NCBI GenBank assembly: GCA_029339195.1
Contig: JAPTJF010000132.1
Span: forward strand, 1 to 64,000
Length of the DNA: 64,000 nucleotides
Direction of reading: 5' to 3'
Origin: Micractinium sp. NFX-FRZ
Lineage: Eukaryota > Chlorophyta > Trebouxiophyceae > Chlorellales > Chlorellaceae
Position 1 is the first letter of the stretch, and every line of letters starts with the position of its first letter. Positions 1 through 64,000 of this stretch are shown in pieces. The notes beneath the pieces were generated by a model. It did no database searches and was not told the DNA's origin. It worked only from the letters and a program-made list of their open reading frames with translations. Position numbers and translations under genes: made by a program.

Positions 1-3000
1 CCCTCTGTGCCCTGCCCCTGGTCGGGCATCGCCCCTGAGAGGCCCAAGTACTTGTCTTGCAGCTTGGCCCACATCCCATCCAGCTCATCATCTGAGAGGC
101 AGGCAGGCAGAGCGGGTGGGTGGGTGGGTGGGTGGGTGGGTGAGTGAGGAGTGGGGTGGGGTGGGGGAGGGGAGGCAGGGTGCCCGATTCCCAGGGCCCA
201 TGGGAGCTAGAGCAACTGCCAACAGCTGCCCATCACATGCCAGCGATACAATAGCAACGAATCACACCGAAAGCAGCCAGCATGACAAGCGCCCCTGTGC
301 CACCCGACCGCTCTCAGGCGAGTCATCCCTACCATCCCATGCCCACCACACGCCACCCACCCGCTCACCGCTCTCAAAGGAGTGGTCGATGACCACAGAG
401 GTGTCCAGCTCATCACGGTGAGGCTCCCCCGCCAGCAGCGTCGACTGCCAGGACGGCCAGGCGCACGACAGCACCGGGTGCAGCCCCTCCTCAGCCAGCA
501 GGGAGGCGTAGCTGCAGCGGGAGAGGGCGGGGCGGGCCACGGGTGAGCGGCAGCGGGCGCTCACATCTCCGAGCTGTGTGGCGTCCTTCAGCAAGCTGCA
601 GCCGCACGCTCGAGCGGCCAGGCCCCCCCAGCCCCTCCCTCCCCTTTGCCTGCACTCACGTGTTTGCGCGCGCGCGCTCCCGCCGCTTCGTCTCGCGGCT
701 GTTGTACGGGTAGGGCGGGTCGATCTCACGCACCTGTGTCGCGTGGGAGGGCAGAGTGGGAGGGTTTGGGAGGTGGAGGGAAGGGGGAGCGGGAGCAGGT
801 TGTGGGAGGCGGTGGCGGGTAGGAAGGGTGCAGATGTACGCATAGGTGCAGGGGTGGGGGCATCAGCAATCCCGCATAAGCAGTGGCCAGGCAGTGGCCA
901 GGCAGGGTCTGTGGTAGCAGTGGACTGTGAGCAGGGCAGCCTGCTGCTGCGGGTTCTACATGAGAACGGCAGGCCCACCCCAGCTACCGCACCCCAGCAC
1001 CACCGCAACGCGGGCCCTCACCGTGCCGTGGCCTCCCTGGTTGCATACCACGTCATCCTCACGAGCCCGCGCCCCGCCCGCCTCGCCCTCGCCCTGCCGC
1101 GCCAGCAGCGCCACCTGGCGGGGCGTCAGCGACTGCGTCAGCGGGGGGCAGCGGAGTAAGGTCAGGGACCAGGGGCACGGGGGGCATGCTTGGATGAGGC
1201 ATGCTTATCAGGTGGAAAGGACGCTTGCGTGTGATGGCTGGTGTGAGCACCCAGTGCCCCGTAGGCCTGCCAGCCCTCCACCACTCCAACCGCGTGCCAA
1301 GCGCCTTGCCCACGGCAACTGCACACCCTGCCCCACCCACTGGCAGGGCGTTGGTGCAGCTGCAACCACCCAACCCAACCCAGCCCAGTTCTACTGCAAC
1401 ATGGCACCACTGCAGCACCAGCAGGCACCCGCCAGCTGGCATGTGCAGGCACCGCAGCAAGTTGTCAGCCCAACAAGAGAGGCACCCACCGGCATGGCGC
1501 TGAGGTCCAGGTGCGCCTTCTCCCCGTTGACCACCACATACACGCTGGTGGGGGCCTGGCAGCGGGGGGGGCCGGGGAGGGAGGGCAGGACGCAGGTGGA
1601 CGCAGGTGAACACAGATGAACACAGGGGTTGTTGCTGTTTTGGGAGGGCAGCAATAGGGGTATTGAGGCGGCACCAGGCAAGGGTCAAAGTCTCGGGTAG
1701 GGCCCTCACCATATGCACCAAGCTGCTCGGTGCCAACACCTCCACACCGGGCTGCTTCGCCTGCTTCTGCTGTGCTGCCCTGGCTCACGCTCGCCCCCTC
1801 CCCCTCTTCTTCTTCTTCTTATCCACCACGCCGGCCAGCTCCCACCCCCACGCCCCGCTCACCACATACTCCAGGTTGGGCGAGTCGTCGTCAAACTGGG
1901 CGCCCCAGCTGTGGATCTGCACGCCCGTCACAACTGCGGGGTGGGGGGGCGGGGGAAGGGGGCAGCGGGAGAGCCAAAGAGTGAAGGGGGGGCGGTGGGG
2001 GGCAGAAGGAGGAGGGTGACGCAGGGGCAGGGTGCCACCCCCTTGCCGCCCCCCAGCCGGCTCACCGCAGCAGTCTGCCTGACGCGGGCCCACACCTCTC
2101 GCTCGCCGACCAGGTGCGCCACCACAAACCCACGCCAAAGCAACCCAGGTTTGCGCTGGCACAAGCTCACCGGCGTAGCCCGCCCTCCAGGGGCCGCACT
2201 TTCTCTCCAGTCCAAGCGCTCCACCCCACCCAACCTAACCCATAGCAGCCAGCCCGGTGCCAGCTCACCTGCGTAGTCTGCCCGTCGCGGTTCCACCGTG
2301 CCGCAGACCAGGCCCTGCAACCCAAACCCACACCCCAGAAACACAAGGGACCCCGGTGCCAGCTCACCTGCGTAGTCGGCCCGCCGCGGCTCCACCGTCT
2401 CGCTGATCAGGTGCTGCAGGTCGTCGGTGATGGTGCGCTCCGCCACCTGGGTGATGTCCACCAGGCTCAGCTGGGAGACTGCAGGACAGGGGGGGTTGCG
2501 GGGAGGGGGGGAGGAAGGGGAGAACAGAAGGGGGGAGATGAGGGAGGGGAGGGGGTGGGGAGGGTGGTGCGCTTAGCAATGGGGTTGGTCCGCCGGGCTC
2601 AGCTGGGAGAGTGCGGGGGAGGTGGGCATTGAGGGGAAGGGGGTGTGGGGGGAAGAAGAGAAGGGATGCGGACCTTGGGGGGAGGCGGGGAAGGGGTGAT
2701 GCTGATCTCGGGGGAGGAGGGGAAGGGGTGGTTGGCGCCTGCCCGCCGGCCTGCCGCGCCCACCCTGCACCCACCTGTCTCCTCGCTGGCGCCCTCGAAG
2801 CGCAGGCGGCGTGCGATGCGCTGCTTGAGGATGGAGAACTCGGGGTCCCGGGCATCGTGCACTGCGCAGGCGGGTGTGGGTGGGTGGGTGGGTGGGGCCG
2901 CAGGTGAGGCCGCTCGCGATGCCAGAGCCGGTTGGGTGCATCATGCACTGTGCACCAGATGATGCCTGGCGTCCAGGTCAGGAGGTAGCTGTGTGACATT

Positions 3001-5112
3001 GGAAAATGGGAGTGCAAGCACGCCATGCGAAGTGACGCGCAGGTGGATGGCAGGGGTTGGGGCAGGGCAGGGGCACGGTGAGGCAGAGCAGGGGCCAGCG
3101 GGGAGCCACTCGGGCGCTGTAGCACCCATGGCATGCCATCAGACCGCCTCACCTCCCGGGATCTTGCAGTTGCTGGCCAGCCCGTCCTTGCGGATGTCGG
3201 CCAGCGCCTTGTTGAGCGCGCCGCAGGCGCAGCCCACGCCGGGGCGGCCGGGGCGGGAGATGGCACCCACGTTGCCTCGCGCGTCAATGCTGCGGGGGGG
3301 CGGCGTGGGAAGTCTTTTGTGGGCGGGTGCAGCGGCAGCGCAGCCATGACGCGGGGCAGGCAGGCAGGGCAGGGCAGGGTGGGCAAGGCGGGGTGGGTGT
3401 GGGCATGACGAGGGTGGGCGCATGAGTGGCAGGAGCAGGGCAAGAGGGACGACGCGCCGGGTGGTGCAGGTGGCCAATGGGCAGGGCGGCGGATGCAGGC
3501 GAGAGCAGGGCATGCGCGTGGCCCCGCAGCGCGCCCTCCTCAGCACGCACACACGCCTGCCGCACCGACGCCGCCTGCCCTCACCTGATGTGGGGGAAGG
3601 AGAAGAAGACGTACCGCTCCTTGCCCGAGCTGCGGGACACGGGGGCGTGGCTGCACGGGGGGGCAGACAGGGAGGGCGACAGGGGGGGGGGAGGCAGGGG
3701 CAGGGTGTGACCACCAGCCATCTCCCGCTCTCACCACCACCCCACCCCTGTCCCTCCCTCCACGCAGTCGCCCAAAGCCCAACAACCCACACGCGGCACC
3801 CGCCCCATGCAGCCCCGCAGACCCCCGTCCATCCGCATGACTGCCTCTAGTTCAAGCCCATACCTGAGCCCCGCGGCCACGCCGCTGACGCCGCAGGTGA
3901 GCACGCCGCCCAGCCCGTTTGTGTTGAAGGACGAACCAAACACGGAATCGATCTTCTGCTTGAGGGTGACGGTGACCTCGTCGCGGCACAGGTTGACCAT
4001 GGCTGCACCATGGGGCGATAGGGTCACATGACATAGGGATGCAGAGAGGCAGGTCCATCTTGTGTCTGCCTGTCTCGAGCGTGCCGCGAATCTCGCCACA
4101 GCACAGGTCTCACCATGGTTGCGGGCGGCGACAGGGTTGCAGTCCAAGCGTCAGGGTTCACCACCCCGCCAAGCTTTCACAGCGCCTGCCCTCGCCCCTG
4201 CTTCGCCGCCTGCCCCTCCCTCGCCCTCGCCCTCCCTACAACTCCCCACTCACTGATGGAGTTGTCGTTGCTGAAGCCGTACGCATACAGAGCGATTTCC
4301 AGGCGGTTCATGAAGTCATCAGCACCTGGCAGGCCGCCAAGGGGGTGGGACGGGAGCAAGCCGGCACTGGTGGGCACAAGTCATCATCTGCTGCGAGGCT
4401 GCTGCTGCTGCTGCTGCTGCCTGGCCGTGGTGCTGGAAGACACGCCTGCCCAAGCCCTTGCACGCATGCCAAACAACACGCCATGCGGGCACCCAGCAGC
4501 TGCTAGCGCAGGCAATCGTGGTCTTGCACAGTGCACCCTGCCCAAACGGTGGGCCTCGGCCTGGCGCCCGCTGCCTCACCCACTACCCATCGGCCCTCAC
4601 CCCGCATGCAACGCCTCAACTACACCCACCCTCCCATCATGGGCCCGTTCCTCGCACCCTTTCACCCCCCACCCCTCACACCCCAAGAGCCCCTCACCCT
4701 TTTCCACCCACCCCTCACACAAGGTCCCCCCACCCCACCTCCCCTCACCCAGCGCCCCGGGGAAGTGCTTGCAGACGAGTTGGGAGCGGCCTGAGAGGTA
4801 GGCCACCTCGCAAAAGTCGCGTAGCTGCTTGGACCCCGCACCATCCAGGTCCTCCTCGAAACCCGCCAGCAGCGCCAAGGCAGCAGAGTCGGGCGCGGCG
4901 CGTGGCGGCAGCGGCAGCGGCGGCTGGGCGGCGCCGCCGCCAATGCTGTCGCAGGTGGCGGCGGTGCGTGTCGGCCGCGTCCCACGATGCAGATGCAGTG
5001 AGCCGGCACATGGGGGCCGCAGTCCGGGCGCCGCATTCTGTCCTCCCGGAGCTGCTCGACATGCTCCCGTGCTAGCAAGTGCCGCGGGCTGCGCAGCAAT
5101 CACCGACTGCAT
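1..5112 (-). CDS. LCIB: LCIB-family limiting-CO2-inducible protein (beta-carbonic-anhydrase-like fold), 3' end outside window
   Basis: Thirteen exons can be followed, 5' to 3' on the minus strand: 5112-4749, 4325-4254, 4002-3864, 3629-3585, 3289-3153, 2861-2775, 2478-2368, 1933-1863, 1555-1490, 1132-1022, 733-660, 511-369, 91-1. All phases join. The start was chosen at the ATG at 5112 because it opens a chloroplast-leader-like segment (MQSVIAAQPAALAS). The core follows Chlamydomonas LCIB/LCIC closely: FPGALGADDF, NLCRDEVT, FGSSFNTNGLGGVLTCGV, FFSFPHIS, GAISRPGRPG, CACGAL, DPEFSILKQR, ERTITDDL, VYVVVNGEKAHLDLS. Cys of NLCRDE, His of FFSFPH and Cys of CACGAL are the likely zinc ligands. In Chlamydomonas, LCIB acts around the pyrenoid to recapture leaked CO2. 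After the usual LCIB end there is an unfamiliar extension (exons 10-13, with VREIDPPYPYNSRE and SDDELDGMWAKLQDKY) running out of the window. The family call is very secure; the extension's function is unknown. Confidence 0.93.
117..149. repeat. (GGGT)n microsatellite
   Basis: About seven GGGT units lie in an LCIB intron. They could form a G-quadruplex. They are not a plant-type telomere repeat (TTTAGGG). Confidence 0.85.
2056..2405 (-). repeat. Four-copy ladder of the LCIB exon 7 3' end with splice donors
   Basis: On the minus strand the true exon end (CGGCGGGCCGACTACGCAG, then GTGAGC at 2367) is repeated downstream in the intron. A near-perfect copy ends with GTGAGC near 2269. Two weaker copies end with GTGAGC near 2169 and 2064. 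The second copy stays in frame and is preceded by TTGCAG, a possible acceptor. Confidence 0.82.
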
Positions 5113-5387
5113 GCCGCAATCAGCAGAATAGCTATGAATATGCGTGCAACCAGAAACTGGCCGCCGCACTCGAAACTTGGTAGGGTTTCGCCTGCGAGGT
5201 TGGAGCAGCGGTAGCTGTGACCGCTCGGAGCGAGATTTAGCAAGTTAGCCGCTGATTCGGTTGACTGTACGTTTCTGGCCCTCTTCAGTCAACCCTGCCG
5301 CAAGCCAGCTGGCGCCCGCTTGGAGCTTGCTGGCACACCACGCTTGCTATGCCCTTCCAAGGCAGGTGCCTGATTCTTGATGCTGCA

Positions 5388-8300
5388 TTACACACCAGCA
5401 TCCGGGCTGTCTGGCAGCTTCCAGGCATACAGCAGCCAGTTGCCGGCAGGGCCTGCCTGCTGCTGCACCGCATGCACAGCAAACCCCGCGCCCTCCAGCA
5501 GCCGCGTGGCATCTGCGAGGCGGTCGCCAACATCGTGCACCTGCCAGGGAACAAAAACACATAGGGGTGGGCTTCATGCAGGGGTTGCATTTCCATATCT
5601 GGTTTGACAGATGAGCAGAGACAGAAATGGCTTGGAACATGGAAAGGGTGTGGCCGAGTGCTGCCGCGGCACAGCACACCACTGCTGCCCCCCCGTGGAC
5701 TTGGAATGCAGTTAATCGGTTTGATGGACACCAGCGGGCCAGGCACGGCCCATCCGCAGGGGCAGCACATGCGCAGCACAGCGCAACAGAGCAGAGCAAA
5801 GCACAGCACAGTACGCACAGCACAGCGCACCAGCGCAGCGCCTCACCTCGGCCACGACCTGCTGTACCAGGCGCCACGTGGGCGGGTCCAGCCCGCGCAG
5901 CACCTCCAGCTCGCTGCCCTCCACATCCACCTGCAGAGGAGATCCCGGTGAGGCACAACTCAGGCAGTCGGGAGATGTGATGGGCAGGACGAGCAGGCGA
6001 AGCGGGGCAGCTGGCGTGCTCGAGTAGGCGAGCCAGCTCCTGATGTCAGCCTGCCCCTGCCCACGCTTGTGCATCGCGCTTCCCCCCTTCTACCCAGCAT
6101 GGCCCACCATCAAATGCTAAGCTCCCCACGCCCGCTTCCCCGTTGAGCTCACCTTGAGCAAGTCTATCCTCTGCAGGCCCTGCTCCCGGGCAAAGTGCGC
6201 CAGCGTGGTGACGGGGCACTCCACCCTGCAAAGCCGGCAGGAGGTGCCAGCACGCGGAGGTGTGAGGCTGAGCAACCCTTACCTCAGCCTCCCTTGGGCT
6301 GAGCTGGCTGCCCCAACCTGCTGTGCATGGGAACAGATCATTCTGTGACCGCGGGTGCGATGTTAGCACACCCATCACACGCCCCCCACCCCCCCAAGGC
6401 CCCACCTGACTGCGCCCTGGAAGCAGCGGTCGGCGGCTGCCGGGCCCATGAGCCCCGCCATGGCAGGCCGCTGGTGCTCCCACTTCTCCTGGGCCGCAGC
6501 CGTGCTGTTGCCCGGCATGTGGGGATAGAAGGTGAAGGGCAGGCGGCAGGGGGCGGAGGACAGGCCGCAGCGCAGCAGGGTGACCTGCGCATGCGAGAGC
6601 AGGGGGGTACAGCTGGAGATAGAGTCACGGGAGGGGCAAGCACCGCACTGTAGAGAGAGGAGGGTGCAACACACTGCAATGAAGAGAGAGGAGGGGCCCA
6701 CACACACACCAGTACCAAGAGACCTAGGGAGGCTAAGAAGGGCCGCCACATTTTCAGCACCGCACTCGCTGAGCGCTGCACTGCCAGCGCACTCCACAAT
6801 GCCCCCACAATCATGCTGCTGTGCAGGGGTTGCCGGCGGCTGGCCGCTCAGCACCTCCCTGGCAGCCCCCTTCTCCCTGTACTGCTGAAACAACCCAGCC
6901 TCACCTTGTCAGCCACGCCGTGTGCCAGCAGGTTGGATTCAAGCACGTCGGCGGTGGGGGGCAGCGGTTCAAACGCATACAGGTGGGCGACAGCTGGCGA
7001 CAGCTTGCGGTCCAGCAGCAGGCGCAGCGCAAAGAGCCCAATGTTGGCGCCTGCACGGCAGAGAGCGGCGGGGGGCTGGGGGCAGTTAAGGAAGAGGGGG
7101 CGGAGTGGAAGGCAATGGGAGCAAGGAAGAGGGGCGGGAGCGGGGCAGGGCATTACGAACGCCAGCAGCAGGCCAGCGGCGCAAGCAGGCACAAGGCAGC
7201 GCCAGGTCCCGTGGCGGAAAGCATGCTATAAGCGGCAGCGCCAGCAGCCAAGCAGGTTGAGGCAGGTGGCGGACACAAGTTGGCAGCCCCTCCTAGGGAG
7301 ATCTGTCCCTGTGCTGTGTGTGCTGTGATGGGCGGCGCCTACCTGCATCCACCACCACGCAGCCCGGGCCCAAGCTGATGCCCTGGGACAGGTAGCAGTC
7401 CTCCTGGAACACCTCCCTGTGGATGAACACAGCCTCCCCAGGAGACAGGCACTGCACAGCCAGCCCGCCGGGCAGCGCCAGCTGGTGCACTGCCGGCGCC
7501 AGCGCTGTCACCAAGCTGGCAGGTGAAGTGGCAGGTGAGCTGGGCAGCCCGCTGCGCTCGCCCCCAGCTCCCGCTCCTGCTGTAGCCGCCGCCCCGCCCT
7601 GTTGCCTTAAGTGGCTGCGGACCAGGTGCACCGCTGCCGTCAGCCCATCCTCCCGGGCCAGCTGCCGCCGAAGGCTGGCGCAGGCCTCGGCCACGGCGGT
7701 GTCCTCCAGCAGGCCCTCCAGCGCTCCCGCCAACACCTCCGCAGCCTGCTGTATTGCTGCCTCGCCTTCCGGGAGCTCCCCCTCCTGCTGCTGCTCCCCC
7801 TGCTGCTGCTGCTCCCCCTGCTGCTCACAATCGTGCTGCTGTTGCCGGTGCCGCTGATGTTGTTGTTGTTGTCGCTGCTGCTGCTGCTGCTCCTGCTCCT
7901 TCTCCCCCTGCTGTTGCTGCTGCTCCCCCTGCGCCTCCCGCTGCTGCTGCGGCTGCTGCACGGCGTTGGCCGCCCCCCGCTGCCGCCCTGCATTTTGCAG
8001 CAGCGCCGCCGAGCTGATCCGCGCCCCGCAGCCCAGCCACGCCACCCGCTCCGCCCACTGCTGCTGGTCAAAGTGCAGGGGGCACACCAGCTGTGGTGTG
8101 CCGCTGCACAGCGCGGCTGCCACCGTGCCGGCGCCGCCGTGGTGCAGCAGGGCGGCGCAGCGCGGCAGCAGCGCGTCGTGTGGCACCGCCTGCCCCAGCG
8201 CCAGCAGCCAGCCGGGGCGGGGCGGGGGCTCACCTGCTGAAGCTCCGCTGGGGTCCTGCCCCTCCTGCTGCTGCTGCTGCAGCTGCTCCTCCTGCTGTGC

Positions 8301-10938
8301 CTGCTGTGCCTGCTGGCCCTCCTGCTCATCCTGCTGCTGCTGTGCTTGCTGCGCATGTTGCTGCTGTGCTTGCTGCGCCTGTTGCTGATGCCGTTTGCTG
8401 CCCCCGCCCTGCCGCCCCGCCGACTGCTCCAGTGAGCACTGCAGCTGCTCCAGGCGGTCACACGCCTCCAGCAGTGGCTGCCAGCCGGCTGTCAGCAGCA
8501 CCATGCGGCGCTGGAGGCGCCGCGCCGCCGCATGCAGCACCGCCACCAGCAGCTGCGGCTGTGGCAGCAGCCCCATCAGCCCCATGCTGCCAAAGTCCAC
8601 ACAGATGGGGGCTGCCGCCACTGCTGCTGCTGCTGCTGCTGGTGTTGCTGCTGCTGCTGCTGCTGCTGCTGACAGGTGTAGCTGGGGCCGCCCTTGCAGC
8701 AGCTGCGCCTGTGCCACTCCCTCCTCCTGTGCTGGTGCTGCTGCTGCTGCTGCTGCTGCTACGTGCGGGCGTGCTGCCGCCGCTGCCACCCGCTCTGGCT
8801 CGCCGCCTGCACCAGAACAAGGGTGCCTCGGCGCTCCCGGCGGCTGGCAGCGTCCCAACCACTGCTGCAGGCGGGGCGGCAGCTGCTGTTGGGCGGCGGT
8901 GAAGCAGCGGGTGCTGCCCCAGTAGCCGCACATGTGCACAGAGCGGGGCCAGAAGCCGGGGCGGGGCACAACCGACTCGCTCACGCCTGCAGGGGGGCAG
9001 GAGGGCAGGCTGCCGGGGTGGAGCTCTGGTGGGCCCTAAGAAAGGCCTTGCCTTGCCTTGGGGCTGAGGTGCTTGCTGCCACACGCGCTGGCTGTCAAGG
9101 GCCACCTGCTCACTTCGACTGTAGCTGCACTCCTGCCGCCCCTGCCATGTGCGCCTGCTGCCGCCGCTGGCCACCCTCACCATACAGCAGCGGCGGTGGC
9201 GGCGGCAGGGGCACGCCGGGAGGACAGTCCGAGTATGGCACAGCAGGCAGGCCCAGGCGGTGGTGGCGCCAGGCCCCCCACCGCTCGTCGAACAGCGGCC
9301 ACAGCCAGTGGCAGACGTGGGACCAGCCCACACTACAGTTGCGCCCTGCTGGCAAGGGAAGGGTGGGGGACAGGGAAGGCAGGCCACTTGGACAAGAAGC
9401 ACTCGAGACTCAGCTGGCAGGACAGGTGCAGCAAGCACCATGTCCTTGGTGCGTGCCTTCTACAGTTGCACTAGTCCAGCTATCCCCCCTGTCGTTACCC
9501 CCTGTAACTACCCCCTCAAGCTACCCCCCCTGTAACCACCCCCTGTAACTACCCCCCTCAAGCTACCCCCCCTGTAACCACCCCCTGTAACTACCCCCCT
9601 CAAGCTACCCCCCCTGTAACTACCCCCCCGCAATTAACCCCTCCCCACAGGGTACCACTCGCTGAATAAAGGAGGCAAGCATGTTCTTGTGCCTGTGCTG
9701 GCAGGCTGCTGGTCAGCTACCTCCCACCTGCCCCACCCTCTCCCTTCCGCACCCTGGCCACCGCCTCCTCCCCGCACTTCTCTCACCCTCATCCGCCGCC
9801 TCCTGCCGTGCCGCATCTGCCGCCTGCAGGCGCTGTAGCAGCCGCGGGTGGGCCTGCCTGAAGCGGCGCTCAAGCCCGGGGGGCGGCGGGTAGGGCACCA
9901 GGCAGGGGGAGGCGGCCAGGCAGGGCAGGCGCAGCGCCTCTGCGATGTGGGAGCCCTCCAGCGCAAACAGGTTAAAGATGATGAGGCGGGAGCCGGCGTG
10001 CTGCTGCTGAGCGGCAGGAGCGGTGGGCGTGGCAATGCCGGTGGCGGCGGCGGTTGCCGCACTGCTGCAGGCGCCGTCAGCAGGTGCGGCGTCTTGGCTG
10101 GGCAGCGTGCATTCTAGCACCTGCAGGCAAGCTGCCAGCAGCTCCTCTCGGAGCAGCTCAGAGCCAGCAAAGGCGGCTCCCTGCGGTGCCTGGGCGCTCA
10201 ACAAGCTGCGCCCGCCGCTGCCACCGCTGATGTGGCTGGTGCCTGCTGGTAGTGCGCTGTCGTCGCAGGCATTGTCGCCAGCACTGCTGCTGCCTTCAGC
10301 CCCACAGCCAGCATCGGCACTTGGCTGCTTGCGCTTCAGCGCCTGCGCTGGGGGGCAGAGGGGACCGCAAGTGGCATGACCGGTGTCCAATGTGAGATCA
10401 TGTTGCACCCCTCATACAAGTATGGCTCCCCTTCCCATGTCGTCTCTCGCCTGTGCATCAGGCCAGTGCAGCACAAACTGTGCATTGCATGCAACAAGCG
10501 GCAGGCACCCACCTGCCCTGCGGCCGCCCCAGGAGCCTCCCACACACGTGCAGGCGGGCTTGACACCAGGTGCAGCCGTACGCCTGCCGCTTCAGAGGGA
10601 TCCCTCAGCCATCCCTGGGACAACAATGTGAAATCATAGAGTACCCAATTGAATCAAAGGCACTTGATTAGGGCATCCACGCTGCTCCATGGGGGCTGCA
10701 TGGATGGCAACAGCGGCAGCGAGCGGCCAACTGGCGACGGTGGCAGTGCGCAGTGCAGCTGGAGCCCACATGACGTGCCGGAACTAGCGCGAATCCTCGC
10801 CTGGTGAGATCGGTGTGTTACTAGAGTCACACGGGAGCCTGGGAGGCCGTCATGAAGCGCGATGGCCAACGCAAACAGCGGCTGGACATCGCCACGGGTG
10901 CCAACTGCCAGGAGCGCAATTCTGATGGGATACGACAT
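5388..10938 (-). CDS. Fusion protein: sterol-glucosyltransferase-like GT plus FkbM methyltransferase, 1079 aa
   Basis: Exons on the minus strand: 10938-10801, 10614-10513, 10342-9787, 9345-9181, 8986-7343, 7050-6905, 6584-6406, 6225-6153, 5930-5847, 5540-5388 (3240 nt, all phases consistent). The N-terminus (IALLAVGTRGDVQPLFALA) is the classic opening of GT1/GT28 sterol 3-beta-glucosyltransferases. GCNCSVGWSH-type and PGFWPRSVHMCGYW segments follow, and the donor-binding HHGGAGTV motif lies near residue 600. A Gln/Ala-rich insert (about 7.75-8.75 kb) interrupts the C-terminal GT half. From about residue 830 the protein becomes an FkbM-type SAM methyltransferase: VVVDAGANIGLFAL (SAM motif I), YAFEPLPPTADVLESNL, and IDLLKVDVEGSELEVLRGL. 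The exon carrying the last GT sequence also carries the first FkbM sequence, so this is one gene. It may glycosylate and O-methylate one lipid or glycan acceptor; the substrate is unknown. Intron 1 uses a GC donor. Confidence 0.86.
7750..8780 (-). repeat. CAG/GCA-repeat coding insert (poly-Gln and poly-Ala)
   Basis: On the minus strand this part of the GT-FkbM exon is dominated by CAG and GCA codons. They encode long Gln-rich stretches (about 7.77-7.95 and 8.26-8.40 kb) and Ala runs (about 8.62-8.76 kb). The Gln blocks sit on either side of the HHGGAG donor motif, so they are probably surface loops of the glycosyltransferase domain. The repeats create long spurious open frames on both strands. 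Confidence 0.85.
9481..9640. repeat. C-rich intronic minisatellite (about 42-46 bp unit)
   Basis: About three and a half copies of a unit built from CTACCCCCCTGTAACC, CCCTGTAACTA and CCCCCCTCAAG lie in the intron between exons 3 and 4 of the GT-FkbM gene (intron 9346-9786). The array is non-coding. On the minus strand it is G-rich (runs of six to eight G), so it could fold as G-quadruplex in the pre-mRNA. Confidence 0.85.
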
Positions 10939-12226
10939 CAGCCATGCTGAAAGCGGCAGTCTGGGTTAATGCAGAAGGGGGCCCAAGGCGGCGACAGCCT
11001 GGCGCCGCCGGCCTTTCGCCACCGCCCCTGGAACACATTTGACCTGGTCCCAGGAGCGTAGCCAAAGATGTAAGCTTCTTACAAGCAGGACCGGTCGTTC
11101 GTGGCACGCACTAGCAAAATCAACTTATACAAAACAGGTGTAACAAAGAAATGCAGGGCAAGTGAGTGGGGTGAGGGGCAGAGGCCCTCTGTGGTCGAGG
11201 CTTCCAGTTAAAAAGGGCAGTGGCACACGCAGTCGCCTGTCACTATCAATGCAGGCACCATGATTGCTTTCAACGCTGACCCCGCTGCGGCTGTGCCATG
11301 CTGCTCTGGCAGAGGGGCACAGCATCGGGAGGCGCGCCGCTGGGGCTTGCAGGGGGCATGGTGATGGGCGGTGGCGGGTGATGGCAGAAGCAGGAAAGTT
11401 ACATTTACCAGAGGTCGGAGGAGGGTCGAAGTACAGGACAGCCTAGCACAGCAGTCACACTCCTTGCACTCACACACTCACATTCCGTGCACCTCCGTTA
11501 CCATGCAGCACTGCCCCCACGCCGTGAGCTCCACTGCATGCCACAGCATACCACAGCATCCCCGGACAGCTCACTGAGCTGTACATCCGACAGTACCTCT
11601 GGCTCACTCACAACCCGGACTGGGCCTGGCTTGGGGTGTAATTTTGAAAGGCAGTTGCTGCAGTTGCGCTCGTATTCTTGAGGTCTCTAACATAGCTGCT
11701 GGGGCGCTACGCCGTGCCGTTTCCCTCGCCCGCTCACTCCATCCTGCACAACAGCAAACCACAACCCACACACGTACACTCCCACACCTACCGCAGCCAC
11801 CCAAGCTGGTCAACAGTAACTTCACCAACATGCAAAACAAACTGGGAACCATTCAGGTCAGCGTGATGCGGGCTGCCCAGCCGGCGGCCGCTGCGGGGCG
11901 GGCACAGTGCGCCATGAGCGGGCTGGTAAAACCCGGGCTGACCAAAAACAAGGGCTGACCAAGGGTGTGCAGTGAGGCCAGCATTGCGGCTGATGTCCGC
12001 CTCGAGGCTTTGGTGTGCAACTAGCAAGAGATAACATGGCGAAATGTGAGGCGCTGAGAGCTGGGCATAGGGCCCAATTGCAACTTGGTTGAACCTGTGT
12101 GCCCACGCTCCCGCCGTGCCGCTGAGGGCGCTGCGCCCCAGCCCCAAAGCCCATCCCGCGCACATCGCTTGATTGCACTTGCATACAAATCTCCTACATC
12201 TGAATTCGTTCACAATTGTAGCACCG
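10939..12226. other. Intergenic region between divergent genes
   Basis: This 1.29-kb stretch lies between the starts of the GT-FkbM gene (minus) and the FKBP gene (plus). It should hold both promoters and 5' UTRs. I see no protein family, no splice-consistent coding model and no RNA gene. It is less GC-rich than its neighbours in places (11.1-11.7 kb). It is the longest unexplained gap in the window. Confidence 0.6.
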
Positions 12227-13487
12227 ATGCACGTCGCTGCGGCCTCCCGCACGCTTGCTGCCACCGCCCAGCCAGCTGCGGCGCCGACACGGCTCATCGT
12301 GCCCACATCGCATGCCTTCACGCCGATCTTGCGCCGGCTGCAGCACGTGGCTGTTGCGACAGGTGGGAGTGGCACAGGCTTGCGTCGCAGTGAGAGCTGG
12401 CTGGGTGCTGGCAGCTTTCTTGCATCCCTTCTGAGCATGCAACATACAGATCTGATTCAAGCACCCTTGGCGCGCTGCAGGCGCCGCTGCTGTGCTGGTG
12501 CTGAGCGGCGGGGCGCCGGCGGCGGAGGCGCGCTCGACCGCGCTCGACCTCGCGAGTTGCACCAACTTCAAGCAGACTGCTGCCGGCATCGAGTTCTGGT
12601 GAGGGTTAGCAGGCTGGAGAAGCACAGTGATGAAATTGCATGGCACTCAAGAATGTAGGCTAAGAATGCCTGCCTCCGCTCCCGGCTCACCACCGCCCCG
12701 CCACTGCCGCCCCGCTGGGTGCAGTGACGTGCGGGAGGGGCGCGGCGAGGCACCGCAGCTGGGCGACCAAATCGAGGTCGACTTCACAGCCCGGGTAGCA
12801 GACACGGGGAAGGTGTACGATGGCAGCCGCGGCTTTGAGTTCACTCTAGGGGAAGGCGAGGTGAGGGCTGGGGGACGAGGCGGGCGGGCGGGGGTGTGGT
12901 GTGGGCGGGGGCCAGTTGCATGCTCTTGCTGCGCAGGGGGCAGAGGATGCTGGGGCTGGGCAGGGTGCAGGCTCGTTGCGAGCGTGGCCATGCAGCTTCA
13001 CCCGTCCTCACGCCCGCCTGCTGCTGCTGCTGCTGCCGCCGCTGCTGCCTGTCCTCATGCTGCGCAGGTGGTGCCTGGCTGGGAGCGGGCGGTGCTGGGC
13101 GGGGAGGGCGTGCCTGCCATAAAGGAGGGGGGCATGCGCACGGTGCGCATCCCACCGGAGCTTGCATACGGCTCAGGTGAGTGAGCTTCACCACTCCTTC
13201 CCCTGTCTGATGCTGAAGGCCTGCCCGTCTTGTGCCACCCTGTGCATGGACGCTGCCCTTGTTGCTGCGCCAGGCTGAGCGGGAGCAGTCACTTCCGGGC
13301 CCCTGCGCCGTGCCCCCTGTTGCATGCCCCCGCCCTGTCCACCTCACCCAGCTTCCACCCCCACCTCTCTGCCTTCCCTCCTGTTACAGACGGCTACTCG
13401 TGCTTGTATGGGCTGTCCACCTCCTGCAAGGTGCCCCCAAACAGCGCTGTGGTCATCAACTTTGAGTACAAAGGGCTGGGCTACTGA
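12227..13487 (+). CDS. Thylakoid-lumen FKBP-type peptidyl-prolyl cis-trans isomerase, 198 aa
   Basis: Exons: 12227-12362, 12481-12598, 12725-12860, 13068-13176, 13390-13487, in phase. The precursor has a Ser/Ala/Arg-rich chloroplast leader, then a hydrophobic segment ending in an Ala-rich cleavage site (AAAVLVLSGGAPAAEA), which is the layout of lumenal proteins. The mature part begins near CTNFKQTAAGIEFCDV. It carries FKBP hallmarks: QLGDQIEVDFTARV, DGSRGFEFTLGEGEV, VPGWERAVLGG, GGMRTVRIPPELAYGS and the closing VVINFEYKGLGY. The exon with GYSCLYGLSTSCKVPPNS adds a Cys pair (C...C) that could form a redox-sensitive disulphide, as in plant lumenal FKBPs. Likely role: folding of photosynthetic complexes in the lumen. 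The start is the first ATG in frame with the leader. Confidence 0.9.
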
Positions 13488-13924
13488 TGATGCCAGCACG
13501 GCTGACGGCGCCGGCTCGTCTGCTGTGATTACCGTCCATCTTGTCTCACGAGGGGATGGGCTGGTCATCTTCCAAGGCGGCTGAAGAGGCTTGGCAGGCA
13601 AGGCAGGACGCCAGCTGGCTGCCTGGATGCAGCCCTGTGAGCATGTCGACCCTCGAACGTGCAAGCTGCCCACAATCACTCCCTCAGTCCCTGCCTCTGC
13701 TGCTGCCTGCCTCTGGCTTCTCTGCTCGCCACACCGCCTCCACCTCCTTCTGTTGATCGCTGATCCCCGCATTGAATTTTGGTACTCGGAGCTTACAGGC
13801 GACCCAATATGCAGCATGCCAGTGCTGCCCGCTGCCGCCGCCCGGCTGCCCTCTCTCAGCAGCCAGCTGCCAGCTCAGCGGGCATATCCAGCGCAATGTT
13901 TCAGCGTGCTTTCTTCGGCTCTCT
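13488..13924. other. Convergent 3' region of the FKBP and SURF4-like genes
   Basis: This stretch holds the 3' untranslated regions of the two converging genes. A TGTAA signal on the minus strand (13793-13797), 128 nt past the SURF4-like stop, may be its poly(A) signal. No further gene is seen. Confidence 0.5.
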
Positions 13925-16900
13925 TCATTCCTTCTTTTTGGATTTAAGGAAGGCGTCCACTGTGAACCGCCCCGCCCCAAAGGAGGCCAGCAGCAGCAGG
14001 CCGCCAGCCACCCCCAGATTTGTGGCAAAGTGCAGCCTGCGGGGGGAGGGGGGCCCCGGCAATGTGTCACAAAAGTCAGGGTGATGCAGCGGGCAGGGCA
14101 GTGGACCCAGGGTGGTTGCAAGGTGCAGCCTGCAGCACAGGAGGGGCTGCGGGCAGCGCAGAGCAGCGGCAATTACAAAAGGTTTGGGGTCAGAGGGTCA
14201 AGGCGGCAGCCAGCTCTGCGCGCCAAGCAATGCGGTACGCACGGAGCGCTACGGAAGCATGCGCCAGAGCGCAAACACGGCAGGCCCACAGCAGCCAAAC
14301 GGTGTTGCCAGCCCGCCCCACGCACCGCACGTGTGCCGCGTAGGTGTGTGTGGGCCAGGGCGCCCAGAAGGGCCAGCAGGTGACCGCCTCGGCTGCCAGG
14401 GTGGCAGCCAGCAGGCGGGCCACGGGGCCCAGCTTCCAGCCCACCGCAAACGGTATCGCCAGCGCAAACTCCAGCAGCTGCAGGCGGGCGGGGAGTGGGA
14501 GGCTGGGTAGATGAGCGGACGGGGGACTGGGCCACACTTGATGTAATTGCAAACAGCGGCAGCAGAACAAGCTCTGGCACAGCCATGTGTAAAAGACAGT
14601 GGGTTGCAGCCATGAGCATACAACCAAACGGGGCCCGCAGCAAAAGGCAGCGCTCTGCAATGCCCAACTCTGGGCACCATGGTGGAGCCATGCTTGAAGT
14701 GTGTGGTGTGTGCGTGTGTGCACTGGGGTTGAGTACCGAGGTCCGCATGCACTCGCAGTGGGAGGCGGGCAGGCCGGGCGCCTCACCAGCCAGTTGTTGT
14801 CATGCCCATCCTTCTCCCACAGCTTTGAGTGCGGCAGGTGCTTGACTGCAGGGAGAGACAGGGTACGTACCGTAGTTTGGGCGTTGTGTCAACACAGAGG
14901 CCGTGCGTTGTACAGCCATGCCCGGCATTGCCAGCAGCGCTGCCTGTGCCTGACAGCGCCTGCGCATGCTGCCCCGCGGCAGATGCCCTGCAGCAGATGC
15001 CCCGCAGCTGGCTGCCGCAGGCTCACCCAGGATGAAGTCTCTCGCAATCACGCGTTGCAGCTGCAAGCAGAGGGGTGGGATGGACGCAGGCGGAGGAGAC
15101 AGGTGACATGCCACAGCAGCCGCAGCTGCTGCAGTTGCTCAACTCCCCTCAGCCCCCGGCTCGTCATGCTGCCACTGGCAGGCGCACGCTGCAGCCGGCA
15201 CTTGCGACTCAGGCGGCCTTGCTGCCTTGCCGGTCTGAAGGCAGACTCCCGCCAGCGCACACCTCGCTGCCTCAACCCTGGCCCTGCCTGCGCACACCCC
15301 CACACCCAGCAAACATGTTTCACGCTTAAACCAGGAGCCATCGCCATCCGTCCCCCCTCCCCCCCGCAAAAGCAAAACACCAACTGCCGTCGCAACCGCA
15401 TCGTGCCACCCACCTGGGTCAGCCCCACAAAGAGGAAGAGGGATGCCATGAGCAGGCGCCCCAGCAGCAGCACCAGCGACTTGCCGCGCCCCATCTGCCG
15501 CTTCTCGCCGTCCCGCGCCCCCGACAGCAGCAGCCCCGCGTAGCTGCTTATCTGCACCTTCTGCTCCTTCATGCTGCACAGGCAGGGAGGGGGATCATGG
15601 AGAGGGGGAGTGTGTGTGCTGGGCAGGGGGCCTGGTGGGGTTGAGGCCGGGAAGGCAGGACCAGGAGGCAGGAGTCGCAAGGCAGGCAGGCAGGGCACCT
15701 TCCACAGAAGCTTCCGCACCAGGGCCTGCCCAGAGCCTGCGCAAGCTCCTCTGCCCGGTCGGGCTGGGCGGCACCAAGCCCTTGTCCTCCTGCGCCTCCC
15801 TCCCCCACCTCTACCCGGTCGGGCTAGGAAGCACCAGGCCCGCTGCCTCCCAAACCGCCTCCCCCCCTCCCCGGCACCTGTGCACCAGCACCAGCGCCGT
15901 GCATCCCATCATGGCCAGCCGCTTCACCACGAGCTCGTTTGGCTGGATGCCGCTGAACACCAGCATCGTCAACTGGAAGCAAGCGGTTTGGGGGTGGAGA
16001 GCAGGGAATCGTGAGCTGGGGGGCGGGGTGCAGGGAGGGGCCAAGTATGAGTAGCCAGCGCGTTGGGATGGATGCCATAGCTCACGAGTCGAAGAGAGAG
16101 GGATATGAGGCAGTACATGAGCAAGAACGGGACGCTTGCTTGTTGTCAGGCCGGTTGCCGTTGAAAACCCCAGCACCCCAAGCTGCCCGGCCATGCAACA
16201 GGGCGGCGGTGTAGCGCCGCAGGACAGCGTGCGCCTGGTTCCTCCCTGGCCCCTCCCGGCTGCACTGCAGCGCCGCTCACCGAGGAGTATATGAGGTGCA
16301 GCGAGTCGAAGGCCTCCCATGCCACCAGCACGCTGGCGGTCAGCAGCACCTGCACCCCCAGCGCCGCCAGCAGCGCGCATGGCAGCAGGACCGCCACGCC
16401 GAACAGCGGAAACCTGCACGGGGCTTCGGGGGGCAGGGGGAGCGGTTGTTTAAGCATGTCAGTGGAAGCAGTGAGATGTTGTGGCTTGATCGAGGCAGTA
16501 TTGCCACGCTGAGGTGTGGAAGCTGTGTCAGGGGCAACCAGCAGGGAGTGGGGAGCAGGGGAAGATGGAGGCTGACAGGCCTGGGGGCTGGGGGCCTGCC
16601 AGTGGCTATAGCATAGGCACAGTGTCTAAGCTATATATTAGCTATACATTAGCTCCTCCTGCACCTGCACCTGCGACCTGCGGCAGCATCAGACGGCAGC
16701 AAAGGTGGCGCAGCGGTGGCAGGCGCACCTGACGGGCGGGTAGTGCTGCGGCCAGCGGCGGGCACGCGCCAGCACCTCGGGCTGCTGCATGAACCGCCAG
16801 GTGTCGTACTTGTCGTAGATGCCGTTCAAGAAGTAGAGGCAGACCTGGCGGCAGATGGCAGGGCGGCAGGCGGCAGGCAGGTGGGTGCTGACCAAATGCT

Positions 16901-17463
16901 GGGGGACAAATTGCGGCTACAGCTTCCCGGGCCCCAGGCATGGGGCTCACCAGCAGGCGGGCGATGTACAGCATGCCCCGTGACGTGCCGACACGGTGCA
17001 CCCAGCCGCCCATGCGGTTGCCGGCACGCTTGGCATCCCCCCGCGCAATGTCTCCTGCCACCATGCGCGCCCCTGCAAGGCCCTCCTTTGCTGACAGTGA
17101 AGCCTGCTGCTGCAGGTCGGTCGCCTTCCTCATCGCTTGCTCCTGCAAGGCCGGAGGCGGGCGACAGCCTGGGCGACGGCGGCGGCGGCGGGAGAGTGGC
17201 GGCAGCGGCGGCAGGTGGCCGCCCGCGCAGCCTGCCGCATGCCGGCGCCCACCGCGCCTCCATACCATCATAACAGCGTCTGTTCACGTCACGAGCGCTA
17301 ACGCCGGCCCGTGCGACACCTTCAGTTTTGCCTCTCGAGTGCTTCGTCCTGCCCCCGAGCGCTATCGCACCTTGAGTTTTGCGAGTGTTCGCTCGTCGAG
17401 CTTTGGCATTCTGGGCAGCTGAGACCGCACGGCTTTCACCAGGTCGACGTCCCGGTCCGCCAT
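13925..17463 (-). CDS. SURF4: SURF4-like ER cargo receptor, 381 aa
   Basis: Exons on the minus strand: 17463-17371, 17142-16951, 16844-16729, 16413-16281, 15972-15878, 15573-15414, 15060-15027, 14845-14787, 14477-14326, 14036-13925 (1146 nt, all phases agree). The N-terminal part is charged and helical (LDERTLAKLK joined to EQAMRKATDL). It is followed by several membrane segments (FPLFGVAVLLPCALLAALGV, SLVLLLGRLLMASLFLFVGL, LLEFALAIPFAVGWKLGPVA, NLGVAGGLLLLASFGAGRF) in the order of the human SURF4 family. The C-terminus KSKKKE carries a KKXX dilysine ER-retrieval signal. SURF4/Erv29 proteins load soluble cargo into COPII vesicles. The protein is longer than animal SURF4 (about 270 aa), mostly because of the N-terminal extension. 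The start at 17463 was preferred over ATGs at 17271 because the 31-codon exon joins in phase and continues the helix. Confidence 0.82.
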
Positions 17464-17874
17464 AGCGGCCGGCTGAAACACAAACTGTAGCAAGACCGCC
17501 GCACAGCGGTGCTGGTAGTAAAGCAGCTGGTTACAGTATGCCGCGCAATGCAGACGCCGCCACAGTATAGAGCAGGCAGATGGCGGGTGAGTGCCGGCCT
17601 GCGCAGCGGCCACATGCATCGTGACGGACAGAGCAGCCGCGTCCATGGCGTCCCTCCAATCAGATGTGGCACCCATCCTGTGCATTCCCAAGCTGCATAG
17701 TGATGTGCAAGTAGCAGCTGCACAGCTCAGCATCACCCTGCTGGCTTCCTTGCTGCAGACGGCCGGGTCAGCATTTCTTCGTGTGCCCCCCATTTGTATG
17801 TCGAGATCCCCCGTCATCTGTCCCCTGAGACCTGCTGGGCTGGGTCCGCCCGGCGCTGGGCTGGCCAGCCAGGC
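17464..17874. other. Intergenic region (SURF4-like promoter / 3' region of the unknown gene)
   Basis: This stretch sits between two minus-strand genes: upstream of the SURF4-like start and downstream of the next gene's stop. A TGTAA on the minus strand lies at 17531-17535. No coding segment with family similarity is visible. Confidence 0.5.
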
Positions 17875-20800
17875 CTAGGCCAGCTCGCCGGTCTCTGCAG
17901 GCTCAGTGGAGATCCCGTGCCGCTCCGCCTGCACAGCAACATGCAGGGGACCCGCATGCAGCTCGCACGGTCAGCCGCTGCCTCTTGCCCGCGCGCCACC
18001 TGCGCTCCCTGGTGCCAGCACCATGCCAGCCCCATGCTCGTCAAACTCTGGAGCCTGCTCACCTTCATCTCCTCCCTCATCGCCTCCACAAGACACTCCT
18101 CGTCTGACTCGGCACCACATGCTGCCTCCACGCCGCGCCGAGACGCCTCGGCCAGCTGGCAGCAGGGGCGGGGCAGGGGGCAGGGGGGAAGCGGGCCAAG
18201 GGCACCATGGTTGTAATTTGCACGGGGACAGATTGAGTGAGCACAGGATGCCAGGATGCGGCATTCAAGCTCGGCCTGTGATCGCAGAGCTGAGAGATCT
18301 CCCTGGCCTCCCTGGCCTCCACCTCAACACTACATGTGCCCCCCTCCCACCACGTTGGTCCCCTCACCTCCACTTCCTGCCTCCCCATGAGCTCCAACCA
18401 CATACAATACATTGCCAACTTCGTCTCACCTGACCTTCCTGTGCCCTCAGTTCTTTCCCCCGCCTCCTCCTCCCACCACGACACCCACCTGAGTCGCACA
18501 CACTCATCTCACCCACTCCCCTGCCATGCCCCCATGCCTCCATCTGAACCTCCTGCCCCCAGCTCTGCGGCCACCGGTCACACCCGTCTAGGCCCCACAT
18601 ACCCACCCCACCCACACTCCCCCACCTTCTCCTCCTTGGCCCCCAGCTCTGCGGTCACCTCCTCGTCCTGGCGCGCCCCCACCAGCAGGAACTCGCAGCG
18701 CTCAAACTCCAGCAGCTGCCAAGGCAGCAGGAAGGGGTGAGTAGGGGAGGGGTGCACGGGAGGTGTGGGTGCATGGGAGGTGTGGGGTTGAGAGGTGATG
18801 CAGGCTGCCCCACGTGCTGGCAAAGTCCGACTTGAACAGCTGAGGGGCGGGGTGGCATGAGTGAGTCGGAGTGTGACACAAGGCTTGCAAGGCATGGGAG
18901 GTGGGGGCACAACCAGGGCAGCAGGGCAAGTTTGCAGCACTCGTGTGGCACCAGCAGCTGATGCTGGGTCAAGGCGGGTGGCGGTGGGCGGGTACAGGGT
19001 GAGGTGTTTGCGCAATGGTGGCGGAGCGGCAGGAGGCGTCGGCGAGGCGGAGCAGGGCGCCCTGCTACCCACCTATAGATGCGTGCAAAGCTTCTCGACC
19101 GTGTGCGGGTGGTACTGCCCAACGTCCCCTTTCTCACCCCTCGGCATGTCACTCGGGCTGGCGGCGTGAGAGAAATGGACTACTACAGTATCCCACCCCA
19201 CCTGCGTGTCCCGCACGGGTATCCAGCTGTAGTACTCAAACTCCCTCTGCTTCTCCTGCGGGTACTCTGCCTTGCGCTCCAGCCCAGGGTCGCCCGGCCC
19301 CCGCCCCGCCGGGTTCTGCCGGGGCAGCAGTGGTGGGGCGTGATGCAGGAGTGTCTGGGGCTTGCGCCGGACAGCGGGCACCCAGGTCAACACAGGCGCC
19401 CTCCCACCCTCCTGCCCACACGTGCGCATGATGCCCACATTGAGGTGCAACCCCTGGGCAGGCAGCATGAAGTCTGTAAGCAGCCGACACAGCACTTGCC
19501 TTGACGGTGAAGATGAAGGAGCCCTCCAGCCCAATTGTGAACTCCAGCTGGGCCTCCCCCGGGGTGGAGGGCACCTCCAGCCTGCACGGATGGAGCGGTG
19601 GGGAGTGTAGTGTCACGGGACGCCACAACACCCAAATGATTGCTGATGCGCAGCAGTAACACACGACAGGGTGTTGCGTCTTGACGTTGACGTCTGCCCG
19701 TGGCACGCACGTCACACCTCGGTTCGTGGGGTGCACAGCAAGCAAGTGGTGCGCGGCAGCACTGACACTTCCTGCCTGGCAGGTGGGCAGTGCGGCAACG
19801 GGGTACGCCGTGGCAAGTGGATGAGCAGGCATGCATGCATGCATGCAGGCAGGCATCCACCTGGCTGGCAGCTGTGCACGTGGCCCACACGGTGGCTTGC
19901 CCCCCTCCACATGCCCCCACCCTTGCTCCCACGCCTGCTCACTTGTACACAAGGTTTGTGTGGTCCTTGTGCTCCACCACAGCATACGTCCCCTGGCCCA
20001 GCGCACGGCAGGCGCCCAGGTGGCGCGTGCCTGCGGGGGGGAAGGGCGGGTGCAGGGGGCGGGGCGGTGGGAGCGCAGTGTGGGGGCAAAACGCAGTGGC
20101 TGGGGAGTGGGGGCTGGGCTTGGGCCGGACAAGCCATCAGCTGGTGACAGCACAGCGCAACACAGCAGAGAGCAGTGCGGCCTACGCCTTGGCCTCATAC
20201 TCCCGAGAGCCCACAACACATCCACACCACCGCATCTCTCAAGGCCACAGCACTGCACATCACAGCACAGCACAGCACACCCGCCTGCCCGCCTCACCCC
20301 GCGTCTTGGTCTGGTACTCCTGAGGGCCCAGCCCCGCCAGCAGCTCGTCAGGGTCGTCCGAAACAGACTCCACAAAACCAAAGAAGCGCTGCGCGGGCGG
20401 GTGGGGGGGGGCGCGTTTCGTGGAAGGGCCAGGATGGTGTGGGGCGGCAGCCGCTCAGGCAGCCGGGCAGGCAGGCAGGCAGGCAGGAACACTGGCTGCA
20501 TCGCTGCTCTGCCACTGAGCCCCAGCACCTGTGTTGGACATGCTGTCTCGCCCACCGCTGCGGCGGCTGCTGCAACTCCATCGCCCCTCCAGCCCGACCG
20601 CCTGCCACCACCTCCCCCCACGCCCCGCCTGATTTGACCCACCTCGTACGATTTGACCCACCTCGTGGCGCCGTGCCGAGGGCAGCCGCTTCTTGCCCAC
20701 CACGCACAGCCGGCTCTTCACCCCCTGGGCATGGGGGCGCAGCAACATGAAGAAGCGCTGCACGTCTGCCAGGCTGGCAACCTGCCCACGCTCCACCTTG

Positions 20801-21366
20801 GGCCTGGCGGGGGAGGGAGGGGGGAGGGGCAGGGATTTCACCACAAGGGAACAAAGGAGATGCATGATGAGGATGCAGACATCACAGGGAGAGTGGGCAG
20901 AGCCGGCGGCGGAGCAGAGGGAGGGAGGCGGGTGGGCTCCACCCCAGACGGGCTACGCTCTGGGCGGCACCCCCGGTGGGGCGCTCCAGTCGGGCCAGAG
21001 GGGTGACGTCCCTCCCCCACCCTGCCCCCCACGCAGGTCGTCCAACCTGTAGAAGAACTGGATGCGCCCCTGCTCAATGATGCCCCCCTCGGCAGTCTCC
21101 TCGCCGCCGCCCCGCTCATCCCTGACGCCGGCGCCGCTGCCTGCCGCCGCCGCCTCAGCGCCGCCCTCCTGCCCCGCAGCCTCTCCCTCGGCAGGCCCGG
21201 CTTCCTCCTCCTCTGCAACCTCTCCGCCCTCCGCCTCGATATGGCGCTGCTTCTTGGCAGCCGGTTCGGCGGTGGCCGGTGCCTCCTCCTCTTCCTCGCT
21301 GGGACGGCTGGCCCTCGCGTGCTTGCCGCCAGCCTCGGCTGTTGCGTGCTCCCCAGCTGCGCTCAT
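17875..21366 (-). CDS. Conserved protein of unknown function, 357 aa
   Basis: Exons on the minus strand: 21366-21047, 20803-20662, 20388-20298, 20030-19943, 19581-19500, 19315-19202, 18715-18626, 18155-18063, 17928-17875 (1074 nt, in phase). A Glu/Ala-rich, probably disordered first 90 residues contain AAKKQRHIE. A compact globular part follows: RIQFFYRPKVERG, DVQRFFMLLRPH, RLCVVGKKRLP, FFGFVESVSDDPDELL, GTRHLGACRALGQGTYAVVE, LEVPSTPGEAQLEF, GSFIFTVKNP and LLEFERCEFLLVGA. I recall similar uncharacterised bacterial proteins with the same block order, but no function. No signal peptide or membrane segment. The intron after FTVK has a textbook GC donor (AAG then GCAAGT). An additional exon-like piece near 18835 was left out because it breaks the frame. 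The gene model is well supported; function is open. Confidence 0.78.
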
Positions 21367-21946
21367 GCTGGCAAACACACTCGAGAGGAAGACTGGCCCG
21401 CGAGATGCTTGTGTCCAAGGGAGAGTTCATTGCAGAGTGACATGGACTCCTTCCCTCTTGGCTCCTCTGTCAACTGGTGACTGGTGCTGGTGCTGGTACA
21501 TCTGTTTTTACAGGCTGGGCCGGTATCTGATCGAAAAAATACAACGAATACCACAGGCTGGCCGGGTCCGCGCAGGGGAGGATTGGCGTCTCTAGATGAA
21601 ATGGAAAATGAAATAACAGGCAAAAGGGGTTCATCTGAGGGGGCCGTGTTGGCCCTTGGGAGGTGAGAATGAGAGGGAGCGCTGGTGGGGTGCGTGACGG
21701 GGTGGTGGTGGGGCAACGCGAGGCGGCTTCAGTACATGTGTTGAGGGGATGTGGCGGCATCCGTATCGTCTCCTCTCATCTCTGTGGGGTGCACTGCCAG
21801 TGGCGTCGTGCACTGCCCAGGGCAGGCCCGCTATCGGCAGCAGGCTTACCGGCGGTGTGAGCGCGCCTCGGCTGGGTAGCAGTCCCCTGCGCCGTGCCCC
21901 CCAGCGAGGCGCACGCGGCAGGCCGCCAAGGGAGCTGGGGAGGCGC
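21367..21946. other. Intergenic region (promoter of the unknown gene / LHCSR copy A 3' UTR)
   Basis: This 580-nt stretch lies between two minus-strand genes. It contains one AT-richer patch (about 21.52-21.62 kb). No coding sequence or RNA gene is recognised. Confidence 0.5.
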
Positions 21947-24020
21947 TCACTTGAGGAGGGCAGCGGGCACGCCTGCCGGGGGGATCTCGGGCACGGGGAT
22001 GTTGAGCAGGGGGTCCAGGTCCTCCACCTCCAGAATGATCTCGCGCTCCAGGTACAGAGCAAAGTGCTCAAAGACTGCGGGTGGGGGGGGGGCGGGGAGG
22101 GAAGGAGGGTCAGGCGGAGGGTCAGGCGGAGGAGGTGGGTGGGCAGGGCAGAGATGCACGTGGCAGAGGGACAGGGAATGGAAGGGTGAGAGGCAACCGA
22201 TCAAAGAAGCAAGTTGAGGGGAGCAAGGGGCAGAGCAGGGCAGGGGCGAGACAGCGGTGGGAGCGCTGGCGCATGCTTCGCAGGACCGGGGCCGCAGCGC
22301 AAGGGGTCGGGAGGCGGCATGCCAAGCTGCCCAGCGTGCAGTGCAGCGGCATCGCTCACTCTCGCGGTGGGGGGGCACCAGCTCCTGCAGGGTGAAGCCG
22401 GCAATGGCCAGCATGGCCAGGCGTCCGTTGTTCAGCTCCCGGGTCTGCATCACAAACAGCTCCTCGTCGTCCTCGGGCTTCAGGCCCAGGGGGTCAAAGC
22501 CCAGGGAGCCGGGGGCATACTCGTCCTTCAGGTTGCTGCGGGGTGGCAAGGGGAGGGGAGGGAGGGAGGGAGGGAGAGTGGAAAAGAGCGGAGGGTTGGT
22601 TGGGGCCAAACATAAGGCGGGTTTACAGGGCAGGAGCGGTGCGCGGCACAGCCCCAGCTGCATGACGCTGCCGCTTCGCTGCAGGCAGGTAGTTTGCCGG
22701 GTGACGTGGCAGACAGGTGGGCCAGGGTTGCAAGCAGACCCGTGGGATGGGCGGGCCCGGAGCGCCGCACAGGCGGCTGGGCGGCTGGGTCCCCCCTGCT
22801 CACTTGAAGCCGTTGCCGGTGGGGGTGGCCCATCCCACGGCCACGCGGTACGTCTCGGCCAGGCCGATGCAGAGCACCAGGGACTCCCAGAACAGGGGGC
22901 GGACCTCCTCCACCTTCTGGAACTGGTAGATGGCGGGGCCGGTGATGGAGCCGTCAAAGTTCCTGCGCGCGACACACAGAGGAGGGGGAGGGGAGGGGAA
23001 TGGCGAGGGGTCAGTTGGGAATGGCGGAGCATTGTGGGTGCTGAGCGCACGAGATGTGATGCATGCATGCATGCATGCATGCCTGTGTAGAGGCAGGCCG
23101 GCAGGCGTGTGTCAGCATGCAGGGCTCTGCGCGTGCTGTGTGCTCACATGAAGGCGGGGAAGTCCTCCAGCTGCTCGCCCACCACAAAGCCAACCGCGGC
23201 CAGCATCTGCAGCAGGAGGCAAGGTAGTGAGGGGATGCATCAAGTGGAAGTGCGGTGGGAGTGCGGTGGGCAAAGCACAGCTTGTAGAGGCGGCATCAGC
23301 AGCACAGCTCGTGTGGTGTGTGCCAGCAAGGCTCTGGCGGCTGGGTGCATACGGCTGTGGTGCCTCACCGCCACGCGGCCGTGCATCAGCTCAGACTCGC
23401 GCCAGCGCTTGACGTCGGCGGGCTTGGCGGTCTTGGTGAAGCCCGCGGGGTCGAACATGTCTGCGGGAAGGGAAGGGGAGGGAGAAGGAGGGATACAGTG
23501 AAGGATGAGGGGGGTGAGAGGATGAGGGAGGGCCAGAGGCCGAGGGGCGGGTGGCAGAGCGCCGGGCGCGCGAGGCGTGCGAGATTCACGCATCTGCGCC
23601 CACTCACTGGGGAAGGGCTCCGAGATGCCGGGCAGGGTCAGGGCGTCTGCAGGGGCAGGAGGGAGGCGGGGATGGTCAGTGGGAGGTTAAGCCTCCTACG
23701 CTGCAAGTTGGACGGCACTGTGCGGCGCTGGCGCCGCTGCAGACCCCGCACCGCAAATCTCCAACACCAGGCAGATCGCTCCCGCCGCTACGTGCATCGA
23801 GTCTTTCAGCGTTGCAAACACGCGGATGTATGCAGAAAGGAGAGGCGTGCACACACGGCGGGCGGGCGCCCATCACGTGGGGCGGGGACTCACACTGCTG
23901 CCCAGGCGTCAGGTCGGCATTGCTGCCTGCGCCAGCGCGTGCCTGCACATGCACGGTGCGGCGGTGCTGGGGGCGGGCCGGCCGAGCAGCCGTGAAGGTT
24001 GTCAGCGCAGCAGTAGACAT
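21947..24020 (-). CDS. LHCSR: LHCSR (LI818-like) stress-related light-harvesting protein, copy A, 259 aa
   Basis: Exons on the minus strand: 24020-23894, 23646-23608, 23460-23369, 23206-23148, 22962-22804, 22535-22360, 22074-21947 (780 nt). The 259-residue length equals Chlamydomonas LHCSR3. After a transit peptide come the three-helix LHC hallmarks: [77 protein letters not shown] and [16 protein letters not shown]. It also has the acidic lumen-facing tail typical of LHCSR ([18 protein letters not shown]), which in Chlamydomonas senses low lumen pH and triggers energy-dependent quenching. Exons 3 and 4 are separated by an intron that copy B lacks. It lies head-to-tail with copy B. TATA-like sequence occurs 66-90 nt upstream of the ATG (24086-24110). 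Confidence 0.94.
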
Positions 24021-25155
24021 GCCTGTTGTGGTTGTGAGGCGTGCGAGGGGTTTGCGAGGCTGTGCTCGGCTGGGAGAGTATGACAGATATAGAGAGTAAC
24101 ATATACTACCAAGAATAAATGGCAAACCACGCACCAAATACTGCACGGAGTGCTGACGGGGCGGGACAGAGCGGGCGGGCACAGCAGGGCCCCTCCAGAG
24201 CTGTGCACCACCACACACAGCTTGCCGTTTTTGCACGCATACCGCGTATACTTCTTCTTCTTCTTCTTCTTGCACCAAGCGATTGGGCTCTGAAAGCTCC
24301 AGATCCACAGCCCTGGGCTGCGCGCTGGTGCAGGCGCCTCGGCCAGCCCACCCTGAACCACCCGCCACGCACACCCCCAGCACCGGGTGGGATGTGGCTG
24401 TCGGGAGCGGGTGTGTCGACTCTCCCTGCACGGTAGGACCCTGGTAATAAGGTAGCACCCTGGTGTAACGGCTCGCCAGAGGCCGATTTCAACCACACAT
24501 TCCTGTGCACGACAGGGTCTTACCACCGCATGCTTGCGCTGAACCGACCAGACAAACCGTCCGTCCTCTGCCTCTTGAAACTACCCTGCGCTCTGCTCAC
24601 TCAGACAAAAAAGGTTCTGAGTCTTTCACAGGATTGGGTGTTAGCCAGTACAGTGCAATTAGACACTTGGTACGAGTCAGCAAAAGAATAGGAAGAAGGC
24701 CTCGGGCACTGACACTGGTGACAGGGGGGCTGAAGGGTCGGATCAGACTCGCTAGAGAAATGCAGCAATGAAAGAAGGGGAGGCAAGGGAGCGGGAGGAA
24801 GGGCTAGCATTGGCATGGCGGGCTGCCGTACAGGGTGGTATCACATGCAGGGCTCAAGCATCGGGGGGTGACGGGGCGGGGGTGGGTTCAAAACAAAGCA
24901 GTTTGTTACGCGGTTGTAGCTTATCTTCTCAGCATCATGCGGTGCGTTTGGGGGATGTGCGTGTGTGGTTGTGGAGCGAGGTGGCATGGGGGCGACAGCC
25001 GCCTCATCAGCGGCGGGCCGGGACAGATTGGGGGACAGGAGGATGAGGCACGCTGTCTAGAGGGGCGCGCCAGCAGGGCCGACCTGGCCGCACCTTGGCA
25101 CAGCCCAGCCCAGCCGCCGTCACGGCAGAGCGGAACCGGTCAGCCGGGGGCCGCT
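24021..25155. other. Region between the two LHCSR genes
   Basis: This 1.14-kb stretch should hold the copy A promoter and the copy B 3' UTR. A (TTC)n-like run (CTTCTTCTTCTTC at about 24249-24270) and AT-richer sequence near 24.60-24.68 kb are the only features. No gene is recognised. Minus-strand CTATATC at 24086-24092 is a TATA candidate for copy A. Confidence 0.5.
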
Positions 25156-27034
25156 TCACAGGAGGGCAGCGGGCACGCCTGCCGGGGGGATCTCGGGCAC
25201 GGGGATGTTGAGCAGGGGGTCCAGGTCCTCCACCTCCAGAATGATCTCGCGCTCCAGGTACAGAGCAAAGTGCTCAAAGACTGCGGGTGGGGGGGACGGG
25301 GAGGGAAGGAGGGTCAGGCGGCGGGGGCAGGGGGAAGAGATGCACGGGGTGGAAGGACAGGGAATGGAAGGGTGAGAGCCAACCGGTCAAAGAAGCAAGT
25401 TGAGGGGAGCAAGGGGCAGAGCAGGGCAGGGGCGAGACAGCGGTGGGAGCGCTGGCGCATGCTTCGCAGGACCGGGGCCCTTCGCAAGGGGTCGGGAGGC
25501 GGCATGCCAAGCTGCCCAGCGTGCAGTGCAGCGGCATCGCTCACTCTCGCGGTGGGGGGGCACCAGCTCCTGCAGGGTGAAGCCGGCAATGGCCAGCATG
25601 GCCAGGCGGCCGTTGTTCAGCTCCCGGGTCTGCATCACAAACAGCTCCTCGTCGTCCTCGGGCTTCAGGCCCAGGGGGTCAAAGCCCAGGGAACCGGGGG
25701 CATACTCGTCCTTCAGGTTGCTGCGGGAGGACAAGGGGGTGGGGAGGGGAGAGGAAAGAAGGGGTGAGCTGGGGAGGGGCGAGGGATGGGGGCAACGTGC
25801 AGAGAGGGCTAGCCAGGCAGGCAAACATGCCGCACGGCGCACTGCGGGCACGGCAGCCATGTCAGCGCTGCAAGCGGGTTGCTGGCCCAAGCGGGCGGGG
25901 CAGGATTGCAGGCGGTTGGGTGGGCACTCACTTGAAGCCGTTGCCGGTGGGGGTGGCCCACCCGACGGACACGCGGTACGTCTCGGCCAGGCCGATGCAG
26001 AGCACCAGGGCCTCCCAGAACAGGGGGCGGACCTCCTCCACCTTCTGGAACTGGTAGATGGCGGGGCCGGTGATGGAGCCGTCAAAGTTCCTGCGCGCGT
26101 CACACAGAGGAGGGGGAGGGGAGAGGGAGAGGGGTCAGTTTGCGAGACTGGCAAGGCATCATGGGTGCTGAGCGCACGAGCTGCGATGCATGCACGCATG
26201 CAAGGCATCGTGGGTGCTGAGCGCACGAGATGTGATGCATGCATGCCAGTCTCAAGGCAGGCGGGCAAGCAGGGCCCTGCGCGTGCTGTGCTGCTCACAT
26301 GAAGGCGGGGAAGTCCTCCAGCTGCTCGCCCACCACAAAGCCAATGGCGGCCAGCATGGCCACGCGGCCGTGCATCAGCTCAGACTCGCGCCAGCGCTTG
26401 ACGTCGGCGGGCTTGGCGGTCTTGGTGAAGCCAGCAGGGTCGAACATGTCTGCGGGAAGGGAAGGGGAGGGAGAAGCATGGAGGGCAGAGGTGAAGGGTG
26501 GAGGATGAGGGGGTGAGTAGATGAGGGCGGGAAGCAGCCATGCGGGTGCTGTGTCCGGCTGTGGATACCCCGCACAAGGCTACCCACCGGGGAAGGGTGC
26601 GCTGATGCCGGGCAGGGTCAGGGCATCTGCAGGGTCGCAAGAGAGAGGAAGTCATGGAGGGGAGGTGGTCAAGGGGGGTTGAAGCCTGGCGCTGCCAGCG
26701 GAAGGACGCCTCCGGCGGCGGCGGCTGTAGTCCCCAAGGGCTGAAGCACGAAATGTCCAGGCACGCCGGCCGCTCCGTGCCGTGCCCTTGTGGTGCATTT
26801 GCCACAGCAGAGCAGAGGGCAAGCGGGGGAAGCGTGCACGTGGTGGAATAGGCGGGCAAGCACGTGCGGCGGACACTCACACTCCTGGCCGGCCGACAGG
26901 CCCGACGACTTGGGAGCAGCAACGCCCTTAGTGGTCTTGGCGGCCTGCACCTGCACGGTGAGGGAGCGCTGGACGCGGGCCGGGCGGGCAGCCGCGGCGA
27001 AGGCCGCAGTGCGGGAGGTGAGCGCAGCAGACAT
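25156..27034 (-). CDS. LHCSR: LHCSR (LI818-like) stress-related light-harvesting protein, copy B, 267 aa
   Basis: Exons on the minus strand: 27034-26881, 26626-26588, 26449-26299, 26090-25932, 25720-25545, 25280-25156 (804 nt). The mature protein is almost identical to copy A; it has AIGF where copy A has AAVGF in helix 1. It keeps all chlorophyll-ligand helices ([31 protein letters not shown]) and the acidic tail. The differences are a distinct, longer transit peptide ([20 protein letters not shown]), loss of the final Lys through an earlier stop, and fusion of two copy A exons into one (26449-26299), that is, one fewer intron. The last two introns are also nearly identical to those of copy A, so the 3' half was copied or converted recently. 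It is transcribed divergently from the gene at 27285. Confidence 0.94.
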
Positions 27035-27284
27035 CGTGAGGTTTGTGGGCTGCACCGGCCGGCGAAAGAGAAAGAAGATGGAGAGAGGAGAGCGGGAATG
27101 GGTGGTGCAGACACATGCGGCTTGCTATATGCTCCTGCTGCTGATGCACAGCGCGCGGGCTGGAAAGTTCACCAGGGGTCAGTGCATTTGCTTGGCCCTG
27201 GCCTTGGATGCCCAAGAGGTTGCCCTGTCCCACATAGCTCGTCGTCCTGACCACGGCCCTCACCCCTGACCGTCCAACGGCACC
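27035..27284. promoter_or_regulatory. Short divergent promoter region, LHCSR copy B / small protein gene
   Basis: Only 250 bp separate the two start codons, so both promoters must lie here or overlap the 5' ends. A minus-strand CATATAGC at about 27124-27131, some 90 nt upstream of the LHCSR ATG, is a weak TATA candidate. Confidence 0.45.
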
Positions 27285-28113
27285 ATGCTCCGCACCTCGG
27301 CAGCTGCGCTGAGGCAGGGCACCGCCAGGAGCAGCGGCGCCCTCGCCGCCGCCACCACCGCCAGCTGTCGCCTGCCCAGCCACAACTTGGGCAGCGCAGC
27401 ACCCACCAGCACCACCGCCGCCGCCGCTGCCGGCGTGCCCACCGGCCCTGCTGGCGGCTACAACGATCCAGAGGAGTGTGGGATAGCTGACGAGAGCCAG
27501 CAGCAGCTGGAGCGGGACAGGCAGGCCGCCGAGCGCCTGGCGAGCCAGGTGGGTGCTGGGGGAGAGGCAGCTGTTGGGTACTGAGGGAGGCGATCAGGCA
27601 GATGGCGTGGCATCACAGTGCTGCCTCATGCTGCTTCTCTGCACAATCCTGCCCTGCCCGCTCCTCGCTGGCAGCCTCCCAACCCCTGGTGCCCTGCCCC
27701 GCAAACTCCGCACCGCCCACCACACCCACCACGCCACTCACTTGTGCTGCTGTGCTGCTGTGCTTGGCTGCAGGGCGGCGGCGTGGGTGAGCTGTCCGAG
27801 CACCAGCTGGCAGCCGCGCTGGCGGGGGAGTCGCGTGAGGCGGCTGCGGTGAGGCTGAGGCAGATCCAACTGCTCAGCACCCAACAAAGGGCAGGGGCGA
27901 GGCAAGCTGTGCATGTCCCGCGGATTCTGCGTGATACCGTGTGGCGGGTATCCCGGGGCGCCGGCGCTCTCTGGCAGGGCGGCATATGCTGTGCCCCTGC
28001 TCCCCTTGCAGGAGCACCAAGAGGATGCAGGGGGTCCCATGCCTGAGGGGGACACGCTGACCGAGAGGAGCGTCCTGGAGGACAAGGAGCAGGGCCAGAG
28101 CACGAGCGTGTGA
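27285..28113 (+). CDS. Small protein with organelle-type leader, unknown function, 146 aa
   Basis: Exons: 27285-27548, 27774-27848, 28012-28113, in phase (441 nt). The first 60 residues are rich in Ala, Ser, Thr and Arg with few acids (MLRTSAAALRQGTARSSG), as in mitochondrial or chloroplast leaders. The rest is acidic and probably helical (ESQQQLERDRQAAERLASQ, GELSEHQLAAALAGESREA, EGDTLTERSVLEDKEQ). I recognise no family. The ATG was chosen because it opens the leader and the three exons then close on one stop. A TGTAA signal follows 66 nt after the stop. The next gene starts 277 nt downstream on the same strand and also encodes a small leader-bearing protein. Confidence 0.66.
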
Positions 28114-28178
28114 CCGCCCCGAGGGCGGTGCGATGAGCCACAGCGCCGAGCCGGCCGCCTGCCAGGGTTGCATGTGGT

Positions 28179-28183
28179 TGTAA
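28179..28183 (+). terminator. Candidate TGTAA poly(A) signal
   Basis: TGTAA is the usual chlorophyte poly(A) signal. This copy lies 66 nt past the stop of the 27285 gene. Confidence 0.5.
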
Positions 28184-28390
28184 GCTGATGCAGTGGCTCA
28201 CTTGCAGGATGACACGTGTTCGTACGCTTGTGAGACTGACGCATGTGAAGCACAAGTGACACCAGCAGGGCAGACGCGGCAGGAAGGCTTCACCGACCAC
28301 TCAGCGCCCAGCGCCACGTCAGCGAAGGGCCGTCAGCACACGCTTTGTAGTGGTCTCGGACGCAAAAACAAGGCTTGTACTATCAACGGC

Positions 28391-29328
28391 ATGCTGCGTG
28401 TCGCACATCTGAGGCTGGTGCGGCTGCAGGGGCGGCTCCCTGCCGCTGCTGCGGGCACCCGCGGGCTGGCCACCGAGCCTCGGGGCGACGAGCACGTGCT
28501 AGTGACGGAGCAAGAGCAGGTGAGCCCAGGAGTCGGATTGGCGACTTGGGGGCGTCGCTGAGCACTGCCGCCGCGGCAGTGCCGCCGTACGCCGCCCCGC
28601 CCCCGAGGCAACCCTTCCACCCCTTCTGCCCCCAACCGTAATGCCCCGATTGGTTTCGCTGATCCCACTTTATGACCCCCCAGGGACACCTGCTGGAGCG
28701 CATGCAAGATCCCGAGGAGGTGCGCCGCCTGCTGCACCTCAAGCAGCAGCACCACTGGCACCACTCTGACAGCCTGCCCCACCTCATGACCAGCGAAACC
28801 ATGGCCGACACCATCCTCAGGTGGGAGGGGTGGGGTGGGGCATGCTTGGGGTACACTTGTACTGTGTGGGATGGGTGCCTCTGCATGCTCGGCAGGCGGC
28901 CGTGCCAGCCACCAGTGTCGCCTCCCCCCCACCCACGTCAGTGCCAACCCCTGAACCGCACCCGGCGCCTTGCCACCCACCCTTCTCCCATCCAACAGGG
29001 AGACGCTGGAGGCGCAGGAGGTGGGGCGGGTGGGAAGCCCATGTGACATCCTGACCAGGCTCTGATAGGCAGCAGGGCCCAGTGTACGGAGCGGCCAGAC
29101 GGCTTGGGCCAGCCCTGCTCAGTCCCCCACAGGCCGAATTGGGAAGGCGGGTGCAGGCCCAGGGGGGTCGTGTGACACACCCTACCTCCTGCCCCTTGCC
29201 ACTGCTGCCCGCAGGCCGACTTGGAGAGGCGGATGCAGGCCAAGGGGAGCAAGGTGCTGTGTGAGCACGGGCATGAGCACGACGTGTGCTGCGGCGCCAG
29301 CAAGGACGAGGTGCAGGCGGAGGAGTGA
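28391..29328 (+). CDS. Small His/Cys-tailed protein, unknown function, 133 aa
   Basis: Exons: 28391-28519, 28684-28820, 28999-29020, 29215-29328, in phase (402 nt). The N-terminus (MLRVAHLRLVRLQGRL) is a typical mitochondrial-style amphipathic leader. A charged helical middle follows (HLLERMQDPEEVRRLLHLK, then HHWHHSD). The tail is rich in His and Cys (LCEHGHEHDVCCG) and could bind a metal. No family is recognised. The intron before the last exon holds a degenerate in-frame copy of that exon's start (29133-29174). The call as a gene rests on four phase-consistent exons and an ordinary intron pattern. Confidence 0.64.
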
Positions 29329-29951
29329 GCGCGGTGTGTGTGCTGTGTGCGCACGGGCGCGGTGTCGCCCGCTGCGCTTCAAATGGGTGGCCTGGCGCAC
29401 CCGGGGCACTGTGCGCAGCTGCAGAGGGGCAGCCAGCGGCGGTTCCGCCCTATGGTTGCACAGCAGCAAAGAAGCGGGCGGGCAGGCTGGAGGGAGGGAC
29501 AGAGAGCAGAGCGGCAGGCAGGCATGGCAGCCGCTGCCCACTGGTGGTGGCAGCAGGGCTGGGACCCGGACCCTCCCATCTGATCTTGATCTGCATCACC
29601 CGCGCCCCATGCTTGCGCCTATTTTGTGTGTGTTCATGCTCTGGATTTTGATTTTGATTCAGATCTGACGAGTGCAGTACATGTGAATCAGCAGAGATGT
29701 GGGGAGAGAAGTCGAAACGTGGGCACGCAGGCACAGAGACAGGGCCCCACAGAACGGAACCACGAGCGGCTACCTCACAAAGGAAGGGGGAAGGGCGCCA
29801 CGGGAGTGTTTGTAAAGGCAAGTACGAGAGGTAAAGGTGAATAACAGTCAGTAATATGTAATTAACAAGGGGACGGGACCGAGTGGGGTGGGGTGGGTGT
29901 AGCGGGCTGGGTTGGTAAACTTGCCAAACAGCCAAGAGGCAATGAGGGGCC
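29329..29951. other. Convergent 3' region
   Basis: This stretch lies between the stop codons of the 28391 gene (plus) and SNF5 (minus) and holds both 3' UTRs. Plus-strand TGTAA sequences occur near 29811 and 29853. No coding sequence is recognised. Confidence 0.5.
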
Positions 29952-30766
29952 TCAGTCAAACATCTCACTGAACAGGTTTGCAAACTGATTGCCAGCTGGC
30001 ATGGCCAGCTGCTCCGGCGGCGGCATTGGCAGCGGCGGCAGTGCGCCCATCGACGCCGCTGGAGGCTGCTGCATGCCGCCGCCCAGCGGCGGCAGCCCGC
30101 CCATCAACGGCGCAGGCGGCGGCATGGCAGGCGCTGGCATGTGCTGCTGCGCGTGCATGGGCTGCGGTGCAGGCATTGGCGGCAGGCCTCCCGGCACGCC
30201 TGGAGCACTGCCTTGCGGCGGCATGCCCAGCCCCCCGCCAGCACCCAGCCCATCCTGCTGCCGCGCCCGCGCCTGCTGCACCAGCTGGTGCAGCGTTCTG
30301 AACAGCGCCAGCTGCTCGGCGGGCGTGCGGGTGAGGAAGGAATGGATCTTGTGCTCCCCAATGCCCAGCTCTCGAGCATAGTGCACAATGGCGGCGCCCA
30401 CCATCTGCACATGCTGCGGTGCTGGCCCGCCGCCCAGCCCAGGAGGCTCCATGCCTGCTCCTGGCAGCTGCCCGGACGGCATCAGTGTTGAGTTGGGCAC
30501 CATGCCAGCTGGCGGCGGCTGCACCGGCACCATGCCGCTCGGGCCGCCCAGCATTGGAGCTCCCATGCCAAGCCCAGCGGCGTCACCCATGCTGCCGCCC
30601 CTCAGCAGCGGCGCCATGCCCACACTGCCGCCACCCCCTAGCTGTCCCGACAGAATTGCCTGCTGCTGTGGAGTGGGCATCAGGGGGGCAGCCGCCTGCT
30701 GCTGCGCCTGCGCCTGCTGCTGTGCCAGCTGCAGCTGCTGCCGTTGCTGCGCTGCCAGCAGCGCTG

Positions 30767-30809
<43 letters not shown>

Positions 30810-33023
30810 AGGCTTCTGGCGGGCCGCCACTGCTGCCGCCGCTGCCGGCGTGTGCTTGGAGTCTGCTGTGCCTGAGGTGCGCCGGCTGCGCTGACGTGGC
30901 TTCCGCACCACTGGCTCCACCTCCTCTGCTGCCTCTGCTGCCTCCACCTGCATGAGAGAGTCCTCCCCAGGCTGGTACTCGTCCGAGGCACGGCTGGCCC
31001 CACCAGCTGGCACCGCCGCCGCAGCAGCAGGAGGAACAGCGGCCGGCGGCGGCGGCGGGGCGGCCTTGCCGGGGCCGCCGCTGGCTCGCCCGCTCGCCTC
31101 GCTGCCGCTGTCCGACGACTCCTCCTCTTCCTCCTGCCTCAAGATCTCGGCTAGCCGGTTGGCCCGGCGTGGGCGCAGCGTGCGGCGCGCCAGCGCCGCA
31201 TCCTCCGGCCCGCGCTTGCGCTGCGCCTGCGCCGCCGGCTTGGGCGCCGGCGGCAGCTGCTGCGCATGCTTGGGCTGTGCTGCCAGCTGCTGCGTTGCCG
31301 TCTGCTGCGAGGCCGATGGCTGCTGCGACCCTGACGGTTGCTGCGATGTCGACGGGCGCTGTGCCTGCTGTGCCTGCTGCCGCTGCAGTGCCCGCTGCAC
31401 GCGCTCCAGTTGCTCCTGCTGTGCCTGCTGCCGTGCAGCCAGCCGGGCCGCCAGCTGCTCCTGCTGCCGCTGCTGGTACGCCAGCTGCTGCTGCTGCAGC
31501 ACCCGCTTCTCATCGGGGCCCAGGGAGTGCACAGAGGGACCCCACTCCCTCCACTGCTCCGGCTCACGCAGGCAGCTGCACCAGAGGAGGGTCGTGGCAA
31601 GGCGCACCGGCGGCAGTCAGGCAACGTGGGCCGAGATGATGTTGGCATGCGGCAGTCATGGTGAGCGCCGGTAGGCAAGCAGAAAAGCATGCAGACAGTA
31701 GGATCGGCCAGCAGCGGAGCCATAGCAGCGCAGAGGGCGCCATGGAGTGCCCAGCAACCTCCCCCATCCCACCTGGAGGCGTAGACGCTCTGCAGGCAGC
31801 TGCGGCCCGCTGCTGCACCCAGCCCCACCGCCGTGCTCTCTGTGATTCGCGGGGTGGGCAGCTGCAGGCCCGTGGGTGCGGAGCGTCGCAGCTTGCCCAG
31901 CTGCACCGTGCAAGGGGGAGGGCAAGCAGGGGTGAGCCGGTTGTGTTGTGCGCAGGGGCTGGTTGCGCGCAAGAGCGCATGGCCGGCTGCCTATGCCGAA
32001 CGCCGCATGGCTGCACTTGCTGACTTCACTTGCTGGCTCACACACGAGCAGCCCTGCACCCCCACCTCCCCCACGCAACAACAGGGGCCCCAGCAATCAC
32101 AGCAACACACACGCATGCAGGCCGTCTCGCAATCGGCGGTAAGCCTGCGCATGCAGGCCCGCCCCGCCGCCGTCCCCGCATGCTCTTGCGCCCCGCACCT
32201 CTATGCGTATTGCTGCTGCCACTGCAGTGCCATGCCGGGCGTCCACCCCAAGGTCGGCGCACAATTCGGCAGCAAACTCTTCAGGCGTGGGCTCCACGGC
32301 ATGCAAGTCCCACCAGAACTGGTCCAGCAGCCTCAGGCTGCCGTCCAGCACCAGGTCCAGCCTGCAGAGAGTGAGGTGGAGGTGGAGATGGAGGGAGGGG
32401 AGCGGTAATTTGGGAGCAAATGGGTGCTGGGCGGAAGCGGGCGGTTGAAGCGGGGTGGCACTATGCGTGCTGGCCATTTGGCGGGGCCATTTGCCGCGCC
32501 TCTGCGCCTGCCCTGCACCCCCTTCCTGCCCTGCACCCCATCCATGAGGCTCACTTGACCAGTTCACGGCGCGGCTGGGGCCCACTGCTGGGTGGCGGCA
32601 CATGGGCAACCTGCAGACAGGTGCGATAGTCGCGGTGAGCAGTTGCGGGTGGGAAGCGGCAGCGGTGCCGGGAGTCGGAAAAACCCGCTTTTGCTGACAC
32701 GGTGCCTGCTGCTACAGGCAATGGCAGGAGGGGCTGCCCCACACAGCCTGCCCTGCACCCAGCTGCACCAGCGGTGGCCCCGCACTCACCCATTCGGCGA
32801 CCTGCTGGCGAACCGCGTCGGCGACGGCGCGGCGGAACTGCAGCGGCACGCCCTGGTCGCGCACAAACCCCTCAGCGAAATCTGCCAAGTCCTCGTCCGT
32901 TGCTCCCGTGGGCCACAGCACCCAGTCCTGCCCCGAGCCGCTCTTGGTCAGGTCGCTCGGCAGCTGCACAGGAACAAGCTCGGACTGCGGTCGGGCCGTT
33001 TCTGGAGGACCCTGCTGTTGCAT
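29952..33023 (-). CDS. SNF5: SNF5/SMARCB1-type SWI/SNF chromatin-remodelling subunit with long Q-rich tail, about 734 aa
   Basis: Exons on the minus strand: 33023-32790, 32610-32555, 32361-32199, 31900-31773, 31575-29952 (2205 nt in phase). The two imperfect SNF5 repeats are visible. One ends in DLADFAEGFVRDQGVPLQFR and AVADAVRQQVAEW. The other is LDLVLDGSLRLLDQFWWDLH, PTPEEFAAELCADLGVD, AVAAAIRIE, close to plant BSH. EWGPSVHSLGPDEKRVL matches the region after the repeats in plants. The last exon (541 codons) is unlike plant BSH: Gln-rich coiled-coil, basic RKRGPEDAALARRTLRPRR, poly-Pro/Ala, a run of about 15 Gln, then Met/Pro/Gly-rich sequence ending FANLFSEMFD. A 36-nt optional exon (32144-32109, AYRRLRDGLHAC) would fit in phase after AIRIE. 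The gene is divergent from the SMP/C2 gene. Confidence 0.85.
30762..30809 (-). repeat. CAG tract encoding about 15 Gln in SNF5
   Basis: An uninterrupted CTG run on the plus strand (CAG on the coding strand) encodes poly-Gln in the SNF5 tail. Length variation between strains would be expected. Confidence 0.9.
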
Positions 33024-33343
33024 AGCCGCTCCCCGCAGCTGGGGCCGCCCCGCGCAAAGCGGCACAAAAAAAATCACAGTGCCAGCGCAGGCTCCGCACA
33101 CTGCTCAAGCTGCGCGCTTGCTCATAAGCAACACAGCAGCCAGGAGCCGGTCCCAGAGAGCCTCCCGCAAGGTGCGCACAGCTGGCGGCGCAGCATGCAG
33201 AACCTGCAGTGGCAGCCCAGCGACGCCAGCAAACCCTGTGCCCTGAGGCTCCCTGGGTTCGTTTCCCGACTTCCAACAACATTAACATGCTCTGAGGCTC
33301 TCACGAGCCGAGTTACACACGCTCCAAGGCGAGAGCACAGGCC
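33024..33343. promoter_or_regulatory. Divergent promoter region, SNF5 / SMP-C2 gene
   Basis: 320 bp separate the two divergent ATGs (33023 minus, 33344 plus). An A-run (ACAAAAAAAATC near 33064-33075) lies inside. No TATA box is obvious. Nothing else is seen. Confidence 0.45.
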
Positions 33344-36300
33344 ATGGCGGCCCAGGATGGTGGCGCCGCCGCTGGCAACCCTGGGCTCCCAGTGAACGTT
33401 ACACAAGACCTCCAGCAGCTTGCGGCAGCAATCCAGGCGCTGCAAAGCGGCGCACGCCCCGGCGGCTTCCTCGTGGGCCTTGTGTGCGGGTGCCTGCTGG
33501 TCACCGCTCTGGTAGCTGCTGCATGGTGAGGCGAGCGGACGCTCCTCTTTTTTCAGTAGCTGGTCTCTCAGAGTCCTCGCGCATCCCTCCACACCCCGTT
33601 TCTGCCCCCGCTGCCCTAGACCAGACCAGCTAAACGCGAACCGCTTGAAAGGCATCGCCCGCGCACCCCCCTGCCCCGCCCCGCCCTGCCCTTGCCCTGC
33701 CCTGAGGCACCCCTCCCGCAGGCACCGCCACCGCTACAGCATCCGCCGCCTGTTTGAGCGCCAGCAGCAGCGGGACGCCGTGCGCCACCTGTCCAGCCTG
33801 GATGCAGCGGAGATGCACCGCCTGCTGGGGGGCGTCAACCTGCCGTCCTGGGTGAGGCTCATGGGGCGTTCAGATGTCGAGCGGTGGGCGGTGAGGATGC
33901 ATGGCGCCAGCGGAACTTCTGTTGAGAAGCAAAGGTGGACGGCAGGGAGCACGAGGAGCAGGGAGGACAGGCAGGCTGCTGGTGCGTTTGCCACACACAT
34001 TGTCTGCCTCCCTCCTGTGCGCTGCAAAGCTGCCCACCCTGCCCTGTCCCAACCACCAAACCCCCGTGTCCTCCAAACATCTGCTACTCGTGCCCCTCTA
34101 CTGCCCACCTGTGCTGTTTGTGTCCCACTGCTGTCCACCTCAACCCACTGCCACGTCACTGCCACGTCGTGTCCACCTCACCATGCCGGGTCACCTATAC
34201 ATACTGGAATAACACCAAATCATTGCTGCCTGGCACCATTCCACTCCAGCATTCTCCACCTCTGCTCCCGGCCTCGCTGCCTCCTCATGTTGACCACTGC
34301 CACCGCACTGCACTGCCACCTCAAACTGCCCCCGCTGCCACCTCACCATGCCCCCTCACCATCATGCTCATGCCAGGTCACCTACCCCGACTACCAGCGG
34401 GTTCAGTGGCTCACCACCCTCCTCCGGCAGCTGTGGCCATTTGCTGCCCAGGCAGCCGCCGCCTGGGCAGAGCAGGAGGTGCCTGCGATGCTGCAGGCCA
34501 ACAAGCCATCCTGGATGCGCTCCATCAAGCTGCACCACTTCAGGTGAGGGGCGGGGTGCAAGCAGAGGCGTGGGCAGCAACCCGGCAGGGCAGACGACCT
34601 TGCAGGCTCGCCCTTGCAACAGCCGTCCCCGCCAGTAGCAGCGCTGCCTGCCCTCGAAATCTGCTGGCCCGCTTCCCTCTCAACCTAGCTGCTGGGGCAT
34701 GCGCCCTGGGCCCCCTGCAGCCTGGGCGCTGTACCTCCTGAGCCGCTGGGGGTCAAGGTGTACAGCGAGGGGGAGAGCCGGAGGGACGAGGTGGGTGGCC
34801 GCATGGGTGGGTGGCTGAGCGGGTGAGCAGCTTCCTTCTAATACTTTGGGCTTGAGAGGTGGGAGGAGGGTGGGGCGCTGGAGGCTCGCTGCGGTGGCAG
34901 CTGCCCCTACAAAAGTGCCTTGTGATTGGCTGACAAGTTGCCAACGGCAGGGGCTGCCGGGCGGGGGCCCTGTGCCCGCAGTTCCACCCCGCTGCTGCTG
35001 CTGTTGAGGCCTTCTTCCGTCACCTGTCCGCCTGACTCATGGCCTGCCCCGCCCTCTTCCCTCCGGCATGCCCCACCTGGGCCAACTTTTCTCCTCCCTC
35101 CTGCTCAGGCTGTCATCGATTTTGACTTCAGCTGGACCGGGGAGCAGCGGGTCAGCTGTGAGGCCAGCCTCGTTTGGTGTTCGTGCAGTCAGAGCTCATG
35201 CCTACACACGTGCTTGCACTGCGGCAGCACACGCAGCGCAGCACGCGCAGCGCAGCAAGCGCAGCGCAGGTGCGCGCTGCGCACCCTGGCCCACGGGCGC
35301 CGGCCCTACACGCCCCTGCCGTCCCATGCACAGCACCTCCAGCCCGTGCCAAGCCCTTCCCTGCACACCCTCACCTGCGCAGGTCAGCTTTGTGGTCAAG
35401 CCTGTGCCGCGGGCGGCCAGCCATGCCGTGACTCGCCTGCCTGTGGCCGCGCAGCTCGTGGACACGGTGGGTGGGTGGGCGGGAAGGGCGGGGCGGGGCG
35501 GGACGCAGCTGGGCTGGGAAGCGCGCAACGGCAGGGCAGTGCCAGAGCAGCAGTGCCAGCTGTTGTGCCAGCTCAGCAGCCGGCTGGCTTTGTTGGCCCT
35601 GCCACAACATGCCAGCTCAGCGTTCGTATCAAGGCTCCTTCAATATCGTCACACGACACACTTTCCTAAATGCATCAACCCTCACCTAACAACTCCCCTT
35701 ACCTCCCGCCTAGCTCAGCAACCTAGTGGCGGCCAAGGCGGCAGTGGAGAATTTAGTGATGATGTGCACAACACTCCAACACTGCCTCATGCCCTCGACC
35801 CCCTCCCAACGTCCCAACCTCCCAAATTGCCAGCTGAGCAACCTGGTGGTGATCAAGGCGGCGGTGGAGCGGATGACGATGCACGGGCGGCTGCGCCTCA
35901 CGCTGCGTCCGCTGACGAGCCAGCTGCCGCTGGTGGGGGCGGGTGAGTGGGCGGGGGGGACACCTTTCTCCCAGCAGAAGAATGCAAGCTGGGCTGCTTT
36001 AAGGACACCCTGGGGCATGAGCCCCGGGGATTGAGAGGGTAGGCGGGCAGCGCCTGCGTAGCGAGCGTGGCAGGGGGCCAGGAAGCGGGCAGAGGTGGGC
36101 GTGCCCCGCTGCCCACCTGCTGAGCTGGCACGGCATGGCACCAGGAACAACACCCATCCAGCCACCTCCCACCACCACTTTCGTGCCTGCATCCCGCACC
36201 ACCGTTCAGCCGAATCCCTGCACGGCAGCTTTCGCCAATGCTACCCCCCACCCGCCCCCTCCTCCTCCCGTTGCCCCCCAATGCTGCAGCCCAGGTCGCA

Positions 36301-39300
36301 TTCACTGAGCTGCCCAAGTTCTCCTTCGACCTCACCGTGTATGGCGGGGACGTGTCCATCCTGCCCGGCCTGGAGACCTGGCTGCACGGCCTCATACAGG
36401 ACGCTGTGCTGCGCCCCTTTGTGCTGCCAGAGAAGTAAGCACTGTGCTGCACTGCTGCCGGAGAAGTGAGCACTGTGCTGCGCTGCTGCCGGAGAAGTGA
36501 GCACTGTGTTGCGCCCCTTTGTGCTGCCGGAGGAGGGAGCCCTGTGCTGCGCCCCTTTGTGCTGGGTGGCCTGCGCGAGAGACGCCACTCCAAGCCGTCC
36601 CGCCCCTCCACCCCAGACTGCGAGGCGGGACCCCTGACCCATGCTGTGTGCCTGCCGGTCCCCCCAGTCTCCGTTCCTCTCCCTCCCCTGCCGACCCTGC
36701 AGGCTGGTCATCCCTCTGGCGGACAATGCTCCCGCCAGTTTTGAGCGCCCTCGGGGGCTGCTGCAGGCGAGGCCCTGCTGGGCCCGCTGGTAGTTGGGGA
36801 GGCGCACGCAGCAGCATTGTGTCGGCTGCACAGCTGTCTGTCAGCCAGCAGCAAGAAGCACCTGCCAAAGAGGCTTCACGCTGCGTGGATCAAGCCACCT
36901 ACCCGTCTGCCTGCCTGCCTGCCTGCCAGGTTGCCTGCCTGCCCGCCTGCTTGATCGCTGCCCTGCCCTGCCCCGTGCGCAGGTGCGTGTGTGCGAGGCG
37001 GAGCATGTGCCCCGCATGGACCTGCTGTCAAAATCGGGTGAGGGTGCCAGGTGGTAGTGATGAAGTGGGGCGGGGGGGAGAGAAGGGTGCACAGGGTAGT
37101 CGAAGCTGCCCTGCCCCGCATGCCAGTCCAAACAATGGCGAGGTGCCTGGCAGTGTGCAGATTTAGCCCCTGTGCGTCGGTGCCCCCCAGCCCCCTTCCA
37201 CTGCTGACCAACCAGTCCTTCCACCTCGGCCCTGCACGTCACCCCACCCCACCCTCCCACCCACCCCACCTGCCCCTCTGCCCAGACCCCTTTGTGGTGC
37301 TGTCGGTGCGAGAGAAGAACAAGGTCAAGACGCAGGTTGGGCAGGGGGGTGGGAAGGTGGGTGGGTGGGCAGGCGATCGCGAGTGCCAGTGGCGTGGACC
37401 GCCTGCCTGTCTCCCCACATGCAACGGCCCCTGGAAGACACATGCACAACCTTGTGTGGGAGGAGGACGCCACTTCATGCCTGTCACACACACGCCTCAC
37501 GCCCCCCCACTGGGCGTGGCACGCAGCAATTCTCAGCCTCACCCCTTTCACCCCAAAGGCCCCGCTGCGCACCTCCACGTCGCCCCGCACCCCCGGCAGG
37601 TGCTGGAGAACACGCACCGCCCGGTGTGGGACGAGGACTTTGCTCTGCTGGTGCACTACCCAGAGACACAGGTGCCATCCGTGCTGTCGTGTGCTGTGCC
37701 ATGCTGTCGTGCAGCATGCCGTGCCGTGCTGTGCCGTGCCGTGCTGTCGCTGGTGCGCTGGTGCGCTATCCCGAGATACTTGTGGCTCGTGCTGGCTTGG
37801 GCTGTGCCCCTGTGCCACATCTACAATGGGTTAGCAATGACAAGCCTTTGCCGGGCCTGTACTCTTCCCACCATGCATTCGGGCCGCACGTTGAGATTGG
37901 GCATATGGCTGAGGTGGCGCTCCCTGGCCCGCTGTCCCATTCACTGGCGGCCTCTCTGCATTGATTGATGCTGTCCCCCCGATCCGCCCATCATCCACAA
38001 CACCCCTTACACCCAATCCATTTTCCCCAATGCTGACAGCCCCTCTGCACCTGTGCTGGCCTTCCTGATTGACCATCCGCCGTAAGAGTTCCAAATTTGG
38101 TGATTTTGATTCCTCTTTATCACCAAGTTCAAACTTGTCTGTATTTAAATCGACAATGAATTTTCGTCCCCTTCCATCCACAGATGCTGACCGCCCGCAT
38201 GTACGACTACGACCCGTTTGACCAGAACGACGAGATCGGGCGCGCTGAGGTGGCGCTGCGCGACCTGCCACGCGGGCGTGAGGTGGACCAGTGGCTCGCC
38301 GTGGAGCCGCCCCACCAGGAGGGCAAGCCGGCCAGCCAGAAGTATCACGTCTCGGTGGGGTGGGTGAGGTGGGGTGGGGTAGGCTGGGCGGCGGCTGGGC
38401 GAAAGTCAGCATGCAGCGACAGCAGCAGCACAGGCCTTGCCTATTCGCAAGCTATGCATGCGTTGTGCCCAGGGGCAGCGCATGCATGTGCGCTTAGCAT
38501 ACGAACAGGCAGCACACAATCGCAAGCTGCGACGAGCGTTTAGTGAGGGCGCGCCAGCTGGGCCCTCGCTGCCTGTAGGTTGGTTGGGTGGCAACAACCT
38601 GGCTGTGCCTAGTCATCACAGCACAGCAGGCGCTAGTTTATGCATGTTTCAAGTGCACACTAGCGCACAGGCCAGGCTGACACCCTGGCTGCCCGCAGGG
38701 CAACCCTCTGTCCCTGGCTGTCCAGGCTGGGCAGAAGGTGGTGGGGGCGCTGATACGGCCGTGGGACACGGCAAAGATGGTGGGAGGGGTGAGGCGCAAG
38801 GCGAAGCGCGAGTGCCGCCTGCACCTCAAGGTACGGTGGGTGGGGAGGGGTTGGGTGGGGCTGGGAAGCCCTGCCCCGGGTCGTGCAGCGCTGGATTGAG
38901 GATGGGCCTCCACAGGCTAAGTGTGGGCAGAGATGGGTACACGAGGGACGAGCCAGGCAGCGCTATGATCCTCCTCAGGCACCAATCACGCCCTGCTCCC
39001 AGGTTCCGCCCCGTCCCTTCCCTTCCCAGCAGATGACGTTCCTGGAGTTCAAGGAGGAGGAGGTGGAGGCGGCGCTGGCGGTGCACCACAACATGGGCAG
39101 GTCTGGCGACGGCGCCATGGGCGCCATGGGCGAGGCGCTCTCCCACGCCAGCCCCGCCGTGCGCAAGGCGCTGCAGGGCGGGGTGCTCTGCCTGCGCATT
39201 CTGCGGGTGAGCTGGCGCTGAGAGGCAAGGTTGCCTGCGCCTGTGACGACGCTGTGTGGTTTGGAGGGGCGTGGTCTTGTTTCTACGCGTAAGAAGCGCT

Positions 39301-41282
39301 GGGTCAGGCCAGTCCTGGCACGTTATCGAGCCTGCAGATGCTGGATTCCATCAGGCCTTGTCTTCAGCCACTCTAGCCCATGGCACTGCCTCGCCCTCGT
39401 CCCAGAAGGTAAGAGCTCCAGCTGCTATGCATGCTGCGACTTGCCACACGCCCGATAGTACTCCCTCTGGCAGGTGGAAAGCCTCACGGGCAAGTCAGTT
39501 CTGCTCGGCGGCTGGAAGCGGAGCGTACAGGTGCGCACCCCCTTGCTGGCTCTTATGCTGCTATCATGGGCTGGCTGCCACTATTCAGGCCAATCTGCCG
39601 CCTGCAGCAAATGGCTGGCATCGGACCCACTGCCCTGCCATGTGGCCGGGCCGGGCCACATATAGTTGCCAAGTTGAGAGCCACCTCAAGCTTGCTGCCA
39701 TGTCACCAGCCAGTGCAGCCGCATCATCAGTCTGTCCTCACACCTGGCCCCCACATCTTCCCTCCCTGCAGGTGCGCGTGTGGTTTGCTGGCGAGACCAA
39801 GCGCACGCTGACCGTGAAGGGCAGGGGGGAGCAGTACAACATCGACCAGGAGGTGAGGGGGCACCCGCTCGTACTGCCTGCTGCAATGCCTGCTGTGCTG
39901 CTGTGTGCACCGCCGCTGTGCCGGCTGAGCGCTTGACGCCGCCCTGTGGCGCTGGCAACCCCGGCGCCTCTGCCACACTGTGTACTGTGTATCCCCAGTG
40001 TGTTCGGACCCAACATGTAGGCTTCTAATCATGCACCCATTGTGGCGCCTTGCTGACTAGGCTTTTGCGCTGTGCCTGCTGGCCTTCCTCCCCGCAGCTG
40101 GAGTTTGTGGTGGGCGGGGACGCCGTGGGCCAGCAGCACCAAGTGGAAGTGGAGGTGTGGGACACGCACTGGCGCAGCGGTGGGTGGGGGTGGGGCGGGG
40201 TGCAGCGTTGCACGCCGAGGGGACGGGGGCGCAGCGTGGGCATGCTGCACGCTGGCGCTGGTGATCGCTGGCCTGGCTACCTCAGGCAGTGTAGCTTCAG
40301 GGCGCGGGTGGCAGGGCGCAACGTGAGGCCCTGCTGTGGCATGACATGTGTAATCGGGCATTGTGCAATCGGGCGAGTGCCAGCCTGATGATGGACTGGT
40401 GGCGCTCTCACATGCCGGTCGGTTCCTCCTCACTTCCCCTCCACAGATCTGTGCTCGCTTAATAATCTCGCCCTGTGCCTGCGTTGCCCACACTCTCCCT
40501 CCCCCGCGCCATCTCTTTCGTGTCACCCTGCGCAGCCTTCCAGGGACGCGCCAGCGTGCCCTTCCAAACCATCCGTGTGGCCAAGCTGTGGAGGCAGACG
40601 CTGGACCTGCAGGAGGTGGCGCAGGTGGGTGGGCGGGCGGGTGGGTAATGTGGGTCAGGCGGGTTGACATGTGATTGTGAGGTGTGTAGCTTGGGGAGCC
40701 CATTGCCTCCGTGGGTTGATGGTGGGTGCCAAAAAATGGGTAATGTGTGGCTGCAGGTGCGGTGTCTTCCCACGATGGTGGGTTGGCGGGTGGGCCGGTA
40801 GGGCCTAGCTCCGCACGCTGTTGCTTCAGGAGGCAGGGGCCGGCTAGCTGACAGGCATTCGATGTCGAATGACCCGGTTGATTGATTCAGTGATTGAGGT
40901 GGGCTGCCAAAATGTATATATAGCTACCAAAATGGTCCTCTCTGGCAAAACTCGTCTTTCGAGATACAAAATCGGTCAGGTTGACGCTGTAACAGGGGAC
41001 AGATTTTTGCAGAGCGGTTAGAGACTGACATTTATGTGCACTGCTTGTACCGCCGCATGTCACAGCGGGCTGGCGGCTGGTGAGGCACCCGTTGGCTGGG
41101 AGGTGACGAGGCACCCCTTGCTGGCTCGCCAGCGCGCTTGCGTGCCAAGCCGCAAGACCCCGTGCGCCTGTCCCCTCTGCCCCTGCATCTGTCCTGCCTG
41201 CCAACAGCCCTTCGCTGCACCCGCCATGCCGCAGGGGCGCATCTCTCTTGAGGCTCAATGGATGCCGGCCTTTGCCAGCTGA
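33344..41282 (+). CDS. SMP- and C2-domain membrane tether (plant synaptotagmin / extended synaptotagmin type), 668 aa
   Basis: Twenty exons: 33344-33525, 33722-33851, 34377-34543, 34721-34790, 35109-35150, 35383-35466, 35834-35942, 36290-36434, 36703-36766, 36983-37037, 37286-37335, 37600-37671, 38184-38354, 38699-38830, 39030-39206, 39474-39530, 39772-39852, 40098-40179, 40536-40624, 41235-41282 (2007 nt). Residues 40-60 form an N-terminal membrane anchor (GGFLVGLVCGCLLVTALVAA). An SMP lipid-transfer domain follows (about 104-318: GVNLPSW, FDFSWTGEQ, FTELPKFSFDLTVYGGD, LIQDAVLRPFVLPE). C2A (about 330-447) keeps the calcium-binding acids (RMDLLSKSDPFVVL, DYDPFDQND). The distal C2 (about 540-665, GVLCLRILRVESLTG to GRISLEAQW) lacks them. 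The role is ER-plasma-membrane contact and lipid transfer. Intron 9 needs a GC donor (CAG then GCGAGG). Several introns contain exon-edge duplicates. Confidence 0.88.
36420..36575 (+). repeat. Tandem copies of the exon 8 3' end with splice donors
   Basis: The end of exon 8 (GTGCTGCCAGAGAA then GTAAGC) is followed by three further copies of the unit TGCTGCCGGAGAAGTGAGCA or variants, and by CGCCCCTTTGTGCTGCCGGAGGAGGG-type echoes of the upstream exon sequence. The first three units each keep a GT donor. Confidence 0.85.
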
Positions 41283-41832
41283 GCCGGCGGCGCCCTCAAC
41301 ACTGGCTGAACCACAAGCGCTCACCCCACAGGGGCGCTCGGCCGCCGGCCTTGCCCGTGGCCGTAGAGCATGGAGCATGCGTGATCCCCGTTCCTGCTGT
41401 GCCCTGCGCACCGGCCAGCGCCTTCCTCGGTGTAAACTTGGGAGGAAACGGCGCTTCCTGTCAAGAACAGGATGAACTAAGATGAACAGCCTCAGCTTCT
41501 TGCCGCTGTCCTGCTGCCGCCAGCGCCAGGTGGTCGTCGGCCCATTGTTGCACGCACAGCACCTTGGCTGGGGGTCCCAAACGTACCAGAGGCGCGCAAC
41601 ACAACAAGCCAGGCCGGTCTCATCAACGGTGCTTCAAGAGCTGCCGACTGGGGCCGGGCCTACTGCTAGAGCCGGCAGCCGCCAACTGTGTCAGGGCTGC
41701 CCCCCCGCAGCTGCCGGTCTGCCGCCAGCCCGTCCAATGCCACCGTTGCTTGGCGGCCCCCACTCCGCAGTACTCAACCTCCCACCCCTGCTTCCGGCTG
41801 CAGGCTTCGCACATTGGCAGGCCCCTCTTCCA
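41283..41832. other. Intergenic region upstream of the ankyrin gene
   Basis: This stretch holds the 3' UTR of the SMP/C2 gene, with TGTAA at 41431-41435 (149 nt past its stop), and the presumed promoter and 5' UTR of the ankyrin locus. An open frame runs into the ankyrin start from 41482 but has no family similarity upstream of MEEEEDV. Confidence 0.5.
41431..41435 (+). terminator. Candidate TGTAA poly(A) signal
   Basis: A TGTAA copy 149 nt after the stop codon of the SMP/C2 gene. Confidence 0.4.
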
Positions 41833-42694
41833 ATGGAGGAGGAGGAAGATGTAGCCCGCAAGCTTGTCAAGGCTTGCCGCCGTGGGTACTGGAGGGGCGT
41901 CCAAACGGCGCTGGCAGCAGGCGCAAACCCTGACGCCACCTGCCAGGTGGGCTGGCACATTGCCGATGCTGGAGGCAGCTGGCTCGGGGCACCTGTTCTG
42001 CTTGAAGCTCCTGTTAGCAGCGGGGGCCAAACCCACCCTGGCTGCCGCTGGCGGGTACGCCCCGCTGCACGCTGCCGCCACGGCGGCCACGCCAGCTGCG
42101 TGGCAGCACTGCTGGGCGCGGGGGCAGACGCGCTGGCCGCCGCCGATGCGGGTGCCTCGCGCCTCGGCTACACCGCCCTGCACTACGCAGTGGCGGCTGC
42201 CCGGTACCGCCCGGACGTCGTGAAGCAGCTGCTTGCGGCAGCACCTGCACTCGCCTTGAGGGAGGACGGCTCGGGGCGCACGCCACTGGACTTGGCGTTC
42301 AATTGGGGGCTCAGAGGCGGCTTTCTTGCTGATCCAGGAAGGCCGCCTTCCGCCCGTCCGCCGGCTGCTCCCCCCGCTCCAGAGGTGGCGTGAAGGCCAG
42401 CTGCATGCAGCCCTGCTGTCTCGCTGCCCGCTGAGCGGCGACGACTGGCTGCTGGTGCCGTATGGCTGCCGCGGACTGTGCCCCGCCCTGCCTGCCGTGC
42501 TCCAGCGGTCGCCGACAGAGGCGGGCCACCTGGTGCGACACCTGCCTGTTGATACCCGCGAGCGCCTGCGCACTGCTGCCCTCTGCCTGGTGGCCGCAGG
42601 GCAGGGCCTCACCCCGCTGCCCACGCCCATTGTGTGGCGCGTGCTGGCGCTTGCGGCGGCGCAAGAGCCCCAAAAGTCCCTCTTTACATGCTGA
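41833..42694 (+). pseudogene. Ankyrin-repeat protein gene with three frame changes
   Basis: The reading frame starts at MEEEEDVARKLVKACRRG and gives ankyrin-type units. The similarity moves between two frames: ALAAGANPDATCQ in one, then SGHLFCLKLLLAAGA and GGYAPLHAAATA in the other. It returns for GHASCVAALLGAGAD, GYTALHYAV and GSGRTPLDLAFNWG, then shifts again for EAAFLLIQEGRLPPVRRLLP and PLQRWREGQLHAALLS to the stop at 42692-42694. The frame changes lie near 41950-41970, 42078-42086 and 42300-42320. None can be explained by an intron because the joined parts are directly adjacent. Either the gene is a decaying pseudogene or the sequence has three single-base errors, for example a missing G in GGCGGCC. 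No other gene here shows such errors, which favours a pseudogene. Confidence 0.62.
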
Positions 42695-43519
42695 CTTGCA
42701 GCCTGCGCCTGGCCTGGGGTGCCTGACCCCTAGTTTTGTGCACACAGCTAGACACGTGCTGTACAGTGCTGACTTTTGTTGCACTGCATCCTTGCGTTTT
42801 CCCTCCCTGGCCACCCCGCCACCCCTGAGCGTCGGGCTTGCCATGAACAGGCACATTCGCGGCGGTGGCTTGGGGAGCCCTGGCCCGATGCCTGCTTACT
42901 CAATACCTGACCTGCTCCGCAGCTCAACGCTACTCAACAACCATGTGTGTTAGTCGCTGCCTTGCTACGCTCTGGGCGCCTTCTGGCAGGTGGCATTCGC
43001 AGCAGGCATGCAGGGCACACCAAGGGAGGTCGCGCTCTCCCGCCCCTGCTCCGCACACGGCGGCATGTGAGTTAAGACACCTGCTGCACCGTGGCTTATG
43101 ACTGCTAATGTTGGGTTGGACATGTGATCCCACTTGGCTGATTGAAAGTGCATGAAACCTGGCGAGCATTGAAGAGGAGAGTCAGCTTGGCCCGCAGGTT
43201 TTGCACATCTACCGGCCGGGCGGCGGCGGTGGCAGCAGAGGACCTGGCTCCCTGGCATGTGGCCGGAGCGCAATCCGCGCCTCACTGGCTAGACTTGGCC
43301 TCATGCTTGAGTAACAGAAACGTGCAATCTCGTCCTGCTGCGAGGGCTTCCTGCTACACGCGCCCGGTGAAAGTACGCCGCCGTCGCGACTCAGCTTGTT
43401 CAGCATCCCTTTTCGCTTGTCGCTGGTACGAGGCCCCCTTTACAACTGAAGGACTCCCTGTAAGTACCTCCAGAGGCGCTAACCAGCCTGAGCGGGTCGC
43501 GACCGGCCGCATCGTAGCA
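42695..43519. other. Intergenic region, nothing recognised
   Basis: 825 nt lie between the ankyrin locus and the secreted FN3/propeller gene, both on the plus strand. It should hold the latter's promoter. I see no coding similarity, no RNA gene and no repeat. Confidence 0.55.
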
Positions 43520-46500
43520 ATGCGTCTGTGGAGAGCTGTGGGAGCCCTTTTGGTCTTGGCTCTCTCTTTGCTGGCGTCAGGTGTGACTGACGGGAGGGGC
43601 AGCAGTCTGGGTTTGGTTGCGCCGTCGTGCAGCAGGGATACTACCCAGTTTGCAGCGCTGATTTCCGCTTGCGGGCAAGCAGCATGCTTGGCTGGCGCTG
43701 GCAGAATGTGCAAGCAATGTCGCTGCCTCGGAAGGTGCTACCGCCCTTGGTGACCTTGTCGCCGCCGCCACGCCACCGCCGCTGGCCGCCGCCGCTGCCG
43801 CTGCCACCCCGCTTCCTGCTGAACGCCGGCAGTTCAGGTCCGGAGGGCATGAGCCGGACCAACACAACATCTGCCACATGTTTCCCCATCCTCTCATGCA
43901 GGGCAGCATGTGGCGCAAGCCGGCAGCAGTGGCAAAGCTGCCGTCCCAGTCAGGTGGGTGGGGGCTGCATGCAGCTGCTTGTGCCGCCGTGTTTGGATGC
44001 TGCGCCGTTCAGCCCTGTCGTGTGCAGCAGCCCACTCAGACAACCGCTCTCTTGTTGCTGCAGGCGACCGGGCGCTCCCACCATAGCTGTGAAGGCTGTC
44101 GTTGTGAAAGGACTGTCCGTCGTCAAAGTAACCGTGACGCCGCCGCGCGACACGGGAGGCGCAGGTGTGTGGACCGCCCCCCCGCTCGCGCCCCCTGCTG
44201 TTTGCCTGCCCGCTTGCTGTCCGCCTGTGCTCCCGCATGCCTGCGCATGCAACCTGCGGCATATTGCTGAGCTGGCGGTGCTCTGATGCGCTGGACTCCC
44301 GGCACCCTCGTGTCTCGCCGAGCCGCAAAGCGCTGCCCCGCCTGCCTGTGTGAGCATCCCTACTCTCACGCCTGCACTAGAACACTCCCTGCCCTGCTTG
44401 ACAATCCCCACTCTCAACCTCCCCTGCGCTCCCCCTGCTCCGTTGTGCCGCCCTCCACCCGCTTCCGTCAAATCCCTGCAGTAATCAAGAGCTACACAGT
44501 CACTGGTGTGCCCGCTGGTCTTCCCAATGGGACGCCCACCATCACAGTGTCGGGCGCAGGAGCCAACGTGGCCGGCGGGAAGAAAGAATTTAGCTTCACG
44601 CCTGGCCTCCCAACCAAGGCAGGGCAGTACAGGCGAGTGCCCCGGCGCCACGGCTGCATTCCACCGCGCTTGCTGTCGTCGCGAAAGCATTAGAGGCCTG
44701 CACTGATGATGCATAGGAGGGGCTCAGCTGGCGCAACACCATAACCAGGTGTCGTTGTTTGTGCCGCAGGGCTGGCATGAGCTACCGCTTCCGCGTCACG
44801 GCCAGCAACAGTGCGGGCGCAGGCGCCGCGAGCTCCTTTTCCCTGCCCATCAACACCCCCCAAACGTGCGCCATGGGCCGTAGCTCCCGCAGACGCCTGT
44901 TTGGAGGGCCGCACCTTTTGTTTGTTTGGAGGGCAGCTTTGCGCCGGCGTGCACTTGCAGCAGCAGCCACTGGTGACGCTGGGCGTGGCGCATGCATGCT
45001 GCTACGCCTGCCGCCCCTCACACCCGCCAAGCCCTCTCCCTGCCTTGATCCCTGCTGCTGCATGCGCATGCTCCTGCAGGCGGCCCTGCACGCCCTCCAT
45101 CCACCGCGTCCTCTCCCAGGGCCTCAACATCATCGTGGAGGTCAACATGCCTCCCCTCAACTCGGCCTGCTCAGGTGGGGGCCCGCAACCGCTGCTGAGC
45201 ACAGTGGGACGGCGCCCGCTCGCCCGCCGCCCACACACACCTCCCCACCTGCCCCTGCCTGCCCCGCTGCCCGACCGCTCAGCCCGCCTGCCTGCGCATG
45301 CACCACGCTCCGGTGGGCGGCGGCAAGGTGCCCGCAGCTGTGCCTCGCTGCCGCTGGCTGCGCCTCCCTCCCTCTCCAACTCACCACTCCCCCGCCCCCC
45401 TCCCCACGTCCGGCAGTGGTATCCGGCTACCGCATTTTGGGCATCCCCGCCACCGGGTTTGACGACGTGAAGGGAGTGGCTTCAACCGACATTGCCGGCA
45501 ACCGGGTGAGCGGCACAGGAGGAACTTGCCAAATGGCCCATTGGCGGGGAGGGGCAAGGGTCGCGCCACTCCCTAGAAAGCAGCACGGGCCAACGCTGCG
45601 CAGCTGCGGCTGTGAGACAACAGGGTACCGTAGCTCAGGGGGTGCTGTGGTGGTGGCCCGCAGCTGCAGCAGCGGCTGCAGCAGCCTTCCAGCGCCCCTG
45701 CCGCCCGCCGCCTGCAAGAGCACACAGTCCTGCCCAGCCTCCTCAAACCCAGTCCACTGTCCCTGCCCCTCACCTCTGCCTTCCCTTCCCTGCCCCTCTG
45801 CCCCTCGCCCCATGCAGAAGCAGTTTGTGCTGGTCCCAGGCCTGGCCGGCCGCCCCGGGCAGTACCGCCGCTCCTTCCCGCCCCAGCAATATCGCTTCTT
45901 TGCCTATGTAAGGGGCACGGGCTGGGTGTCGCCTTTGCGCATGATGGTTGATTTGAGGAGGCGGTCCTGCCGTCCATGCTGGCGTCTTCGCAATGAAAGA
46001 ACGTTGTTCTATGAGCCGACGCCAGATCTCACCCGAGCGCCATTGCCGCCCGCCCCTGCCCCCGCCCCTGTTTGTGCCTGCAGGCCAAGAACAACGTGGG
46101 GCAAGAGAGCCTGGCCAGCGTGCCATCTGCCCTGCTCAGGGCGCCAGCAGCGTGAGTGCCAGTTGGGCCCCTGTTGCGCCCCAGCTGCATGCGTGCCAGC
46201 GCACATGCATTGGGCCTGCCTGCTGTGCATGGCGTGCATGCCATGCCCGCTGTGCGCTCTGCAACGCATCGCAGCTGGGCACAGCGCACGTGGGCGCCTG
46301 CCGTAACCATCAGGCTAACCATCGCACCGAGCCTGCTGCCGCCGCTGACAAGGGGCAACAGCCGCCGCCGCTGCTGCTGCTGTCAACGATGTTACTGCGC
46401 GATGCTGCTGCTGATGCTGCAGTCCGGCCCCCAGCCCCAGCCCGCCGCCGCCCTCCCCGCCCCCGCCCTCCCCGCCTCCCCCTTCCCCCGAGGAGGACCC

Positions 46501-49500
46501 GAACCCCCCGCCCTTTGAGGGCGGCGTGCAGGTGAGCAGAAGGGCTGCACTTCTAGCCAGAGGCAGCAGTGACCTTGCTGGCCTGCCTTGCTCCCCTTCT
46601 GCATCCCTCCCCTGCTCGGCTGCCTCTTGTGTGCTGCCTGCTGCCGCTGCCTGAATGTGTGTACCTGTGTGGTACATCACGGGGGCTGTGTCCCAGGGCC
46701 CTCCGACAACACGCCAGCATGCGCTGTCCAGCTGTTGCTTTTCGTCCCCGGCATGATCAAGTTTGTTTTCGAAAGCAACGGCACGAAAAGGCCTCCTCCG
46801 ACCCACCTGCCAGCCTCTGATCAGCTGTTGCGTTTCTCCCTCCTGTGCGCACAAAAACAAACAAAAACAGGAGTGGTACCAGATGGGCACGGACGCCTTT
46901 TCTGCTGGCGGGGCGGACTTCCACTCCATTGCCTTTGGCTCGGACAACACCGCATACCTGGTGAGCGAGGGTCGGGCCATTGGGTGGGCGCCAAGGCAAA
47001 ACGGTGTGGGAGGGGAGGAGGCGCCAAGTGCAACGCGTCAACTACTTAATTGCCACCTATGTGTGTGTGCGTGTGTGTGTGGTGTACTAATCTAGAAATT
47101 CGAGAGTGCGCCCCCCCACAGGCCTTCCAGGACGGCGGCGACAGCGAGCGCCTCAAGGTGGTCAGGTGGAGCATCCCCGACCGCGACTGGGTGATGGTGG
47201 GCAACGACGCCGCGTCGCTGGGGGCAACCATGTTCTCAGGTGACACTACCGCCACTGCATGCACGTGCTGGTCAAAGGAAAGAAGAAGACATTAATGACA
47301 GTGGGTCGGGAGGGAGGGAGGGCACTAGGGGTCAGGGCGGGGGGGCACTTGCCAGTGTGCCACCAGCTGAGTTGATGAGTGTGGCCGGCTCCCCTCCTGC
47401 ACGCAGGCCTGGATTCTGGGGACGTGCCCACGTGCACAGAGGCATGCAGCTTGTGATGCAGAGCCGCCAGCTCAGCTTTCCTTGCTTCGTGCCAGCTTCC
47501 GATTCGGCCACTAAATTGCGGGGCCCAACTGGCTTTCTTATGCATGCAGGCCTGGCGCTGGACTCTGGCGACGTGCCTTACGTCATCTTCCAGGATGAGA
47601 CAGTCAACTACAAGGCCACCGTGCGGCGCCTGAATTACGACAACAACGAGTGGGAGGACGTGGGCACAGGTGGGGTGGGGGGGGGGGTGAGGCGGCAGGC
47701 AGTGTGTAGATGGGAGTGATGGGTGAGAGGACAAAGGCACAGGTTGGGGCGGCAAAGTGGAAGGCAGGCGGGGGCAGCCAGGAGGTGCAGGCTTCGCATC
47801 ATGCGCTTGCTGCGGCTGCCCGCCTGCTCGGCCCAGCCCCCGCTTGCAGTGCACACACTGGCCCCTCCCACCATTCCACCACGCCCCGTTCCTCCCTCCC
47901 TCCCTCCCTCCCCTCCCTCATTCACACCCTCTGGGCCACGCCCCGTCCCTCCCTCGCTCACGCCCGCCCCCTGCCCAACTCACTTCCCTTCCCTCCCTCC
48001 CTCGCTGCCCCGCCCCCGCCATCTGCAGCCGGCTTCTCCGAGGGCCGCGTCGCCTACCCCTCCATCCAGTTCGACTCCCAGGGCCAGACCCCCTACGTCG
48101 CCTTCTCAGATGACGGCACCGAGAGCGGCCCCGACAAGTCGCGCGCCGCCGTGTATGCCGCGCCCGCAGGCGGGCAGTGGGAGGCGGTGGGCCCCGCCCG
48201 CTTCTCCAACTCCTGCACTCACGTGCGCCTGGCGCTGGACAAGGCAAACACGCCCTACGTGGCCTTCATCGAGCGGGAGAGCAGGAAGGTTACGGGTGAG
48301 GCTTGCGGGTTGGGTGGTGGGCGGGGCGGGGGCCCATGCAGGGGAGGTGCGCGTGCCAGGCGGGGGAAGGGAGGCGGGGAGTGTTGGGGGGCGGGTGTGT
48401 GCGGGGGGGGGGGGCGGCTGAGACTTGAACGCAGCAGATCCCAAGCCACCCTCCACCCCCACACCCCACACCCCACGCACACAAAGCGCACGCCGACCTG
48501 GGGGGAAGTGCACACACACACACACACGCACATTTCAACAACCCCTCCTCTCCTTTGACCCCCTCCTCCCTCTGCCCGACGCTCCCCAGTCGTGCGCTAT
48601 GACGGCTCCGCTGTCTATGAACCCATCGGGCGCGACTCGTTTACTCCCGACGCGGCCAACCACCTGTCCTTCACTCTCGACACGGCCGGCAACACCCCCG
48701 TCCCCTACGTCTCCTTCAAAGATGAGGGCACACCCGCACAGGTGCGACGGACGGCGTGGACACGTCTGCGCAGCGCCCCGTGGCGCTGTGCCCCCCCACA
48801 GAGGGCGGCCGCCCTCTCTGGGGGGTACTGGCTGTGCCCGACCTCTCGTGGGACGGGCAGGGGGCACACCTGCCCAGGTGCATGCGTGCATGCCGCACCT
48901 GAAACATTGCCTCTCAGAGCAGCGGCTGAGCACCAGCACAACCTCGAGGCCAGCGCGCTCCGCCCAGCAGGGCCTCACAAACGTGTGGCAGAGATGCCTT
49001 CCCCTATTGCTTCAAGGCTGGAGCCCTCTGGGGCAGCGCGCCTTTTCCAGTGCAGTGTAATCGGTACACATGTGTTTGTTTATGACCAGCTGGATTGCCC
49101 CCCCTGTGCAGGGTGCCACGGTGATGCTATGGGATGCGGCGGCGCGCACGTGGCGCGTGCTGGGCAGGTGCGCGGGCGGCGGTGGTGGGGTGTTTGTGTG
49201 TGGTGTGGTGGGTGGGAGGGAGCGGGGTGCGGCATGGGTGCAGCCAGGCATAGCGCATGCGCCAGCATGCCCGGTGCTCGCGTGACTGCTGTCTAGTGCT
49301 GCAGGCCCCACCTGGAGCAGCCGAGTGCGGGCTCACCCCTGCTCTGGAAACCACTGCAGTGCTCCCCACCCTGCTGCTGCGCCTGCCCTGCCCCCCGCCG
49401 GGCCACGTGGCCCCACCACCCTTGGAGTGCCTCCCCCTGCCTCCCTCCCTGCCCACCCGCAGGCAGAGCTTCAGCGAGGGCGAGGCACCCTGGGCTGTTG

Positions 49501-50170
49501 CGCGCTTGCATGCTGACTCCCGCACTCACCCAACCCCACTGCCACCTCCCCCACCCGCAGGCGGAGCTTCAGCGAGGGCGAGGCGTCCTGGACGGTGATC
49601 CGGATGGACGCCGAGCGGCGCCCGCTGGTGGGCTTCGTAGACGTGAGCCCCCTGCCCGCAGCCCTGCACCCGCAGCCCTCCAGCCCCTGCAGAGGCATCC
49701 TCCCGCTGCGCTCATGCCTGTGCACCCCAAAGTCCGCCCATCAGCCAGGCCACATCCTTTATCTGCCCTCCTTCTGTCCACTTGCAGAACGACGAAAACA
49801 ACTTCACGGTGTGTGGTGGGTGCTGGTGGTGTGTGTGTGTGTGGTGTGCCTATTTCACTCCCCCCGGGTCAGCGTGCGCCTTGTGTGCGTGTGTGTGCGT
49901 GGGGGGAGGGACCCCACCCCCAGCCCAGCCCAGCCCCCCACACACTCACCTGTCCCCCCTCTGCCCCCTCCCATGCAGTGCAACTTCCGGCTGTCAGTCA
50001 TGCGCTACTCGCAGGGGCGGTGGGACTATGTGGGCGCCCGCTGCTTTGGCACCTCCATTGCCAACACGCTGGGGCTGGCCATGAATGTGGATGGGGAGGG
50101 GACGCCGTGGACTTTTTCCTCGGACGAGTTGTCGGGGTCGGAGGCGGGCCTGGTGTACCGCAACGGCTGA
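43520..50170 (+). CDS. Secreted protein: two FN3 domains, SPPPP hinge, seven propeller-like repeats, about 684 aa
   Basis: Exons: 43520-43580, 43705-43749 (end uncertain), 43902-43953, 44064-44164, 44482-44632, 44770-44865, 45080-45174, 45417-45505, 45818-45907, 46084-46151, 46423-46531, 46871-46960, 47122-47239, 47550-47669, 48029-48295, 48590-48741, 49112-49167, 49561-49642, 49788-49808, 49979-50170. From 44064 onward all phases agree. A signal peptide (MRLWRAVGALLVLALSLLAS) starts the protein. FN3 units follow: APTIAVKAVVVK to MSYRFRVTASNSAGAG, then PCTPSIHRVLS to YRFFAYAKNNVGQESLA. A hinge of SPSPPPPSPPPPSPPPP type separates them from repeats of the form D-x(n)-PYVxFxD (ALDSGDVPYVIFQDE, QGQTPYVAFSDD, KANTPYVAFIERE, NTPVPYVSFKDE and others), which suggests a seven-bladed propeller. 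The hinge is typical of volvocine/chlorophyte wall glycoproteins, so an extracellular-matrix adhesin or lectin-like role is inferred. One intron has a GC donor. Confidence 0.8.
48505..48535. repeat. (CA)n microsatellite
   Basis: A short CACACACACACACACG run lies in the intron before the exon at 48590. Confidence 0.8.
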
Positions 50171-50631
50171 GGGGGAAGGAGCCGCAGCGGGCTGCGCGGC
50201 ATAGGCGCTGGGACCGCGCCCAGCGCTGGGCAGCCGACAGCGCCCTGCGCCTGCCCCAACGATCATATGCTTGAACCCTACCCGCAAACACCCCTCCAGC
50301 CCTCATTCTACACACGTCACTGATCCCCTCATCCTCCTCGCCATCACCGCATGAGAACACCCCTCATCTTGCTACCAAACCCCCAAACCATGCATGCAAC
50401 CTTTGGCCATGCATGACGAGCCACACCACACACCATGTTGGTCCCCACTCCTTGGTGTGCTGTCGCTCACAACCAACCTGCTGTATTTTGTTGAGATGCA
50501 GCCACGCATTTACCGGCATGCTTGTGGCTTTTACAATCTAATATGAAAATCCAGGGCAGTACTTGTACCGGCGCAGAGTCACACATCATTGGGTGCAGTA
50601 GATCAAGGGTGGGGTGCTGCTAGCGTGTGTG
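50171..50631. other. Convergent 3' region
   Basis: This stretch lies between the stops of the FN3/propeller gene and the polysaccharide deacetylase gene. It is AT-richer than the coding flanks. Minus-strand TGTAA lies at 50531-50535, 97 nt past the deacetylase stop. No gene is seen. Confidence 0.5.
50531..50535 (-). terminator. Candidate TGTAA poly(A) signal
   Basis: A minus-strand TGTAA 97 nt after the stop codon of the polysaccharide deacetylase gene. Confidence 0.45.
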
Positions 50632-53336
50632 TCAGCAGAGGTCTGTGCACTCCCCTGTCTGCCTGCTGCGGCAGTAGCCCCCGCGGGTGCCCCCGCCCAA
50701 GCATTTGCACCGGCACCGCTTCCCATCCCAGGACCCGAACTTGCAGTCACTGCAGGGAGGGAGGGAGGGAGGGAGGGAGGGGCAGTTGGGTGGTTGGTGT
50801 ACGTGGGGCAGTGGGGATCATGGCGGGTGTGCAGGCCCGTGTGCTGCAATTGCCGCTGCTGTTTAAAATACATGCATGCTTCGCTGGCCTGCCAGGCACG
50901 GCAGGGAACACGGCAGTGGCAGCAGCGCACGCTTGCAATGCTCGCGCTGCACCGCCACACCAGCACATGCGAGGACACACGCAGCGAGCTTGCCTGACAA
51001 AGGTGCTGCAAGCGTGGCCTCGGATGTCCGTCGGTTTGGGGCACTTGAGCTGAGCTGCCACGCTGCTGGCGGGGACGGGGTCCTGCATCCACGCCAGCAG
51101 CTGCTGGTTTGTCACAAACCAAACGTCCTTGGTGGCGCATGCATGCTTGATAAAGCGCCGCAGCTGGGCCACACGGTCTGGGCTGGACTGCAGGCCTGCA
51201 GGCGGGCGGGCCGGTGGGCCGGGGGCAGGGTGGCGGGCAGGCAGGGGGTGGTGGATGTGGGCAGGCACGGGATGGCATGGGGCGCACTAGTTGGGTGGGC
51301 GTATGCCGCGGTGGGCCCGCCCGTGATTGATGCGCAAGGAGTGGGGCACAAAGCGTGTGGCAGGGGCCAGCCAGCCAGCCAGGCAAGTGCAGGCCCCAGC
51401 CGCGCCTCCCTAGGGCTGTTTTCCCGCTGCTCTTACCTGCGTGGAAGAAGAGCCCCAGGGGAGCGCGGTTCCCGCCCAGCCGCCACTCCAGCTGCAGCAG
51501 GGAGGGTGGGGAAGGTGGCAGTGAGCGGTGCCCGCTCGCCTCCCCGTGCCCCGGCCACAAAGCGGCCCGCAATTAATGCGCACCCTAGCAAGCTTTAGCA
51601 GCCCGCAAGCTCGCCGCCTGCCCCCCGCAAGCACCAGGCCGACTCCCCACTGCATGCAGGCAGCTCCGTGGCGCCACCCTGCCCGTGCAACCCTCCCGCC
51701 CCCCACCTCTCGCTTGTAGGTCTCGAATGCGTCGCCGGCGGGGTCCATTGAGGCAATGGGCCGCTGCCGCTCGTCTGCCACCGCCCAGAGCGGGATCTCC
51801 CACAGGGCGTAGCGCTCGCTGGCGCGGCACTGGCCTGCGGTGCGGGGCGGTGGGCAGGGGGCGGGGGCGGAGGCAGCGGCGGGGGGGGCTTCTTGTAACA
51901 CCAGAACCCTGCTTCCGAGCGCTGCACACAAGCCCCATGGTGCAGGACGCGCGGTGCCCTCCCTCCCTGCCCATGGAAGTAAGCCAGTCACTTGTCACAT
52001 CACCAACTGTAGGTGCTCTTTGTTTTCCACCCCCTGAACTCAAACACACATAAGTGTGTCCTCGCACCCCCGCACCCGTCTCGCAGGGTGCCTGCGGCAT
52101 GCCCTCGTCCATGCGGTAGGGCCAGGTGCGGGAGCGCACGCTTTTGGAGACGGCGCTGGGGGTGGTGTCTGGGATGGACGAGTCGTACAGGAAGCCGTCG
52201 GCGGCCAGCGTGCGCCGCGCCTGTGCATTGGACAGCAGGAAGGGTGCCCTGCGGGGAGGCAGAGGCGGGGTGGGGTGTGGGGGGGAGCAAAAAGTGGAGG
52301 GGCGCCGGAAGGATGAAGGGAGGGGCAGCCGGTGGGCTGGGATGCAGACCGCTCCCTGTCCTGCCTCCAGTCCTTGCAAAGCGCGTGTCCCTTTGCATTG
52401 CCCAAGCGCAAACGTCTATCAAGCTCGCTCCCCGCCCCTCGCCCTGCGTCCCTGCCTGTGCCCGCACCCACCCCGCCCCACCCCACACCGCTTCGCCCCA
52501 CCTGTACCCGTTGATCTTCACACGTGGGATGCCGGTTTGGTTGGCCAGCCAGTTTCGGGCGCCCACTATCTCCTCGGCACTGGGGTACTGTGGGTGCGTG
52601 AGGGTGTGCGTGGCGATCTCGTTGTTGGACATGTACAGGGCCTGCACCGCAGCCGGTACCGTGTCTGCCATGAGGGCCCAGGGGGCAGGGCAGGGAGGTG
52701 GTGCACGTGCGCTCAGGGTCGGCAGGGTGGGCGGGGTGTGGCCGCGTGCAGTGCCTGCGCTTGTGCACGAAGCGCCAAACGCTTGCTCCCAGCACCATAG
52801 AACCATCTCCCTTGCCCCAGGGCCGCCCCACCACATGCATCGCATGCCCTGCCCTGCCCAGCACAGCAGGCAGGCACGCACCCTGCGTGGTCACAAAGAA
52901 TGTGGACGGCACCCCACAGCCGTTGCGCTGGCGCAGGCCGCCCACGATGCTGCGCACAATGCCGTAGGTTTGAGATGTCACGGCATCGTCCCACGTTAAA
53001 ATCACAAACTGAGGGGCCTGGCTGGGGGTGAGGCCGCCAGGCACTTTGGCGCAGTTGCCGCGGCGAGCGGGGGAGCAGGGCCAGGCTGCTGCTGCTGCTG
53101 CACAGGGTAAGGGGCGGCAAGCACCGTGGGGCAAGGGGCAGGAGGTTAACCAACGTTGGCAGAGTCTGGACGCCGGTTGGACGCCGCAGTTCCTTCTGCC
53201 AGCAGCGTCAGCGGCGGTGATTGTGACGCTGTGGCGGTGACAGCCGCAGCACGTATCACACCCACCACCAACCTGCGGGATGTTGCGCCGCCGCCGCCAG
53301 CAGCAGAGGCAACAGCCAAAGCGGCTTTACAGCCAT
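50632..53336 (-). CDS. Secreted polysaccharide (chitin-type) deacetylase, CE4/NodB fold, about 383 aa
   Basis: Exons on the minus strand: 53336-53273, 53097-52882, 52664-52502, 52248-52076, 51834-51707, 51491-51437, 51195-50961 (end tentative), 50749-50632. The start at 53336 gives a clean signal peptide (MAVKPLWLLPLLLAAAAQHP) and joins in phase to PCSPARRGNCAKVPGG. NodB motifs are all present: TWDDA (catalytic and metal Asp), THTLTHP (two metal His) and RAPF (motif 3). Downstream are PSAVSKSVRSRTWPYRMDEG and WEIPLWAV. A Cys-rich C-terminus (DCKFGSWDGKRCRCKC, GGYCRSRQTGECTDLC) looks like a small carbohydrate- or wall-binding module. CE4 enzymes remove N- or O-acetyl groups from chitin, peptidoglycan or xylan; the substrate here is unknown. 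The gene is divergent from the GH88 gene, 338 bp away. Confidence 0.87.
50751..50778. repeat. (GGGA)n microsatellite
   Basis: A GGGAGGGAGGGAGGGAGGGA-type run lies immediately upstream of the last deacetylase exon. On the coding (minus) strand it becomes the CCCT-rich polypyrimidine tract before the splice acceptor. Confidence 0.85.
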
Positions 53337-53674
53337 TGTGCGGCGCTGCGAGAGCTTCTTGAAACAGATGGGATCTGGTCGTCACCAGGTATTACCCGGG
53401 CTCTGCTGTAAGTGGACCTATATGGGGGCCCAGCTAGGGACTCAGAATTGTGAGCACAGATGCAGATGCACAAGTGAGCCGAGCCGTGCTGAGCCGTGCT
53501 ATGGACACCATGCGGCGACTCGTGCTTGCGGCAGGCACCGGTTGCGAAGTGCAGGTCATACTTCCGATTAAACAATTCGACAGCCCCGGCCATCGCGACC
53601 AACCCAGCGGCAGACCTTCGCACGTAGCGGGCAGCAGGCTTCAGCCTTTGTGCACAGCTCGCTTGAACTGCAAG
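53337..53674. promoter_or_regulatory. Divergent promoter region, deacetylase / GH88 hydrolase
   Basis: 338 bp separate the ATGs of two secreted carbohydrate-active enzymes transcribed outward. No clear TATA box or repeat is seen. The arrangement suggests shared regulation of the pair. Confidence 0.45.
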
Positions 53675-56600
53675 ATGTTTATAATGACACAGGGACGGCC
53701 GGTGCGAAGAGGCGGGCCTGACCCGCAAGGCAGTAGGGCGCGCTGCCGCGTGCCGCCGCCGCTGCTCCTCCTGGCACTGGCGGCAGCTCTCCACGCAGCA
53801 GCAGCGGCAGCTGCCGCGGGGGCACCCAGCCTCAGCAGGCCGCCACCTGGGCGCTCAGGGGATCCAGATTCGAGCATTGAAGCCATCCTGGGTGAGGCAG
53901 CGCCTTTCGCCTTGACACAGCTGGAGGCAACCGCAGCGCTCGACCTGCCAGCCGGCATGTACCCAAACGGCACTGATTGGACGCATCGAACGGGGGAGTG
54001 GATGACGACAGGGCCAGAGAGGTGGACTGCAGGTGTGTGGGCGGGGGCGCCGGGATGCGGCGGGGACTTGTTTTTGCCGGCACTGACAGCGGGCACCCTG
54101 CTTGCAAGCCGCCTGCACGCCGTGCCGCTTGCAGGCGCTGCCGCGGCCTCCTTCAATTGCCAACTGCCCCGCCCTGCCCTGCCTGCCCTGCCCTGCCTCT
54201 CATGCAGGCCTGCTGTGCGGCTGCTACTGGAAGGCGTATGCGCTCACAGCCGACCCCGCCTGGGCTGAGCTGGCGGCCGACCAGCTGGAGGGCCTGCGGG
54301 TGTACAGCTACGAGGTGCGCTGCCCGAGCGCGGGCCGCTTCTTGTTTCGTCTGCCTGTGGACCCTTGAGCTTTTATTTGGTGGTGGTGCTGGTTTGGACG
54401 AGGCAGGCAGGCACGCGGGGAGGATGCGCAGCTACGAGCTGCGCTGCCGTATGGGAGCATGGGGTGAGGCAAGCAGGGGGCGAAGAAGCGATCGCCCTGA
54501 TGTGCCCCTTCGGCACGGCTCTCCCAGTGGGCCCACCCGGCTTGCCTGCATGCCTGCCCCCCTGCCCGCCCCCAGACTGGCGCCGTTCCCTGCCCTTGCT
54601 GCCACAGCAGTGGCGCTCCACATGCCCCACTCGCGCGCGGTGCCCATCCGCCTTACTCTCCCCTCGCCCCCACCTCTGCACCCTCACACCCCACAACCAA
54701 TCAATCTATCTATCAATCTATCAATCTATCCTGCAGGGCAAGCTCACCCACGACTTCATAGCCTCGTTTGGGGAGGCGCTGGATGCTGCTGTGCCCGGGA
54801 CGCCCAGGGAGGAGTACGAGGCAGCCCTGGTGGCGGCGACCGAGGTGCTGGCGGGCAGGTGGGTCCCCGCCTGCTGATGCCCTCCCTGCCTTGCATGAGG
54901 CCGGGAGCTGAGCTGGCAGTTGGGTGGGGCGCTCTCCTGTGAGATGGCTGGCCGCCGGTGGGAGCCGCATTAGGGAGGCAGTCAACAAGTGTGTGGAGGG
55001 AAGCAGCGCGTCATGCGGCACCTGCTGCTGCTGCTGCTGCTGCGCTCAGCGCGGTTGCCGCTCCTGCCTTTCCGCAGGTTTAGCAAGAAGGTGGGGGCGG
55101 TGCGCATCTGGGGCACCAACGAGCACACCGATGAGTTCAAGGTGAGGGAGGGGTGTGGCCACGCTTCACTGCGCGGCCAGCAAGTGCGGCAAGGTACAAG
55201 TAACTGCAGGATGGGGCGGTGATGCGGCTTGTGGAGCGCACAGTCTGCAGCCACGTGGGCCCCTGCCACCCCTTCTAGCCCCCTGCCCCGCCTTCTGGCA
55301 CTCCCCATTGCCCCTGCCTCGTGCGCCTGCCCTTCCCCTGCCTCACTCTCGAATGAACAGATCACTGTCAACGAACTCAATGCCCATCCAAACTCCTTTC
55401 CGCTGCTTTTCCCTTCCGTGTCCCCTTCACTCACTCGCGGCGAAAGTTAACTCTGTGACCCCCACCTAGCACTTTTCTTTCAACCCTCCCCTTCTTTCTT
55501 GTTCCTCGTTTCCCCTTCTCCACCCACCTCAGGTGATCATCGATTCCATGGCCACCCTGCACCTGCTGGTGCTGGCCTCCCGCCTGCCGGGCGGCAAGCG
55601 GGAGTGGGCCGACATGGCGCTGGCCCACGCGCGCACCATCACGCGAGACCATTTCAGGCAGGCCGAGCACAGCACAGCACAGCACGGCAGCACAGGCCAT
55701 CACGTGCCGGGATGCGCGCTAGGTGGCAGCCAGCCCGGCAGCGGGGGGGGCCACACTGCCCCCTACCTGCACCCCAGCAGCCTCTATCCCTCTCCCTTCC
55801 TTCCCGCCACTCTTTTTCCCTCACCTTGCATCTTGCTCCCTGCCTTCCCCTCTGCAGGCCGGACGGCAGCACATATCACCTGGTGGTGTACGACCCACGC
55901 ACCGGCAGGCTTCTGTCGCAGGGCACCCACCAAGGGTTCTCTGACAACAGCACTTGGTCCAGGTGGGGGCCGGGTGGGGTGAGGGGGTGATCCCTTTCAG
56001 GGGTGGTCGTTTCACATACGGAGCTCCCTGATGCGGCACCGGGCATCCAGTTTGGGGGAGCAGGGCGTCTGTGCGGGGGCTGCAGAGTATGAAGGGTGCA
56101 GGATATAAATGCCAGCTGCCTGCTCCTGCCCGACCTGCCTGCGCCTGACCAGCTCCTGCAGCCTGCTCTCAACTGACTTGTGCTGCAAATGCCCATCGCC
56201 CTTGCGCTGCCTGTGTTGCGCGTGCAGGGGCCAGGCCTGGGCGGTGGTCGGGTTCACCCACATGGCGCGCGTCACCGGCGACCCAGCCCTGCTGGCGACA
56301 GCTCAGCGCGCCGCCGACTACTTCCTGCTGCGCCTGGCCGAGGCGGACGATGGCGTGCCGCTGTGGGACTTTGACGTGCCTCCCCAGGCCAAGCAGGTGG
56401 GCGCTGTCATTCATCGGACAGCCTGCCCTCAGGCTGCCTCCTCCCACCCCGCCTGGTGGACTGAAGGAGGAGCTCCATTCTGGGCTGCCTGCCTCACATC
56501 ATGTGGTGACGTCAGCACCACGAAGCTGTCCCTACTTCACGCCACAAACGCCCTCAGCCTCACCTCAACCCCACCCAACTGCGCCCCACTCCCCCACTGC

Positions 56601-56965
56601 CCGCCCCCACACAGCCCTGGAAGGACTCGTCCGCCGCCGCCATCGCCGCCGCCGGCCTGCTGCGCCTGGGACCGCTGTCCGGCAACGCCACCTACACGAG
56701 GGCGGGGGCGGGCATTGTGCAGGCGCTGACTCGGCGCTACCTTGCGCGCACCGCCCCCGGTCCCCCACTGGCCTCCATCCTCAAAAACGGGACCTGGACG
56801 GCGCCTGCAGGCAATTATGCCACGGGCCTGATTTATGGGGATTATTACTACTTGGATGCGCTAGCCCTGCTGCAGCGGAGCCTGGGCGCGGGACAGGGGG
56901 CAGCGGCGCCTGCGCCCGCTGCAGCGCCTGCAGCGGCGCCTGCGCCAATGCTTGATGCCGCTTGA
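53675..56965 (+). CDS. Secreted GH88-type unsaturated glucuronyl hydrolase, 466 aa
   Basis: Exons: 53675-54032, 54208-54314, 54737-54858, 55078-55141, 55533-55657, 55858-55962, 56228-56396, 56615-56965 (1401 nt, in phase). A basic N-terminus is followed by a hydrophobic signal (PPPLLLLALAAALHAAAAAA). The second ATG (53684) is an equally possible start. GH88 landmarks in order: ERWTAGLLCGCYWKAY, LTHDFIASFG, FKVIIDSMATLHLLVLA, HARTITRDHFRPDGSTYHLV, THQGFSDNSTWSRGQAWAVV, DDGVPLWDFDVP, PWKDSSAAAIAAAGLLRLG and GLIYGDYYYLDALA. The Asp of IIDSM and the Asp of the acceptor-side motif are expected catalytic acids. The family hydrolyses unsaturated glucuronyl ends left by polysaccharide lyases. The tail is Ala/Pro-rich. 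The intron after DHFR uses a GC donor (CAG then GCAGGC). Confidence 0.88.
54698..54734. repeat. (CAATCTAT)n short tandem repeat
   Basis: Four to five copies of ATCAATCT / ATCTATCA lie directly before the acceptor of GH88 exon 3. Confidence 0.8.
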
Positions 56966-57342
56966 GAGCGTGCCGGGACCCCGCAAGTGTGATGCGCACA
57001 CACACTGTGACTGCCGTGATTTGGTTCTTACAGCAGCAAGCTGGGGTGGCGAGGAGTAGAGCGGGGAGGCAGTACCAGTGGTCAAATGCTGTCAGGCAAG
57101 GGGGGCGGCAGGTGAGCAGCCATTAGAAGGGGATCATACGTCACAAAGTTCGAGCAAGAGAGTGCAACAGCAGGGAGGAGCAGGGAGCAAGAGCAGCAGG
57201 CAGTGGCAGCAGGGAGGGTTAGTCAGTTAGTAACGGTTAAAGGAATGCGAGGGGTGCATCGGGTCGCCTGTGTGTGGCGGGGACGCTGGGCAGCGGCAGC
57301 TTCCGCGTGCCGCGGCCAGCGTGTGCTGGTTGTGAGCCACCG
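56966..57342. other. Convergent 3' region
   Basis: This stretch lies between the GH88 stop (plus) and the TRAPPC4 stop (minus). A minus-strand TGTAA lies near 57026-57030. No gene is recognised. Confidence 0.5.
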
Positions 57343-58920
57343 TCACGCCCCCACACCCCACCGCCGGTTGGCACCCTGGCAGCGCTCCATCAAGTGCTGG
57401 TCAAACTGCTCGCTCTTGATGACCTGGCACAGCACGGGCAGCACGGCGCAGCACAACAAGGCTCAGCATGGCAAGCACAGCGCGGTGGCGAAGCGCGCAG
57501 CGCGCGCCATTGCTCCCCGCCTGCCCTGGCAGTCCTGCTCCCGCGCCGCTCCTGGTGCCACCATCAAGAGCGCCCGCCAGCCACCAGCCTCATGTACCCT
57601 GCTGCACCTCAGCTCTGCTGTATCCTGAACCCTGCTGCACCTCAGCTCTGCTACCTCTGAGCCCTGCTGCACCTCAGCTCTGCTGCACCCTGCGCCCTGC
57701 TGCACCTCAGCTCTGCCCACCCAGCCCACCTGGTCCATCTCGTGGAACGGGTTCTTCAGCACATAGTCGCAGTACAGCTCATACACCCTGGCAGCACAGG
57801 CGGGGGGGAGGGGCGGGGGGGGCCAAGTTGGGAGCACGCAGCCTGAGAGTGTGTGTGTGCATTGTCACGTCCGCAACCCGCCGCCGCTGCCCGCCTTCCT
57901 GCAACCCACGGGCGCATGCCTTGGCGCACCACCCCTGCCCCGCCTGCCACCCTGCAGGCTGCCATGTGCAGCAAGTCGCTCGCTCTCGGCACCGCCTCCC
58001 TTTGTGCCAAACCTCCTGCATCTCCCGCAGCGCACGCCCAGTGCGGCGGAGCGCTAGCCTCGTGCGCAGCACTGCCACCCCCCGCTGTCCCCTCCCCCCT
58101 TCCCCACAGCACAGCGCAGCGCTCACGTCGTGCGCAGCAGCTCCGTGGCGTCTGGTGTGTGCGGCTCCGTGAGCAGCATAAACGTGGTGCCCGTCAGCGT
58201 GTGGAAGCTGTGCAGGTCGAATGTGTCTGCTTGCATGAGCTGTACGGCAGGCGGGGTGAGCAGCGGGAAGGCAATCAGGTGGGCAGGCAGGTGGCGGCTT
58301 GCCGATCAGCTGCCTGCCCGCAGCGTGTGGGAGCACTGCAGCCCAGTTTGGCAGAGCAATCACGTGGCATGCAAGCGTCGAGACGTTGTGTGCAGCACAG
58401 GCACTGACACGATGTTTGGTATTGTGTCTGGCACAGGCACTGGACGCATGATTGCCAGTCGCTTGCCACAGCCGACTGCTGAGGGCGTCTGTGCAACTGA
58501 CGAGGAGCATACAGCCGCTCCACTGGCAGCACATACACACCTGGATGCCGCTGCTGTCAGGTACTGGCGAAAGCTGCGCCGAGATGCCGCACATGCCAAA
58601 CCTGCAGGGGGATGAGAGGCATACAGACTCGGGAGACGACCTGGTATCACGGAGCGGCAAGCGAGGCAGCAGCGGTGAGCGGCAGCGCGAGCAGTGCGCA
58701 GCGGCACAGACACCCACCAGCTGCTGGCCAGCCGTAGCTTGTCGTTGAACTCGATGGGCGGCAGTTGTACAAAGTCCTGCGAGCGCAGGCAGGGAGGCCG
58801 GTGGAGGGGGAGAGCACGCGCGGAAACAGAGGAGAGGCAGTAGAGACATTCCGCGCTTACCCTGCTGTACAGCAGTCCTCCATTGCGTCCCACGATCCAT
58901 AGAGAGTACAGCGCGGGCAT
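57343..58920 (-). CDS. TRAPPC4: TRAPPC4 / Trs23 TRAPP tethering-complex subunit, 143 aa
   Basis: Exons on the minus strand: 58920-58861, 58776-58718, 58601-58541, 58239-58127, 57787-57730, 57423-57343 (432 nt, in phase). The longin-fold sequence follows human TRAPPC4: MPALYSLWIVGRNGGLLYSR, FNDKLRLASSWFGMCGISAQ, LSPVPDSSGIQLMQADTFD, LHSFHTLTGTTFMLL, VYELYCDYVLKNPFHEMDQ and IKSEQFDQHLMER. It lacks the internal PDZ-like insert of animals, as plant and yeast forms do. TRAPP complexes act as GEFs and tethers in ER-Golgi and Golgi traffic. The ATG at 58920 begins directly with the longin strand. The gene is divergent from the PfkB kinase gene. Confidence 0.92.
57590..57718. repeat. Minisatellite (about 30-bp unit) in TRAPPC4 intron
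   Basis: Four copies of a unit with core CCTGCTGCACCTCAGCTCTG, spaced by variable CTGTATCCTGAAC / CTACCTCTGAG linkers, lie in the last TRAPPC4 intron (57424-57729). Some units carry CAG and polypyrimidine, so on the plus strand they resemble splice acceptors, but the gene is on the minus strand. Confidence 0.85.
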
Positions 58921-59208
58921 TGCTGCCGCCTGCCGATAGTTTTGGCGATCAGGTCGCAGCTCCAAGAGCAGACTGCACGTTCCCGCGCTGGTAACAGTTG
59001 TCAGGGTGATGTCCTGGCGTTTGGGGGCTCAGATCCCCCAGTCTCCCCTTTTTCCTCCCAACCTGCCACGTGGAGCACGTGAAAGTGCCACCGGTCTTTG
59101 AGCCCCTGTCTGCCTTTGCAAGCATAACCATCAGCTCGGGCATTCAAACCGGCCCTTCTCAGGCGCCTGAAAGAGCAATTCCTGCTCCAGTGTTCTAGGC
59201 AGGGTTCG
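58921..59208. promoter_or_regulatory. Divergent promoter region, TRAPPC4 / PfkB kinase
   Basis: 288 bp separate the two divergent start codons. No TATA box is clear. Confidence 0.4.
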
Positions 59209-61975
59209 ATGCCGTCTGCACAGCGCGTCTACGGGCTGGGAGACCCAGGTGGGTGCCGCTACGCACGATGCGGGCGCTTTCAAATACCAATGCAGCGCTG
59301 TAAGAGGCGCAGGCCGCTCACACCGCCGTGCCGCCGTCCACTCCCGCCCACCGCCGCTGCCATCGGCTCTCGCCAGTCCGTCGAGCCCCTGGCTTTCACC
59401 CTCTTACTTGTTCATAAACTGTCGCCTCCCCCTGCAGTGCTGGACATCGTTGCACGTGTGGACGATGCGCTGCTGCAGCGGCTGGGCGCCGAGCCGGGCG
59501 GCTGCGTGGTGGTGACGGCAGATGAAATGGCGGCGCTGCTGGCGCTGCCAGAGGTGCAGGCAGACATGATCAGGCGAGGCGCAGCACAGGGGAGCACAGG
59601 GGAGACTGAAAGAGGCCCGGTACTGCTGTGTGGGCGCTTCAGATGGGGAAGCAGAAGTGGTCGGCGTGCCGATGTGTGCTTCGGCGTGCCGCTGCGTGCT
59701 TGGATGCACACCGAGTGTTTACCGTGCTGTACAGCCGGTCCCCCAGCCAATACATCAACACCTTCTCACCCCCTCTATCACGCCTGCAGGGTGCCCGGGG
59801 GCAGCGCTGCCAATGTGATGAAAGGCCTGGCCAGCCTGGCAGGCAGCAGCAGCACGAGCGGCGGCGAGAACGGCAGCAGCGGCAACGGGAGCAGCGGCAA
59901 CGGCAGCAGCGCTGGTGCCAGCCTGGCGGTGCTGTTTGTGGGCATGGTGGGGCGGGACAGCGTGGCGGATGAGTACCGCGCCAGCATTGCTGCGCACGGC
60001 GTGCACCCGGTGCTGCTGCAGAGCCCCGCACCGCCAGACGCCGCTGCCGCTGGCGACGGCACTGCGGATGCCGCAGCTGCAGCGGCGGCCTCTGCTACCG
60101 CCACCTGCCTCTGCCTGGTCACACCGGATGGCCAGCGCACGATGCGCACCGCGCTGGGGGCAGCGCTAGAGCTGCGGGAACCGTCGCAGCTGCCAGCGCC
60201 GCTGCACGGGGCAGGCGGCAGCAGCGATGACGGCAGCGACGCCAGCAGCGGCGGCAGCAGCGGTGGAGGCAATTGGGGGCTGCTCCACTGTGAGGGGTAC
60301 TGCCTGTACCGCGCCCCTGTGGCAGCCGCCGCCATGCGGGCAGCGCACGCAGCAGGCGCCCGAGTCTCGCTGGACCTCGCCTCGTTTGAGGTCATCAAGA
60401 ACTGCTGGGGGCAGCTAGATGGCCTGCTGCAGGTGCGGTGCATGTGTGTCTATGTGTGTAGTGTGCGTGCGGGTGCTTGTGGGTGCTTGCAGGCATGTGC
60501 TCTGCCAAATGCACATGTGGGTAGTTGGCTGCCGCTTGCAAGCCTGCATGTGCTGATGCCAACAGACGGCCGCTCCCTGCCTCCCTGCCTGTCTTCTTAT
60601 ATACCCACACCTCTGCCTGCGTGCTTGCTTGTCCCGCCTCCAAATCTAATGCCTGGCTGCAACGGCTGATTGTTAAGGTTGTGCTCTGCATCACCTGTCG
60701 CTGCTGTGCTACTTCTTGACAGAATGTGTGCGTCTGCCCTCGCCCTGCAGGAGCGGCTGGTGGATGTTGTGTTCTGCAATGAGCAGGAGGCGGAGGCACT
60801 GTGCCAGGTGAGGGCCCACTGATAGCGGTCGGGGAGGGAGGGGCAGGCCGTGGCACAGAGAAGGCTTGTTGGCTGGATACGAAGCTGGGAAGCAAGTCTG
60901 CTGGCAGCAGGCAGACTGACTCCTGTGCTGTGCCAAGCTGTGCAGAACAGTATGAGTGCCAAGCTGCGCAGTACAGTATGAGTGTCCCGGCCCCATTCAA
61001 GGTGGCCCCTCCCTCCACCTTGATCCACCGCACTTCCCACTCTTCCCTGCCCCTGCCTTATCCCCCCATTCTGTTGCGCCCCTGCAGGCCGCCAGCCTGC
61101 CGCTGCCAGTGGGGGCCTCTGCTGCGCAGGCGGTGGCAGCGGTGCAGGGCTACCTGCTGTCCCGAGGGGCAAGCACCGTGGTGGTCAGCCGCGGCAGCAA
61201 GGGGTGCTCCGCCAAGTCGGGTGGGGCGCTGCCTGCCTCGACATGCTGGCGTTGCATTACACTGTGTTGCATTGATTGGCATGGCATGGCATGGCATGGG
61301 GTCCTGCTCATCCAACACCGTGCTGCCCTGCCCCCTGCTCCACAGGCATGTCCTGCTGTGCGTGACATGCCTGTCCCTTGCCCTGCCCTCCCAAGCACCC
61401 ACTTTGTCACGCCCATCCCCTCCCACCCCCACGATCCCCCCCGCCCGGCAAGCTCTGCAGCCGACGGCGGCGAGGCGCAGGCGGTGGCACAGCGGGTGGA
61501 GGTTGTGGACACCATTGGGGCTGGCGACTTTTTCACCGCCGGCTTTCTGTTTGCGCTGCTCAGCGGCGCCAGCTTGCAGGTGCGACTGGGAAGTTGCTGA
61601 GCAGCTGTGCAAGCAGCTGCTGGCTGAGGAGGGGCAGGCAGGGCAAGCCGGTTGGGGGGGAAGGCAAGCCGGAAGGCAAGCCGGTTGAATGCTGGCTGTT
61701 GAATGGGTCAATCCCAAGGGAGCGCACGAGGCCGCTGCCAGCGCTGGGAATGCATGCAACTGGCACCAAACAACCGTCCTCCCGCCTGCGTCCTGCAGGC
61801 GTGCGCCCAGTGCGGCTGCGCCTCCGGCACGGCGGCGGTACAGGTGGCGGGGGCGGAGCTGGGGGCGGCGGTGCTGCAGCGGCTACAGGGCGACATCGCC
61901 AGCATCCTGGCGGCCGACGGCAACAAGGCAGCAGCGGCTGGCATGGTGATGGCAGAGGCAGTGGCGGTGCACTGA
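59209..61975 (+). CDS. PfkB-family carbohydrate (ribokinase/adenosine-kinase-like) kinase, 434 aa
   Basis: Exons: 59209-59248, 59438-59573, 59790-60432, 60751-60807, 61088-61220, 61461-61579, 61799-61975 (1305 nt, in phase). The start gives the family opening MPSAQRVYGLGDPVLDIVAR. Later come RVPGGSAANVMKGLASL, the first PfkB signature, then FVGMVGRDSVADEY, CLCLVTPDGQRTM, SLDLASFEVIKNCW, VDVVFCNEQEAEALC and TVVVSRGSKGC. The second signature DTIGAGDFFTAGFLFAL contains the anion hole and catalytic Asp. It phosphorylates a sugar or nucleoside using ATP; the substrate cannot be named. Low-complexity Ser/Gly and Ala inserts sit in the large third exon. Intron 2 needs a GC donor (CAG then GCGAGG) to restore RVPGGSAANV. 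A TGTAA signal follows 48 nt after the stop. Confidence 0.88.
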
Positions 61976-62022
61976 GCTTCCAGCCTGCTGCACCGCATTC
62001 ATGAAATATGTCGGCACTGCCT

Positions 62023-62027
62023 TGTAA
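62023..62027 (+). terminator. Candidate TGTAA poly(A) signal
   Basis: A TGTAA copy 48 nt after the PfkB kinase stop codon. Two minus-strand TGTAA copies at 62048-62058 may serve the converging gene. Confidence 0.5.
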
Positions 62028-62234
62028 GCCAGCTCGACGGCCTGGAGTTACATTACAGTGTATCTTTCACAGCATCTATGAGCTATAACATGTGAGTGTC
62101 GCAATAAAGAACAGCCGTGCTGCGGCACAAGTCCACTAAGCACTAACCACACAAAGCGTGCCAGCTAAATAACCAAAACAACCACGGCAGCAGAACGGCT
62201 AAAGTCCATAACATCGCCACCCCTCTGCCGGCGC

Positions 62235-64000
62235 CTACGCCTGCTCCTCTGAGCTCCCGCCGTCGGCATTGCCACCACTGCTGCTCACAGGCCTGCTCTC
62301 ACACTCCTGGCTAGTGCTGCTGGCACGCCTGCTCCCCTCGGACTGGCTCCCCTCGGTGCTGCCGGCCCGCTGCTGCAGTGTGCTCAGCAGCTGCTCCGCC
62401 TGGTCTGGCCCGCAAGACAGCAGGCGAGCCAGAAGAGGCACCAGCTGCTGCGCCTGCTGCCCACCGTCGCCAGCCGCCAGGAGCTGAGGCACAGCAGCGC
62501 CCAGCGCCACCGCCCGGGCATGCGCCGCAGCAGCCTGCTCCCCAGCCACAACCAGTGCGGCCTCAGCAGCCGCCAGAGCCCCTCGGCGCGCCTCCAGCTG
62601 CTGCTGCATGTCGAGCGTTGCGCTGAAGGCTTGCGCTGGCGGCTTTTCTGGCGCCGTTGTGTCCGAACCATCCTCCGCTGACATGGCGGTGGCCAGCTGG
62701 GCTTGCAGCGCCGCCACCTCCTCCTGCAGCAGGGTGCCAGCCAGGCGCGTCACATTCCGAAGGATTGCACGTACCGATCTATCTGTGTGCCCCCCTGCTA
62801 GGGCATGCTGTGGTCAATCGCGCTTGCCAGGTTGGTACCAGCAAGCAATGGTACCGCTTTGCCAGCCTGCACCGTAACCCGACTGCTGCCATCCAACCAA
62901 GCTGCCTCACCTGCAGCAGATCCACCTGCAGCTGCACCGCCGCCGCCGCATGCTCCGCGGCTGCCGCCTCGGCCGCCGCGTGCTGCGCCAGCAGCAGGTT
63001 GGCGCTGCCCAGCGCCAGCGAGGCAGCAGTGACCTGCTCAATCACCGGCGCAGCGGCTGCTGCCCCCGCCAATGCCCCTGCCGCATCAGCTGCCTTCACT
63101 GCCTCCGCTGCATCAGCATCCCCCACAGCCTTGACTGCCGCTGTCGCATCAGCTCCCTCCACTCCCTCCACCCCCTCCACCTCTGGGCTGAATGAAGAGG
63201 AGCCGTAGACCGGGTTGCTGGTAGTGCTGCTGCGGCCCGCAGCCGCCTCCTCTACCCCCTCCTCCGCCCCTGCCTCCAGCCCCTCACTGGTGGGCGCCTG
63301 GCTGGCGCTGAACAACGGGTTGTCGCTGCTGCGGTTGCTGCCGCCCCCAGTGTCCTCCGCCTCTGCCTTGGCGCTAACTGTCTCCGCACCCTCGCTGGTT
63401 GTTGGCAGCCGGCTGATCGGCCCAGAGCTGAGGGCGGAGGGGCAGAAGAGCGGGTTGCTGCTGGAGCGGCTGCTGCCGCACGCTGCAGCCTCCACCTCTG
63501 CCGCTGCAGCCTGCGCCTGCGCCACCGCCACTTCTGCCTCCTCACTGGTGCGCTCCGCGCTGGCGCACCCACCATGGCAGGCGGCCTCGCAGCCGCAGCC
63601 GCCCGCGCATTCACCGCCGGCCGAAGGGCCGCGGTTGAACAGCGGGTTGCGCAGCAGCGAGCTGCGCTGGCCGTCGCTGGCAGCGGCGGGCTCCCCAGCG
63701 GCAACGAGCGCCTGCAGCTCCGCTTCCAGTGCAGCCGCCTGCTCCTCAGCTGACGGGAGGACACGCCCCAGGGCAGCAGCTGCAGCCTCCTCCTCAGCTG
63801 AGGAGCTGCGCAGCACCTGGGGGATCCCATCCAGTCCGTACCGATCCAGGCCGTAGCGCTGCAGGGCAGGCAGGTGGGAGGAGAGGCAGTTTGGATGCCA
63901 GGTGCGATTCGGGCACAACACAGCATGGCACGGCACAGCATGGGTGCCGGCAGGGTGCAGCGATGCGCAGCCCGGCCGGTCAGAGGCACTGGGAGGGTGG
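62235..64000 (-). CDS. Ala/Glu-rich low-complexity protein with NPLF repeats, 5' end outside window
   Basis: Two coding segments are clear on the minus strand: 63858-62911 (316 codons, open at both ends in phase) and about 62770-62235 ending in a TAG stop. The junction between them is not resolved. The first segment opens with RYGLDRYGLDGI and Glu/Ala helices (SSAEEEAAAAALGRVL, AEEQAAALEAELQALVAA). It then carries four spaced copies of a short motif (LLRNPLFNRG, SSSNPLFCPS, SSDNPLFSAS, TTSNPVYGSS), one Cys-rich patch (GGECAGGCGCEAACHGGC) and long Ala/Val helices. The second segment is coiled-coil-like (LAGTLLQEEVAALQAQLATA). No known domain is recognised. It is probably a cytosolic or scaffold protein; 5' exons lie beyond 64000. 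Confidence 0.62.

Follow-up and report, generated by a model that had tools for sequence, protein, structure and literature searches.

Why do the introns of a green alga hold pieces of the exons that border them? The question is raised by a stretch of 64,000 nucleotides from Micractinium sp. NFX-FRZ (hereafter the window; C132:1-64000), part of a 66.07-Mb assembly with 838 contigs. A sequence-only reading had claimed nine direct repeats of exon edges within adjacent introns of this stretch, and all nine were found:

2049..2418, minus strand: LCIB/C-type carbonic anhydrase gene (model 1-5011; Pfam LCIB_C_CA), exon end and donor repeated
20631..20666, minus strand: exact 17-nt repeat across the donor of intron 20389-20661, spacing 19
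29133..29165, plus strand: exon start 29215-29247 copied in intron 29021-29214, acceptor side, spacing 82
35714..35749, plus strand: exon start 35834-35869 copied in intron 35467-35833, acceptor side, spacing 120
36404..36588, plus strand: exon end 36404-36434 with its donor, plus four copies in intron 36435-36702
37757..37808, plus strand: exon end near 37647-37671 copied in intron 37672-38183, donor side, spacing 110
47409..47428, plus strand: exon start after 47549 copied in intron 47240-47549, acceptor side, 18/20
49441..49498, plus strand: acceptor and exon start (49539-49596) copied in intron 49168-49560, spacing 98
54422..54448, plus strand: 54298-54324 copied in intron 54315-54736, donor side, spacing 124

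Each 60-nt exon edge was compared with its own intron and then with the introns of all other genes. For seven of the nine repeats, at most one of 586-619 control introns matched the exon edge equally well. No control reached the score of repeat 2056-2405 (42/51 identical; 614 controls) or of the copy at 29133 (28/33; 619 controls), and the same held, against 586 controls each, for the copies at 35714 (30/36), 36420 (27/29), 47406 (18/20) and 49463 (28/31); a single control of 586 equalled the copy at 37760 (19/23). The remaining two repeats are weak by this test. The one at 20641 includes only about 5 nt of exon and was matched by 81 of 596 controls; the one at 54428, whose source comprises 17 nt of exon end and 10 nt of intron (54298-54324), has an exon part of 10/10 nt that was matched by 80 of 620 controls, its whole repeat being 27 nt at 85%.

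Two of these repeats include more than one copy. In the LCIB/C-type gene, the exon end 2368-2418 and its donor recur within intron 1934-2367 with a period of about 98-100 (best copy 2269-2319, further copy 2049-2103), and a long duplication, 2253-2418, is an 87% repeat. The starts of the array at 36404..36588 are spaced by 31, 31, 38 and 38, with the last copy 62% identical. The gene hosting the copy at 35714..35749 is extended synaptotagmin-like, with Pfam C2 and SMP domains detected in the 33-40 kb gene of the window. The nine repeats fall in five gene models; because five of them share one model (33.3-50.2 kb) in which two or more genes are probably fused, the six genes originally counted are about right.

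The analysis was extended to 304 kb from seven contigs (the window and 240 kb more), corresponding to 0.5% of the genome. Gene models were predicted with a self-written, trained gene finder, which returned 48 genes and 631 introns with a clear predicted splice consensus (CAG/GTGAG at donors, TGCAG/G at acceptors). The 627 introns with both flanks clear of block ends were tested, and four were dropped. When 60-nt exon ends were aligned with their own intron under a window-based complexity filter, 68 of the 627 introns contained a copy of an adjacent exon edge, as compared with a mean of 1.2 introns (range 0-4) in 20 pairings with length-matched introns from other genes; the rate is thus 11% in the sample from this one alga. 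The copied edges, spread over 24 genes, comprise 35 donors and 39 acceptors, in agreement with the claim that copies occur on both sides. With 40-nt ends and a local alignment score of at least 15, 32 donors and 32 acceptors, out of 627 each, matched their own intron, whereas length-matched introns of other genes predict 0.25 and 0.20, respectively, and dinucleotide shuffles yield 0.1 and 0.0; a rate no higher than that of shuffled sequence, which the sequence-only reading had named as grounds for abandoning its proposal, was thus not what was observed. Copies occur in each of the seven sampled contigs, and hence beyond the window. An earlier tally, likewise of 68 introns, placed 15/174 in C132, 24/127 in C1, 9/85 in C60, 2/84 in C200, 2/42 in C400, 5/44 in C600 and 11/71 in C12, and the copy rate therefore varies widely from block to block. 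Exon-edge copies are real and lie far above chance.

The repeats have a characteristic geometry. Within 700 bp and at a score of at least 20, 188 were direct and 2 inverted, and direct repeats at 5-5.7 kb numbered 9. Removal of overlaps left 114 non-redundant events: 50 exon edge/intron, 27 intron/intron, 14 exon/exon, 11 exon/intron, 10 edge/edge and 2 other. Spacing was 75-132 bp in 40 of the 50 edge/intron events, in all of which the exon part was 66 nt or shorter, and the spacing quartiles of exon-bearing events were 99, 112 and 127.5; arrays reach five copies. Copying was limited to roughly 60 nt at the exon margin: copies were found for 31 of 435 edges and for none of the 435 stretches lying 60-120 nt inside the exon.

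We consider the edge copies, with a probability of roughly 0.6, to be what can still be seen of direct (tandem) duplication acting locally within introns on units of about 50-130 bp; short local duplication acting as a steady process, over the birth of new introns, is the most likely account. Such duplications may arise through replication slippage or break repair. A unit lying wholly within an intron would soon pass beyond recognition because both copies drift, whereas a unit placed across a donor or acceptor would deposit 20-60 nt from the exon's end or start within the intron. Conservation of the exon partner would keep this exon-derived copy recognisable about twice as long, and differential decay would thereby favour edge copies. 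The splice site adjoining the exon body would remain in use, with the protein therefore unchanged, while the copy in the intron would decay unconstrained and the duplicate splice sites would not be spliced. Observed among these features are the excess, the direct orientation, the unit size and the decay of the copies, as well as an unchanged protein at 7 of 8 copy-bearing junctions in the one gene checked. The originally suggested tandem duplication over splice borders agrees with many of the copies.

Complete units were examined among 113 of the 114 events, one with a spacing over 200 being dropped. In 38 of the 113, the whole unit lies head to tail (aligned over at least 0.75 of the spacing), and the other 75 are partial. 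Of the complete units, 16 touch edges, 17 lie within introns and 5 fall in other classes; simulating random placement gave edge-to-intron ratios of 0.36-1.56, a range that depends, as do all of the simulation results, on the chosen decay settings. The observed split lies within this range, and targeting is therefore not needed for complete units.

The partial events behave differently: 54 are exon-bearing with intron and 10 are intron-only (11 exon/exon events left out). A neutral model was used for comparison, and its indel rate was validated against intron-only pairs, with 0.10 gaps per mismatch simulated against 0.097 observed. At divergences of 0.1-0.2, which match the observed identity, the model gave edge-to-intron ratios of 0.24-0.87 against the observed 54 to 10. 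The ratio rose to 1.4-2.5 at a divergence of 0.25 and to 6-12 at 0.3; the latter would imply an identity of about 0.755, as compared with the observed 0.83. The edge preference of partial events thus exceeds the calibrated decay model several-fold, and a second, edge-limited copying process beside tandem duplication is possible. Such a process, specific to splice borders, would insert the outermost 25-50 nt of an exon, together with the splice motif, at an intron position some 110 nt distant; conjecturally, a polymerase switches template at an intron motif resembling the splice consensus and then returns. The product would be the exon edge and up to about 12 nt of intron, with the intron flank not duplicated, and splice borders would be repeated targets in roughly a tenth of introns.

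We hold this alternative to be rather unlikely. Besides their preference for edges, partial events have a short intron part (median 9 nt beside 36.5 nt of exon; simulated intron part 11-33), and the intron flank was similar in 42% of the 31 events with an exon identity of at least 0.9, as opposed to 89% in simulation. A flank similarity score of 12 was reached in 34% of 73 events, compared with 75% when indel-matched events with uniformly distributed ages were simulated; however, plain tandem duplication gives similar flank figures if divergence is mostly near 0.2. Similarly, indel-rich decay yields comparable ratios, the observed one being reached at about three times the measured indel rate. 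The lengths of 43 host introns point both ways: relative to the median for duplicate-free introns, length minus spacing was lower (p 0.013) and length minus copy higher (p 0.011). On balance, tandem duplication with differential decay is taken as the main cause, and an edge-limited second process may contribute.

A competing explanation, that the copies serve as alternative donors, acceptors or small exons under selection, is improbable, even though GT or AG is kept in about half of them and the gene finder called some as exons, for example in an importin gene. Over 3,066 aligned exon bases, mismatches by codon position were 0.101, 0.108 and 0.145, and indels were mostly of 1-2 nt and frame-breaking. 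The copies have diverged by a median of about 17-19%. GT was retained in 20 of 38 donor copies, with GC in 10 more, and AG in 21 of 39 acceptor copies; this retention of about half is close to the expectation for neutral divergence near 0.2. Spacing modulo 3 was 27/23/28, with no preference for multiples of three. On the strength of the near-even codon-position mismatches, the short indels, the half-lost splice dinucleotides and the missing frame preference, the copies look like decaying sequence rather than conserved alternative exons, and the spacing and mismatch figures speak against alternative splice sites under selection. The suggestion that many copies are in frame is accordingly not upheld, nor is that of in-frame alternative exons, since the copies appear unconstrained in all of these respects; the usable splice signals ascribed to them are present in about half and lost in about half. 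Among the real donors that are paired with copied donors, 5 of 39 are GC, as compared with about 2% across all predicted introns.

Individual genes bear on the same point. A flavodiiron gene (C1:48831-54949; 28831-34949 of the fetched C1 block), whose predicted protein is 77-78% identical to those of Micractinium conductrix and M. tetrahymenae, has copies in 8 of its 13 predicted introns. At seven of the eight copy-bearing junctions, five homologues align gap-free within 12 residues and hold no extra residues, showing the predicted protein to be unchanged there; the eighth junction adjoins a probable false exon of the gene model.

An importin-7/SAD2-like gene (C12:100001-110000, fetched as L022), with a predicted protein 87% identical to the importin of M. 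conductrix, is the richest sampled, containing 21 of 93 copies; the protein identities of these two genes place the genome in Chlorellaceae. One array in the importin gene contains pieces of 100% identity surrounding an N run. No second copy of the region, sought in the genome as an empty site, was found. Some 110 bp lying between exons (C12:103280-103390; L022:3280-3390) recur in at least 20 other genomic places at 76-94% identity and are probably part of a transposable element. In a dispersal search with one 3.9-kb stretch, in which the best candidates were scored, at least 24 matches besides the stretch itself were obtained, 23 of them in L022:3280-3553; this segment lies between exons and resembles a transposable element, not an edge copy.

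It is very unlikely that the copies record the making of introns, whereby a new one is created when an exon piece bearing an AGGT-like site is duplicated in tandem. Introns born in this way would repeat at both ends at an offset equal to the intron length, and one intron of 627 does so on the exact diagonal, at a gapped score of 13. At lower ungapped scores there is a small excess (at score 9, 9 cases, whereas 20 permutations averaged 4.15 and never exceeded 8; at score 10, 3 cases against 1.2), whereas at an ungapped score of 12 none of the 627 introns has such a repeat. Gapped alignment yielded 15 cases (permuted mean 1.5), of which 14 miss the exact diagonal; two of the cases are self-overlaps of 43- and 46-nt introns, and at least four, in the importin gene, are copies miscalled as exons by the gene finder. 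The edge copies themselves sit about 110 bp from their own edge, within longer introns. The seeding or moving of introns, as originally envisaged, is not supported, a both-end repeat on the exact diagonal being present in 1/627 (gapped). The sole intron of this kind (C1:26019-26238; 6019-6238 of the fetched block) is a candidate for such an origin by tandem duplication.

An origin of the copies in chance, composition or assembly error is highly unlikely: the sequence is GC-rich with many simple repeats and an N run lies inside an array in the fetched C12 stretch, but matched introns, shuffles, inverted and distant controls were all near zero, chance and composition were rejected at 68/627 introns against a control mean of 1.2, and assembly error would not produce copies with so large a median divergence.

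Several known systems resemble these duplications in part. In potato, an intron has reportedly been gained by tandem genomic duplication. Intron gain through the tandem duplication of exon segments that contain AGGT is treated in a review (PMC3443670) and in a Drosophila survey (PMC2891723). The likeness lies in a short tandem duplication that touches exon sequence and splice signals; in that process the duplicated segment itself turns into the intron, with repeats at both of its ends, whereas in this alga one border is copied into an intron already present, whose ends are unpaired, bar the one candidate. Internal gene duplication is said to have been proposed as a source of introns by Gao and Lynch in 2009, and human introns from tandem arrays by Zhuo et al. 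in 2007. Those cases share local duplications within genes and tandem arrays with splice sites; here, by contrast, a 50-130 bp unit straddles the border and the copy appears to decay unspliced. Intronic minisatellites and short tandem duplications arise from slippage or paired nicks, and they share with the present events the direct orientation, the short range, the head-to-tail complete units and the arrays of up to five copies; unlike them, the partial copies here strongly prefer exon edges, beyond the decay model. Tandem exon duplication, which can give mutually exclusive exons, likewise repeats exon sequence inside a gene, whereas the edge/intron events copy at most 66 nt of exon and include one border; this size and the 0/435 inner stretches copied speak against duplication of a complete exon with both splice sites. 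Introners, which are transposable intron families, also affect many introns of an alga, but each copy here matches its own neighbouring exon. Among the matches listed from algal and related literature, at the level of titles and abstract openings, no description of exon-edge copies at such a rate was found.

Were the same rate to apply across the genome, exon edges, being conserved, would mark intron duplication that is otherwise invisible, and the rate of intron growth could therefore be estimated from one genome without relatives. The copies also show how frequently a duplicate of a genome's own splice site is tolerated, and how such duplicates are lost. A genuine edge bias would suggest a mutational process linked to splicing or transcription.

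Local repeats are also present outside the introns of interest. Many of the 14 exon/exon repeats fall within one long predicted gene (region 62238-77626 and others), and examples inside coding sequence are found at 63073-63169, 63237-63566 and 64593-64728. Two minisatellites were detected in the window, one at 9478-9627 (42-bp unit, 3.6 copies, 93% matches) and the other, within a predicted intron, at 57596-57716 (33-bp unit, 3.7 copies).
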